This document shows, piece by piece, positions 1 to 64,000 of a DNA stretch of 64,000 nt. The notes beneath the pieces were generated by a model. The model worked only from the letters and a program-made list of their open reading frames with translations, had not been told where the DNA came from and made no database searches. Within the stretch, counting starts at the first letter, position 1. Each line of letters opens with the position of its first letter. The translations under genes were made by a program, and so were the position numbers. The DNA comes from Gordionus sp. m RMFG-2023 (lineage: Eukaryota > Nematomorpha > Gordioida > Chordodea > Parachordodidae). The DNA is taken from assembly GCF_954871325.1 (NCBI RefSeq), contig NC_088776.1, positions 61,590,954 through 61,654,953 of the forward strand. The letters run 5' to 3'.

Positions 1-159
1 ATTATAAAAAAAATTTAAATAATAACATTGATTTATAAATTTTTTTCTTGTGTATAAATTTATAAATATTATTACCATAAAAATTTTAAGTTTAATTTCT
101 TATATTGGATATTGGCAAAATATAATATATCTCTGTTCTTTAATAATTTTTAAAATATA

Positions 160-205
160 ATTTTACTATGGGGGGATTTCACCCTTCACCAAGGCTACGC
201 GCCTG
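160..205. mobile_element. End of a hAT-like element (MITE), rest lies to the left
   Basis: Read on the minus strand this begins CAGGCGCGTAGCCTTGG and runs into a stretch of Cs. CAG-x-GGCGTAGCC followed by a G/C-rich stretch is a common hAT terminal inverted repeat. The other end is not in the window or is not recognisable, so the extent and target duplication are unknown. Confidence 0.4.
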
Positions 206-1690
206 TAAAAACTAAAATATGTCTAATTTAGCCATTATTTATAAATTCGTGAGAAGATGGTTTAAAATTTTTGAAAAGCAAGCATGAAAGGACTTAAATT
301 TTATTTTCAACTCTTAGCCCTAGCTATGAATAAAGAATTAAGCTGGCGCTCGTTTCTGCTAAAAACTTCAAACACTTATTAAGCAACATAAAATTATGAA
401 TTTTATTTGTAGCAAGCAACCAATCTAAATTAATAAAGCTGGCTAAAATTTAATTAATTTATAAAATATTGTAGAATAGAATTGTAAGACCAGCATCACA
501 GACTAATAAAATTTTATATAATTTGTCTGTCAAGAAAAAAGCCTTAAACTATCTGGATAAGAACTTTTTAGTATAGACCTTTTACTTAATAAAAAAAAAC
601 ATAAATTTATTTTTAAAACAGTAAACAATTAATATTAGCTTAATACAAAATCGCACCAAACAATAAATTAACCTTCGGATTTCCTTTATAAAATAAAATG
701 GTATCCGAATAATATCGTAATGCAATTTTATATAATTTTAAGATAAGGAATATTTTTATCTCATTTATCCAAACATAATTTTATTAAAAACTAGAAAATG
801 TTAAAATTTTTTATATATTCAATATAAATCATTATTTTTTATAGTTATTTATAATTGGCTGTATAATTTTTAATATATATTTTATTTTAAAATATCTCCT
901 TTTATTGAAATTCTCTTATTATATTTTTTAGATATTGCTGAGAAGGTAGGCAGGGAGTTGTATAAAAATACTTTTATTTAAATTTTAAAATTTTACAATC
1001 CTTGGATGAATTTAAAACATGTTTATATATATTTTTTAAATTGATTGAGTTAATTATATGTATTAATACAAAATAACTTGAACAAACATGTATGAATAAA
1101 ATAAATTACAATTTATGCTATACAACACCCAACTATAAATAAAATAATTTCATATGTTAATATCTAACAGATATGATTTCTTAATTCAAGTTTTATTCTA
1201 AAATAAGTATAATTTTCTTATTAAATTATGATATATTATATGTAAATTTTCGTTCTTATTGCAAAATTAGAATATAAATTTAACAAATATGTTTGAGGTC
1301 AAATTAATAATTTTCAAAACTAATAATTCTTCGTGAATAAGAATTATCGATTAAAAGTGAAAATCTATTTAAAATAAGTGACTATTTATATTAACATTTT
1401 TAAATATTAATTATTTCAAAAATATTGATGACCTACTTAAAGCCCTCTTTAGTAAAATTATTAACATATGATTAGATTCTTTTAATTGGTTATTCTATAT
1501 ATTAACATCAAAATTTGAAGGACTTCCCTTATCAGCCTGTATTAGCGATCATATCCCTAAATTTGCAATCTATTAATTTAATAAAACAATGGATTATATG
1601 CAGCTAATATAGATAGCATAATCGGAGGATTTGAGAATACAACTTAGCTTTAAACTTGAAAACTTCTCATCAAAATAACAATTAAGAGTT
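206..1690. other. AT-rich stretch, no gene seen
   Basis: I see no coding-looking frame on either strand and no repeat shared with the rest of the window. A 12-nt minus-strand segment at 491-502 has AG/GT flanks in the same phase as the micro-exons elsewhere, but it is too short to support on its own. Confidence 0.5.
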
Positions 1691-1769
1691 ATTAATTTAC
1701 AGTTAGATCTAGACATATTAGACCTCAGGTCTCTGTCGTAATACCTAGTCCCATAGTCTTAATTAATTC

Positions 1770-1870
1770 TGTTAATTACTTAATAAATCGAGCTTTAATA
1801 ACAGCCCAAAATTCAAATCTCCAATGATCACCTAACCTATCTCTTGACAGCCTATGATCAAATGGCTAAA
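1770..1870 (-). pseudogene. Scrap of a LINE (DRLGDH-type C-terminal region)
   Basis: On the minus strand an open stretch reads LSRDRLGDHWRFEFWAV. It contains the same DRLGDH string seen in the longer LINE relic at 11.5-12.56 kb. That relic carries a reverse transcriptase motif, so I infer a small fragment of the same non-LTR family. No flanking target duplication is visible. It could also be part of a repeat that merely shares this string. Confidence 0.3.
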
Positions 1871-4430
1871 ATTCTTTGTAAATTAATGTATTTTATAAGG
1901 CAATAAATGATCTAGTTACGAGCATAACATATAAAACAATAAATTCATCTGGTTGTAGTTTATGATTTCCAACTCAGTCGAAAATTGATGTAGTAAATTT
2001 ATGTTTATTGTGTTGCCAATATTATTATTTTTTTGTTAGCTTCCCCATCGTTGTCACATAAAAGGAAGCATAACTTTAATGGCTCGCCTATTATTGCCCA
2101 TTCTTCTTTAAAATTTTATAAAATATAGCAAATTGGAATATCTTTTTATAATAATAATGAATAAATAGTTATGATTATATGATCTCTTATATTGGCAAGT
2201 AGTAAAATACTCGATCGAGATTTTGTGCTTAATTCTTAGTTGAATCTTCTGGGTATATATTATTGAATATCAGATTACAATTAAAATTTTCTAATAATCA
2301 TCGAGGTATTAGATAACACAACATTAGCCTTGTCTTTCATAATTAAGGCTTATTTTACTAAGTTGTATCAATATTTTTCGCAGAAATGATATATTCAACA
2401 AAATAAGTTGCTGATTTAAAATATTTCATTTAGCACAGAAATTTCATGAATTGGTAAAAAAATTTACATATAACTTTCATATTCTTTCTATTATGTAGAC
2501 GGTATTCAATAACAATCAAGCATTTATTTTTTTTTAATTTTAAATCTGTTTAAAAATTTAATATTACTATAAATATTATAATATATTTTTATTTATATAT
2601 TTAAAAAAAGGCTGTTTATTCTTTTTTCGATAAATTTTCGAAGGTTATCAAATTAAATTTGATATTTAGGACATAATCTTATGTAATAAGAAAACATTAT
2701 TAAAAAAGAGAATTTTAAATTAAAAATCTTTTCTTTAAAAATTTTCTCCCCTTTAAAAATAAATGGCTGATATTGCCCACTTATTTTTCTAACCATTTCT
2801 AGACGCATTATTTTATCCCACAATTTCCCTAAAAAAAAATTTCCCTTTGTGTTTTTTTTTTCTTGCAATTTTTTAGGTGGAGTTTTCATTCTTTAAATTT
2901 TTTTCTTGGATCCAATAAAAGATATATAATAAAATATGATTAATGTCAATGTGTGTAATGTTTAAGATAAGTTATAGATGGGTTCTTGTACCTCGTTTTT
3001 TTTAAATAGGCCTTCAATATATATTCTATTGTAAAGACCAAGTTATGGGAAGGATACTCATTTATATTTTGCAAATGAATGTTGAAAAATTTTTCAAAGT
3101 TTTTAAATTATACATGAAAATCTGAAACTTTGATTATAAATATATAAAATATATAATAATTATATTGTTATATATAAACATGAAATTTTAATAATGTCTT
3201 TTGGAACATTCGGGAGATGTCCTGGAAATTTTTCAGAAATTATTTTTCGTGCTCCGTTGTCGGAAAGCGTTAAACATAACATTTGGTTCCATATACTTGA
3301 TTAATATATTGTAAACTTTTATATATCCCCACCACATACAAATGAATACAATTTATAAATATAAATTATATTAAAATAATGTTATAAATCCAATTTATTA
3401 TTCTGTCCACTCTTTATTTCTTATTTGAAGAAAGATAAAAAGGGTTATTAGTTTAAAAAGATAGAAATTTGATTTGAGAGAAAATTTCTAAGGGTAAAAA
3501 TAGGAAAATAAAATGTTAGAATTTTATTATATTGAAGTGGTAATTATTTAAATAGAATATATTAAGGAAGATTATATGAAATTTTTTTATTAAGATCAAT
3601 ATCTCGTTTTATGAAATTATTAAATATGCAATTTTCATAACTAAGATCTACTATTAATTACGAATTAAATTCTTAAATGAACCTTTTATTTAAAAAAAAA
3701 TTTTGTTTGATAGAAATTTCCAGATAGTTAAAGTAAATCACAATTTATTTAGTCATATGAATATTAAATATATTTTGATAATTCCCCAATTAAAATTTAA
3801 AATATGTGATCAATAACATAATGGATAGATATATCAGATTTCCAAACTTATACTCTTAAAAATAATTTATAAATATATATATATATATAATATTATATAA
3901 AATAAGGAAGAAATTACTATACTTAAAAAAACCTATAGGTGACTACTTCTTAATTATTATATTATTTAAATGGAATTTTATCAGAAATATGAAAAAAAAT
4001 ATTAATGTTAAATAATAGAACACTTGTATAAAATCTGTTACTTATTAAATCTACCACATTTTTTAAATAATTTTTCCCCAAAAAAATGATTATAAATTAA
4101 CTTTATTTATTAAATCCAAATCAATCTTAAAAAAAATTTTAAACTAATGACAACTATTTTTCTAATATGATCACTTTAAAAAAAGAAAGTAGTGATACCA
4201 GTGCGTTAATACAATATAAAAGATGATATAGATTTTTAAAAATATTATAGAAAACTTACATCCAGCTAAAATACCTAAATATAAATTATAGTATATTTTA
4301 ATTATATTTCACTAAGAGGTTTTTAATCAAATCACTCGATGAAAATAAAATGTATAAATTCTTTAAAGTTTTAAAAAATAATATAGTTTTTTTTAAATAT
4401 AGAAATAATAATGACTAGAGGTATGCAATG
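1871..4430. other. AT-rich stretch, no gene seen
   Basis: Only short, low-complexity open frames occur here. The longest (2653-2889, minus strand, 78 residues) is dominated by Lys, Phe and Ile and looks like chance in AT-rich DNA. A short (AT)n run lies near 3,878. Confidence 0.5.
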
Positions 4431-4439
4431 GGCGAGATG

Positions 4440-4745
4440 TAGTAGCATAGAATAAAACATCGACATATAATGGATTACAAAGCCCTCCGTAACCTGATTG
4501 ATAAAATAAGTTATTTATGTGCGTTATAATATGCAATGTAGAAGATGTGGGAGAGGTGTTAAAAAAATTTTCAAAAAAGAGTGCGATGGCTTGTTAGTTA
4601 AAATCCACACATTGCAGACCTCATATCATGACTATAAGAGAATAAACTATTGGATTCTATGGTATGTCTTACCTATCGCAGCTAAAAATGAAAGAAATTT
4701 AAAATTAGATAATACAATTGAAAAAATATTGCATGATAAGTTATA
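4440..4745 (+). repeat. Dispersed repeat with a short open frame, copy 1
   Basis: The segment matches 63,760-64,000 over its right half, in the same orientation, with small substitutions. The plus-strand frame at 4519-4746 (75 residues) includes GLLVKIHTLQTSYHDYKRIN. The second copy reads GLLVKIHALPTSYHD in the same frame before a stop, so the frame is partly conserved. I do not recognise the family. The frame may be the remnant of a transposon protein. Confidence 0.4.
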
Positions 4746-7130
4746 AAATAATATAGGAAAATATTAATCAAAATACTTTAATATGATCTGGCCCTACCCA
4801 TTAAAACATTATCCAACCCTTATTATTTGGTCATTGATTTACTGCTAGGTTGTAACATTGTTATTACAATTATCTTTTGTCTAATGCAATTTTTATGTGA
4901 ACTTAAAAAGAAAACAAGATGAAATGTGACTTTAGAATTGGTGAAGACAAGGAATTTATCTCATAATCACTTAAAATCAAGCCTTTTAACCTCTTTGCAT
5001 TTCCAAGCTATAAATATCAAATCTATTTTCATTAGTTTGCTTAATTTTAAATAGTACATGTGTTGGTTTTGAAATATCAAGTCTGCCTTTACTTTGGAAA
5101 ATTTTTTTTCAAACAGAAGTTCAAGCTTCCTTCTTTCACGACATTTTGTTTTAAGTACTATTTGATTTTTAATAACCGATGAATTATTACTGATAATATA
5201 TATTCATGAATGAAATAATTTCAGTATATAAATTGTTAACTATATCTTATATGTAAAACTTTTATTTTTATCTTGCAGAGTTGCATTAATAAATACAAAA
5301 TAAAATTATTCCAAGATCCACATTTTCTTCTCATTCTAAAATCGAATAAGCTCTTGAAACAGGTTCCATAACATGCAAAATCTTATATTTAGTCATATAA
5401 TGATCTATTAACTACTTGTTATCTAAAAAATCTCTGAAATTTAGATTTATAAAAAGTTCGTGAAATTATATGGTCATTCATTTTAATAAGACTATTAATT
5501 TCAAGGAGTTATAGAAAAAGTTGCATCTAATTATGAACATTTTTATCAGATGTTTTCTTCATTGGTGTAAAAAAATATTTCCTAATAAAGTCAAGGTTAC
5601 CCATCTTCATATAATGAAAATGTATAATTGACATAATATTCTTTATAAATAATATTAATAAGAATATAAATATAAATACCATTCATTGATTGATTCAATA
5701 TTAATTAGATTAATAATCATGTTAAAAAATTTAGCAACGAAAATTTAAAATATTTGGGACTTGATGTAAATTAAATCTCTGTTTAAATTATTTATAAAAT
5801 TTTAAAAATAAATAAAAGTAATTATATAATACAATAATATATGTTATTTTAATATTTTTTAATAAAATGTTGAAATAAGTGTTTAGCGTTACAGTTAAAA
5901 ACGCGTTTACCTCTAAATGACGGTAACGAATGACATTATTTTTTTGGCGTTAACAGCACTATATTATAGCAACTTTCTATATATTTATTTTCACTCTGGT
6001 TCTTAATATAAAAAAAATATTCTTATCCAGAGCTACATCTCCAGCAAACTTGTTAGAATTGGAATTTATTAAAATAAGAAAGTATTTCTGATAATTTCAC
6101 CTTCATTCCTATTTATTTAAAAAAATATTTAATTTAACATTAAACAAAAATAAAAAATAAAAAAACTTAAATATGAACAAAGGTATTCACAATTAGCTCG
6201 GGAAAAATTTAGAACTGTTAAAAATTGTGTTAGAATATACATTTTAGACCCGGGGGTAGACATAAAAAAAATTGTCGCCACTACAGATCTCGGATATTTA
6301 TACCTTCTGATCCAATTAAAATTTTCAATGTATATTACAAAAATAGAGAAATTTTTTTCTTAATAAAAACAAAATTATATAATAATGTTACTCAAAAATA
6401 AATGGTATGTGGATATTTGTCTGTTTGTTTAATAATGTCAGATATTATTTATAATATTTTTATATTACCTTGCATGACTTCTACATATAAATTATTTAAT
6501 TATATATTGATTTGGATAAGCTTTTCCTTTTATAATATATTACTATAATGTTTAATCAAACCGTTTAATTACAATCCGAAAAATATTATCTAATAAGTTG
6601 TCGGGCTTATTTAAGAACAAATAAAACCAAAATAATCATTATTAGAATAATCTTTTCAAATATTTTATGTTCTAAATATAATTAAAAAATCAAACAAAAT
6701 TTACTGATATCGATAAAATAATATTTATATTTATTATAAAGTTAAGGATTTTTTGATCGGATTATCTACTTTTATTCTAAGATATCATACATATCAAAAT
6801 ATTTGGATTTGAAAGGCATAGATGATCTCCTCTGAGAACACACACTCATCGTATTCAGGCTAAGACTGAAAGTCTAGAAATGCTAATTTTCTATTTACTA
6901 AAAGTCTAATAAATAACAATTATCATTCTTATTCTATAGCTTTCATACTATCGTTTTTTTTCACCTGAACATAATTTTTTTTTATAGAATATATGGGCGT
7001 ATTCAAATTAAAAAATTGTTTTTTCAAAATAAAAAAATTTATCACGCAAATATATATTAGGCGCGTCCTAACTCGATTTCGTAAATTTCAATAATAAATT
7101 AATTTTAAAAATATAATTTTGACTTTGGGT
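4746..7130. other. AT-rich stretch, no gene seen
   Basis: No coding-looking frame. Near 5,885-5,970 a small imperfect inverted repeat (GCGTTACAG ... CTGTTAACGCC read inward) might be the end pair of a tiny MITE, but I could not define a target duplication. Confidence 0.45.
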
Positions 7131-7675
7131 GTAGCCTACCGTTTTTATTATCGATCTCTAATCAAATTCTAAATTAACAATCAATTTCTTATTTTAAATC
7201 TTCTCCGCTGTATGCCAATAGGCGATATTACTAAATCGATCTCAAATATTTTACAGAAAATTTACCCAGTTGGCTTGGCGTATTTATGCAAATCTGACTT
7301 ATATTATTCTATCATTCTTACAAGATAAATACAATTTAGGGATGTTGTTATCAAATAAAATTTTCAAAACTTTGATCTCGTAAATTTTTATTATCCATCA
7401 AACTTATGAATATTTTGTATGCTATAGATAAAAAATCCTGTGTTATTAGAGCTTATCATTAGCATTTAAGGTTTCCAAATATTTTTTATTACATGCTTCA
7501 GGGTAATTGAGAGATTTATTTTTATCATGTTTTAGAATATAGGTGTCAATATTAAAAATCTTATGAGTTATTCTCGATTTAAGTTTCAATTTTATATTAA
7601 AATTTACCTCATAATATTAATAATTGTTAAAAAAGATATCTTATTTTATCTCTTCTATATCATATACATTATCAC

Positions 7676-7696
7676 CTGGAACAACAGCATCATCAA
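7676..7696 (-). other. Candidate micro-exon, 21 nt, phase 1-1, VVPG type
   Basis: On the minus strand the segment is preceded by a T/A-rich acceptor ending TTATATTAG and followed by the donor GTGATAATG. Entered in phase 1 it reads DDAVVP and ends with the single G that starts a Gly codon across the junction. The equivalent site in R1 copy c has the same length and phase and the same last codons with different first ones. I infer an internal coding micro-exon. There is no transcript evidence, and a conserved non-coding repeat core is the alternative. Confidence 0.42.
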
Positions 7697-8000
7697 CTAA
7701 TATAAATAGTGATAAAATATATATAATTATTAATTAAAATATTTAAAAAGATAGATTAATAATTTGGGAAATTTCTTTGGACAGTTTAAAGCAATAATTT
7801 ACATAAGTCATAACATGAGTGTTATAGAGATTGAATGTTTTCGATTTAAATTTAATAGTCTAAATAAATAGTAATTTTAAGATTTTGTTACTAATTAGAT
7901 ATGTAATTAAACTACCTATTGTTTCTAAAATTTCAGAGCCTATGTGCCAGCGTCTACATGAGCGAGAGTGGTAGGAACAGTTTATATCCTATTTTTTTGA

Positions 8001-8052
8001 GGGGGTAGGGGGTAAGCTAGGTTAATGGGGATAGGATAAATTTTTTGGGGGG
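8001..8052 (+). other. G-rich tract, possible G-quadruplex
   Basis: Four runs of 4-6 Gs (8001-8005, 8008-8012, 8027-8030, 8047-8052) lie within about 50 bp of otherwise AT-rich DNA. The tract is inside the extra sequence that distinguishes R1 copy a from copies b and c. Spacing is within the range used for quadruplex prediction, although one loop is long. Confidence 0.4.
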
Positions 8053-8650
8053 TTATCTATTATATTTTTAGATGAAATAGGACAAAATTTATTGCTGTAT
8101 AAATTTAAATTAATTTTATTATAGTATTATTATAATACAATTCATCGACTTATATTGCAAACTATCATACACATTGTTTTCCAAATAAACATTCCTTTTA
8201 AATGTAATTTAAAAGGTTTAGATATTTCAGCAAGCTCATAATTCCATAATAATTAATTCATTGTAAATAATGGGTTTAAATTGAATTTATTATCTAAAAA
8301 ATAAATTCTTTATATTCACCAAATATAGTTGGTAGTAGAGATAGATTAATTTAAGTTATCCTTTATAGGTGGAGAAGATATAGGTATTTACTTTGAACCT
8401 TTTTCCAGTATATTCGACATAATTCTGTATCAAAAGTAAATTTAAGTATCTGTTTTATAGTATTTGGATTTGAGCTTAGGAAGTTTCTCTTAAGATCATA
8501 GGCAGCTATCAAATTCTTCAGGAATATTAATTATGCTGAATGATGTGGGGAATGAAGATGTACAGAGCTTTGATTAAAGGGCGATTTGGTACCAAAAGAA
8601 GGAAGAATTTTTAAATTAGAATAGTTTAGAGATGCGAAAATGGTCGAAAA

Positions 8651-9479
8651 TTATATGTTATTAAAATTTAGAATAGTTATTTGTTTACAATAAAGTTAAA
8701 TTTATTATCTGCAGTGTTTCTCATCAAAAATCAGAAAATTTTTAATGAAAAAAAAAACGAAAAGAATCAAAACAAAAATAAAAAAGGTAGGAATAGACAC
8801 TGGAAACCTATTAAAATTGAAAATGGTTAATCTAAATAAGTAAAAGAGTCAAACTAAGTTAGAAAATATCCGTCCAATAAAAAAGATAAATAAATAAAAA
8901 GGGAAAATTATTCCTATTCAAAAAAGGAAAACAATTCTTTTTCCTTTTAGAAAATTTTTGCCATATAGCCTAAATCTTAATCCAATAGAGATAAAAAAAA
9001 AAACTTTTCCAATAAAAATATTTTATCAAAATTCCAATTTTAAAAAAAAAGAAATTTGTTAGTTTCATAGAGCATAGAGAGAGAAATCATAGGAAAATGC
9101 GAAGATTAATTTTGAAATATGGAGACCTATATTACAAAAATTTATAAGAGGGGAAATGATTAATGAGTAATAATTTTTTTAGTTTATTTTAATTTTATTA
9201 ATAAATTGAATACAAATAAGAATAATAAAAATTTAGAGTGGATTTTTGATGGGATGTTTGCATTTTTTGATTATACCTTTTCATTTTATGATAGGAGCTT
9301 ATCATATTTTGATCGTTTTATTTTATTTTTATTCATATTTACCCAATTTTGAATAGAAATTTTCTTTTTTCTTGAATGAGAAAGTTTGAAAATTCTGATT
9401 CGTTATTAAAGTAAGATTTTAATTTTATAAGAATTCACTATGAAAATAGTTTAATAAACAAGGTTATCAAGTCATTTTT
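8651..9479. other. AT-rich stretch, no gene seen
   Basis: Purine-rich A/G stretches but no recognisable frame, repeat or element end. Confidence 0.5.
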
Positions 9480-10345
9480 AGGTTATATTATTTAAAAGAT
9501 TTTATTAACCTCTCCTCGATTAATATCTTTATTAAAATTATTCCTTATTATATTGATTGTTTAATATTTATAATTCTATAATTTAAATCATTTTTTTATG
9601 CTTAGAGAATATAATATAATTTTAAGTTACCAGCAGCAGCAGCATTTCTTACTATATATATTTTTTAATTTTATGTGTAGTTAAAAAACAATGGTAATTT
9701 ATAATATCTGATTTAGGATACCCTCCATAGTATACCATCTCGTATAAAATCAAAGATGAAAGGTTTTATATCAGAATGTGTTTTTATACATTTTTGTATA
9801 AAACTTTTATTTCTATATATATATATACGAGAAGAAAATTTTCAACTATCTCCTATATAAAAAAATAAAGATCAATGAATTTATACTAGATTGTTATATT
9901 TTTTGATAATTTTTTAAATATTGTATTATTTGTAAAAAAAACATGTGCAATTTAAACACTAAGTAGGATTCAATTTAATCAGTTGTAATTACAATTCAAT
10001 TAGCATTATAATGATGTGCATATCAATATATTGTTTTTAGTTTTCGATTAATATTGATAAAACCATATTGTAAAAAATAATAAAATATATTGGAGCAATA
10101 ATTTGGAATTAATTTAATTTGATTTTATCAACTATTTTCAATAAATATAATAAATCCTTATTAATATCATAATAATACTAATTGAATGATTTGATTATAA
10201 ATATATAAAAATGCCTCTTTTCTGATTAAAAAAAAACTGATTCAAAATATATGAACAATTAAAAATTATTACTTCGTGTAAATATAATTAATAAAATGAA
10301 AGTTTTACACGAGCTTTAAAATATATACTAGCTTAGGTAACCCCA
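9480..10345. repeat. Tandem duplication T, left copy
   Basis: It aligns with 10,370-11,090 along its length with many small indels. Landmarks are GAGAATATAATATAATTT, the block around TAGGATACCCTCCATA, AACACTAAGTAG, and ATTGATAAAACCATAT. The two copies are separated by only about 25 bp. Each carries one 21-nt candidate micro-exon on the minus strand. Confidence 0.7.
9631..9651 (-). other. Candidate micro-exon, 21 nt, phase 1-1
   Basis: Minus strand: the acceptor ends ATATATAG and the donor is GTAACTTAA. In phase 1 the segment reads RNAAAA plus the first base of Gly. The duplicate at 10,535 has the same length and phase with signals kept, but about 9 of 21 bases differ, which is more than in the flanking DNA. 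That is expected of a fast-evolving exon, although a GCT triplet slip could also have contributed. Confidence 0.42.
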
Positions 10346-10369
10346 CTCCTATATCTCGAAAATATTTTT

Positions 10370-11090
10370 TTTTAATAAATCTATTATTGATTTAAAATAT
10401 TTTATTTGGCTTGATTTTTCCATTAACGATATATTATTGTTTTTATATTTTTCCTAGTGTTTAGATAGTTTATATTTATGATTGGTTTTTAATTATTTTT
10501 TTCTGCTTCGAGAATATAATATAATTTAAAGTACCTGCTTCCACAGAATTTTCTCCTATAAATATAATATTAATTTTATATGTAGTTAATAATGTTTATT
10601 TAATAGCAATTCATAATATCTGAATTAGGATCCCCTCCATAATATACCACCTAGTATAAAAACAAAGATTTAAGGATTTATACAATAAAAATTTTATTTA
10701 GTATTATAATTATTTAAACTGGGAGAGAAATGAATTTATAATAGATTGTGATTTAAACAAAATTGTATTATATGTAAATAAAGATTTAAGCACTAAGTAG
10801 AAATCAATTTTTTTTTCCATAACAGAAGTAAAAAATTATATATTTTGAAATTACCATTCAATTATCAGTTATGATGTGTATATCGATATATTATTTTTAG
10901 TTCTGGAGAAATATTGATAAAACCATATTTCTCATTTTAAAACAATATTGTTTGACAAATAATTTTGAATAATTTTTCAGAATTGAGAAATTTTGTTTCA
11001 TTAACCTTTTTCCATAAATATAATATATCTTTATACAAATCATTATAATGCTAATTGAATGCTGAATTCAAATATATAAATATTTATGAT
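10370..11090. repeat. Tandem duplication T, right copy
   Basis: Second copy of the unit at 9,480-10,345 (see that entry for shared landmarks). It is shorter by roughly 100-150 bp through scattered deletions. Confidence 0.7.
10535..10555 (-). other. Candidate micro-exon, 21 nt, phase 1-1
   Basis: Minus strand: the acceptor ends TATTTATAG and the donor is GTACTTTAA. In phase 1 the segment reads ENSVEA plus the first base of Gly. It is the positional counterpart of the segment at 9,631 in the other half of the tandem duplication. Confidence 0.42.
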
Positions 11091-11490
11091 TTAAAAAATA
11101 TTGTAATCAGGCTTAAATGATAAAAATATTTTCCAAAAATAATATAAAAAATAATCATATTTTAATTTAAATTTAAAAATATATTAAAACAATAAATTAT
11201 AATACTATAAAAAAAATTTTAAAAAAAAACTATATAATAATATAATTTTATAATTAAGTTCCCAGATAGGAATCATAATTATGTCTAATAATTACAATTT
11301 GAATTTTTTCAAATATAATTCTGGCTTCATATTTAAAAATCGGGATTTTATTGCCTAGATATTTTTAGATTTATATGTTAATGACGAAAAATAGAAGTTA
11401 TTAAAATTTTTCTTTCGTTAATCTTTTTAGTTTTTGACTGTATTAGTGGGTTGATATTTATGAATAAAGAAACACATGGTAGTCTGAAAA
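11091..11490. other. AT-rich stretch, no gene seen
   Basis: Long A/T runs, no coding frame. It ends next to the unusually GC-rich string CCCGCGGGCCC at about 11,499-11,509. Confidence 0.5.
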
Positions 11491-11499
11491 TATAGATTT

Positions 11500-12560
11500 C
11501 CCGCGGGCCCAAGGTTTGCATACTAGCAGAACTTAAACTATTACCTTAAGATAAATTTCTGTGTTCAAAATGATTCGGAATTTGGGCGGCTATTAAACTT
11601 CGATTTATTATATGGTTTATTTCTATATGGCGTTGCTGTTGCCCTTGACTATATATACAACTTGATTTGCTTTTAATACATCCATAAGGCTGAAGACACA
11701 ACATAGCCGTAATCCAATGGGTATTATCAGATTTTCGTCTGATAAAAGATTAGCAAGGTTACGAGTTGGAAATGTTTCTAACCATTTATGATCACCAAGT
11801 CTATCAGTTGATTGGAGGAGTTGAATGCAATCTAAAGGTAGATTTATATATATCTATTTGTTATTTCGAAATTAAAGGCGATAAAAAATTTCTGTTTATT
11901 TGTATTGATGATATATGAAAGTTATTTGGTATAGCCTTCTATTTGTTAATTGTGTTGCGTCATCTAATAAAAGATCGATAAGGCATATGAAGACTGAAAT
12001 CATAGAATTGTTTGTTAATCTGGATAATAAAAATGATGACAGATAAAAGATAGAGTTGCTAAAAGTTTATATCGCCTAATTTAAAAGGTAACTTAGCGAG
12101 AGTTTAGGTTTATGTTCATTTGTAAATTTGTCCTTAATTTTTGATATGATATTGTTATTTTTAAAAAAAGATGATGATCTGAAAATGTGCAAAAATTTTG
12201 TTATATATAGGCATTTACGTATTAAAAATAAATTTTGGTGTTCCTATAAATGGCATAGATGTGGTACATGCTGTAAAAGCTTTTAAAGACGTTACGAATT
12301 TATGACTTGGCACTAATAACTAATGGGGCTATCGGAATCAATAAATTTATGGCCTTCTAAAATTGATGGCTTAATATATAATTAAATAATTTAGTAATGT
12401 TAAGTATGACGTGTGACCGGTAGCTTGGGAATTGGTTTCCAAGTATTTTAAAACGCTAGGTACATTAGCTGAGAAGTCACAGACAGTCCCATTGTCTAAA
12501 TAACACAGATTAAGTTCTAGGTTAAAATTATGTTAAATTTGGTTAATGAGATGATGGATG
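11500..12560 (-). pseudogene. LINE relic, reverse transcriptase and C-terminal region (YLDDGT family)
   Basis: On the minus strand the region near 12,477-12,545 reads LCYLDNGTVCDF, close to the W-YLDDGT catalytic block of a non-LTR reverse transcriptase family common in invertebrates. Further along, 11,640-11,840 is open and contains STDRLGDHKWLETFPTRN and LLSDENLIIPIGLRL, matching the region after the polymerase in that family, where a block of the type LLSDEALRIAVGLRLG occurs. Between them the frame is broken many times. One catalytic Asp appears as Asn. Base composition is clearly richer in G+C than the surroundings. Related scraps lie at 1,770, 35,722 and 46,460. Family assignment rests on remembered motifs, not on a search. 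Confidence 0.6.
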
Positions 12561-12990
12561 CCAAAGTTGAGATCCTTATGAATTTCCATGTTATATGCCT
12601 TATTAGGACAGAATCTGAAAGGTTGATTTAATAAATTTAGAATAACAGAGTAAAGTTTCATAGAATAATATTTTATAAAAGAAGTACGATGAAGGCTATT
12701 GAAGATTCAGTTTCCGGTTAATAAAGTTATTCCAATTCTCCTATCTTATTTGTTTTTATATATTTTTCTTGATTAAAATAATATTCCAATATCCTTCCAT
12801 AAATTAAAATCATATTATTTAATAGAATACACCTAGTTTTAGGAAAATGTTGGCGTAAACTTTTAAACTAATTTTACTTAATATTAAATAGTTTATTTCT
12901 ATATAAATTAACAAAAAAATATCTATGCTGCTAATTGTCTATGATTTTAATGTAATTCACTTAAGGTATAATAAGATTTTTTTGGTTTCA
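12561..12990. other. AT-rich stretch, no gene seen
   Basis: Nothing recognisable between the LINE relic and the inverted-repeat element that follows. Confidence 0.45.
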
Positions 12991-12999
12991 CGTCAATTC

Positions 13000-13236
13000 G
13001 GGGCAGAAAATTGGACGCACCACAATGTCGCTACGTCAATTCGGTGCATACAGCTTCAATTTATTATAAATTATTAGTATAAAGAAAAAAGGATGATTAA
13101 ATAGAAGTCATTTTGAATGTTAGTCCTATTATTCATTTCCATTTCTTTATTTACAAAAATCTAAATTTTAAATGTGTAATATCAATAACAAATTTAATAA
13201 TATCAAAAAAAATTATCAACCAATATTTATACCGAT
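13000..13236. repeat. Left long terminal inverted repeat
   Basis: The segment is an imperfect inverted copy of 14,320-14,560. Landmarks are CAATTCGGTGCATAC (outer), CAATTTATTATAAAT, TAGTATAAAGAAAA, ATTAAATAGAAGTCATTTT and ACCAATATTTATACC (inner edge). The outer part also contains CGTCAATTCGG twice as a short direct repeat (about 12,999 and 13,034). Confidence 0.75.
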
Positions 13237-14319
13237 TTCTTTGGTGGACATAACATTGACTTAATAAATCTGAAAAAGAAACTAAGATATTGTCCGACGA
13301 TTTATTGAAATACAAGAGTCGGTGAAACTCTTTATTGAACTATATGATGTTGTATTTGCAGCACTGGAATTTTATATATCAAACTAGGAAAAAGCTTCAG
13401 CAAATCCTGAGAATCTTTTGCAGGCTATTATTAAGTCATAACTTTTAATAATGTGTTTATATTTTATTTAATTATAGATATGATTTTAGCATAATGTTAC
13501 AAATAATTGATTTGGATTTAAGGGAGGTTATAAATAGAGCAAAGAATATTGTTAATATTAAAAAATATCAGAGAGAAAATGGATGAAAAATTTCATGAAA
13601 TATATGAGAAAGTAAAGGAGATTGCTAATATGTTTGGGATTGAATTTTTTAAACATAGAGTAGTTTTTAGACAATACAATTGCTCAATATTGATTCATCT
13701 ACGATTGATGATTTTTATATAATAAACATTTATATTCCTCTTATTGATATTTTTTATTTAAATACAAGGAAAGATTTATTAGTCATAATTTTATTATAAA
13801 AAGCTTTTATTTTCATTTACCGGTTGAGTCTAAAATGTTGATTACGCTTGAAATACGAGTGTATTTTAGGAAAATCTCAGAGTTTTACGTTGATGATACA
13901 GTAGGCTCATATGATAAGTTAATTTGTGATGTCTGATTTTCACAAATCTTGACAAAATATAGTATTCTTTAAGATCAAAAAATGCTCTGAATGTCTTTTC
14001 CATATGTAATGCACTTTAGATTCCCAAAAGCAAAACATTATTAACTATTTTAGCAACATTACTAATTAGTATACCTGCATTAATGGAAGGTTTTTTAACT
14101 TTAAAAAAGTCAAAATAAGAAATACTACCTAACCTTATTAACTATTTATAAGATTATACTAGATTAAAATTTGATTCTTGGTGAATTAGCAAAATCTCAG
14201 AGAAAGTTATACCTCTCTTTATAAATTCAAATCAAAATGTTAAAGAGCTTTGGGTCTATTTTTAAAACTTGCCAAAAAAATATGTATACCTTATAATGTA
14301 ATAAATTGTCAACAAATAT
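13237..14319 (+). pseudogene. hAT transposase relic (ZMYM1/DUF4371-like)
   Basis: Plus-strand pieces in shifting frames match, in order, the middle and end of a hAT transposase of the DUF4371 type. First come FIELYDVVFAALEF and ASANPENLLQAI near 13,330-13,430. Then DLREVINRAKNIV near 13,510, KEIANMFGIEFFKHRVVFR near 13,615-13,675, and INIYIPLIDIFYLN near 13,720. Last is IPKSKTLLTILATLL with SIPALMEGFF, corresponding to the C-terminal dimerisation region, near 14,020-14,095. Stops and frameshifts are scattered throughout, so it is not functional. It lies exactly between two inverted repeats of about 240 bp. The N-terminal domains are absent, so either the element was internally deleted or only part of the gene is in the element. 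Confidence 0.6.
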
Positions 14320-14560
14320 AATTGGTATAAATATTGGTTGTTAATTTTTTTTGATATTAAATTTTTTATTGATATTACACATTTAGTAAATAAAATGGAG
14401 ATTTTTGTAAAAAAATATATAAAAAAATGAATAATAGGATTAACATTAAAAATGACTTCTATTTAATAATCCTATTTTCTTTATACTAATAAATTTATAA
14501 TAAATTGAACATGCGCGCCATATTTTCGCTATGCCGAATTGTCTCCAAGCTAAATTAACC
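14320..14560. repeat. Right long terminal inverted repeat
   Basis: Inverted partner of 13,000-13,236. Open frames of the minus strand that start around 14,727 run into this repeat and are therefore not independent genes. Confidence 0.75.
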
Positions 14561-14715
14561 TGCACCATTTTTTTAATTAAACTAAAATCAATCCTCAGTA
14601 AATGTTTTAAAATTGAGTAATTCAGTATCACCACTAAATGAGGATTCTGGATAATTTTTTTTCTCGACTTGCCATATGTACATATGATAATAATTAATGA
14701 AATTAATATTCCTTC

Positions 14716-14730
14716 CTGGAACAACATCTT
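14716..14730 (-). other. Decayed VVPG-type micro-exon site, 15 nt
   Basis: Minus strand: the acceptor side ends AAATGGCAG and the segment reads EDVVP in phase 1, but the donor is GA instead of GT. It sits next to R1 copy b where copies a and c have their intact sites, so I read it as a dead member of the same set. Confidence 0.35.
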
Positions 14731-14929
14731 CTGCCATTTGGCAACAATTTTGAACCATTATTAAAAACAAATAATTGAAATCAATACAAATTTATAGGAA
14801 ATCTTCAACGCAATCTTTATCAGTTTTTAGGCAAAAATATATATTAATTACAAACAATGAACTCGTGCAATGATATGAGCCCAAATAAAATGGAATATAG
14901 ATATAGATTAACTTTCAATTATAATGTGT

Positions 14930-15835
14930 GTTTGTTTAATAATGTAATAATTATTTATAATAATTTTTTATATTACCTTACATAATTTATACATTTAAAA
15001 TGAAAATTTTAATTTAAGCTTTATTTTCCTTTTATAAATTTAAGTTTAGTTATAGAAACTGCATGTTTGCGATGGTTCAATTTAATAGTCTGAATCAATA
15101 GTAATTCTATGTTTTTTTGTTTTTAACTGGAGATTTAAATTAAAACTACCTATTTTTTCTTACCATTTATAGCCTAGGTGTCATGTGGCTGGTAAAACAG
15201 TTATATTTATCATTATGTAGACTGTAAGTTAAACTTAAGTGGAGAAGGAGAGATGGGGGTTTACTTTGAATGGTTTTCCAATATATATTTAACATAATTC
15301 TGTATCAAAAGTAAATTCAGGTATCTGTTTATTGGTTTTGGACATGAATTTCTGCTCTAGAGATTATAGGCTCGTATATGAGATAGAAAAATAGTCTTAA
15401 AGTCTACAGGATGTTATTTATGTTGATAGATTTGGGGAGAGAAGATCTAGACTGTAGAGCTTTAATGAAAGGGCAACTTGTATCAAAAATAAGGAAGTGA
15501 ATTTTAAAATTAAAATAGATGCTAGTGTATTTTTATATATAATTCCAGTTTTAACAATATTTTAAGAGGATATAAAATTGGCAAAGAAAAACTATTTAAT
15601 TGGGAAAAAAAAGAGTTTTATTTAAAATGTCTTGATATCTTTTATTTTTATAAATTTGACTAGGAAAAATGAATAGAATTCTTAGAATTCTTTTTTCTAA
15701 TAAATTTAAATGTAGTATTATGGAGATTGTATTATCAATTGTTAGCCCTGACATAATAAGGTTGGACCTAGTAGATCTCCTTGTTAGACCCAAAACCTAG
15801 TCCCGCCCATTATGGGGAAGAGATTGACCTGCAGT
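14930..15835. repeat. Dispersed repeat R1, copy b
   Basis: Matches R1 copies a and c. Particularly clear are CCTAGGTGTCATGTGGCTGG near 15,173, the block GGTATCTGTTTATTGG near 15,331, GAGAGAAGATCTAGACT near 15,434 and the end block ACATAATAAGGTTGGACC near 15,751. Confidence 0.65.
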
Positions 15836-15861
15836 TGAAAATGATCTTATTAGCTATCGAT

Positions 15862-15915
15862 CAGTGGCGTAGCTGCGTAGCTACGGGGGTGGTTTTCGGG
15901 TTTGGATCCCTCCAA
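15862..15915 (+). mobile_element. Left end of a hAT-like MITE
   Basis: Begins CAGTGGCGTAGCTGCGTAGC and continues into a G-rich, then pyrimidine-rich stretch, the classic look of a hAT terminal inverted repeat. It abuts the end of R1 copy b. I could not find the partner end before R1 copy c starts near 16,230, so the length is unknown. Confidence 0.45.
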
Positions 15916-16229
15916 GAGCAAAAATTTTTATTTTAGATTATACGTTCAAAAGACTTAAAAGTGAGTTTTTATCAAATAAATACCATTACCATGAATATAT
16001 ATATTTTTCTGGTTTTAATGTTTGTGGAAGGATATTATATTACTATTGAAATTATTCTGGATAGTATTATTATAAATTTATTGAGAATAATCTTCTAAAT
16101 TATAATAAAATATTATTGATGCATTTAAGAAAAATATATTTATTATATATTATCGAAGATATTGTTATGATTTGTAAAATTAATTTAGTTTTAGTATACG
16201 TTAATAAATAATTAATTATTAAAATGTGG

Positions 16230-17400
16230 TTTAGGACTCCTGCCAATCTGACTTAAATTATTCTATCCATTCTTTCAAGATTACTATTTAGGGACGTTGC
16301 TAAAAAGTTTTAAAAATGCTGTGTTTTGAAGCTGATAATTAGCTAGTTTATGGTTTATATATATTTGATATTAATTGCTTTCGGTTAATTGGAGAGATAT
16401 CATGTTTTAGAATATAGGTGCCAAAATAAATCTTTTTGAGTTATACTGAATTTAAGTTTCAGTTTCTATTTTAAAATTATAATATTCATCTGTCATTTAT
16501 ATAATTACCTGGAACAACTTGATCACCTACTAAAACAAATATTGTGAAAATAAATATAATTATTAATGAAAAAAAATAAAATGGTAGATAATAATTTCCG
16601 AACAATCTTTGAACAGTTTTTCTTTAAATTGAAATAATATAACGGGTTCTGGATAAACCATAGCATGAGTTTTAAAGAGAGCGCATGTATGCATTGTTTA
16701 ATTTAATGATCTAAATAAATAGTAATTCTAAGTTTTTGTTATTAATTACAAATATAAATTATAACTACCTATTGTTTCTAATCATTCATAGCCTAGGTGT
16801 CATGTGGCTGGTAAAAATTTTTATTCTTAACATTATGTGGACTGTAAGATAGATTAAAGAAGGAGTAGGAGAAATGATAATTTACTTTGAATTGTTTTAC
16901 AATATATGTATTCGACATAATTTGCCAAAGTAATTTTCAATATCTGTTTTATTAGATTTGAATATGAGTTTCTAAAGGTGTTTCTGCTCCAGAGATCATA
17001 GGCTGCTATACAAGATAGGAAAACTGCAGAATATGTTAATTGCTGAGTGATATGGGGAGGGAAGATCTAGACTAAAGAGCTTTGATAAAAGGCAACTTGG
17101 ATCCAAAGAAGAAAAGAATTTTTAAATTAGGATGCGATTACTTTGAAGATATCTTCCTAATTTTAACAATATTTTATGTGTATATAAAAATTGGCTAATA
17201 AAAGTGCGTAAAATATTTTGGATGAAGAAAGAGTTTTAGATAAAATGTCTGATGAGCAAGTATTTTAATATATTTTTGGTTAGTAAAGATGAACAGAATT
17301 CACATTTTCTAAAATTAAATTTAAGAATTCTTTTTATGTAAATTTTTATTTTCTATTGTTTGTCCTGACAATAAAATTTAAGACCTAGGGTCTCTCATCT
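16230..17400. repeat. Dispersed repeat R1, copy c
   Basis: Third copy, matching a over both halves and b over the right half. It ends just before the DIRS-like fossil. Copies b and c are about 0.4 kb apart and share more detail with each other than with a. Confidence 0.65.
16509..16529 (-). other. Candidate micro-exon, 21 nt, phase 1-1, VVPG type
   Basis: Minus strand: the acceptor ends ATTTGTTTTAG, a good pyrimidine-rich 3' splice site, and the donor is GTAATTAT. In phase 1 it reads GDQVVP and then the first base of Gly. Length, phase and the end of the peptide match the site in R1 copy a. The first residues differ. Confidence 0.45.
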
Positions 17401-17554
17401 AAAAACAACGAATTAGAGAATATTCAATCAAAAAGGAAAAGTTGTGAATAAACAATAGTCGTAACCTAGATTTTGCTAGAGTGGCTACTATTAGATAAGT
17501 TTTACCCCATAAAATTATTGGAGATTTAGGTACATAATTAGCTTCATATTTGTT

Positions 17555-20500
17555 GATATCATGGTCCGTGCACCAAGACATGCACGTCAACCCAATCAGA
17601 ATATGTTAGCTAGTCAGAACCCAGCTTTAGGAGACGCGATAGATGAAATAACGCCTAATAATTCGCTGGAAGTGCCGCCCTGTGATTCAGGTTTAGCCGC
17701 AATGATGTCAGCCATGCAAGCCATTTCTGCGCAAATGGTCGCGCTCTCTTCGAGGGTAGACAAAACAAAGCAACGATATCGTTCATCTTCTGCCCATAGA
17801 AGCGCAACGTCGACTCAGCGAGGTCGAGATAGCAGAACACCAAAGCCATCACCCCCGCCGCGTGTGCCACCTGCACTGCTCAATGCCGAAGAAAGATACG
17901 CCAAACTAACCAAAGTCCAGGCCGGCCTTAACCAAGATTTGGCGGAACCCCGCTACAAAACAAGATCGAGATCGTCATGAAATCAAGCATATCCAGGACG
18001 TTCTTGACCTGCTTTCGGTAGATTCAGGCACCAGACTCATAGATGTCATGACCAAAAGAATTAGAGTTCTAGCACTTGAGATACACTGGACTGGTCAACG
18101 GCAAATAACAATGACTTGTCATATCAGGAGAAATTCCTTTGTGGTGAGGAAATCAAAGTTGTTTATGAAACACAGCTTTATTACAGAGGCTCGGGCTATT
18201 CACGTCTTGACGCCAAAGGCTTGAAAAGAAGGAGACGACCGCCTCCCGGGGCAAGAAAAGGAAGTAGCTCTCACTCAGACTCTTTCGTCTCTTCCTCTTC
18301 TCTCCTCTATCTCTTTCTCTTCTTCCTTCCCATCTACCTATGCTCCACCCACAATTCCCAAAGGCTCTTTATATGTCCACCCCCTCAACAGCAAATATTC
18401 ACAGGATTTGACAATCAATAATCCATCGGCCCGAAAAGGAGGTGCAGTGCATTTCCCAAACTTGCTGGCCACGGTAAATAGATACCTGCGGGAAGCATCA
18501 ACTGTTCTCTCCTGATGATGATATTAAGGTGATTCCTGAAGCTAGATACCGAGCAACAATAATCATTCTCCTGTTCCGGATCTACCTGATGCCAGTCCCT
18601 TTGCTGCAACACATTTGCATGTTTCTTCCTTTCTTTCCAAAGATTCAGGCAATCCCGAATGGCGGATTTCCAACGCCACTACAGCAACCTGGTCTTCGAG
18701 CAGGGATAGTAGCGATAGTCTGCTAACGTGCCTCGTCTCTGAATTAGAGCATTCTATCTTTAGTGAGAACAACGATCATGGTATGATCATGTAGGGTCAA
18801 CATCAATTCAGAACTTACCCGCTATCCTCGATTAGATTGGCAACGTGAATACGCAGGCCAACTTCATGGACGAGCAATTAGAAGCATTGCCTAGCCTTAA
18901 AATAAGCACAGCAAGGTTTACACCTGAACCGTTAATGTCCAAATTTACCAGAAAAGTGGCCACCCGAGGATTTCGGCCTCGCTTGGACCATCTTAAGATC
19001 AATAATAATAACAAACATTTCATAGCTCTCCAATTGCTAGAAAATACAGAATCATCATTCGCCAAATATGGAAGCAAACATTATTGAGCTTACCAATAAC
19101 GGGCATATTTATTGGCCGCTCTATGTTATACCAAAGGCTAACGGCTCCCCTAGGGTCATCAGCGAATTTTCGGAAGTATTTAAGAATTTCTTTCACTATC
19201 CCTTCCGCTTAAAATCGATCCCTATGTCTAACAAACTAGACCAAGCAAAAATCGCATGTAAAATTAATATCAAATCTGCGTTTTTATCGGTCTCTCTGGC
19301 CACCCAAGTAAGAAGGTTCTTTGCATTTGAGTTTAATGGAACCTGCTATGCTTACAAAGTACTCCCCATTGGGATATCTTATAATCCATATTGTTTACAG
19401 TCTACCATCTTAGACGTCTATTCCAAAACCAACAGGAAAGCAAATTACAACGTATACTTGAATGACATCCTTATCTTCGGGAGACAATGCGAATGATATA
19501 AAGTGGTCCACTCATCAAGAAGGTTGGGGCATCGAGATCTCTACGGGAAAATCTATCCTTGGTCCTACCCCCCCCCCAACCAAAAAAAAACGTACCTTGG
19601 AATCCCAACCAACCTTGAGGCAAAGACTATATCCGCAGACACCAATACTAGACGGCGGTCAAGAAATGCCTATAAATTTTCAAAAGTCAGTCATACCTAC
19701 ATTTATGTCGGAATCTCGCTGCTAGATTATTAGGAGTAATCAACCATTATGCGAACACGATAACATGCATGTCGAAACTATACTCCCCTTATTACGGAAC
19801 CATGAATAATGTTAACCTCGCCCCCATCGATACCTTCTAGTCTTTCGAAACGCATCCAATATCATTGAAGAATTTTAAACACCCCTAAGTATACTATATT
19901 ATGCTAATAATACTGTTTAGACAGATGCCTTATATTCCCATATCGGCATCTCGTTCTGGGGGTATCAAAATATGTCAGTATCATTCCAAGAATTTAGTCT
20001 CCTATTTATCGTTCCGTAATATGCTATCAACCATATAAACGCTAAAGAAGTCATAGCGGTAGGAATTGGAGCAATCATGGACCTGCACAAGGACATGGAT
20101 CACCTCATTATTTTCACTGACTCCAGCGTGGCTTACTATTCCTAAGAAAGAGGGTTCCAGATCCCCCTCAATCGAAATTGTTCTATCCCAAATCCTTTTC
20201 AAAATTGGCCTTAAGAACTTCACTGCCATCTTGCAAAACATACAAAGGTTCCCCATAGATAAAAACGCAGACGAACCCTCGAGAGTCTGCATGGCATAAA
20301 GAGAACAATTAAACCTCTTTGGTGGCCCCGTCTTACAAACGCCCATATTACTTTAACGTGAAGAAATTATCCCATTGATTCCATATACACCATCCTTAAT
20401 ATCTGGATTTTCTATCCCACCGAGAGACAACAGTACAGAAATATACAACTGGAGCAACATCAGTATTCACTCCGGAGATATAACTTAATCAAAAATTAAG

Positions 20501-20700
20501 ATAATCATTAATATTCAAAATAACGAATGATCCCTGAACATAAATAAAATTATATTACTTATATTTGTTTAATATTGTCTCGTAAATATTCTGTATTATA
20601 TTTTTGATTAAATAAAGCCTTAGGAATATCGAAGCCATAAAGGCCAAGATATTCGGCTATATCCATATTCCCCTTGAAAAAGGGGGAATATGTTAAAAGG
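17555..20700 (+). mobile_element. DIRS-like retroelement fossil, broken
   Basis: A block of distinctly higher G+C than its surroundings. Parts seen on the plus strand are a Pro/Arg-rich gag-like frame (17,561-17,980), a reverse transcriptase region around 19,100-19,490 (CKINIKSAF, FEFNGTCYAYKVLPIG) and an RNase H region around 19,910-20,290 ending in an N-ADEPSR motif of the type used by DIRS and related elements. I see no clear tyrosine recombinase or integrase. A short hairpin and purine tract lies near 20,670-20,690. Assignment to the DIRS order rather than a divergent Ty3-like group is a best guess. It is broken, with roughly ten or more breaks. Terminal repeats are not obvious. Judging by the still recognisable domains I would call it moderately old. 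Confidence 0.6.
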
Positions 20701-20739
20701 ATCTAATTTGAACTAAAAGAACTTTTTGACTTAGTATGT

Positions 20740-21085
20740 TTTGTTTTAGCTATAATTTCATTTTTTGTTTGATAAGGAAATAATTAATCTTATGTTAAAC
20801 CCAAGTCATATATGGTAACCCAGATAATTATATTATATATAGTATAATACCTTCAATAGGCTTCTCAATAACATCGTCCACTTGCATATATTCTGCATAT
20901 ATAAAAATTTATTAAAAATTAATAAAAATATAAATATCGTTGAATTAATAATGTGATGATTCGTCATTGCTAAAGGGAACTCAGCTTTTCTAATCTTTAT
21001 GTCAACCTAAAGTGGTTATGAAAATTATAATTTATCATTATAAAGTTTGTTTTTTCTGTTAAATAGGGATATTAAATTACATATT
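20740..21085. repeat. Module d, copy 1, left part
   Basis: Aligns with 24,396-24,720. Shared landmarks are the micro-exon site, CTGCATATATAAAAATT, AAGGGAACTCAGCTTT and a T-rich block after it. The copy continues beyond the inserted hAT element at about 23,690. Confidence 0.65.
20851..20892 (-). other. Candidate micro-exon, 42 nt, phase 1-1
   Basis: Minus strand: the acceptor ends TTTTATATATGCAG and the donor is GTATTATAC. In phase 1 it reads YMQVDDVIEKPIE and ends in the first base of Gly. The paralogous segment at 24,523 is 24 nt and reads DIQVGDE. The 18-nt size difference is a multiple of three, and both splice signals are kept in both copies. Confidence 0.45.
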
Positions 21086-21089
21086 TTTT

Positions 21090-23665
21090 GATAAATAATC
21101 AAAAATATTTTAATTTATTTAGACAAAACGAGGTATAAAATAATTAAAATATTTGATTGGATTCAAATAATATGAATCTAATTGAATAATTACGAATACG
21201 AATAATAAATTATTTGTTTTGTCTGAATACTAATAATCATTTATTCGATTCGAATAAAACGAATTATTCGTAATATTTAATAAATTGTTTAATAAATCTA
21301 ACATTTGTTGACCTGCCAATCTGACAGGTGATGTGTTTGTGTTTATAAAAATTCTAGCACAAATTTAAAAATTTATGAAGTGAAAATTTATATTTTATTT
21401 GCCACATATTTTGAATCTCACGAAAAGAATATTTTTTGAATCTCATAATAAATTATATTAAAAATTAAACAAACCAGAGGTATAAAAAATATATTACATC
21501 TGCTAACCTAATTATGTTAGAGGAGAATGCTTCTGATAAAATTATGCTTGATGTTGAAGATGAGAAAATTTCCTAACAAAAGAGAGCAATTATATGGGAT
21601 CAATATCAAATCCTTAAAGACGGTGAAAAGGCTGCTTGCAATCATTGCAAGAGTATTATAAAATGTAAAGGCAAGACAACATCTCCTCTTATTAATAATT
21701 ATAATAGGTTTCATTCACACCTTAATAAAATATAATAAAATAGACATTTTTTTAAAGTCTAAACCAAATTCTTCAAAAAAAATTAATTTTAAGGATAATT
21801 TATTAAAATTATTTATAAATAATAATATACCTTTTAAAATTATTAATTCAAATGATTTTAAAAATTTTATAAGTGATCTTGATTGTTCTGTAAAATCAAT
21901 ATGCTCCAATACTCTTAAATTGCACATGTATAATACATTTGCAGAAAAAGAACAGTTGGTTAAGGAAATAATATCTAATAATAAAAGTCAGATTAATTTT
22001 TCATCTGACATTTGGACTAGCCCAACACAGGTTCTTTTTTAAGGCTAACAGCCCATTTTATTGATGATAATTTTAAAGATAACATAATTTTGGATGTCAG
22101 TCCAATAAATGAAACACATTCAGGTTAAAATATATTTAAAGCCTTTGTTAAAATAATTAAAAATTATAATTTAGAGAATAACATTTTTTTATATAACAGA
22201 TAATGCAACTAATAATAAAAATTGATACATTTTTTTTAAAATATCGATTAATAAAAATAGGGCACATTCGATGCTTTGCCCATGTAATTAAATTAATATC
22301 TAAAGAAATTTTAAAAATTTTAGATCCTTCAACTCTAAAACTAAGAAACATTATTAGAATGATTCGTAATTCCCCTAAAAAATTTAATTTATTAAAAAAT
22401 ATATGTAGTACCCTACACCCTCTACTAAATTTTTAAAACCAAAATTGGATTGTAAAATAAGGTGGAATAGCACCTACCAAATGATTGAAAGGGGCTTAGT
22501 GTTAAAGCCTGCTATAACAAAATTAGTTAATGAAGTAATAACTACTATTAAAATTCTTCAAGAAAAACAAATATCAGAGGTAAACTAAAATTTATAATAA
22601 TAATATAATACTTTGATAACGTATAGGAAGAATGGGAGGATCTTATAAAAATTAAAGTTATCCTATTGCCTTTATATGAAACTACAAATATAGTAAGTGG
22701 GGAGAATTATCCTACTTATAATTTGGTTATACCTTATTATATTTTACTTGAACATCTAAAAAATGAAAAACCTGGTTTCCATAAATCCTTTAACAATAGT
22801 TTCAAAGTATCATGTGATAAATTGTTGGGCTATTATAATTTAATTGCCGATGATGCAATAATAACCACAAAATTAGATCCCAGACATAAAGTAGAATATT
22901 TTAAATCAATATCTCTTGATTATGATATTGATATATCCAAGTTAATGGGCAAATTTAAAGAGATTTACAAAAGATATACAGGTATTTAATTTACCCCCAT
23001 TTAAATATGATTTTATTTAACAAATAAGGATAAAATTCAACAAAACAGGTTAGACATTGTTTTTAAACAAAATAATATTCAACTGTGTGAAATAGATTTT
23101 TATCTGAGTGAACCAAGAGCAAAGAGTGATTCTGACCCGTTAATGTGGTGGAAGGCAAATGCATATCGGATCCCCATACTCTCGAAAATGGCAAGGGATT
23201 ATCTATCTATACAAGGAACATCAACTGCTTGTGAAAGGCTTTTCTCAGTTGGAACTAATTTATTGTCAAAAAACCGCATGTCATATAAGGAAGAAAATAA
23301 GAAAAAGTCTTTGCATTAAAAATTGGCTTAAATTATAAATTAAATTAATAATATACATTTTTATTTTGTTTATAACTTGATTATATATTATTTATTATCA
23401 GATTATTGATTACATTAAATTATAATTTTTTCTGTTTAAAATCAAATTTGTAATAAAAAAATTTGTCAATATATTTGAGTATGATTTATTTTATTAAAAA
23501 AATTAATTCGAATTATTTGAAATATTCGAATAATTCGAATCGAATACAAATAGTAGATTTTATTATTCGTACGAATTCAAATAGTAAATTATTCGATTCG
23601 TTTAAACGAATTGAATATGAATAATGCACTATTCGATTCAAATTCGTTTTTGAATAGGCCTAGTA
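21090..23665 (+). mobile_element. hAT transposon inserted into module d
   Basis: The element interrupts module d. Its right end reads inward as TAGGCCTATTCAAAAACG, followed by many copies of a TTCGAAT-type motif, which recur near the left end (about 21,150-21,280). Such subterminal repeats are typical transposase-binding regions of hAT elements. The left terminal repeat is not recognisable, so the left boundary is approximate and the 8-bp target duplication cannot be confirmed. Confidence 0.65.
21514..23320 (+). pseudogene. BED-finger hAT transposase, pseudogene
   Basis: Plus strand. It starts at an ATG near 21,514 (MLEENASDKIM). A BED-type zinc finger follows (WDQYQILKDGEKAACNHCKS with a downstream F-H-S-H-L, about 21,590-21,725). 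Next come the catalytic-core pieces: SDIWTSPTQ near 22,005, ITDNATNNK near 22,193 and RCFAHVIKL near 22,270. A long clean frame of 107 residues lies at 22,666-22,989 with TTKLDPRHK. The C-terminal dimerisation domain lies at about 23,090-23,270 (DPLMWWKANAYRIPILSKMA, TSTACERLFS). Order and spacing fit a full hAT transposase. At least six frameshifts or stops make it inactive. Good preservation of the C-terminal half suggests a fairly recent insertion. Confidence 0.85.
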
Positions 23666-23689
23666 TACATGTAACACTCGAATCCAATC

Positions 23690-24395
23690 AAATAAGCTTG
23701 TGGGAAAAAAAACTATATGTAAAAAATCTCTACCAAAATAAACTGATGAATTAAAAACTCAAAAAAAATTAAAAACAATTTAGGAATGAAATATTGATAG
23801 AAAATCTCAGGTAAAAGAATAAAAAACGGAAGTAAATTTGTAGGAATTAAAAAGCTTTTGAAAATAAATTTTAAAATAAAGTTAAAATTTAATAAATATT
23901 TATATATTTCAAAATAAATGCGGTTCTGCCCAAAGCGTCGCGAGAATTTAAAAAATATTTTTTACAAGTTTCCCCGACATCCCGGCGCTTAATAATTTTT
24001 TTGAAAGTAAAATCATAATTTCCTATTCCAAGTTTAAATTAAATTTCAAAATTGGGAGTGACCCAGGAAAATACTTTGTACAAATGGCATGATTCAAAAA
24101 TTATTAGCACTCAAATATTTTAGCCCGATCCGCTGGTCAAACTTTCAAACGAGCCGAGATCTGGAAATGGCTGATTCCTATTTTCTAATGTATTTGTAAG
24201 GATATTGCGAATTTAATCAATACAAGAGAATAGCTATCCAATTTCTCAAGAATTTTATCATGTAACTTTGATTTTTTAAGTAATCAATATTGGCTTTTTT
24301 AAGGAAATAAAAGTACTAATGGAGAGTCAATCTCAATACATCATATTTTAGATATTATGACATGAATGAATACATCGTATTCCAGCAAAAAAGTC
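23690..24395. repeat. Module d, copy 1, right part
   Basis: Continuation of module d copy 1 after the hAT insertion. The stretch 23,760-24,030 matches 25,100-25,330, with landmarks TATTGATAGAAAATCTCAGG, TGCGGTTCTG and a GGCGCTTAATAATTTTTT-type block. Confidence 0.6.
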
Positions 24396-25330
24396 CATGG
24401 AACAAAACTATACCAAAATAAACCGTTGAAAAGAAACTTCAAAGAAAAAAAACCTAATAATTAATCGTATGTTAAATATAAAATATAGCAAAACAGATAA
24501 TTTTATTATATAATGTATAGACCTTCATCGCCCACTTGAATATCTTCTGCATATATAAAAATTAATTAAAATATTAATATACATCTAATTAAAAATATGA
24601 TTATTCGTTATTGTTCAAGGGAACTCAGCTTTAATTATATTTGTATTAATCTAAGGTGTATATTATAATTATAATTATCATAATGTTTGTTTTTTATTCT
24701 GTAAAAATTTATGGTATTGCAAGTGGGGAAACTTGAACAAAAGTTGGGGTTTGAGTCGATAATATTTTGATAATATATAAGAATGAGAACTGCACTAAGT
24801 TTGGGAATAAGTCGATAATATTTTGATAATATATACGAATTTAATAATTTTATTTTCTTTAAAAATTCAATAATCAATTTTGTATACATCAAACAGTTAT
24901 ATATACTTAGTCAAATAAATTAATTCTCATATGTTAAATTGATGCCTCAAAATAAAAAAAACATTTAAATGGACATGTAAAGTCAAAATATAATATAAAA
25001 TTAATGCTTTTAGACAGTAAAAAAAATAAAAATTTACATATCAATTGAAAATAACAATATATTATTTTACAATAATATAACAATAGAGATATTAAAAAAT
25101 AATTTGGAAATAAAATATTGAGGGAAAATCTCAGGGAAAAAAAATTTTAAGCGGAAATGAATCCGAAAAAAAACTTTTGAAAATAACTATTATTATATAT
25201 TTAAGATATTTTGAAATAAGTACGGTTCTGACAAGCGTATAGCGGGAATTTAAAAATTTGTTTATCGGTGCTTATTAATTTTTTGTAAAAGGAAAATCAT
25301 GTATAATAATAATTATAGAAACCAAATTCT
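24396..25330. repeat. Module d, copy 2
   Basis: Uninterrupted copy of module d, about 0.95 kb. Inside it, 24,745-24,845 holds a small tandem duplication of roughly 66 bp (shared string AGTCGATAATATTTTGATAA). Confidence 0.6.
24523..24546 (-). other. Candidate micro-exon, 24 nt, phase 1-1
   Basis: Minus strand: the acceptor ends TTTTATATATGCAG and the donor is GTCTATAC. In phase 1 it reads DIQVGDE then the first base of Gly. It is the shorter counterpart of the 42-nt segment at 20,851. The peptide is acidic, like the other members. Confidence 0.45.
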
Positions 25331-25494
25331 CTAACTTCAAAGATAAACTACTTTTGAAAAAGGGTTTGTTATGATTTAATTATATAAAGATTTGAGAAAG
25401 ATAAATTAAAATTTATTACCACGTGACAAAAAAATACATTGTATGAATGATCTTCTTTCCAAAATATTTCGTTCGTTTTAATAATCATTTAATA

Positions 25495-26394
25495 GGGGAG
25501 ACTGGGGTTAGGTAAATCCCGGGGCTTGACAAACCACTTAATCTCATTTTAAAATTAAATACACCAGAAGGTTAAAATTTTATTCTAATATAGTTTTAAT
25601 TAGTATACATCTATGGACCAAAAATATTTTGAAATAATTAAATATTAAAAATTTATTTAAGAAATAAAATTTTGATGAAATTTTTAAAAGATTTTTACTA
25701 GACGGAATTTTAATTTTTATTAAAATATATAATCATTTATATGTAAATTAAATTTTATTGCAAAGTTTACTCTTCTATAATTTGGGTAAGTTATATAGTA
25801 TTTATCAAATCTAGATATTATATCAATCATGATTTGTCAATTTAGAGCTAGCGGGGTTCGCTAAACCATACACGTCAATTATGGCAGTTAATAATGAAAA
25901 AAATTTTTAAATCTGGCAATTTCATGGATGTTTATGATTGGTATTTAGGATATGCTAAGAAATCTTAATCTCTCCTTTAAATTTATATTTTTTTATGTCC
26001 AAAATGTTTATTAAATTAGCCAAAATTAAGTTTCAATAATTAGCTTCAATTTATAAGTATTTTTATATTTTAAACAATAAAACAATAAAATTATTCTATA
26101 TATATAATTATTAATAAATAAAAATGCATTTCAATTTATTATGACCTAAAAAAAATCAATGGTTTAGGAAACCCCTTAAAGTGTTGCCTTACCCCGCTAT
26201 TAGGGCTTGTTAAACAAAATTTTTACTTTTCAAAAAATAAAATTTAAAAAAAAATGATTATATTCTTAAGATTTTTTATAAGGCACCTAGAGTATAGTTT
26301 TAGGTATCCAATCATATATTATTTTTTATATTATAAAAAAACAGGAGCTATAGCCAATTTTGTAAAAATTGGTTCGACTAACCCCAGTCTTCCC
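25495..26394. mobile_element. Mariner-like MITE, 900 bp, TA target
   Basis: The left end reads GGGGAGACTGGGGTTAG and the right end is its inverted counterpart CTAACCCCAGTCTTCCC. Both are flanked directly by TA (25,493-25,494 and 26,395-26,396), as expected of Tc1/mariner-type insertions. A second, internal inverted pair lies at about 25,853-25,868 (GGGGTTCGCTAAACC) and 26,160-26,175 (GGTTTAGGAAACCCC). There is no coding frame that resembles a transposase, so this is a non-autonomous element. Confidence 0.75.
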
Positions 26395-26591
26395 TATATG
26401 TTAAACTTAATATTTAAAAAATTATTTATATTTTGGGTAAGTCTTATTATAGCTAATTAAAACCAAATCTGTTAATTTTTGATAAAAACATATTAATTTT
26501 CTATTGTGTTATATAATAACTAGACACTCTACTTTTTTTAAAAATTTATTGATTATTAAGGACCTTTTATAAACATAAAAAATTTCAACAA

Positions 26592-26777
26592 TTGATTTTA
26601 AAAATTAAGATAGTTATGAATAGAATATTTTCTATGAATAAAATCATGACAAGAAGAGATAAAATGGAACCAACCAAGTTGGTTTTTCAATTCTTTAGGC
26701 AAAGACAGAATATTCCTGCACTTCAACTAGTTTCAAAGCGATTTCATGTTCCAAAAATTAGGCCTAGATCTAAATAA
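26592..26777 (+). other. Short open frame of unknown nature
   Basis: A 61-codon plus-strand frame containing PTKLVFQFFRQRQNIPAL and a basic end, KIRPRSK. Composition is more protein-like than the surrounding chance frames, and the following 100 bp also reads as protein in a shifted frame (TFINLARIKIRWRSIKHDIL). It may be the relic of a transposon protein. I cannot name the family. Confidence 0.2.
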
Positions 26778-27604
26778 AACGCTAAACCTAATGGACGAAC
26801 TTAAAAATAAATTCCTGAAGAAACGTTCATTAATTTAGCAAGAATAAAAATAAGATGGCGCTCAATTAAACATGATATTTTAAATTTTCGAGAAATAGAA
26901 CTAATCCAACATTTATTTTGTTATTTATTTTTATATATTTTGATCTATTATTGATTTGCAATAAAGTTATGAACTAATTTGATATAAGGGCTAACGTTAG
27001 GCAATAGTCCAACATAAAGGAAACTCATCCATTTCCAATTTAAAAAAATTTGACGGTCTTAGATTATTTTTGGAAAAATTTTAACATTATTGCTCAAATT
27101 TCAGTATCAAATTATAAAAATATTATGAAGACATTTATTTCCAAATATTCTTTAAAATTTCAAACAAACAGGTGAAATTTTTTAAAATCAATAAAAATTT
27201 TAATTTGACTATATACCATATTAAATTTTTAAAATATTAAAGTATTTCTCGCTTACATAACATGATTCGAATAAAACTTTGTAAATAAGTTTTAAAGCAA
27301 AATTAAAATTAAAATAAAAATTTTTAAATTAATGTGGCATTTCTTTAGATACTTTAGAGAAAGATAATAGTGAATATGTTTATAAAACCTTTTTAAGAAT
27401 TTCCGTATATCAACAAATTTTTTAAATAAGATAATAAATAAATAATTAAATTTAAAATATTAATTTCTGACAATTGGAATGCTTTTAAATTAGATAAAAA
27501 AAATTATTGAGGATATTGCAGGTTTTTTAATTGTATTTTTTATTACACATAGATAAATAATTTTCAAAAATGTAAACAAACCTAATGTATAACCGAAAGC
27601 AAAC

Positions 27605-27771
27605 TTAGTTGATTATATTATATAAAATAAAACCTAAATCATTATTATGATGAATTTCTTCATCACTGCCAAGAAAATCAAGATCCCATTCATAATCAGG
27701 ATCATCACCTCCAATAGATATCGTATCACTTCCTAAAGAGCCCTCATCTTCACTATCATTTTCTCCCATTT
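27605..27771 (-). CDS. Candidate acidic coding exon, 167 nt
   Basis: Minus strand. A T-rich acceptor ends TTTCACATAAAG, after which phase 1 gives an open, strongly acidic reading that begins EMGENDSEDEG, passes through GGDDPDYEWDLDFLG and SDEEIHHNNDLG, and ends at a TAA. An AATAAA hexamer follows about 60-70 nt after the stop. Codon use is far less AT-biased than its surroundings. Two readings are possible: a terminal exon entered in phase 1, in keeping with the micro-exon at 28,197 upstream of it, or a first exon starting at the ATG (good context, A at -3 and G at +4) and leaving at G|GTTTTA after NNDL. I do not recognise the protein. An acidic N-terminus of a piggyBac-like transposase is a further alternative, but no transposase follows. 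Confidence 0.4.
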
Positions 27772-28196
27772 CTTTATGTGAAATTAGATAAAAATAATAT
27801 ATTTAAATTGTAAAATTGTCAAAAATTTATAATTAGTGCTTATTTATAAATATTACTATGTTTATTTTAATTGAGTTTCATCATCAATAGAAAAGATGCC
27901 ATAGAAATATAAAAAGTTACATTCAATTAGAAAGAAAAGATTTAAACCTAAAAATTAAAAATATCAATCATATTAGGCTTTTTTTTATATTTTATTTCCT
28001 TTCCTTATATTATGGTAAATTGGAAATCAGTTTTGCTTCTGAATAATATAGTATTGTTTATCAATTTCAATCTCTCACCAAATTTTGACGATAAATAATA
28101 TATACAGTTTTATCCATTTTATTTATTTGTTAGTCTACATTTTTTTTTGGTAAAGTTTTTTTTTCTCTTTTCTACGAATATAATATTTTTTATAAC

Positions 28197-28220
28197 CTGG
28201 AACAACGGAGTCTCTATTAT
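28197..28220 (-). other. Candidate micro-exon, 24 nt, phase 1-1, VVPG type
   Basis: Minus strand: the acceptor ends ATCATATTTTAG and the donor is GTTATAAAA. In phase 1 it reads NRDSVVP then the first base of Gly. The right-hand flank resembles that of R1 copies a and c (TATTAA...AATAATTT), so it is an outlying member of the same module family. It lies 0.4 kb upstream of the acidic exon. Confidence 0.42.
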
Positions 28221-28760
28221 CTAAAATATGATTTAATTTAGATTTGAATAGAATAACAAATAAATATTAAAAAGGAATAGTAATAATTTGCCAATAGTGT
28301 AAACTATTAATAATTTAAACAACATCTATATACTAGAAAATTTGTTAGAGATGTAAACTTTTCAGCACCCATAAAACTATTAAATGATCATCCCTGCTTT
28401 CAAGAATTATAATTTAGACTAGAAATAACAAATAAGCATTAGTTGTTGATATGATGAACAACTGGTTATGAACTTGTGACTAACTATCTTGAGATTAGGG
28501 AAGAGAGTGGATAAATATTGTATAAAAATGTTTGAATTAATGATATTATTAAATAACAGATTATAATCTAATTAAATATACATAAATAAATTGAAATATT
28601 TTCCTTTAGTCTTTAATTTAGATAATATAGTTTTCTTAACTAAATGAATATTTTTTTAAAAAAATGAATTATTTACATTTAATTATTAGCTTATTCCATA
28701 TTTCGTACTTTAAAAAACTTTTTACATTTGTAATTCCTGGAAGATTTTCACGCAATTTAA

Positions 28761-28940
28761 AGAAAATTTATTTTACTAAATGAATATAGTAAGAAGTCGT
28801 TTAAATTGTTTTTTATTTTTCATTTTTTTTAAAAACTATTGGTTTTAATTGTTAATGATATCCAAAAAAACAATTATACAAATTTTAATTTTTAATGAAC
28901 ATTTAAAAACAATTTTAGATGTTTCAATTTATTTCGAAAT
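28761..28940. repeat. 180-bp repeat A, copy 1
   Basis: Nearly the same sequence is at 30,480-30,657 and 38,583-38,760 (landmarks AGTCGTTTAAATTGTTTTTT, TTGGTTTTAATTGTTAA, TTTAGATGTTTCAATTTATT). Copy 1 directly abuts the start of segmental unit 1, so that repeat A flanks the first 1.5 kb of the unit as a direct repeat. Confidence 0.7.
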
Positions 28941-29030
28941 GTCCAATCACTAAGGTAAATAGAAAATAATTTATAATAAAATTAAATTCAAACTCATAAA
29001 TCAAAAAACATTTATATAAAAATTTGAGAC

Positions 29031-29048
29031 TTTCATTGCCTGGTTTTA
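29031..29048 (-). other. Candidate micro-exon, 18 nt, array type
   Basis: Minus strand: the acceptor ends TTAAATAAATAG and the donor is GTCTCAAAT. In phase 1 it reads KPGNE. It belongs to the partial array monomer at the start of unit 1 and is matched at 37,062. Confidence 0.38.
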
Positions 29049-29929
29049 CTATTTATTTAAAATTAGTATAAAAATAGGTTTAAAACAATAATATGTACTA
29101 TATGTAATTGAATAATTTTAAAATTATACTCAAAATTGGAGAAATTTATATCAAAGGTAGACTAAATGTATTTATAAAGATTTGAAGTAAGTACTGGTTG
29201 CCCGATGTCACGATTTGACCTTGATTCTCACAATTTCATACCTAATTTTTTTGCTTAAGAAAGTTTTCTCACACCTACCACTTTTCTCGCGTTTTTTAAT
29301 ATTTTTAAAATATTTAAAATTATTTTAAAGTATTTGTAAAAACAAATTTTAAATTTAATTTATTTTAGAATGTTTAAAAAAAATTGTAGTATTTGTTTAT
29401 AATCCAGCTAACCAATCATATTCAATGATCAATTTGCCACAACACAAATTTAATTTAAAAATGTTTATCAAGTAATATGAATTTAAATAACTACTTATCT
29501 TTTTTGGAGTTTATAAATCTTAGATTACAACTCGTAAAATATAAATGAAATAAATTAAATGTACATTTACTCTCAATTTATAATTAGCCTAATTTAACTT
29601 AGATTAAAGCTTATTAATAATTAAATTAAGAAATAGCCAAAAAGATTAATTGCTAGAGTTGATTATTAGATTCAGATCATTTTTATAAAATAATTAAGTA
29701 AAATTATTTTATAATAAAGATTCAGTTCATTAGATCAGATTATAAACCTAAAAATATTTTTTAAAAATTCTTATTTATGATTTGATTTATTCTGAATCTT
29801 CTTAAAAACTTCATTTTATCCAAAATTTTAATATAGAGCTCATCAACAAGTTATAATTCTCAAGATAAAAAAATTGAAATATAAACAAACAAAAAAGAGG
29901 AAAATATATCAGGTAAGATAAAAGTTGGG

Positions 29930-30480
29930 AACAAAATTATGAATAACTAAAGCAGAATTCAGGGTCAACTGTAAAATGTAGCATATTTGTGTTACGCTTT
30001 TAAAAACACATAGTGGAGAGTATGATATAATCATATATATGAAATCTACAAACATAAGCTGGCAAATGAACAATCTAGCACCAATACTTCTATATCATCA
30101 TACTTAACTAAATATTCTAAGAATGTAACCTTGTCTGTTATTGCTGAAACAACATTTATATATCATCATAAATCATTCCCATAGCTATATAAAGGCTAAT
30201 TGTTCAAGAAATCTATACTGTTTTTCCTGACTATGAAATTGGATGATACTTCAAAAAAAAAGAATCAAATAAGTGTTAAATTACTTATTTTTCATCTGGC
30301 AGTGAAACCTCTAAAGACATATCTAGATGCTTGCTAGAAAATTTAAAATCGTGGGACCTGATAATATTGCTAATGTAATGGCCTATTGTGCAGAAAACAA
30401 ACCTGTAAACTTTGGGAAATATCAAAGTATTTGGACGGAATTGAAAAAAAAATAATATTATACCAATAGGTTGTATAAAA
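29930..30480 (+). pseudogene. hAT transposase relic, N-terminal half, copy 1
   Basis: Plus-strand pieces in changing frames resemble an animal hAT transposase of the ZBED5/SCAND type. These are a possible Cys-pair finger region (VKCSICVTLLKTHSGEYD), then HKLANEQSSTNTSI with SVIAETTFIYHHKSFP near 30,060-30,190, FSSGSETSKDISRCLLENLK near 30,297-30,350, then AYCAENKPVNFGKYQSIWTE and NIIPIGCI near 30,380-30,480. The order agrees with finger, N-terminal region and start of the catalytic core. The rest of the core and the dimerisation domain are missing here. The relic is duplicated at 37,940-38,585. Confidence 0.55.
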
Positions 30481-30657
30481 GAAAATTTATTTTACTAAAT
30501 AAATTTAATAAGAAGTCGTTTAAATTGTTTTTTATTTTTCATTTTTTTTAAAAACTATTGGTTTTAATTGTTAACGATATCTAAAAAACAATTAAACAAA
30601 TTTTAATTGTTAATGAACATTCAAAAACAATTTTAGATGTTTCAATTTATTTCGAAT
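30480..30657. repeat. 180-bp repeat A, copy 2
   Basis: See copy 1 at 28,761. This copy follows the hAT relic directly and may originally have been part of it. Confidence 0.7.
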
Positions 30658-31253
30658 TTTTTTTACCTTCGATAATAATTTTTAAATATTTTATATATAA
30701 GCAATATATTATTTTGTATTTAAATAAAAAGAAATAGATCAATTTTTGATTTTGGTTTTTATAAAAATAGTTTCATGGTTACTACACGTTATAACAACTT
30801 CTTTATATTATTCTGACGCCTGCCTCAACTAAACATTATGTTGTTCCTAACTAAACATTAATTTTTAATTTAATATAAAAAATTTGAGTGAGTAAATAAT
30901 TAGACTGGATTACGGAAAAGAACATGAAAAACAAAGTTGTAACAATCCAATACAATAGTAATAGTCAACTTAAATGTTAAGACAAATTTCCCTTAATTTT
31001 TTAAAAAAATATTGTCCGTTAAATTAATTATTTAATTCAAGTATATTAATCTGTTTTTGCTGATTACTACTTATCACTCGTTTGAATATTTTCCCTTTCC
31101 TTTAATAATATTTCCAATTTATTGAATATTAATCTCAAATGTTCATATTCAATAGTTTATAATAACAATAATTGATTTAAGGCAACTAATCTAACATTTA
31201 TAATTGTTTAATTTATATTTTATTTTTTTCTTTAAAATTATTATAATAAATAC

Positions 31254-31277
31254 CAGGAACAACTTGATCATCTTGTT
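31254..31277 (-). other. Candidate micro-exon, 24 nt, phase 1-1, VVPG type
   Basis: Minus strand: the acceptor ends CTCATATTTAG and the donor is GTATTTATTA. In phase 1 it reads QDDQVVP followed by the first base of Gly. The counterpart in unit 2 (39,396) keeps the reading (QDEQVVP) and donor, but its acceptor AG has become AT. Confidence 0.45.
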
Positions 31278-31310
31278 CTAAATATGAGTTAATTTAATTT
31301 TAAATATAAT

Positions 31311-31446
31311 AAATAAAAATAATATTAAATAAAAATAATATTAAATAAAAATAATATTAAATAAAAATAATATTAAATAAAAATAATATTAAATAAAAAT
31401 AATATTAAATAAAAATAATATTAAATAAAAATAATATTAAATAAAA
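31311..31446. repeat. 16-bp minisatellite, about 8.5 copies
   Basis: Perfect tandem copies of AAATAAAAATAATATT. The same position in unit 2 (about 39,450-39,475) has only one to two degenerate copies, so the array expanded after the duplication. On the minus strand it lies just upstream of the acceptor of the candidate micro-exon at 31,254. Confidence 0.9.
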
Positions 31447-31514
31447 AGATAAAGTAGAACCTAAATTGTAATTAAAACATTGATTCAAAATTATTTTTCA
31501 CAGGTTTAATAGGA

Positions 31515-32395
31515 TGCCGCGTGATACTAGATGGGCTTTGAGAAAATCAGATGTGGAGGAATGGTTGGTTATCGCAGTGATTGCAATGTATATTGGTGCA
31601 TAAACAACAGTAGGGACGGATTATGGCGATAGTGACAGCTTTAAGGTGAAGGTAGGACTTCATCAAGAATCCGTGCTGAGTCCATTATTATTTATCTTAG
31701 TAATGGATGTGGTGGCTTAAATGCGTGAAGGACTTCCCTGGGAGATATTATATGCAGTTAACCTTGTATTATTAGCAAACAGTGAGGAAGAATAGAGGGA
31801 TAAAAATAGTAAATGAAAGATGACTATAGAAGCAAAGAGCCTGAAAATGATAGCATCAAAGACAAAGGTGATGATTGGTGAGGAATATCTAAAGATGGAA
31901 GAATCCGGTAAATAGACTTGGTGTATGTGAGAAAGGAGTTTCTAGAAATTCTATCCAAATCACGAGATGCCAGAAATGGGTATATAATAGATGTAGTGGA
32001 AAAAAAGGAAGTTTGTTGTAGAAAGAAATAATTTTATTTGTAGAACATGCGAGTAATGGATACTTAAATGATAACCTAGAAAATGGTGGTCTGGATATTG
32101 GCAATGGGTTAACCTTAGAAAAAGTGGATAAGTTTTTTTATTTAGCTGATATGCTAAACGCAGATGGTGGTGTAGATTCTCCCGTTGTTGCATGGATCAG
32201 ACAAGCTTGGAAGAAGTTCAGAGAGATGTTGTCTATTCTTATAAATAAAAAAGTCTATCTGAAGTTAAAGGGGAAAGTTTACGTAAACTGTGTGAGGAAT
32301 TGTTTAGTTTATGGCTGCGAAACATGGACAATGAAAGCGACTTATGAAACCAAATTGGAAAGAACAGAGATGAGGATGAATAATCAACAATCATA
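31515..32395 (+). pseudogene. LINE reverse transcriptase relic, RTE-like, copy 1
   Basis: Plus strand. Near 31,515 it reads RMPRDTRWALRKSDVEEWLV, then IAMYIGA, FKVKVGLHQESVLSPLLF and MDVV, and after a stop MREGLPWEILYAVNLVLLAN, where the YADD catalytic box has become YAVN. Later blocks are FYLADMLNADGGVDSP and WKKFREMLSIL, with LKLKGKVYVNCVRNCLVYGC and ETWTMK at 32,125-32,390. This is the standard order of fingers, palm and C-terminal part in a widespread RTE-type family. Several stops and frameshifts are present, and the 3' tail is cut off. Unit 2 keeps only the first 170 bp of it. Confidence 0.85.
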
Positions 32396-32399
32396 TAAA

Positions 32400-33580
32400 T
32401 TGATATCGCAAAACTTTAGATTTTTCTTTCTTTCTTAAATGATTGATTGATTATAATTATAACGTTTAAAATGAAATTTTAAAGATCACATTCTAATATC
32501 TTATATAAATTTATTTTTAAATAATAGTAAGAGATAAAGAGTATCATAGTAAATTATATAGCTATAATCGGTGATCCTAAATTTAGAATAAAGTAATACT
32601 AGTTCTCCAATAAATTCTAGAAGAGTTTTCTTATCTATTTGTTTTTAGAATTGAAAAACTTGGGTATAGATAGTTAGTTTTAGAAAATATTTTTAATGAA
32701 ATTAATTTAATCAATAAGCTCTTATCTACTCAGCTTCCATAAAAAAGAATTTCTTTACTGCAAAATGTAATCTACAATTGTTTTTACACTATTACAGTTA
32801 TTTATTGGTGTATCGCCAATATCCGCTAAAATTTTAGCTTCCAACCTGGCTGCGTCAAATTATTTCATACCCACCCCACCGCTTTAATATTTTAAAAAGT
32901 GTTATAAGAAGATAATATAAAGATTGTTATTTTATTTTTCTTTTTTATATTACACATTTAAATTTTTAATATTCAGTAATAACATTGATCTAATGATGCC
33001 TTATCTATTTTTATTGCAAAGTATTTTGAAGTGAAAAGTAAATATTTTCCATTTGCCGATTATTTATCCAACTTTTCTGATTTTTTATATTCTTAGTATA
33101 ATTGTGCTATTCAATCGGGAAAGAAATAAGAAAATAATAAGGATATAACATTATTATTGGTCATGGCGTTCCAGGACCTATATTTTTATATATAATTTTA
33201 ACACCAACCCCTCTTAAAGGCCATCAATTCAGGATATTGGTTCTTCGTTTGTCTATAATAATTACTTGAAATTTATATATAATCTACAAATGTAATATTT
33301 ATTATAAATACCCGGAAGCATGCCTACATATTAGAGAAAATTATAATTTTAGTTCGAAAATAATATATATATTTTATAATATTTAAAAATCGCATATTCA
33401 TAAATGGTAAAATATATGTATATTGCGCACTGAATAGGTGACCATATTATTTTAAAAGAATTTTTATTTTATTTTAAATATGCAAAATAAAAATTATGAG
33501 CTCATCTTTATCAAAGTATATTATAATCTTTCTAATAATCTCATATTCGAAAAAGTAAAATCTGATAACCATCTCTTTTA
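32400..33580. other. AT-rich stretch, no gene seen
   Basis: From about 32,867 it is collinear with unit 2 (39,713 onward). No coding frame is apparent. A 12-nt minus-strand segment at 33,312-33,323 has AG/GT flanks in phase 1 (reads MLP then G) next to a donor GTATTTATAA resembling that of the VVPG site at 31,254. In unit 2 it is not kept. Confidence 0.4.
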
Positions 33581-33831
33581 AAATGATTGATAAATGTAAC
33601 TATTAAGTGTTTCTCTCATTTTATTTTAAACTAGTTCCCTTTTTAATCCCTCATTCGTTTCGCCTTGAATACATAAAAATTAAAAATTGTTTATTTTAAG
33701 TCCCTCTTTTGTTTTGTTTAATTAAATTAAAAGTAAAACATATTGTTTTTGTGTTTTCAGTTTAATAAGGGTTTTTCATATTTTTGTATTCTTTAGTAAG
33801 GTGTTCATTAATTATACAGTAGATAGTTATG

Positions 33832-34234
33832 TCCCAGAGATCGTCTTGAATCTGAAAGTATAATTAAAATTGCGAAAGGTAGAGGAAGGTTAGTTTTATC
33901 TTTTTATTATGTAAGATAAATCTAACACAACTACTCTTCGTAAAAACCTACCTTTTTTTTAATTTGAGCCAATTTAATTTTAATTGCTCTATTTAGTTTC
34001 TCTAATAAAGGAATTAATATTTATGTTTATAACCATTTTATATTTTAGTCTTTTTTAAATTAATTGCGTTTTATAAAAGTTTATAATTTTTGCGGTTAAC
34101 TAAAATATTGAGTTTGAATAATATTTATCGTTGTAATTAATTGTGTTTTATAAAAGTCTATTTTAGATCTAGCGACGGTTCCTGTGAATAATAATACCAC
34201 CAATGTACCTGTATCTGAAGCCGCGTTACTTTAA
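33832..34234 (+). other. Possible pair of coding exons, plus strand
   Basis: At 33,832-33,878 an open reading (RLESESIIKIAK) ends at a donor G|GTAGAG in phase 1. At 34,167 an acceptor AGTCTATTTTAG opens a phase-1 reading (LATVPVNNNTTNVPVSEAAL) that ends at a TAA (34,232-34,234). The junction is in frame. This lies in the roughly 870 bp that unit 2 lacks. I recognise no protein family. The beginning of the first exon is undefined because a stop lies upstream in frame. Confidence 0.25.
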
Positions 34235-35219
34235 ACAAACTTATAATTACCGAAATATTTCAAAAAATAATTTTTTTTAATAAAAAGTATATATTTAGAA
34301 ACAGACTAATTAATTTAAGTTTGGTAATATATAAAATAGGTAAAATTACAAATAAACGTTTTAAAGTAACAATTATTTTTCAAATAATAAAAAACCCTTT
34401 TAGAAACAAAGTATTTAAAATAATTTAAAAATAATTCCAATGCTGTTAACTATATAAAAGGAGCCCGCTACAGTCTTACCTATCTTCCCCCTAAATTTAC
34501 TTCATTACATTAGATCTACTTTATGGAAAAATTAGCACGCCATAGTTAATAATTTTTGAATGTAGCCCCATAACCTAAGTACCAAATAAATATATATAAA
34601 TCTTACTTAAGATTTATTATTGATAAGATGTGTTTATTTCGATTTCAAGTTTGAAATAAATGAATAAATGAAGGACATTAAAAAATTTGCTATAATATAA
34701 TGGTTTATCTTTTCAAATAAAATTTTTTTTAATTTAATTGTTTCTTTATTTGAGTAAATATAGCTAATTAAAGGTTTGTAATTATTTTTTTCTAAGACAA
34801 AATTAATAAATAATATTTATCATTTTAATTTTTTTAATTTTCAATATCAATAACTAATTTTAGCTCTTGTACGCCGAGGAAATTATAAGTGGCCAGCGGC
34901 CATTAATTTTAAGATGACGTCAACATAGGCTTAAATCGACATATTTTGTATAAATTTTTTCTAATATATATATCTTAAATTGTTAATTAATTTTTTTTTT
35001 AAATTAAATTAAAACAAACACTTCGCCTAAGATATCTCTGTATATTTTTAGATCTCTATTGGAACAACTTATTATAAATTCTAAATCGATTTTGTAATTT
35101 TATCATTATAATTCATAAAAAATAATTTGTTTAAATCTTCCGAACATAATGATGATCTCCTTGAATTCAAGGTAACCTAACGGTAGAAACTCTTTAAGAT
35201 AGTGTGCTAGTTTCCTGAA

Positions 35220-35429
35220 CACAAAGAAATTTTAATAGATAGCTTGGAAAAAATAAGGAAGTTTGATCCTATTTTTTCTCCAGAAAACCCATATCTTGTG
35301 AAATGGTTAAATGACTTAATGGGGAATCATAATTTGTATTTGTTGTTAAATGTTTATTTGCAAACTTTGTTAAATAATTTGAATTTATTATTTCCTTTTG
35401 ATTCTCAATCACTATATTTACTACCCTAA
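35220..35429 (+). other. Coding-looking open region, unit 1
   Basis: Plus-strand frame reading PEHKEILIDSLEKIRKFDP, then SPENPYLVKWLNDLMGNHN, with balanced composition for this DNA. Unit 2 carries a decayed counterpart (PEHKNLFIDSVEK near 40,890). The frame ends at 35,429. It could be an exon of an unrecognised gene or a transposon relic. Confidence 0.25.
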
Positions 35430-35721
35430 TTTCTACTAATCCGACTGTTTAATGGTTCTATATTAGATTTGATTTATAGTTTGAGATAGTGACTCCAATT
35501 CTTTGCAAAACGTTATTAATTAAATAATTGCTTACTATAGATGTTTCTTCAAGCATGATTAAAATACTACGACATCTGGTTGGGATATTTAATTTTAATA
35601 TGTTTTCATATCTGTAGTATTATTGTTAGTATCTTCATCGGCAGACCAAAATCAGTTTATTTAAAAAATAAAGTGCGCTACATTTATTAAGTACCTTAAC
35701 TGTGCAAAATAATTTGATTTT

Positions 35722-35838
35722 GGCTTCAGATCTGACGGTTTAACCTTCACTCCCTGGTCCAATGGGAAATCTCTTATTTGGGACGCAACCTGCGTCTCCT
35801 CTTCTCCTTCATCAATTAATTCAAACCCTTTTACTTGT
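35722..35838 (+). pseudogene. LINE fragment, C-terminal region (YLDDGT family)
   Basis: Plus strand reads FRSDGLTFTPWSNGKSLIWD, then ATCVSSSPSSINSNP, equal in layout to [19 protein letters not shown] in the minus-strand fragment at 46,460. This is the region after the polymerase in the same family as 11.5-12.56 kb. A GC-richer island cut off at both sides. Confidence 0.6.
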
Positions 35839-36153
35839 GGGGAAAATAAAAAAATTAATAAATATTCAAAATTAAATAACTTTATATTTCAGCCAATAGT
35901 CATATCAACTAACGGCAATTTTTCACAGTCTACATATATTTTTTAAAAAACTTTATCATGAAAAATTTTTAACATGACAAACGAAAAAGCGATTCTTTAT
36001 TTCTAAAACAAATCAACTATAAATTTTTAAACACAATTAAACTTGCTTTTTAAGTATATATTCATTATTAAATTAAGCTCCTTTTAGAGCCTTCAATACT
36101 TATAAGATATATATTTATTTTTATTTAGTAATTTAACATATTTTTATATACTT

Positions 36154-36300
36154 GTTTAATATTTTAGTGTTTAATCATTTTTACAAATGAATAAAAGTAT
36201 CAAAAAAAAATAATTATTACATGTTTAATATTTTAGTGTTTTATCTTTTTTTACAAATAAATAGAAAGTATCAAAAAAAAAATAATTATTACATGTTTAT
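36154..36300. repeat. Two tandem copies of about 75 bp
   Basis: Each copy holds TTTAATATTTTAGTGTTT, a T-run with TTACAAAT, AAAGTATC and an A-run followed by TAATTATTACATG. The two copies are nearly identical, so recent. Confidence 0.8.
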
Positions 36301-36340
36301 ATTTTTTCACATTTATAAATCTTTTTATTATAATTATAAG

Positions 36341-36961
36341 TCATATAACTAAGTTAAAAGGAAAATAATATAATAAATTAAATCCAAACCCATAAATTAA
36401 AAATATTTTAATGAACATTTATATAAAAATAGGAAACCTGTTAAGGCTTGCCATGGATAAAATTTTCCTATTTATTTAAAATTAAAATAGAAAATAGAGA
36501 ATTAAAACATAAATAAATATTATTTTGAATTGAATAATGAGTAATCTTAGTATTATCAAATTAGTGAAATTTAAAACAAAGACTGATTAAACGTATTTAA
36601 TATTACTAAGATATTAGTTGTGAAATTTCTAACCACCTATTACGAAAACAAACTAATAAATAAAAGCTCTCTGATCTGCTTGATTCAAAGACTTTATTTT
36701 CTCATCAAAATTGTTATTTTAGTTCAGTAAGTTATTTAAAAATTAATTAAGATTTGATTTGGATTTTCAAAAAAGGAGACGTTTTTAACATGACCAAAAA
36801 AACCGGCCAAAGAAGGACAGGTTTAGATAAGGCAACTTAAAAAATATAAGCTATATTTATTAGGTATCTTAATTGCGTAAAAAGATTCTTATTCTGTTAA
36901 TTTAATTATACGCTACATAATTTATTCTCCTAAGCACACTTATAAATCTTTTTATTATAAT
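36341..36961. repeat. Tandem-array monomer before unit 2
   Basis: A full monomer of the type found at 42-52 kb, from the TATAACTAAGTTAAAAGG anchor to the next anchor. It contains the array-type micro-exon site at 36,438. A monomer tail (AAATAAAGTGCGCTACATTT) also lies at 35,665-35,720, so the array is older than the segmental duplication. Confidence 0.7.
36438..36467 (-). other. Candidate micro-exon, 30 nt, array type
   Basis: Minus strand: the acceptor ends TTAAATAAATAG and the donor is GTTTCCTA. In phase 1 it reads KFYPWQALT then the first base of Gly. It is 12 nt longer than the usual 18-nt array member, a multiple of three. Confidence 0.4.
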
Positions 36962-37061
36962 TAGATGTCCAATCACTAAGTTAAAAGGAAAATAATTTAT
37001 AATAAAATTAAATTAAATTCAAACTCATAAATCAAAAAACATTTATATAAAAATTAGAGAC

Positions 37062-37079
37062 TTTCATTGCCTGGTTTTA
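37062..37079 (-). other. Candidate micro-exon, 18 nt, array type
   Basis: Unit 2 counterpart of 29,031 with the same 18 bases, acceptor AAATAG and donor GTCTCTAA. It reads KPGNE in phase 1. Confidence 0.38.
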
Positions 37080-37939
37080 CTATTTATTTAAAATAATAAT
37101 AAAAAATAGAGGATTAAAACAATAATATGTACTATATTTAATTAAATAATTTTAAAATTATACTCAAAAATGGGGAAATTTATATCAAAGGTTGACTAAA
37201 TGTATTTATAAAAATTTGAAGTAAGTACTGGTTGCCAGATGTCACGATTTAACGTTGATTCTCACAATTTCATACCTAATTTTTTTGCTTAAGAACGTTT
37301 TCTCACACCTAACACTTTTCTCACGTTTTTAAATATTTTTTAAAAACAAATGTAAAATTTTAAATTTATTTTATTTTATAATTTTTAAAAAAAATTGTAA
37401 AATTTGTTTATAATCCAGCTAACCAATCATATTCAATGATCAATTTGCCACAACACAAATTTAATATAAAAAAGTTTATCAAGTAATATGAATTTAAATA
37501 ACTACTTATATCTTTTATGGATTTTATAAATCTTAGATTACAATTCGTAAAATATAGGTGAAATAAATTAAATGTACATTTATTCTCAATCTATAATTAG
37601 CCTTTTAACTTAGATTAAAGCTTATTAACAAATAAATTAAGAAATAGCCAAAAAGATTAATTGCTAGAGTTGATTATTAGATTCAGACCCTTTTTATAAA
37701 ATAATTGAGTAAAATTATTTTATAATAAAAATTCAGTTCAGTAGATCAGATATCAACATAAATATATTTTTTAAAAAATGCTTATTTATGATTTGATTTA
37801 TTCTGTAACTTCTTAAAAACCTCATTTTATCCAAAATTTTAATATAGATACTCATCCACAATAATTCTCAATATAAAAAAATTGAAATATAAACAAACAA
37901 AAAAGAGGAAAATATATCAGGTAAGATAAAAGTTGAGAG

Positions 37940-38585
37940 CAAAATTATGAATAGCTTAAGCAGCATTCAGGGTCAACTGTAAAATGTAGCATATGTGTGT
38001 TACAAAAAGCCATAGTGAAGATTATGATATAATCATACATATGAAATCTACAAACATAAGCTTGCAAATGAACAATCTAGCACCAATATTTCTATATCAT
38101 CATACCTAACTAAATATTCTAAGAATGTAACCTTGTCTGTTATTGCTGAAACAACATTTATATATCATCATAAAACATTCCCAAGTTATATAAAGGCTAA
38201 TTGTTCGAGCAATCTATACTGTTTTTCCTAACTATGAAATTACATCAATATTTTTATGTGGCAGAATATAAAGGCTCTAAAATAATACAAAATATTTTGG
38301 CACAAATAACAAATGCAATTATAAATGATCTAAAAAACAATATCATCGAATAAGGGTAATATAAAAACATTTCCCTTATTACTTAGATACTTCAAAAAAA
38401 AGAATCAAATCAGTGTTAAATAACTTATTTTGCATCTGACAGTGAAACCTCTAAAGACATATCTAGTTGCTTGCTAGAACGTGGGACATTATAATATTGC
38501 TAATGTAACAGCGTATTGTGCAGAAAACGCATCTTTAAACTTTGGGAAAAAAAAATAATATTATACCAATAGGTTGTATAAAAGA
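37940..38585 (+). pseudogene. hAT transposase relic, copy 2
   Basis: Duplicate of 29,930-30,480 with the same fragments (SVIAETTFIYHHK, AYCAENASLNFGK) and about 145 bp more near 38,245-38,390 (reads ITNAIINDLKNN in one frame). The residues AENASLNFGK are closer to the usual hAT sequence than those of copy 1. Confidence 0.55.
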
Positions 38586-38760
38586 AAATTTATTATACTA
38601 AATAAATTTAGTGAGAATTCTTTTAAATTGTTTTTTATTTTTCATTTTTTTTAAAATCTATTGGTTTTAATTGTTAACGATATCCAAAAAAACAATTATA
38701 CAAATTTTTATTGTTAATGAACATTCAAAAATAATTTTAGATGTTTCAATTTATTTCGAA
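38583..38760. repeat. 180-bp repeat A, copy 3
   Basis: Unit 2 counterpart of the copy at 30,480. Confidence 0.7.
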
Positions 38761-39395
38761 TTTTTTTTTACCTTCGATAATAATTTTTAAATATTTTATA
38801 TATAAGAAATATATTATTTTGTATTTAAATAAAAAGAAAAAGATAAATATTTGATTTTTGTTTTTATAAAAATAGTTTCATGATTACTATACGTTATAAC
38901 AACTTCTTTATATTAATCTGATGCCTGCCTCAACTAAACATTATGTTGTTCCTAACTAAATATTAATTTTTAATTTAATATAAAATTAATTGCGCTAATA
39001 TTTAATTTGTAGATAATTTGAGTGAGTAAATAATTAGACTGGATTACGGAAAAGAACATGAAAAACAAAGTTGAAACAATCCAATACAATAGTAATAGTC
39101 AACTTAAATGTTAAAAGTCTAAGACAAATTTCCCTTAATTTTTTAAAAAAATATTGTCCGTTAAATTAATTATTTAATTCAAGTATATTAATCTATTTTT
39201 GCTGATTACTACTTATCACTCGTTTGAATATTTTCTCTTTCCTTTAATAATATTTCCAATTTATTGAATATTAATCTCAAATGTTCATATTCAATAGTTT
39301 ATAATAATAATAATTGATTTAAGGCAACTAATCTAACATTTATAATTGTTTGATTTATATTTTATTTTTTTCTTTAAAAGTATTATTATAAATAC

Positions 39396-39419
39396 CAGGA
39401 ACAACTTGTTCATCTTGTT
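39396..39419 (-). other. Decayed VVPG-type micro-exon site, 24 nt
   Basis: Unit 2 counterpart of 31,254. The frame (QDEQVVP) and the donor GTATTTATA are kept, but the acceptor reads CATATTTAT, without AG. Confidence 0.35.
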
Positions 39420-39543
39420 ATAAATATGGGTTAATTTAGTTTTAAATATAATAAATAAAAATAATTTTAAATAAAAAGATAAAGTAGAACCTAAATTGTA
39501 ATTAAAACATTGATTCAAAATAATTTTTCACAGGTTTGATAAG

Positions 39544-39712
39544 ATGCCGCGTAAGGTTAATAGATGTGCCTTGAGAAAATAAGATGTGGAGGAATAGTTG
39601 GTTGTCGCAGTGATGGCAATGTATATTGGAGCATAAACAACAGTACGGACGGATTATGACGATAGTGACAGCTTTGAGGTGAAGGTAGGACTTCATCAAG
39701 AATCCGTGCTGA
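39544..39712 (+). pseudogene. LINE reverse transcriptase fragment, copy 2
   Basis: Duplicate of 31,515-31,695 (MPRKV..., EVKVGLHQESVL), ending abruptly inside the HQESVL block. The sequence after the break matches unit 1 again from about 32,867, so about 1.15 kb was deleted in this unit. Confidence 0.8.
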
Positions 39713-41217
39713 CCACCTCATCACCAAAAATTTTAAAAACTGTACAATAAGATAACTAAAAATATTTATTTTATTTTTCTTTTTATATTAAGCAATTAAA
39801 TTTTAATATTCAGGAATTACATCGATAATTTAATTATGCTTTATCTATTTTTATTATAAAGTTTCATGAGAAAATATTTCCATGGAAAGAATAATATATT
39901 CAATATTTTTAATTTTTTTTTATATTCTTATAAAATAATTGTTGTTTTCAATAAGGCATAAAATAAAAAATTAGAAAGGAAATATAATGGTTATTTTGGT
40001 CATGGGCTTTCCCAGGCCTATATTTTTATTTATGATTTTACTGCCAACCACTCTAATGGGCCAGCGGTTAAGAACTTTAGTACATCGATATTTATAATAC
40101 TCAAATGCAATATATATTATAATTACACTGAATAAAGACGCCTTCATAATAGAAAAAATAGTATTTTATTTATAGATCGCATATCAAAAATCTAAAATAT
40201 ATGCATGTTTAGCACTGAATAGGTGACCATGTTATTTTAAATAGAAAAATGAACTCATATACAGTGTATATATTACAATATTTCTAAAAATATTATATTC
40301 GCAAAAGTAAAATCTATTTATATTATGCATTGAATCGTTGAATACGACCTCTCTTAAAATAAAGGAGCGGGCTACAGCAACAACTACTTTCCACCTAAAT
40401 AAACTTCACTAAATAAAAAATCAGGAAAATATATTTTGCCATAGTTATTAATTTTTGAATATAGCGCCGCAACTTAAGTACTATATTGTGTATTTCAATT
40501 TTAAGTTTGAAATAAATGAAGAACATGCGCTATGTTTTTAATCCAATTTATCTTGTGAAATAATAGGAAATTTCTCCATTAAATTGTTTCATTAAATGAG
40601 TAAGTATGGGTAATGAAAGGTATGTAACTATTTTTTACTAAGTCAAAATTAATAAAGGCTATAAATATAAAAATTGAATTCAATAAATAATATCTAACAT
40701 TTTATAATATCAATTTTTTTTTTAAAGTAACTATATAAGTAACTAATTTTAGCTCTGAGAGTCTTCTAAATAGATTTTGTAATTTTATAATTATCATGGA
40801 TAAAATAGCTTGTTTAAATTTTCTGAACATAATTATGATGAATAAAAGGTCAACCCAGTGGTAATAAAGTGTTTCACAAAGTGTGCTAGTTGCCTGAACA
40901 CAAAAATCTTTTTATAGATAGCGTGGAGAAAAGAATTTTGCATATCCATATCTTGTGAATGGCAAAATCAGTTAAAGGGTATTCATAATTTGTACTTGGC
41001 TAATTTTGTCAATTTGAATATAAAATTTGAACTTGATTCAATCGCCACTTTAAATTCCTTCGCTGTGTAATTTTGTACTCACTTTGACATAATTTATAAC
41101 GTTTGAAATTTTGAGTCTAGCAGAGAAGTCAATATTTAAAATAATAACTAAATGAATAAATTTAGATATTAAAACTTGCAAATCACAAACCGGAAATAGT
41201 AACTCAAGCCCTTTAGG

Positions 41218-41424
41218 GAAGTGATTTATGATCTATCATCATCATTTACTAGTAAATTTGTTTTAATTTCACTTCTAAATAGTGACTCCAAGTTAAAGTT
41301 AGGGCATGCTGATAGAAATCAACCTATTTCTAAAAATTTTGAAAGAAAATGTAATGGTTCTTATACTAGTTCTGATTCATATTTTGTGAGAGTCCCCAAT
41401 TTTTATCAAAAAGTTATTAATTAA
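41218..41424 (+). other. Coding-looking Ser-rich open region, unit 2
   Basis: Plus-strand frame reading EVIYDLSSSFTSKFVL, then KLGHADRNQPISKNFERK and SYTSSDSYFVRVPNFYQKVI before a stop. Unit 1 has the end of it in the same frame (DSDSNSLQNVIN, stop conserved) but lacks about 100 bp in the middle. A T/C-rich acceptor-like AAGCCCTTTAG lies just before. It is the most protein-like plus-strand frame of the unit. No family recognised. It may be an exon or part of an old transposon. Confidence 0.3.
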
Positions 41425-42260
41425 ATTTTTATTTGCTCTAGATATGTCTTCAAATATAATTAATATAATTTGTCACCTAGTTGAGACATTTAATTTTTAT
41501 ATGTTTTCATATCTGTTGTATTATTGTTATTAACAAAAGAATCGCCAATTTAAAACGGGTAAAAGGGTATAGATCAGTAATTTATCAAATATATAGTGTA
41601 TCTGACATAAAATCAAAACTTATTTTATCTTTGATTTTCTTCTAACTTAAATTCAGTCTCTGATCTTAGATAAATAATAATTTATACTTTTGAAAAGATT
41701 TTCAAAAAAGGTCTTTAATACTATTCACTGTAACAAGATTATGTAAATCCAAGCAAACACCCTTTCTAACATTGGGTCAAGAGAGCTAAAATTATGATAA
41801 CTTAAGTAATTTTAGATTTTTGATTGATTGAATTCAAAAATGATATCAAAAATTAAAGTATGTTAAAATAAATATAAAATTATTCAACAGTGAAGTTGAT
41901 TAATTTAGAATAAAAATATATAGAATATGGAAATTATTAAAATAATTTCCTTCGGCTATGTGCCTCTGGCTAATGGGATAATTTTCACAAAAGACGGGTT
42001 ATCGAATTGGCCAAAAAGTCTTGACCGGCCGACCGGAATAGAGGTCTAACTATGGCTTTTAAAAATATTGTGGGCTAGATTTATTAGGTTCTGATTTTGT
42101 TAGTTTAATTTAATTATACAATTCATATTTTAATCCTTATATTTATAAATCTTTTTTATTATAATTACATGTCCTATAACTTAGTTAAAAGGATAATAAT
42201 TTATAATAAAATTAAATCCAAACCTATAAATCAAAAAACATTTATATATAAATAGGAGAC

Positions 42261-42278
42261 CTGCATGGCTTGGTTTTT
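42261..42278 (-). other. Candidate micro-exon, 18 nt, array type
   Basis: Minus strand: acceptor TTAAATAAATAG, donor GTCTCCTAT. In phase 1 it reads KPSHA then the first base of Gly. Confidence 0.4.
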
Positions 42279-43572
42279 CTATTTATTTAAAAAATTAAAA
42301 TATGGATTAAAGGAATAATAAGTATTATAATTGAATTGAATAAAAATAATTTAAGTATTATACTCCTAATAAGGAAATTTAAAACAAAACTGATTAAAAA
42401 TAGTTAATATTACTAGGTCCTCAAGCTGGGTTGTTTATAAGGTCAACAATGTTGTGATAAAACAAGTTTGATATTAGATAGGAACTCTCATAATAAATAG
42501 CGAAAGCAAACTGATAAATAAAGGCTGTCCGATCTGCTTGATTTATGGAATTTACTTTTCTCATCAAAATTATCATTTTAGTTCAGATAGATATTATAAA
42601 AATATTATGAGCTTGGATTTTTTATTTGCATAAAAGGCGGCTTTTTGGAGTCAACTGGAAACTAGATATAGCTGTGGTTACTTAAAATATAAGGCGCGAC
42701 AATTGTTAGGTTCCAAAACTGCTAAGAATAATATTGATTTTGATATTTTAATTTAATTATACGCTACATATTTTATTCTCTTACATACACTAATAAATCT
42801 TTTTATTATAATTAAATGTCCTATAACTAACTTAAAAGAAAAATAATATATATATATATAATTAAATCAAAATGCATAAATTAATATACCTCTAAAATAT
42901 AATTCGATAATTGAATTGTCTTGTTTGCCTATTCATTTATAATTAGAATAAAAAATAGAGGATTAAATCAATAATAAGTGTTATATTTGAATTATGAAAT
43001 GACAGTAAAGTATTATAATCCGAATTAGAAATTTTAAACAAAGACTGACTAAACCTATTTAATGTATACTAAGCCTTCAAGCTGCTTTATATAATTTAGG
43101 GGAAAATAGTTTTGATAAAATACAACTTTGATATTAGAAGTGCAATTTTTCACCACCTATAGCGAAAGCAAACTGATAAATAAAGGCTCACTGATCTGCT
43201 TATTAATGATACTTTACATTTCTCATCAAAATAGTATTTTAGTTCAGATAGATATGTAAAAATCACATGCGAATAGATATTCATAAAAGGCGGCGTTTTC
43301 GGGGTGGTCCAAAATAACCTGCCAACGGCTTATCCTAACACAGATATAGCAATTGTTACTTAAAAAATATAAAGCGACATTTATTTAGTACCATAACTGA
43401 GCAGAATGATTCTGATTTTGTTAGCTTAATTTAATTATACACAACCTATTTTATCATACACTTATAAACTTTTTTTTATAATTATATGTCCTAAAACTTA
43501 CCTAAAAGAAAAATAATTTATAATAAAATCCAAAATAATTAATAAATAAACCTTTGTATAAAAGTATTAGAG

Positions 43573-43590
43573 TTCCATTGCCTGGTTTTT
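43573..43590 (-). other. Array-type site, donor lost
   Basis: Phase 1 reading KPGNG-like (KPGNE frame kept) with acceptor AAATAG, but the donor position is CT instead of GT. Read as a decayed member. Confidence 0.25.
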
Positions 43591-44167
43591 CTATTTATTT
43601 AAATTAGAATAAAAAATAAAGTTTTAACACAAAATTTGAATTAAATAATGTTAGTACTATACTCCAAATTAGAAAAATTTATAACACTGACTAAACCTAT
43701 ATAATATTAGTATGGCCTCAAGCTGGGTTATATATAATTTAGACCAATATCGTAGTCTCTCACCTATATCGAAAACAAATTGATAAATAAGGGTTATCTG
43801 ATCAGTTTGATTCAGGGATTTTAGTTTTTTTCATCAAAAATTTCAATTTAACTTCGTATTGATATAATTCACATGAACTTAGATTTTTGATTATTTTGAA
43901 AATGAGCATTTTATGTGTGGACAAAATCACCTAGCTCATTTCTTACCGGAACTAAAAAATATAGTGCGCGACATTTATTAAGTACCATAACTGAGCAGGA
44001 TTTTGTAATTTTAATTTAATTATACACAACCTTATTCTCTTACATACATTTACGAATCTTTTTTTTATAATAACATGTCCTATAACCTACTTAAAAGAAA
44101 AATTATTTATAATAAAATTAAATCCAAACCCATAAATTGTAAAACATTTATATATAAATCAGATGAT

Positions 44168-44185
44168 CTGCATTACCTGGTTTTC
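44168..44185 (-). other. Array-type site, donor lost
   Basis: Phase 1 reading KPGNA with acceptor AATCAATAG. The donor position is AT instead of GT. Decayed member. Confidence 0.25.
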
Positions 44186-44309
44186 CTATTGATTTAAAAT
44201 TTAAATAAAAAATAGAGGATTATGACAATAATAAGTATTATATTTTAATTGAATAATGACAAAAATTTTGGTATTATACTTCGAAGTAGATAAATTTAAA
44301 ACAAAGACT

Positions 44310-44533
44310 AGTGTTGTTAAACGGCTCGTTTTGAGCCGAATTTTTAAAACGGCTAACTCAATATTTTAGGCAGAAAAATATTGCCTATAAGCCTCGAAAT
44401 TTCGACAATATATGTCTAAACCTTTGTTCCTTCTATGAGCAAAATCTTCAGACTTGCGTAATATTTTTCTGGATGTAATATTGAATTAGCCGTTTGTAAA
44501 AATCGGCTCAAACGAGTCGTTTAATAACACTGA
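44310..44533. mobile_element. hAT MITE, 224 bp, 8-bp target duplication
   Basis: The ends are inverted repeats of about 45 bp beginning AGTGTTGTTAAACGGCTCG on the left and, read inward, TCAGTGTTATTAAACGACTC on the right. The target CAAAGACT is present on both sides (44,302-44,309 and 44,534-44,541) and once in the other array monomers, where it is part of AAAGACTGACTAAACC. This proves insertion into a monomer. 8-bp duplications and CAGTG ends indicate hAT. A decayed relative in the opposite orientation is at 59,101-59,300. Confidence 0.85.
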
Positions 44534-46018
44534 CAAAGACTGACTAAACCTATTTAATATTACTAGGCAAGTATATAATTTAAGCCAATAATGTTTTGAT
44601 AAAACAATATTTATATTAGACGTGAAATCTCTCACATATAAATAAACCAAACTGATAAATAAAGACTCTATCGATTCAAGGACCTAATTTTTCTCATCAA
44701 AATTGTCATTATAATTCAGATATTTATGTAAAAATCACATGAGCTTGCCAAGAACGGCCAGCCAACGATCGTCTGTAAAAAACAAATAGAGCATTGGATA
44801 CCTAAAAAAAATTATGGGACATCTATTATGTTTAATAATTTAGCCAAATGATTCTGATTTAATTAATTTAATTTAATTATACACCACATATTTTATTCTT
44901 TCACATACACTTATAAAATAATTTATATAATTACATATCCTATAACTAATTTATACAAAAAATAAAAATAATTCATAATAAAATTAAATTCGAACCCATA
45001 AATCAAACCTATATATAATCTTCGGTGAGTTGCCTTGACTGGTTTTTTATTTTATTTAAAATTAAAAATAAAGGATTAAATCATTAAGAAGTATTATGTT
45101 TGAATTAAATAATGACAGTAATTTTAGTATTATAATCCGAATTAAAGAAATTTAAACAAAGACTGACTAAACCAATTAAATATTACTAGACCCTCAATCT
45201 TGGTTATATATAATTTGAATAGCCAATATAGTTTTTATAAGACAACTTTATTATTAGATGTGAAGTCTTTCACTATCTATAGAGAAAGCAAACTGATAAA
45301 TAATGGCTCTCTGATCTGCTTTATTCAGGGAATTAACTTTTCTCATCAAAAATCTCATTTTAGATCAGATAGTCATGTAAAAATTAAATAAGCTTATATT
45401 TTTGAAGGTGGCATGGGCCTAAAAACGGCCAGTTAACGGCCGACTGTAATTCATATATAGCTATGGCTACTCAAAAAATATTGTGCGCGATAACTTCGGA
45501 GAATGATTCAGATTTTGTTTGTTAAATTTAATTAAACACTACATATTTTATTCTCTTATTTACACTTATAAATCTTTTTTTTATAAATACATGTCCTATG
45601 AATTATTTAAAAAAAAAATAATGTATAATAAAAATAAATCCATATTTATAAATCAATAAACCTTTATAAAAAATTTGGAGAGTTACATTGCCTGGTTTTC
45701 CTATATATTTAAAATTAAAAAAAAATAATAGAGTATTAAAACAATAATAACTATTATATTTGAATTGAATAATTCGAGTATTATAGTCCATATAAGGGAA
45801 ACTTATAACAGAGACTGACTAAACTTATTTAATATCATAGTTTTAATAAAACAACTTTGATATTTAGACGTTTAGTCTTTCACCACCTATAGCGGAAGCA
45901 AACTTAAAATTAAAGATCTCTGATCTGCTTGATTCACTTACTTTACTTTTCTCTTCAAAAATGAAAAAATTAAATCCAAACCCATAAATCAGTTAACCTT
46001 TATATAAGAGTAAGAGAC

Positions 46019-46036
46019 TTGCATTGGTTGGTTTTC
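46019..46036 (-). other. Candidate micro-exon, 18 nt, array type
   Basis: Minus strand: acceptor AAATAAATAG, donor GTCTCTTAC. In phase 1 it reads KPTNA. Last monomer before the interruption at 46,077. Confidence 0.38.
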
Positions 46037-46076
46037 CTATTTATTTAAAATTAGAAGAAAAAATAGAGAATTTTTA

Positions 46077-47878
46077 TAATACCAAATATTAGAATTTTTT
46101 TACTAAAAAATTTTATTTCCAATAATATCATTAAAATACTATTTTATAAAATATTTTAAATTATATACAAATAAATATTTTAAAAAAAATATATAATAAA
46201 TATTAAAAAAATACAATTTCATTCTATAAAAGTGGACATAAGAGTATATGTTTTCAATTATTTAAAAAAAATAATATTCTTTCAATTTGATGTAAGGGCT
46301 CTTATTGCCTATATTTTTTAAAAATTTAAAAGTTCTGCTTGACCTATGTCCAAGGGAAGAGATAAAGATTGGTAAAAAAAAATATAATTTGTTAATTTAG
46401 AAAATTTAATTGTTTGTTTTTTCTGCTATAATAACCGGAATAGAATTTTAATTTTTTTAAGATATGCATGTGAGGTCCCAAATTAAGGATTTCCCCAATG
46501 ACCAAGGCACAGAAGTTAAGCCATCTGATCTTAGGCCATCATATAATAATAAATTAGCAGACACGGCTGTTTATTAGTTGGGCCCATGTAAAAGAACGGC
46601 TAATATCCTATTGATTGCTGCATGTCTGCCTTGAAAATATATTCAATTAAGACCATGTCTCACTTTGGAATAAACTAAAATTTTACATTTTATGCATGTA
46701 TGTGGTTGAATTATGTTACTTCCAATTCGATGGCCTATAGCAACTCTTAAGTGTTCACCTGATAAGAGGTTACCTAGTACAACTTAGTATGGTTCCAGCT
46801 ATTTATTGCACTAGTACAGTCAGTATTTTGTAAAAGTTAAATATACTATATACTCGTAAGTGGGGTTTTATGAGAGTATATTAAGAAAATATTTAATTAA
46901 AGGTTGGAAAATTGATTTATGTGTTAATGTGGGTAAACAGTTTCAGATAGAGCAAAAGATATCCAAGCTGTCAAGGCCGAATTTAAAAGATTATCTTTAG
47001 GAGTAATAAAAGAAGATATCATGGCGTTGTTCATCAAACGAGATGCCTAATGAAGAAAATAATATTTAATTGATATAAATCAAAACCTCCCATTTTTGAT
47101 AGTAATTATGAGAACTCTAGTTATTATTCCAATTTAATATTGAATAATTTCTAATATGCTTCTAAAAAATTCATACACAATTAAAAATTTCATTATATAG
47201 AAAAAAGGAAGAAGATCTAAAAATATGTAAAATCTTTGGTATATTTAAAAGAAAAAACTTTGATGTTATTTCTTTTAAAATATTTTCAAGTCCTAAAAAA
47301 CCTTTAAAAAAATTTTCTATGAACACTACAAAGTTGGAAAAACTGCTCAAAGGTGAAACAAGAAAATTTTACTTTCTTTCATGATTTTAAACCCCTGGAC
47401 TTTTAGAGCAATTGAATTCAAAAAGCAGATTTCAGATTTAGCTCTATTTAAATTAAGATCTATGTTTAGAGAATTCTCCTTTATATAAACGCGAGTCAAT
47501 CTTCCTAAAACAAAAAATAAAATTAGAAATTTTTAAACATAATAATACATGTTTTTTAGGTACATTTTTACTATAAGCTCTTTTTAGAGCCATCGATATT
47601 TTTAAAATTTACACTCATTTTTAATATATGACTTGTTATATTACATATGTTTTTAAGAATAAATAGCTATAATATTTTTAAAAAAAATCCATAGTTGATA
47701 AAGTATTTTTAGAAGGTCCGCAGATGGTGCCATCATAATGATACCATATGTATATGTCTAAGTTAAAAAGAAATTTTAAAGAATAAATAAGGTTATGTAT
47801 GCCCTAAGCTAAAAATGAGAGGGTCCAAAAGATCTCTTTGTTGTATACCTTCATCAGTAGGAATTGTATATTCATAAA
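46077..47878. other. Foreign segment interrupting the array
   Basis: A monomer breaks off at 46,076 after AAAAAATAGAGAATTT and resumes at about 47,879 with TTTGAATTGAATAATG, so about 1.8 kb is inserted or substituted. It contains a GC-richer LINE fragment (46,460-46,790) and otherwise AT-rich DNA without recognisable genes. Confidence 0.6.
46460..46790 (-). pseudogene. LINE fragment, C-terminal region (YLDDGT family)
   Basis: Minus strand: GNLLSGEHLRVAIGHRIGSN, then PHTCIKCKIL, KVRHGLN, HAAINRILAVLLH and [19 protein letters not shown] with IWDLTC. This follows the conserved plan after the polymerase in this LINE family: LLSDEALR-AVALRLG, a C-C-H-C cluster, RH-LN, and DGLRPDGLT-PW-GK-L-WD. 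Broken by stops. Same family as 11.5-12.56 kb and 35,722, in the orientation of the former. Confidence 0.65.
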
Positions 47879-48179
47879 AAATGTATTAGATTTGAATTGA
47901 ATAATGTTAGTACTATAGTCCAAATTAGGGAAATTTATAACATGGATTAACTAAACCTATATAATAATACTAGGGTCTCAGGCTGGTTTATATATAATTT
48001 TGGCAAATAATTGATAAAACAACTTTGATATTAGACGTGAAGTATTTCACCATTTATAAATTATATAATTATAATTATATGTCCTGTAACTACATTAAAA
48101 GGTAAATAATTTATAATAAATTAAATCCAAACCCAAAAAACAAAATATTAAAATGCATATTTATATAAAAATCGGAGAC

Positions 48180-48209
48180 CTGCAGAGTCGAGTAATAGTA
48201 TATTTTTCC
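48180..48209 (-). other. Candidate micro-exon, 30 nt, array type
   Basis: Minus strand: acceptor TGAATAAATAG, donor GTCTCCGAT. In phase 1 it reads KNILLLDSA then the first base of Gly. 12 nt longer than standard members, as at 36,438 but with unrelated extra residues. Confidence 0.4.
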
Positions 48210-48737
48210 CTATTTATTCAATAAAATAAAAAATAGTGGATAACAATAATAATTATGATATTTGAATTAAAAAATTGAGAATAATTTTAGTATTATACTC
48301 CAAATTTGGGAAATTTAAGACAGAGACTGACTTTATGTATCGAATGTTATTGGACCAGCTAGTTGATATTTAATTTATGCGGATAATGTTTTGATAAGAT
48401 AACTTTGATATTAGACGTGAAGTCTCTCACCATAGAAAGCGATAGCAAACTGATAAATAAAGGCCCACTGAAGTGCTTAATTCAGGGACTTTACTTTTCT
48501 GATCAAAATTGTATTTAAACTTCTTATAGATATGATAAATCTTTAGAACTTAAATTTTTGATTTAGTCTAAAGGCGACGTTTTAAGCGTGGCCATCAACA
48601 TATTTTAATCTCCTACGTTCACTTATATATCTTTTTTATTATAATAATCCTATAACTAAGATAAAATAAAAATAATTTATAATAAAATTAAATCCAAGCC
48701 AATAAATAAAAAAAACCTTTATATAAATTCTTGCCAC

Positions 48738-48755
48738 TTGCATTGCCAGGTTTTA
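48738..48755 (-). other. Candidate micro-exon, 18 nt, array type
   Basis: Minus strand: acceptor ATATACATAG, donor GTGGCAAGA. In phase 1 it reads KPGNA. Confidence 0.38.
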
Positions 48756-49396
48756 CTATGTATATAAAATTATAATAAAATATATATTATTATAACAAAA
48801 ATAAGTGATATTTGAATTTAATAATTAGAATAACTTTAGTGTATTACACTTCAGATTTGGTAAATAAAACAATGAGTGACTAAACCTATTTAATATTACT
48901 AGACCCTCAAATTAGAATATTTGTAATTTAGGCAAATAATGTTTTCATAAAACAACTTTGATATTTGAAATATTTTACCACCTATAGTGAGAGCAAACTG
49001 ATAAATAAACTCTGATGGACTTGATTCAAGGACTTTATTTTCTAATCAAAGTTATTAATTTAGTTCAGCTAGATATAAAAAAATAGCTTGAGCTTAGATT
49101 TTCATAAAAAGGCGGCGTTTCCAGCCTAACAAAAAATACCTAGCCTATCGCCGATCGGAACACAGATATATTTATGGTTTAAAAAATACAGTGTGCGACA
49201 TTATATAAGAAATTAATTTCTTATTTTGTTAGTTTAATTTAATTACACAACATATTTTATTCTTCTAGATATTTATTCTTCTACAATAAATTTTTTATTA
49301 TAATTACATGTCCTATAACATATTTATAAGAAAAATAATTTATAATAAAATTAAATTAATATCTATAAATCAATAAACCATTTTTAATTAGGATAC

Positions 49397-49411
49397 GTTT
49401 ACGTGGCTTTC
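49397..49411 (-). other. Candidate micro-exon, 15 nt, array type
   Basis: Minus strand: acceptor AAAAAAATAG, donor GTATCCTAA. In phase 1 it reads KPRK. 3 nt shorter than standard, reading frame maintained. Confidence 0.38.
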
Positions 49412-49921
49412 CTATTTTTTTTTTAAATTAGAATAAAAAAGATAGGATTAAAACAATAATAAATATTTTTTAGTATTATGATCCAAATAAAATAAATTTA
49501 AAACAAAGACTGACTAAACGCATTTAATATTATTAGACTCTCAAACGTGGTTTTATATTCTAATAAAGACTTCATGATCTGTTTGTTCGAGGATTTTACT
49601 TTTCTCATCAAAATTGTCTTTTTAGTTCAATAAGTTATATAAAACTCTCTTGAGCTTGAATTTAAGATTTCCATAAAAGGCAGCGTTTTCGGCCTGGCCA
49701 AAAACAAGCTGCCAAGAGCCGACCGGAATGCAGATATAGCTATGGCTACTTAAAACATATAGTGCGTCACATTTATTAGCTATCATGGATCATTCTGATT
49801 TTGTTAGTTTAATTTAACACACTACATATTTTATTCTCCTTATATTTATAAAATTTTTTTACATGTCCTATTACTAAGTTAAAATTATTTACAAATCAAA
49901 AAACATTTATATTTCGGAGAC

Positions 49922-49939
49922 CTATATGACTTGGTTTTT
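49922..49939 (-). other. Candidate micro-exon, 18 nt, array type
   Basis: Minus strand: acceptor TTTTAAAAAATAG, donor GTCTCCGAA. In phase 1 it reads KPSHI then the first base of Gly. Confidence 0.4.
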
Positions 49940-50578
49940 CTATTTTTTAAAATTAGAATAAAAAATGGAGGATTAAAACTATAATAAATATTATATTTGA
50001 ATTGAATAATGAGAATAATTATAGTATTATACTCCAAATTAAGGAAATTTAAAACAAAGACTGATCAAACATATTTAATGTTATTAGACCCTCAAACTTG
50101 TTTATATATAATTTAGGCCAATAATATTTTGATAAAACAACATTGATATTAAACTTGAAGTCTCTCACCACCTACCGCGAAAACAAACTGATAAATAAAA
50201 GGTTATCTGATTTCCTTGATTCAAGGATTATTCGTTTTTTATCAAAATTTTATTTTTAGATCAGAAAGTTATATAAAAATCTCTTGAGCTTAAATTTTTT
50301 ATTTCCAAAAGTGGCGAGGCCAATAAGAACCTGCCAAGAGCCGACCGAAACACATATATAGCTATGACTACTTAAAAAATCACGACATTTACTAGGTGAC
50401 ATAACTCTGAAGGTTTATTCTGATTTTGTTAGTTTAATTTTATTATTCACTACATATTTTATTCTCCTTACATTTATAAATCTTTTTATTAATTACTGTC
50501 CTATTACTAGGTCAAAAGGAAAATTATTTATAATAAAATTATTTAAAATCAAAAAAACATTTAAAAAATAATTGGTAC

Positions 50579-50596
50579 CTGCATGGACATGTTTTC
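50579..50596 (-). other. Candidate micro-exon, 18 nt, array type
   Basis: Minus strand: acceptor TTAAATAAATAG, donor GTACCAATT. In phase 1 it reads KHVHA then the first base of Gly. Confidence 0.4.
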
Positions 50597-51245
50597 CTAT
50601 TTATTTAAAATTAGATTATAGAGGATTAAAAAAATAATAATTATTATATTTGAATTTAATAATTAGAATAATTTTAGTATTATGATCCAAATTAAATAAA
50701 TCTAAAACAAAGACTGACTATTTTAATGTTATTAGACCCTCAAACTTGGTTATATATAATTTATGCTAATAATGATTTGTTAAAACAAAATTGATATTAG
50801 ATGTGAAGGCTCTCATAACCTATAGCGTAGGCAAACTGGAAAATAAAAGATTTATGATCTGCTTGATTCAAGCATTTTACTTTTCTCATCAAAATTGTAT
50901 TTTTAGTTGAATGAGTTATATAAAAACCTCTTGAGCTTGAATTTATGATTTCCATAAAAGGCAGCATTTTTAGCATGGCCAAAAACTACCACCTGCAAAT
51001 AGCCGACCGAAGGAGAGATATAGCTATGGCTACTTAAAACATATAGTGCGCGATAATTCTTAGATATCAAAACTGTGTAGAATCATTCTGTTAATTTAAT
51101 TTAATTACACACTACATATTTTATTCTCCTTACATTTATAAATCTTTTTATTATATTTACATCTCCAATAACTAAGTTAAAAGGAATATAATTTATAATA
51201 ATATTATTTTCAAATCAAGAAAACATTTAAATAAAAATAGAAGAC

Positions 51246-51263
51246 CTGTATGGACATGTTTTT
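51246..51263 (-). other. Candidate micro-exon, 18 nt, array type
   Basis: Minus strand: acceptor AAAAAAAATAG, donor GTCTTCTAT. In phase 1 it reads KHVHT then the first base of Gly. Confidence 0.4.
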
Positions 51264-51763
51264 CTATTTTTTTTAAATTAGAATAAAAGTAAAGGACTGA
51301 AACAATAATAAGTAATATATTTGAAAATAATGGGAGTAATTAATTTTACTATTATACTCCAAATATTCGAAATCTTAAATTATCGCTCTCTACACGTATT
51401 CAATGTTATTATCAAAAAAAATTGTCATTTTAGTTCAGCGAGTTATTGAAAATTACTTGAGCTTGGATTTTTTGTTTTCATAAAAGGCAGCCTTTTCGGG
51501 GTGTCTAAACAGCCGTCCAATGACCGACTGGAACACAGAATAGATATGAATACTTAAAAAATATACTCAGCGATATTTATTAGAACTGCGCTGAACCTTT
51601 CTGATTTCGTTAGTTTAATTTAATTATACACTAAATATTTTATCCCATATATACATTTAAATCTTTATATTATAATAACATGTCCTATAACTATGTTAAA
51701 AAGAAAATAATTTATATTAAAATTATTTCCAAATCAATAAGCATTCATATAAAAGTCGGAGAA

Positions 51764-51781
51764 CTGTATAGGCATGTTTTC
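51764..51781 (-). other. Array-type site, donor lost
   Basis: Phase 1 reading KHAYT with acceptor AAAAAAATAG, but TT instead of GT at the donor position. On the minus strand this is the first member of the array, next to the LTR-element fossil. Confidence 0.25.
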
Positions 51782-51992
51782 CTATTTTTTTAAAATTATA
51801 ATTAATAATAGAGGATAAAAACAATAATAAGAATTATATTTGAATTGAATATACTTAGAACATTTTATTAACCCATAATTAAAGAATTTTAATACTAAGA
51901 CTTACTAAACTATTTAATGTTATTAGACCCTCAAACTGGATTATATATAATTTTGGCCAATAATGTTTTGATAAAATAACTTTGATATTAGA

Positions 51993-54900
51993 CGTGAAAC
52001 TTTTATAGTCAAAACAATCGGTAGTTTTATTTAAAATTGTTCGATATATATATAGTTTTATAATTATGTAATTTAACTTCTAACATTGAATTATTTTGAC
52101 CTTAATACTTTAATATTAATTGTAAGATTTTTATAATATAATATACAAACAACGTAAGCGTAACCTTTTAAATATATAACGTAACCCTTAAAAATATATA
52201 ACGTAAGTTTTAATATATTAACGTATTCATATCTTCTTTCCCACCCATTTAAGATCGTCTAGCAATCTTTTTATTTACCAAGTTCAAGTTTATCTACTAA
52301 TCTTTTTGTTGGCTCTCGTTTCCTTGTTGTATATCGTGGTTGCATTCCTTTTTGACTTGGTTCAATTGTTTCTACTGTTTTAGCTTCTCCTGACTTTATA
52401 TTGTTATTTGTTATTATTGATTTGGTTTCTACTAGTTCTTCCCTTATTCGTAGTTGGTTTGTGTGTTTTCATACTATTTTTTTTTCTTCTACGTTATACG
52501 AGAATTTAGCTTGTTGATTTATTATTTTTTCTTCAAGCCATCCTTTTTCAAGAGTTTTTTATCCAAACTAATTCGTTTTCCCTAAATATCTATGTAGGCC
52601 TTTGTTTAACTGGTCGGGTTTTACTAAAAAGATTTTTAATTTTTCAGTAATTGAAGGTTTCACACAGTCCACTAAAGTATTTAGTCTTCTCCGTCATAAA
52701 TAGTTAATCAGGTATTCGGCCCGTTTAGGAGTTGTCGGAATTTCTATACGTAAATAATATTGTACCCTTTCCCAGGGTTGTGCTGGCAGATTCCACGGAT
52801 ATACGGCAATTCCTGGTATATCTCTGCGATGTTTTTTGACACCCAATACAGCGGTTGATTATTTTTTCGAAATCTTTATCTAATTGTTCCCACTATATAT
52901 AATGTCTTGTAATCGATTTCATTGCTATAATACCCGGATGTCACGTATGTAATATGGGTAAAACTTTTTTTTGTAGTGAGTATGGAATAATTAATCGACC
53001 ATTCCAAAATAAAATACCGTAATCATTTTCTATTTCATCTATTCTTGTTCTAAAAGCTAGTAATTCTGGGACTTGATTTTGTATATTTGTACCATTTATT
53101 TATATTTTTACTCTTCTTAAAATTGGATCTTTCCCGGTTTCATCTCTAAGTTCTTTTCTTGATAGAGTTAAAGTGTCAAGTAAGATTTCTTATATATATC
53201 ACTGTTTTATTTTCGCTTATTATTTTATCATCATTTTTCTATTGGGTTTCGCGATAACGCATCTGCAATTAAATTAATAGCGCCATTCTTGTACATTATA
53301 TCATAATCATATGCCGATAATTTATAAGCTTAACGTAATAATCTTTGGGTTGTTAAGGAGCTTAAATCTATGTTATCACCATATATATTTATTAAAGGTT
53401 TGTGGTCCGTTCGTATTTTATTTTCGCCCATACAAATAGTTGTGAAATTTTTCTACCCGTTTACTATGCCTTTGGCTTTTTTGTCGATTGTCGAATAATT
53501 CATTTCAGCATCTTGTAAAATTCTCGAGGTGTAAGATATTGGATATTCGTTACCATTATCATATTCTTATATGGGTACAGCTCCAAATCCTTGGTTAGAT
53601 GCATCTGTTTCTATTATTAACTCAAGATCCGGTTTATAAAACTGTATAGTATTTTGTTCTGTTATGATTCCATGTAAGTTTGGTATGAACCGTGTGTAAT
53701 AGTTTAATATGCTTAAAAATGATTTTATGTCATGTCTTTCTTTTGGAGTTGGATATTTTTGTATTGCTATTATTTTATTTTTATCTGGGTGTATTCCATT
53801 TTGATCTATTAAGTATCCTAAATATGATAATTTTCTTTCATAAAATTTATTTTGCTTGTTTTGTCCTTTGATTCCGCATTTTGTAATTTTTTAAGGACTT
53901 TATTTTATATTCTCTATATGTTCAGTATCATCTAAGATTATAACATCATCTAAATAAACTGCTGCATCTTTACAATCAGCCAGTAAGTCGTCCATATATC
54001 TTTGAAATATTATTGGTGCTGTATCTATACCAAATGATTATCGTAAATAGCGGTAGTATCTATTTGGTGTTACCATTGTTAATATTTCTTGCGATTCGTC
54101 GTCGATACTCATTTGTAGATATGCATCCTTGAGATCTATTTTGAGATTAATTCTTCAAACGTTGGTAGAAGATGATAGTGTTTTAGTAGTAATTTATTTA
54201 ATGTTACTTTGAAATCTCCACATAATCGTAGTTCATCTGAAGTTTTACATACCACTACCATTGGAGTACTCCAGGTTACGCTTATTGTTGATGGATATTT
54301 GCTTTATCATATTATTTTCTTCCAAACGTTTCAGTTCATTTTCAATTTCTAATTCTAAAGGCAACGGTACTCTTCTAGCTGAGAGTGCAATTGGTTTTAA
54401 ATTTTCTTCCAATTTCAGTTTTACTGGTTCGACATTTTTTAATTTATCCTAATTTATTTTCAAACACCGTAGCGAATTCTTTATATAGTTTGTCAATATT
54501 CACCTTATCATTATCATTATATTTATATCTATTGTTGATCATATTGATTTTTACATTTGTTGGTAACGATAAATCAAATTCTATAGTCCATGGAAATCCA
54601 AATAATGCTGCATCATTTGGTTTTGTAACTAAACGGAAGCCATTTTATTTTATCTTATTGCACTTTTACATAAGCTTCGCCCATAATTTTTATTGTATTG
54701 TTTCCATATATAGTTGGAGCTCTAACCATTCTAAGTTTTGGCCTCCCAATTTTATTCCATATTGTTCCATTAATGATGATTACTGCTGAACCTGTATCAT
54801 ATTCCATTTTAATTTCGTGATTGTTTATTAATACCGTAATTGTTGGGTGCTAGTAATATTGATATATTTTTCTTATAGAGAAATCTCAATTTTCGTCATT

Positions 54901-55450
54901 ATTATTGTAATTTGTACCGTAAATTTTTCCTCTAGTTTTACAACACACGGCAAAGTGGTTTGATTTCTTACATTTGTTACACTTTTTTCAGTATGCTGGA
55001 CAATTTCTAATAGTATGAAAACGATTACATAAATAACACGGTTTTCTTGTATTATTATTATTATTTGTGTGGTAGTTGTTATGAACTTGCAATGGTTTTA
55101 AGTATGTTTTATTATCATTTTGAGAGTGTCGATTATCATTATTATTATACTGCCGATTATTTTTATCATTTTGATTTAATTAATCGTTTATTATTATCAT
55201 TATGATTATTCGTCTCTTTAAATTTATAAACCATTTTAGTAATATAAATTATTTCTAAGCCCGTTCCATCGCTAAAGCTATTTCTACAACTATGTTTAAG
55301 CTTAACGGTTGGTCTTCGTCTTAAGTATCTGGGTATCTTAAACGTAGTTCTTTATCTAGTTACATCTTTAGTCCGGCGATGATCGCGATCTTAGTTTTAC
55401 ATTATCTTCAAATTCGCATCTTCGGGCTAGCTCCTTTTACCACCTAACTA
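51993..55450 (-). mobile_element. Ty3/gypsy-type LTR retrotransposon fossil, broken
   Basis: Minus strand, parts in the usual order: end of gag with two zinc-knuckle-like Cys clusters (about 54,950-55,440), aspartic protease (about 54,720-54,830), reverse transcriptase with a YLDD box (about 53,900-54,150), RNase H with TDASNQGFGAV (about 53,440-53,640), integrase zinc-binding region (about 52,800-52,950) and an integrase C-terminal tail (about 52,280-52,560). A purine tract precedes an LTR-like stretch of about 250 bp (51,993-52,240) that abuts a truncated array monomer. The gag-side LTR was not found and the element is cut off near 55,450. K02A2.6-like lineage by overall look. It is broken with well over ten breaks, so old. 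Confidence 0.85.
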
Positions 55451-57810
55451 GCCCATATGTTAAATAAATAAAAGGACGAATCATCTATCTCTGATTCATT
55501 TATCCCTTACTCATATATAAAATTGATAATGAACAGATATATATTATGCTCTATTTTATTTATTCATATTTGATTATATTATAAAATAACTTTTTATTTC
55601 AATTAAAGGTTTAATGTTTATAAAGGCGTTTATGCCATATTTATTTATATTTTAATGTTTAAGGCGTTATTTTATATTGTAATTGGACATGTTATATATT
55701 ATATTTTTGTTATAATAATATATATAAAATGGACATTTTTATTAGAAATATACAGGAAATTTAATAAATAAAGAAGATTTGACAATTGGTACAAGTTATC
55801 CCTCTTGTAATAATATTTATCACTTTTATTAAGAATATTTTATCTAAACTAACTAATTATTTAATTATTATAAAAGGATACTAATTTGGATCTGTAATCT
55901 CTTATATGTAAATGATAATTCTTACCATGTGTTTTAGCGTACACTGTAATTAGATGAATTAAATTTAAAATTTAAAATAATTAATATAAGGAAATATAGG
56001 AGATCAGGGCTCTTTAATTTGTAGGGTGTGCCAAATTTTTAATTTCAGTTCTAAATATAAGCAATGAGCATATTAAATTTTAATCCTAATATTAAATTTA
56101 AGCGTATATTTATATGTATTAAATATTTTGAAATAAAAAGTTATTATAAATTTATTACAAAATACAAAATTTGGATGTAAAAATTATGTAAAAATTTCGA
56201 AATTTTTTTTAATAAATTAGATTTAATTTTTTATTAAATTTTAAAAATATTTTATCTAGATATAATTTTAATTGCGATTCATAAAGTAAGTGACGGAGCT
56301 TGCTATTGTATTTTGAAACACAAATGTAATATTCCAAAATAAATTTTTTTATTCATATTTTATAATTATTTTATGACTTACTTATTTTAAATTTTTTTGT
56401 GGTATTTAAAAAAAACAGAGATATCCGGAGGTACCATTTGCAGGGCCCAGCTCGGATTTTTTTAAAAATATATTACATTTTTTTATTTTTATAGCTATTA
56501 ATGGCGATTTAAAATATTTAGTTATAAAATATAATGCCCGGCCCTGGTTCTCCGAAAAAAAATATGCAAAAAACAAAATATTTTGTATAATACTCAAAAT
56601 TATGTTTATTTATAAATTTTATTGTATATTCATAAAGTAAAAAATAAAATTTTTATATATAATAATCTTGAGAAATAAATTTATTTTTTATCTATTATTA
56701 TGGTAGGAAAAGGGGTTGGAAAGCTCCATACACAACTAGTTAAATTAACTGGAATATATTGATATTTTATAATAAAAAAAAATAAAATTTCAAATATATG
56801 ATTAAATATTAATAATATTTGGTAAAAAAGGTGTTTTTATCCCGAAATATTTAGTAGGGCTTGACAAGTGTACATCTGTCTCTCAGTTTAAAAATAAATT
56901 GTTTTATGGACTTTATTTCTATTCTAAATTCATCTTTATTCAGAATAGTTGGACACCTATTTTTGGTCTTTTTAAATCATATATTTTGAGAAAAGGTGAA
57001 AATATATTTAAAATTGAGCTTTAAAATAGTCATTTATTTTTAATTTTTTCAAATTAAAATCAATATACAAAAACGCTATTTTGGATTCTATTAATAAAAA
57101 AATAAAATAAAATAAAATGAAACCTTAAACTTTAAGATAAGCATAATTATAAAAATTTATCATATTTTTAACTTTCATTATAGTGTGTCACATCGGGGGA
57201 GTCTGTTTTGGTATAAATTATAAAATTTTGTAAAAAAAATTAATTTTTGGAAAAATTATATTAACTTATAATTTGATCATTTGATATGATAAGAAAATTG
57301 CAACTTCTATAATTATATACTAAAGATTTTCTCAAAATTCAAAAAATGTTCAAAGGATACTTGCTTTTTATTTTACAAATATCATTTTTCATTTTGCTCA
57401 AATTCTATTTTGAGCATGCTCAATCTTCTTTTTTTTTTGATCTTCTAAGATATTTTGCTCAAAATTTTGGGAAAAAAAAATTTTCATGAACCTCATTAAA
57501 ACATGAGTTCTATTAAATTTATGGAAATAGATTTCATTTTCAACTACCATAATTATTTTACTGTCTCCATTTTATATACTTGAAAAATTTACTCTCTAAC
57601 GCTCATTTATAAAACAAAATTGTTATTTTCAAAAATTTACTCCATCATGAAAAAATAATAATAAAAAAGTTTAAAATATTTCTTACAACCCTGCTTTTAA
57701 TTTGTTTATAAAACTTATGCATTAATCACTTTATTCTCATGTAATTTAAGAAATCATAAACAAAAAGTTATTAAAAAATAAAATATTATTTTAGGCTTGG
57801 TTAACGATTA
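55451..57810. other. AT-rich stretch, no gene seen
   Basis: Long homopolymer-like A/T tracts, no coding-looking frame. One small MITE at 56,430-56,555 is listed separately. A G-rich string near 57,195 (CATCGGGGGAGTCTG) may be the end of another element, with no partner found. Confidence 0.45.
56430..56555. mobile_element. Small GC-ended MITE, family M2, copy 1
   Basis: The ends are imperfect inverted repeats (GGAGGTACCATTTGCAGGGCC on the left against CGGAGAACCAGGGCCGGGC read inward from the right), with an AT-rich core containing TAGCTATTAATGGCGATTT. The copy at 60,415-60,606 has the same core in the opposite orientation. The ends resemble non-autonomous hAT elements. I could not define the target duplication. 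Confidence 0.5.
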
Positions 57811-57882
57811 ATTAAATCAAGTTTTGAATGTATAGTTGATAGTAGATAAAAAGATAGAATTCTAACCAACAAAGACTAGAAC

Positions 57883-58024
57883 CATAAATATTTAAGCCTA
57901 TAAGAATAAAAGATAGCAAAATAACAAGCAATCTAAAAATATCTTGTAATTGTATAATTCGAACATTTGTAATAATAAAAACTTTATCATATTTAAGACC
58001 TCCCTGTAATTTTAAATTACTCAT
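57883..58024 (-). CDS. Possible first coding exon with a membrane or signal-anchor segment
   Basis: Minus strand ATG at 58,022-58,024 (context AAAAAATGAG) opens a frame that starts MSNLKLQGGLKYDKVFIITN and contains the hydrophobic run FRLLVILLSFILIGLNIY. It reaches a possible donor G|GTTCTAG in phase 1 at 57,883, the phase used by all candidate micro-exons downstream. The frame stays open to a stop at 57,812 if the donor is not used. The AT-rich composition makes a chance hydrophobic frame quite possible. No family recognised. Confidence 0.2.
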
Positions 58025-59100
58025 TTTTTATCCTTTTAATTTGTTATTTTTTTTAATAATGACTACCACTCAATTTCTGGCCTTTGCCTAGGTTATACAA
58101 GTTTATCAAATATTAATGAAAATTTGTATGTATATAATATGTAACGGTTACCGTCATATGGTCTATCTTTAACGTTCCTCCCCATGGAACCATTAAATAT
58201 CCAAATGATCACACAGATTGAAAATACATATATCATAGCGTTATGGAGTCCAAATAATTTATTCATAATAAATAATTTTTATATGATCAAAATTAAATCT
58301 TTTTAAATAAGATTTTTAAATTGTTTTTATGAATATAAAAATGTAAACGTTTTACTTATTTAAAAATTTATAAACGATATTTAAAAATATATATTTATCA
58401 AGTTATGAGCGAATAAATATATAATGAATCAAAATTACAAAATTAAAAATGTAAATAATATTATATTCATCGCTTCATATTTGCTGATGATGAGATAACA
58501 AATAAAAAAAAGGGGGCCAGGTTCGAGGGGTGAATTATTTTAATAATTACTAAAGATTAAAGAAAGTAACAACAATTCTTGCTCATAGTTAAAATATATA
58601 TCCAATGAATGTATAAATTATAACCTTTCTTAAAATTTTTTCACTAATTGAATTAAATATAGACCCCAAATATTTTATTAATTTTCATATTTAAGGATAG
58701 GAAGGGTTCAGAACAAGAGTAAAATTCACCACCCCTTTGTCATAACTAAGCCGCAGTTGTAATATTTGAAAAAAAATATATAATAATTCTTGAAAAAGTA
58801 TAGGTTGAATTATGGTTGTTTCGTTTCGATTCATCCAACTTATTAGCCATTATTTACTTGTTAAAATATAGAAAACGAGGTATAATCCTGGAATAATATC
58901 TGTCAAGTCACAGCTTTTTTTTTATATATATTTCTTTTTATAAGTATCTTTTATTATTTTGTAGTCTATCGTTATCTGATTGCAATATTTTGTGGATGTT
59001 ACAAAACTATTTTATATTGTGATTTCTTCTATTTTATAACCAAAATATCTTAATAGATATGAGATTACCTGCTTAATTAAAATATTTAAATTTTATAATT
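58025..59100. other. AT-rich stretch, no gene seen
   Basis: No recognisable gene or repeat. A palindromic GTAACGGTTAC occurs at about 58,142. Confidence 0.5.
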
Positions 59101-59300
59101 GTTAAAGGCTCTATTTGAGCCGATTTAAAACGGCTAACCAAATATTTTATCTAAAAAATATCTTATGCGAGTCTGAAGATTTTGGTAAAGGATGGTACAA
59201 AAATTTGGACATCTATTAACAAAATCTCGACGTTAATATAATATTATTTTGGTCAAAATATAGAGATAGCTGTTTTTACAAATTTAAACAAAACTATTTT
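59101..59300. mobile_element. Decayed hAT MITE, relative of 44,310-44,533
   Basis: Reads, in the opposite orientation to the 44.3-kb copy, GAGCCGATTTAAAACGGCTAA, then GTCTGAAGATTTTGG and AATATAGAGATAGCTG, which align with that element. The ends are worn and no target duplication is visible, so it is an older copy. Confidence 0.6.
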
Positions 59301-60414
59301 TGAATATGCCAAATTTGATTAAAACTTAGTCACATTTTTATTACAATCTCCTATAAATATTTGTATACATTCTTAGATTAAAATTATAAATGAATGGCAA
59401 TAAAATCTTATTAACATATAGTAAAAAAAATAAACATGAGTATCCTACCTCAGATTTTTTTAAAAATTTTTACTAGAGTTTGTATAAATATTACAACTAA
59501 GTATTATTTTAGCCATCAACTTCGAGAAGCGGCTCCTGAGATAAGGGCATCTAAAGTTTTAAAAAATAGGATATTTTGGGAAAAATGCACTCCCTTTAAT
59601 TTTAGATATCTTTGAATATAATTGAAGTTAGAAGCGTCATTAAAATTTCTATATATCATCTTATTATTATATCTTAAAGTTATATAATTTAAAATATTGT
59701 TTTTTTTTAAATACAATTTAAATGTTAAAAACTGGAAATAGAAAACTTAAATAATTTTAAATAATATCGAATATTCTTTCAAATTTTATTTTATGCGTAG
59801 CTATAATTTTAATTAATAAAAATGAAAATTTAATAAGGGCTTGAGTACAGGTTTAGGAGTAAGGCGTTTTAATAATTAGTTAATTATAAAATATGATTTT
59901 ATACATCATTCGTTCTTATATATTTAGGCCAAAAAATTTTAAATATTTTATTATTACATGTATTTAAATAAAAGATTAGAAGGGGGCATTCATAGTAAAC
60001 GCGTTGTTGATTTTTAAAAAAAATTAATATTCTCTTGGAAAAATAATTATACATTTAAAGGCTGACTTTCTTTTTTTAAAAAGGTTAAAGGTTAAATAAT
60101 AAAATCATTTATTTTTGCAACCCCCAGACCGACTTCCTCCCACTTTTAATCTTTCTAGCACATTCCTAAATCTTTTATTATTATACATTTATTTTTCCAT
60201 CGTTTTTCTTTCCTTGATGTATTTTTTTTTCTCACAATTTTTCTTACATTGTTTTTTTTTGTAAGTTTTTTTTTATTAGTGTATTATTTTGCAAGTTTTT
60301 TTTTACCCATGGATATATTTTTTTACCTATTAAAGGTCATAAGATATATAAATCAGACACCAGCCTAATCCCGACCGGAGTACACGAACCTAGGCGTATT
60401 TTAATTCTTTTAAA
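59301..60414. other. AT-rich stretch, no clear gene
   Basis: Near 59,510-59,620 both strands have short open readings of normal composition (plus: REAAPEIRASKVLKNRIFWE; minus: DALISGAASR), perhaps a transposon scrap. T-rich runs repeat at 60,195-60,310. A GC-richer patch near 60,125-60,175 reads RNVLERLKVGGSRSGG on the minus strand before a stop. I cannot assign any of these. Confidence 0.35.
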
Positions 60415-60606
60415 TAAACTAGCACCGGGCCTTAAATATTTTTTTTTAAAATGTCCGGGCCGAGCCAGGCTGTATATTTTTAAAATAAATATTTCAAATA
60501 GCCATTATTGGCTATTAAAATTAAACATATTGTATTCTTAAAAATCGGGGCCGAGCCAAAAAGTATTTTTGAAAAATAAGGGCCGGGACTTGTAAATGGG
60601 AACCTC
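60415..60606. mobile_element. Small GC-ended MITE, family M2, copy 2
   Basis: Contains GGGCCGAGCC twice and inverted ends CACCGGGCCTTAAA (left) and AAGGGCCGGGACTTG (right), and the core TAGCCATTATTGGCTATTAA shared, inverted, with 56,430-56,555. The right end CCCATTTAC...AGGTT read inward is of the TAGAGGTTCCCA hAT kind. Confidence 0.5.
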
Positions 60607-62200
60607 TACATCTATCTAATAAAAATATTACATTTACAATAATATCAAATTTATATAAAATTTTATATTTTGTCTTTGATAATTTATATTATGCTATATA
60701 TGAAATTATTTTCCAAGAATTTTATACAATAACAAAATTATTATATATTATATCATTAAATGAAAAAAAAAAATTTATTTGAACAAACATTCATCTCTAT
60801 ATTATATTTACCCTTTTCAAAAATCAAAAAAATTAACTTCCTTATGTATGTTTAACTTAAATCAAAAAACATTTTACATATTTTTAATATACGCTTTCCT
60901 TATAACTAGATGAGCTAGCTAGTTTTTATATAATTGAATTATTATTTTGGATAAAATTTTAAAATAATGTATAATATTAAATTTGATTACAAGGTTATAT
61001 CAAAGGCAATAAATTTTAATTAAATATACAAGGTTTATTATATACGTGCCAGGTAAAAATTATTCGATTGCTGTTAGATTTTCGTAAAAATAAATTATCA
61101 AGGGCTTAACCCCATTTTTACCGGCCTTCAGACGTGTTTGAAAATAAAAATAATTTATAGCCCAAATAAATAGAGGTATAATTTTTTTTAAAAAGGTTTT
61201 AATGATGATTATATGATCATTTTAAAATTTAGACAAATTAACTAAAATGGTATGGGTTTGCTAATTATTTTAAATTCCATCATTTAGTTATCAGATAAAA
61301 TACCAGAAATTCAAGAACAGGGGATCCAATGAAGTAGTAACTTTTTTTTTGATTGTGAAATTTGCTTTTCTCATAAAAATTTTAAAAAAGGTAGATTTTT
61401 TAAAAAAATATATAGAATGTTGGATATTTTTTGGGAGACTTAATGGTATATTTCGGAAATTTAAATAATTGAGAAGAATTGTGATAGTCGTGTTGGGTGT
61501 GACCTACGACTTTTAAAAAAAATAGGTAATAGACTAGATAACCCTCTTTGCTATTACTTATAACCAAAGTTAAAAAATATCTGCATGGAGACCTAGTGAA
61601 GCGCTGTTACGACCATGTGCCACTTCGATAACTTGTGTCAGACGTTACCATTTTTGCCCTAAGTTTGAGATCAAAAGACTCATATGGTCTAAAATAGAAA
61701 AATGACGACATTTATATATTAAAGTAGACAGCAACGTAATTTATATAATAAAATTTCCAAACATTCTAAATCTAGACGAGTTAAATAATAAATTATATTT
61801 TATTAGTTGACTTTGAATAGGTAAGTAAAAATGAATGCGCGAATTGTGAATCGCTATGGAGAGTATAAAGAAAATGCCTTCACGAGGTTCGACCGTTAGT
61901 TTACGAATGTGAGAGTCAAGTTCCTTACAGATAAGGCACGATACCCAGGGTTGTTAAGATAGTGGAAATTATAGGATTGAATATGTGTTATTATGAAATT
62001 TCTGAATATTTTGGTATATTAAGTTGCACCTTTTTCTCAAGTATGTTAAGTGCTTTTGGAAGGAGCCAATGAATCAATGCACGTATCGCATACCAGGAAT
62101 TGACCAAGCTTCCAGGGAATTTAATAAATCCCATCTAAATGTTTCCGATCAGATCTGAAAAGACTATCTGTGTTTTCCTTGTACCACTTTCATATGTTAT
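60607..62200. other. No recognised gene; one GC-richer island
   Basis: Mostly AT-rich. From about 61,490 to 62,160 the composition is closer to coding DNA and several short open readings occur (plus: MNARIVNRYGEYKENAFTRF near 61,831), but I recognise no family on either strand. The island precedes the truncated LINE fragment. Confidence 0.4.
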
Positions 62201-62202
62201 TA

Positions 62203-62343
62203 AATGACTCCATTATAGTACAATTTATACCCATCTCCAATCATAAAAGTCATCTGATTATTCCATTTCGTCTCTTGTATGCACGCTATATCAACTTTTC
62301 TCTTGTTCAACATTGATGCCAATTCTCTCGTTTTACTTTTAAG
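62203..62343 (-). pseudogene. LINE endonuclease domain, distal part
   Basis: Minus strand reads LKSKTRELASMLNKRKVDIA, then CIQETKW and GDGYKLYYNGV before the similarity stops. QETKW holds the catalytic Glu of the apurinic-type (exonuclease-endonuclease-phosphatase) fold, and GYKLYYNG is the usual sequel in RTE-like LINEs. It is the direct continuation of 63,503-63,740, separated by an inserted MITE. Truncated after GVI. Confidence 0.85.
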
Positions 62344-63494
62344 CTTAGGCGTAGCCAGGGGGAGGGGACAAGAGAAAATTTCCTTCCCCCCCTTCAAAAA
62401 TTTATCACTTTTGTAAATAGATAATAAAAAATATTCCCCTTAGTCCCCCCACTCCCTGACCCTCAAAAATGTATGCATATATCTTAAACAATAATTTGAA
62501 AGAAAGAATGTAAATGTTAATATTTTTTTTATAAAACTATTCATCATAATTTATACATTTTTGGTAAAATAAATTTATAAATATATAAAATGAATCAAAA
62601 ATATTTTTTAATAAATGAAATATAAGCCAAAAAAAGTTTTAAGACAAAAGGGAAATGTATTATAATTATTAATAATAGATCCATAAAATTACTAAATAAT
62701 ATAATATATCAAATATAATTTTTTATAAAGTGAGTAATTTTAATTTATTTATCTTAATACAAGTTAAATATAATAATTATACTATTGATAAAATTAAATC
62801 ACAAATTAAATAAAAAAGAATATTATATGTCATAGATTTGCAATATATCTGATTTTATCATATCATATGACAATCAAGTATTTTTTACCAATAAAGCGAA
62901 TTATGTATTTTACAGAAAACTATAAAATATTGATAAGGACATCAGAAAATATTTTTCAAAGACATTGTGGGATGATATGAATATTAAAATATCATTTTAC
63001 TTAAAATAAATAGATGGCGTTAAATAATTGAATGCAAATTGTTGCTATATTTATTATCAAGAGCATTGATTAAAATTTGTTAAATTATTAACTGTAATAT
63101 ATTCAATAACTGTCAAATATGTCTGTAAAAGTGGAATTTTACCTAGTTTTTTATAACTGTAATTTATAATAGAGGAATATCAACTATATGTCTACTTACT
63201 TTTTATAAATAAATTCTTATAATTGTTTGGAATAAATTATTACCATGCTTTTATATTAATGTATAATCAAGTAATTTATTATATTTATAAACTAATAAAA
63301 ATATATTTCATATTTGTTCCAGGCTTTTTTTTTATTAAAATTTGTAAAAATATTTTATGACTATATATAGACTAAAGTAACCCGGACGAAGGCTGGGCAA
63401 AAGTGGGCCGAAAGTCCGCCCAAAAGGGAATCTGGGGGCGAAGCCCCAGTAATTTTTTAATTCCCCTCCTTATGAAAATTTGGCTACGCCTATG
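62344..63494. mobile_element. hAT MITE, 1,151 bp, inserted in a LINE
   Basis: The ends are inverted repeats, CTTAGGCGTAGCCAGGGGG on the left and CATAGGCGTAGCCAAAT read inward from the right. They are flanked by the 8-bp duplication CTTTTAAG (62,336-62,343) and CCTTTAAG (63,495-63,502), one mismatch. Removing the element and one duplicate restores the LINE reading without a gap. The inside is AT-rich without a transposase frame. GC-rich blocks lie at both ends (63,379-63,450 on the right). Confidence 0.9.
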
Positions 63495-63502
63495 CCTTTA
63501 AG

Positions 63503-63740
63503 TGTCCCAATATTCAAACTTTCTAACCTTGTTTTCTTGGCTTTGACCGTTATTTTACTTTTCGCAAGATGAAGGTCTACACCCAACGTATCGCTTGTAG
63601 GGAATGCCCTATCTTTCATATTCATATTTTCATTTATGTCCTTCATTTTGGTTTTATTGGAAAAGTATTCTTAACACGCGGCTGTCCAAGTCTGTCGGTG
63701 ACCGGGGTGTCATCTCTAAGCTCCGAAATATCGACATAAG
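63503..63740 (-). pseudogene. LINE open reading frame, region before and start of endonuclease
   Basis: Minus strand is open for about 79 codons: VDISELRDDTPVTDRLGQPR at the upstream side, then NMKDRAFPTSDTLGVDLHL and AKKTRLESLNIGTLK, where LNIGTL is the start of the endonuclease fold (LRIGTLN in relatives). No stop within this stretch, so the LINE was recently active or captured. It begins abruptly near 63,740, i.e. both ends are truncated. Probably the same family as the polymerase relic at 31.5 kb. Confidence 0.8.
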
Positions 63741-63759
63741 ATAGAATATAAAGCACAAA

Positions 63760-64000
63760 ATGTTAGAAATTATTATAAAGATTAAGACGAGACATCTTAT
63801 AATCTCATAACATGATTGATAAAAAGTTAAATGATTTTGTTATAATAGACAATCGGTAGGGAAAGTAAAAAATTTTAAAAAAGAGTGGGTTGGCTTGTTA
63901 GTTAAAATCCACGCATTACCTACCTCATATCATGATTAAAAGACAATAAACAATTGGATGATATGGTATGTCTTACCTGCCGCAACTAAAATTGAAAAAA
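63760..64000 (+). repeat. Dispersed repeat, copy 2 (runs off the window)
   Basis: Matches 4,440-4,745, best from 63,870 on (GGCTTGTTAGTTAAAATCCA, ACCTCATATCATGA, TATGGTATGTCTTACC). See the entry at 4,440. Confidence 0.55.

Follow-up and report, generated by a model that had tools for sequence, protein, structure and literature searches.

Do the many short segments that lie between AG and GT on the minus strand of this locus, open in one common frame, represent coding micro-exons, and what kind of gene would they build? The window, by which we mean the whole 64,000-nt stretch analysed here from the horsehair worm Gordionus sp. (NC_088776.1, positions 61,590,954 to 61,654,953), lies close to the end of a 64.4-Mb contig in a genome of 287 Mb, with paralogous genes around it. 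Judged from the DNA, it appears to hold a very long, fast-changing gene composed of many tiny coding pieces, nearly all in one frame, and belonging to a clustered family. This gene apparently begins at 58266 on the minus strand, and micro-exons together with an acidic exon of 138 nt would continue from there to about 6.5 kb. It is colinear with its paralogues (named C1, C2 and C3 where single copies are meant), and the comparative tests set the window copy against four paralogues. Transposon pieces lie inside the gene, and a homologue search with an ORF adjoining a hAT remnant came back empty. A scan of the window against Rfam gave 0 matches at gathering scores.

Same-phase segments exceed chance

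All eight peptides named by the first-pass annotation were located; each lies on the minus strand, flanked by AG and GT, and is free of stops in phase 1. We also made the count that it proposed, against shuffled sequence and the plus strand. AG-GT segments of 15, 18, 21, 24, 30 or 42 nt open in phase 1 numbered 298 on the minus strand, 257 on the plus strand and 224 ± 17.5 in 40 approximate dinucleotide shuffles, a modest excess over the shuffles. Raw counts of this kind are mildly informative and too weak alone.

Comparison between copies gave a sharper contrast. Conserved segments with a length of 3n, varying by 3n only and open in phase 1, made up 90 of 1071 on the gene strand versus 7 of 733 on the opposite strand, where five reference copies are summed and nested segments and exons shared between references are counted repeatedly. 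The same scan of the gene strand gave 37 in phase 0 and 39 in phase 2; among segments open in phase 1, 16 had a length of 3n+1 and 33 of 3n+2. With the window as sole reference the contrast was weaker (14 versus 3 on the opposite strand, and versus 9 and 5 at the two other length classes). AG/GT borders (58/426) were also enriched over 11 other dinucleotide pairs (145/4105, Fisher p about 1e-15). Two decoy pairs scored high, GA..TG (44/499) and GG..GT (14/141), and we read these as tagging the same exons.

The proposal that copies differ in length only by multiples of three was borne out, with 11 of 12 exon indels being 3n compared with 63 of 520 flank indels. Mismatches at the splice sites affected 1 of 216 GT and 23 of 215 AG, the former figure being partly built in because exons were picked for kept AG and GT. 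G+C content was higher in the exon than in both flanks for 29/29 exons checked (array units excluded), and in C3 the summed values were 0.401 for exons versus 0.172 for flanks. Pooling 50 sites gave a CAG/GTA donor and a T-rich acceptor. These results confirm that the micro-exon observation is real and exceeds chance.

Predicted exons along the window

The predicted first coding exon (58152..58266; this and all following exons are on the minus strand) begins with ATG, encodes the peptide MNKLFGLHNAMIYVFSICVIIWIFNGSMGRNVKDRPYD, which by eye resembles a signal peptide, and exits in phase 1 at GACG/GTAACC. It is 34% identical to the start exon of C3 (E 0.004) and 41% to that of C1 (E 1e-4), and has relatives on the same contig at 76% and 71%.

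A tandem array of 14 exon-bearing units occupies 42-52 kb (42261..51263). Eleven of these carry an open AG-3n-GT exon, at 51246-51263 (KHVHT), 50579-50596, 49922-49939, 49397-49411, 48738-48755, 48180-48209 (30 nt), 46019-46036, 45662-45700, 43552-43590, 42890-42928 and 42261-42278 (KPSHA). Three outliers at 37.1, 36.5 and 29.0 kb bring the units to 17; their exons are at 37062..37079 (KPGNE), 36438..36467 (30 nt, KFYPWQALT) and 29031..29048 (KPGNE). Some open AG-3n-GT is present in 14/17 units and a donor at the homologous place in 10/17. The core of the array exon bears two insertions, each of 12 nt.

Outside the array, a series of exons encodes VVP-type peptides. Class I occurs as a 24-nt exon at 31254..31277 (QDDQVVP), with AG, GT and frame intact in 3/4 aligned copies, and as a second copy at 39396..39413 (EQVVP), whose short form is found in 3/4 aligned copies; the latter has TAT where the acceptor TAG is usual, and a nearby AAG is a possible substitute. 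Class II (28197..28220, 24 nt, NRDSVVP) is supported by a four-copy alignment in which the C2 copy has GC instead of GT. Class III (16509..16529, VGDQVVP) is 21 nt long, or 18 nt if counted from 16526, and the 18-nt form appears in 13/16 aligned segments. The class IV exon (14716..14730, EDVVP) is decayed, with GA instead of GT at the donor, for which three paralogous places read GTAGAA, GTAAGA and GTAGGA. A 21-nt exon at 7676..7696 (DDAVVP) has repeated surroundings, which gave 15 genomic DNA matches including itself; all but one of the 15 fall on C2, at 61.05-61.67 Mb.

Further exons are the 24-nt DIQVGDE (24523..24546) and the 42-nt YMQVDDVIEKPIE (20851..20892), each found in 3/3 aligned copies, the latter with lengths of 24, 24 and 39 nt, and two 21-nt exons found in 7/7 aligned copies, ENSVEA (10535..10555) and RNAAAA (9631..9651). 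A possible 12-nt exon (6469..6480, VMQ; 6/8 aligned copies) is very short and weak. The exons listed leave out shorter nested forms of those at 31254, 24523 and 20851. Most exons measure 12-42 nt and run from phase 1 to phase 1, an exception being E2 of C3, which exits in phase 2. The scan-positive segments XFFFQ/XVIFP and KIG were set aside as resembling pyrimidine tracts or low-complexity sequence; QQQRHIEINHIINR (11599-11643) and NSL were set aside because their supporting copies lie in L029/L030 only. Searching for the last exon via conserved stops gave no convincing candidate.

Symmetric exons of one phase had been expected to tolerate duplication and loss with the frame intact, and the paralogues agree. 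An 18-nt DDAVVP-type exon is repeated seven times inside 1.5 kb of C3. The acidic exon (27634..27771, MGENDSEDEGSLGSDTISIGGDD..., phase 1 at both ends) is 138 nt long in the window, 168 nt in C1, 210 nt in C3 and 114 nt in C2, these lengths being taken at the donor common to all four copies (G/GT after ..PG or ..LG), with further in-frame GTs inside.

Rate of protein change

Over 13 exon classes together, dN/dS was 1.02 (0.62-1.77), indicating protein change that is about neutral. The start exon had pN (0.136) below pS (0.248). We also considered positive selection; dN over flank divergence was 1.24 (0.96-1.56), which is no proof of it.

Comparison with known micro-exon and effector families

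In design, the suggested likeness to the micro-exon genes of schistosomes and the bicycle genes of aphids is a fitting one. Schistosome micro-exon genes are described as having very small symmetric exons, a signal peptide first and a mature part that evolves more quickly than this signal peptide (PMC4350168). The predicted gene would share with them many tiny symmetric exons, a signal-peptide-like start and a start exon that changes more slowly than the rest. Unlike in the schistosome genes, a large share of the known coding length lies in larger exons: by length, in models that are incomplete, very small exons account for 321/757 nt in C3 and, in the window, for 531/784 nt with the 14 array exons or 195/448 nt without them. 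The schistosome genes are moreover flatworm genes with exon skipping in transcripts, whereas the window gene belongs to Nematomorpha and has exons for which skipping is at most a prediction.

Aphid bicycle genes are characterized by many micro-exons, fast change and a signal peptide first, and megacycle genes by internal tandem duplication, in the account given in PMC9168663. Their exons begin at codon position 2, which the bicycle papers call "exon phase 2" and which is phase 1 here (PMC9168663). Internal exons of the window family likewise begin at codon position 2, apart from the phase-2 exit of E2 in C3. Many position-2 micro-exons, fast change and a signal-peptide-like start would thus be shared with bicycle genes, and internal duplication with megacycle genes. 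Unlike bicycle genes, the window gene has VVPG and acidic repeats and a non-insect host genome, and reading the exon peptides by eye showed no CYC motifs. Putative bicycle homologues outside aphids are likewise reported to be without obvious CYC motifs (PMC9168663), and a saposin-like fold is given as a bicycle feature (PMC13041983). The bicycle classifier (cut-off 0.72) passed three of six tentative models (0.997, 1.000 and 0.933) and failed three (0.530, 0.269 and 0.712), with the last exon assumed to be 60 nt and a score that varies with the gene model. According to PMC7376646, the secreted effectors of grape phylloxera belong to large families that show tandem duplication, and in some subclades duplicated exons as well. 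The window family would share these traits; the largest phylloxera cluster as described there differs from the window gene in consisting mostly of intronless genes (PMC7376646), and the organism is another.

The likeness to flukes and aphids is probably convergent, because the genome is that of a horsehair worm. The family may represent a third lineage with the schistosome micro-exon and aphid bicycle design. Should transcript evidence bear this out, secreted proteins made from many same-phase micro-exons would be present in a third animal lineage, once more a parasitic one, and why host-facing secreted genes split into symmetric micro-exons would become a comparative, testable question. The proteins released by horsehair worms into their hosts would then also have a candidate gene family. 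Such genes are easily overlooked by gene prediction, a blind spot that arises because their single exons never look gene-like.

Proposed explanation and alternatives

We think it probable that the window holds a single long member of a clustered micro-exon family, or else one member next to a second copy in partial decay; the family is most likely host-facing and secreted by a parasitic worm. The gene would begin with the signal-peptide-like exon at 58266 on the minus strand, and short exons, almost all with phase 1 at both borders, would follow as far as about 6.5 kb or further. The predicted product is secreted, acidic and probably disordered, and repeats Val-Val-Pro-Gly. Since its exons are symmetric cassettes, they could be duplicated, lost and perhaps skipped to alter the protein, whose sequence would be nearly free to vary. 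The window copy may be partly decayed, since several of its splice sites are lost. A bolder proposal, which we put forward tentatively and would sooner doubt than accept, is that horsehair worms, independently of flukes and aphids, evolved a clustered micro-exon family whose symmetric cassettes are arrayed (7 copies of one exon in a paralogue and, in the window, 17 units of another) and shuffled to give secreted, fast-changing proteins for use in the arthropod host.

The same family could instead encode a structural or adhesive product (cuticle, larval cyst or egg string) with weakly constrained low-complexity repeats and no host target. A dN/dS near 1 suits relaxed constraint equally well as diversification, and VVPG repeats with acidic blocks resemble structural repeats; clustering and exon turnover, however, are described for host-interface families too, and the sequence itself decides nothing. 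We regard this structural role as a serious contender, if on balance a doubtful one. Somewhat less likely is a genuine family whose copy in the window consists mostly of defunct duplicated exons, with little or no expression. Seven of the 17 array units are without a donor at the usual place, the class IV donor and the usual acceptor of the second class I copy are lost, a block is duplicated (28.9-31.7 / 36.9-39.7 kb) and transposon pieces lie within the gene, but the start exon, like most exons present once, has its frame and sites intact.

The remaining explanations fare worse. That VVP segments are terminal exons of many short genes, reading via GGT (Gly) to a close stop, fits the aligned stop to which class I continues in 3/4 aligned copies and two copies with a GGC or GGA codon behind VVP. 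It is at odds with the sharp fall of G+C at the GT, with non-3n indels directly behind class II and with consecutive VVP-type exons (five each in the window and C1, at least three each in C2 and C3), and we consider it improbable. That the gene is a genuine bicycle gene, from an aphid, phylloxera or scale insect, is slightly more improbable still. Exon phase and size are alike and half of the tentative models pass the published classifier, but the CYC motif was absent by eye from the exon peptides, the Hox spacing is as described for Gordionus, and the 287 Mb yielded 0 matches to Chitin_bind_4 (arthropod cuticle) and 0 to 7tm_6 (insect odorant receptor), two families that were also silent in control genomes. 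Chance, with AG and GT common in AT-rich DNA, would accord with the modest raw excess over shuffles; contradicted by the comparative, indel and G+C evidence, it is hardly credible.

A search for carotenoid genes, an aphid marker, gave two weak N-terminal crtI matches below the cut-off, and squalene/phytoene synthase gave two matches, which are non-discriminating.

A clustered family of predicted micro-exon genes

The gene in the window is one of a cluster of related long loci that are built of micro-exons in a common phase and show duplicated exons. The window (G000:C2:61590954-61654953) lies on contig C2, which is 64.4 Mb long in a genome of 287,057,807 bases and 267 contigs. Genome-wide, the surroundings of position 7676 gave 15 DNA matches including the window itself, and 14 of these fell on contig C2 between 61.05 and 61.67 Mb. 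We sampled 200 kb of this contig (61.04–61.24 Mb; 20 of 60 pieces) together with four of the remaining 40 pieces. The 200 kb hold four colinear copies, paralogues C0 to C3 (paralogue C2 is not to be confused with the contig), which match the minus strand of the window from 31.4 to 3.4 kb and very roughly span 17 to 47 kb each. C0 is oriented opposite to the others, and part of the gene is doubled in paralogue C1. Elsewhere, contig C2:61460954-61470953 carries a copy of the 7.6-kb exon block with 96% identity to the window, the closest of the 15 matches other than the window itself, which is usable for dating and selection tests.

Comparative test of candidate micro-exons

The first-pass annotation had proposed minus-strand micro-exons with lengths divisible by three and one shared phase. 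Its eight named peptides were all located on the minus strand, flanked by AG and GT and open in phase 1. The raw count of phase-1-open AG-GT segments (15, 18, 21, 24, 30 or 42 nt) was less telling: 298 on the minus strand and 257 on the plus strand, relative to 224 ± 17.5 in an approximate control of 40 shuffles. This count is a poor test because the DNA is so rich in A and T, and comparison of relatives is more useful. The segments considered ran from AG to GT over 12–150 nt, were conserved in 75% or more of the aligned copies and came in three or more different sequences. A segment passed if its length was divisible by three, its copies differed only by multiples of three, and every copy was open in phase 1. 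Of 1071 conserved segments on the gene strand, 90 passed (taking C0, C1, C2, C3 and the window in turn as reference: 11, 27, 14, 24 and 14), versus 7 of 733 on the other strand (0, 4, 0, 0 and 3), counts that are not independent in that nested segments and exons seen through several references enter repeatedly. Gene-strand controls gave 37 passes in phase 0 and 39 in phase 2, and 16 and 33 for phase-1-open lengths of 3n+1 and 3n+2. With the window as sole reference the contrast was weaker (14 versus 3 on the other strand; 9 and 5 for the other lengths). Replacing AG/GT with 11 alternative dinucleotide pairs yielded 145 of 4105 passes, versus 58 of 426 with AG/GT; the high values for GA..TG (44/499) and GG..GT (14/141) are attributed to overlap with the same exons. 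An exception to the shared phase is exon E2 of paralogue C3, which exits in phase 2.

Exon anatomy and amplification

Length change followed the proposed pattern: 11 of 12 indels inside 19 exons of paralogue C3 were multiples of three relative to the other copies, versus 63 of 520 within 100 nt outside. In these exons, pre-chosen for kept sites, mismatches affected 1 of 216 cells at GT and 23 of 215 at AG. G+C content was 0.401 versus 0.172 in their flanks, and exceeded that of the 45 bases on each side in 29 of 29 exons (19 of paralogue C3 and 10 of the window; array units left out). Pooled over five copies (n=50 donor and acceptor sites), the donor reads C/A-A-G before the junction and GTA after it, and the acceptor is T-rich. 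Copies differ in exon length by multiples of three. Taking the donor common to all four, the acidic exon of the window measures 138 nt, and its counterparts in paralogues C1, C3 and C2 measure 168, 210 and 114 nt; for the VGDE exon, copies have 24, 39 or 42 nt. Paralogue C3 carries seven copies of one 18-nt VVP-type exon within 1.5 kb (L022:1420-2919 on a sampled piece of contig C2, minus strand). Two of them read DDAVVP, one DDQIVP and four DDHIVP, and the final four of the series follow one another at 187-bp intervals, a very recent exon amplification in one gene. The window copy has lost several splice sites, and a search by conserved stops gave no convincing terminal exon.

In the window, 14 units, each of very roughly 650 bp, lie in tandem at 42–52 kb and form the array to which KPSHA and KHVHT, two of the peptides first noticed, belong. 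Outlying units at 37.1, 36.5 and 29.0 kb bring the total to 17, of which 14 retain an open AG-3n-GT segment and 10 a donor at the homologous place. Such an array resembles a set of duplicated exons that is now decaying. A segmental duplication (28939-31679 and 36965-39712, about 89–92% identity) carries the class I micro-exon together with one exon of the array type, and one of its copies has lost the usual acceptor.

Start exon

Each of C0 to C3 has an ATG exon that appears signal-peptide-like by eye; a phase-1 end is possible after 118–121 nt in C1, C2 and C3, and the C0 donor is ambiguous. The window counterpart, at 58266-58152 on the minus strand, reads MNKLFGLHNAMIYVFSICVIIWIFNGSMGRNVKDRPYD, then G and, across the junction, the donor GTAACC. 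If it shares a transcript with the lower exons, the gene would span more than 50 kb. Start-exon matches (E≤0.001) occurred in at least 14 places, three of them the queries themselves, with at least 11 on contig C2 at 60.99–61.81 Mb and at least three on contig C5 at 7.70–8.06 Mb; these places, like the family gene counts, are lower bounds. Three weaker matches lie on contig C2 at 55.79, 58.09 and 61.32 Mb. The three matches on contig C5 form a second start-exon cluster of the family.

Sequence change

Divergence was measured over 13 exon classes of paralogue C3 in 43 exon comparisons, leaving out the acidic exon and six extra exons of class III. Pooled pN was 0.176 and pS 0.178, with a flank divergence of 0.147; dN/dS was 1.02 (0.62–1.77) and dN relative to flank divergence 1.24 (0.96–1.56; bootstrap over classes). 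Near equality of pN and pS, with dN/dS close to one, suggests that the protein letters are nearly free to change while frame and splice sites are preserved, reflecting either diversification or relaxed constraint. The start exon is under more constraint (pN 0.136, pS 0.248).

Likely role and relation to known gene kinds

Judging from the start exon, the product may be secreted, and the mature protein would be acidic and probably disordered, with repeated VVPG; exon skipping in the family is plausible from the exon design. The likeness to schistosome micro-exon genes (MEGs) (PMC4350168) and aphid bicycle genes (PMC9168663) that had been pointed out holds for design: small symmetric exons, a signal peptide (here by eye) first, and fast change. 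What the bicycle papers call exon phase 2, an exon beginning at codon position 2 (PMC9168663), is phase 1 here. The analogy with these two gene kinds is also why a host-facing role seems the most likely one. The family probably comes from another taxon than either kind, and no CYC motif was seen in its exon peptides; we do not claim membership in either. Of the coding bases known so far, small exons account for 321 of 757 in paralogue C3 and, in the window, for 531 of 784 with all array exons or 195 of 448 without them, in incomplete models; the MEG criterion is most of the coding region. The published bicycle classifier scored six tentative gene models at 0.997, 0.530, 0.269, 0.712, 1.000 and 0.933, three above and three below its threshold of 0.72, so that its verdict points both ways. 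Among the papers that a literature search listed, the single one touching on both Nematomorpha and microexons is unrelated, judging by its title and abstract, though something may still be in print.

Hairworms parasitize arthropods (PMC10380579), and an insect with bicycle genes was considered as the source of the DNA and set aside. Neither the arthropod cuticle domain nor insect odorant receptors gave a match in the whole genome, but both families were equally silent in 14 of 14 control genomes, so that this does not prove their absence; carotenoid desaturase gave no good match. The Hox layout is more telling. Genome-wide, 11 of 12 homeobox matches (E≤1e-8) fell on contig C5. The three that most resemble Antennapedia are at 9.06, 9.09 and 9.15 Mb; a partial match is at 14.10 Mb and another (63%) at 4.45 Mb. 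They were assigned only by identity to a query sequence, and this contig carries further homeoboxes. In Gordionus montsenyensis, whose genome is given as 288 Mb, as is that of Gordius aquaticus, the anterior Hox genes are reported about 5.5 Mb away from three central genes, and a posterior gene over 4 Mb beyond those, all on one scaffold (PMC11603191); the corresponding gaps on contig C5 are 4.95 and 4.6 Mb. The source is thus probably a horsehair worm (Nematomorpha). The second anterior Hox gene and the Hox4 duplicate reported there were not found in our homeobox search.

Mobile elements in presumed introns

A G+C-rich insert on the plus strand at 18000-20000 (0.42 versus about 0.25 around it) contains a reverse-transcriptase match at 19041-19496 and is a retroelement piece of differing composition within presumed introns. 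At 53567-53890 (minus), in the presumed first intron, a retrotransposon piece gave an RT_RNaseH_2 match too weak to reach the curated cut-off. A hAT transposon remnant lies at 23011-23319 on the plus strand (Dimer_Tnp_hAT, E 1.2e-21).
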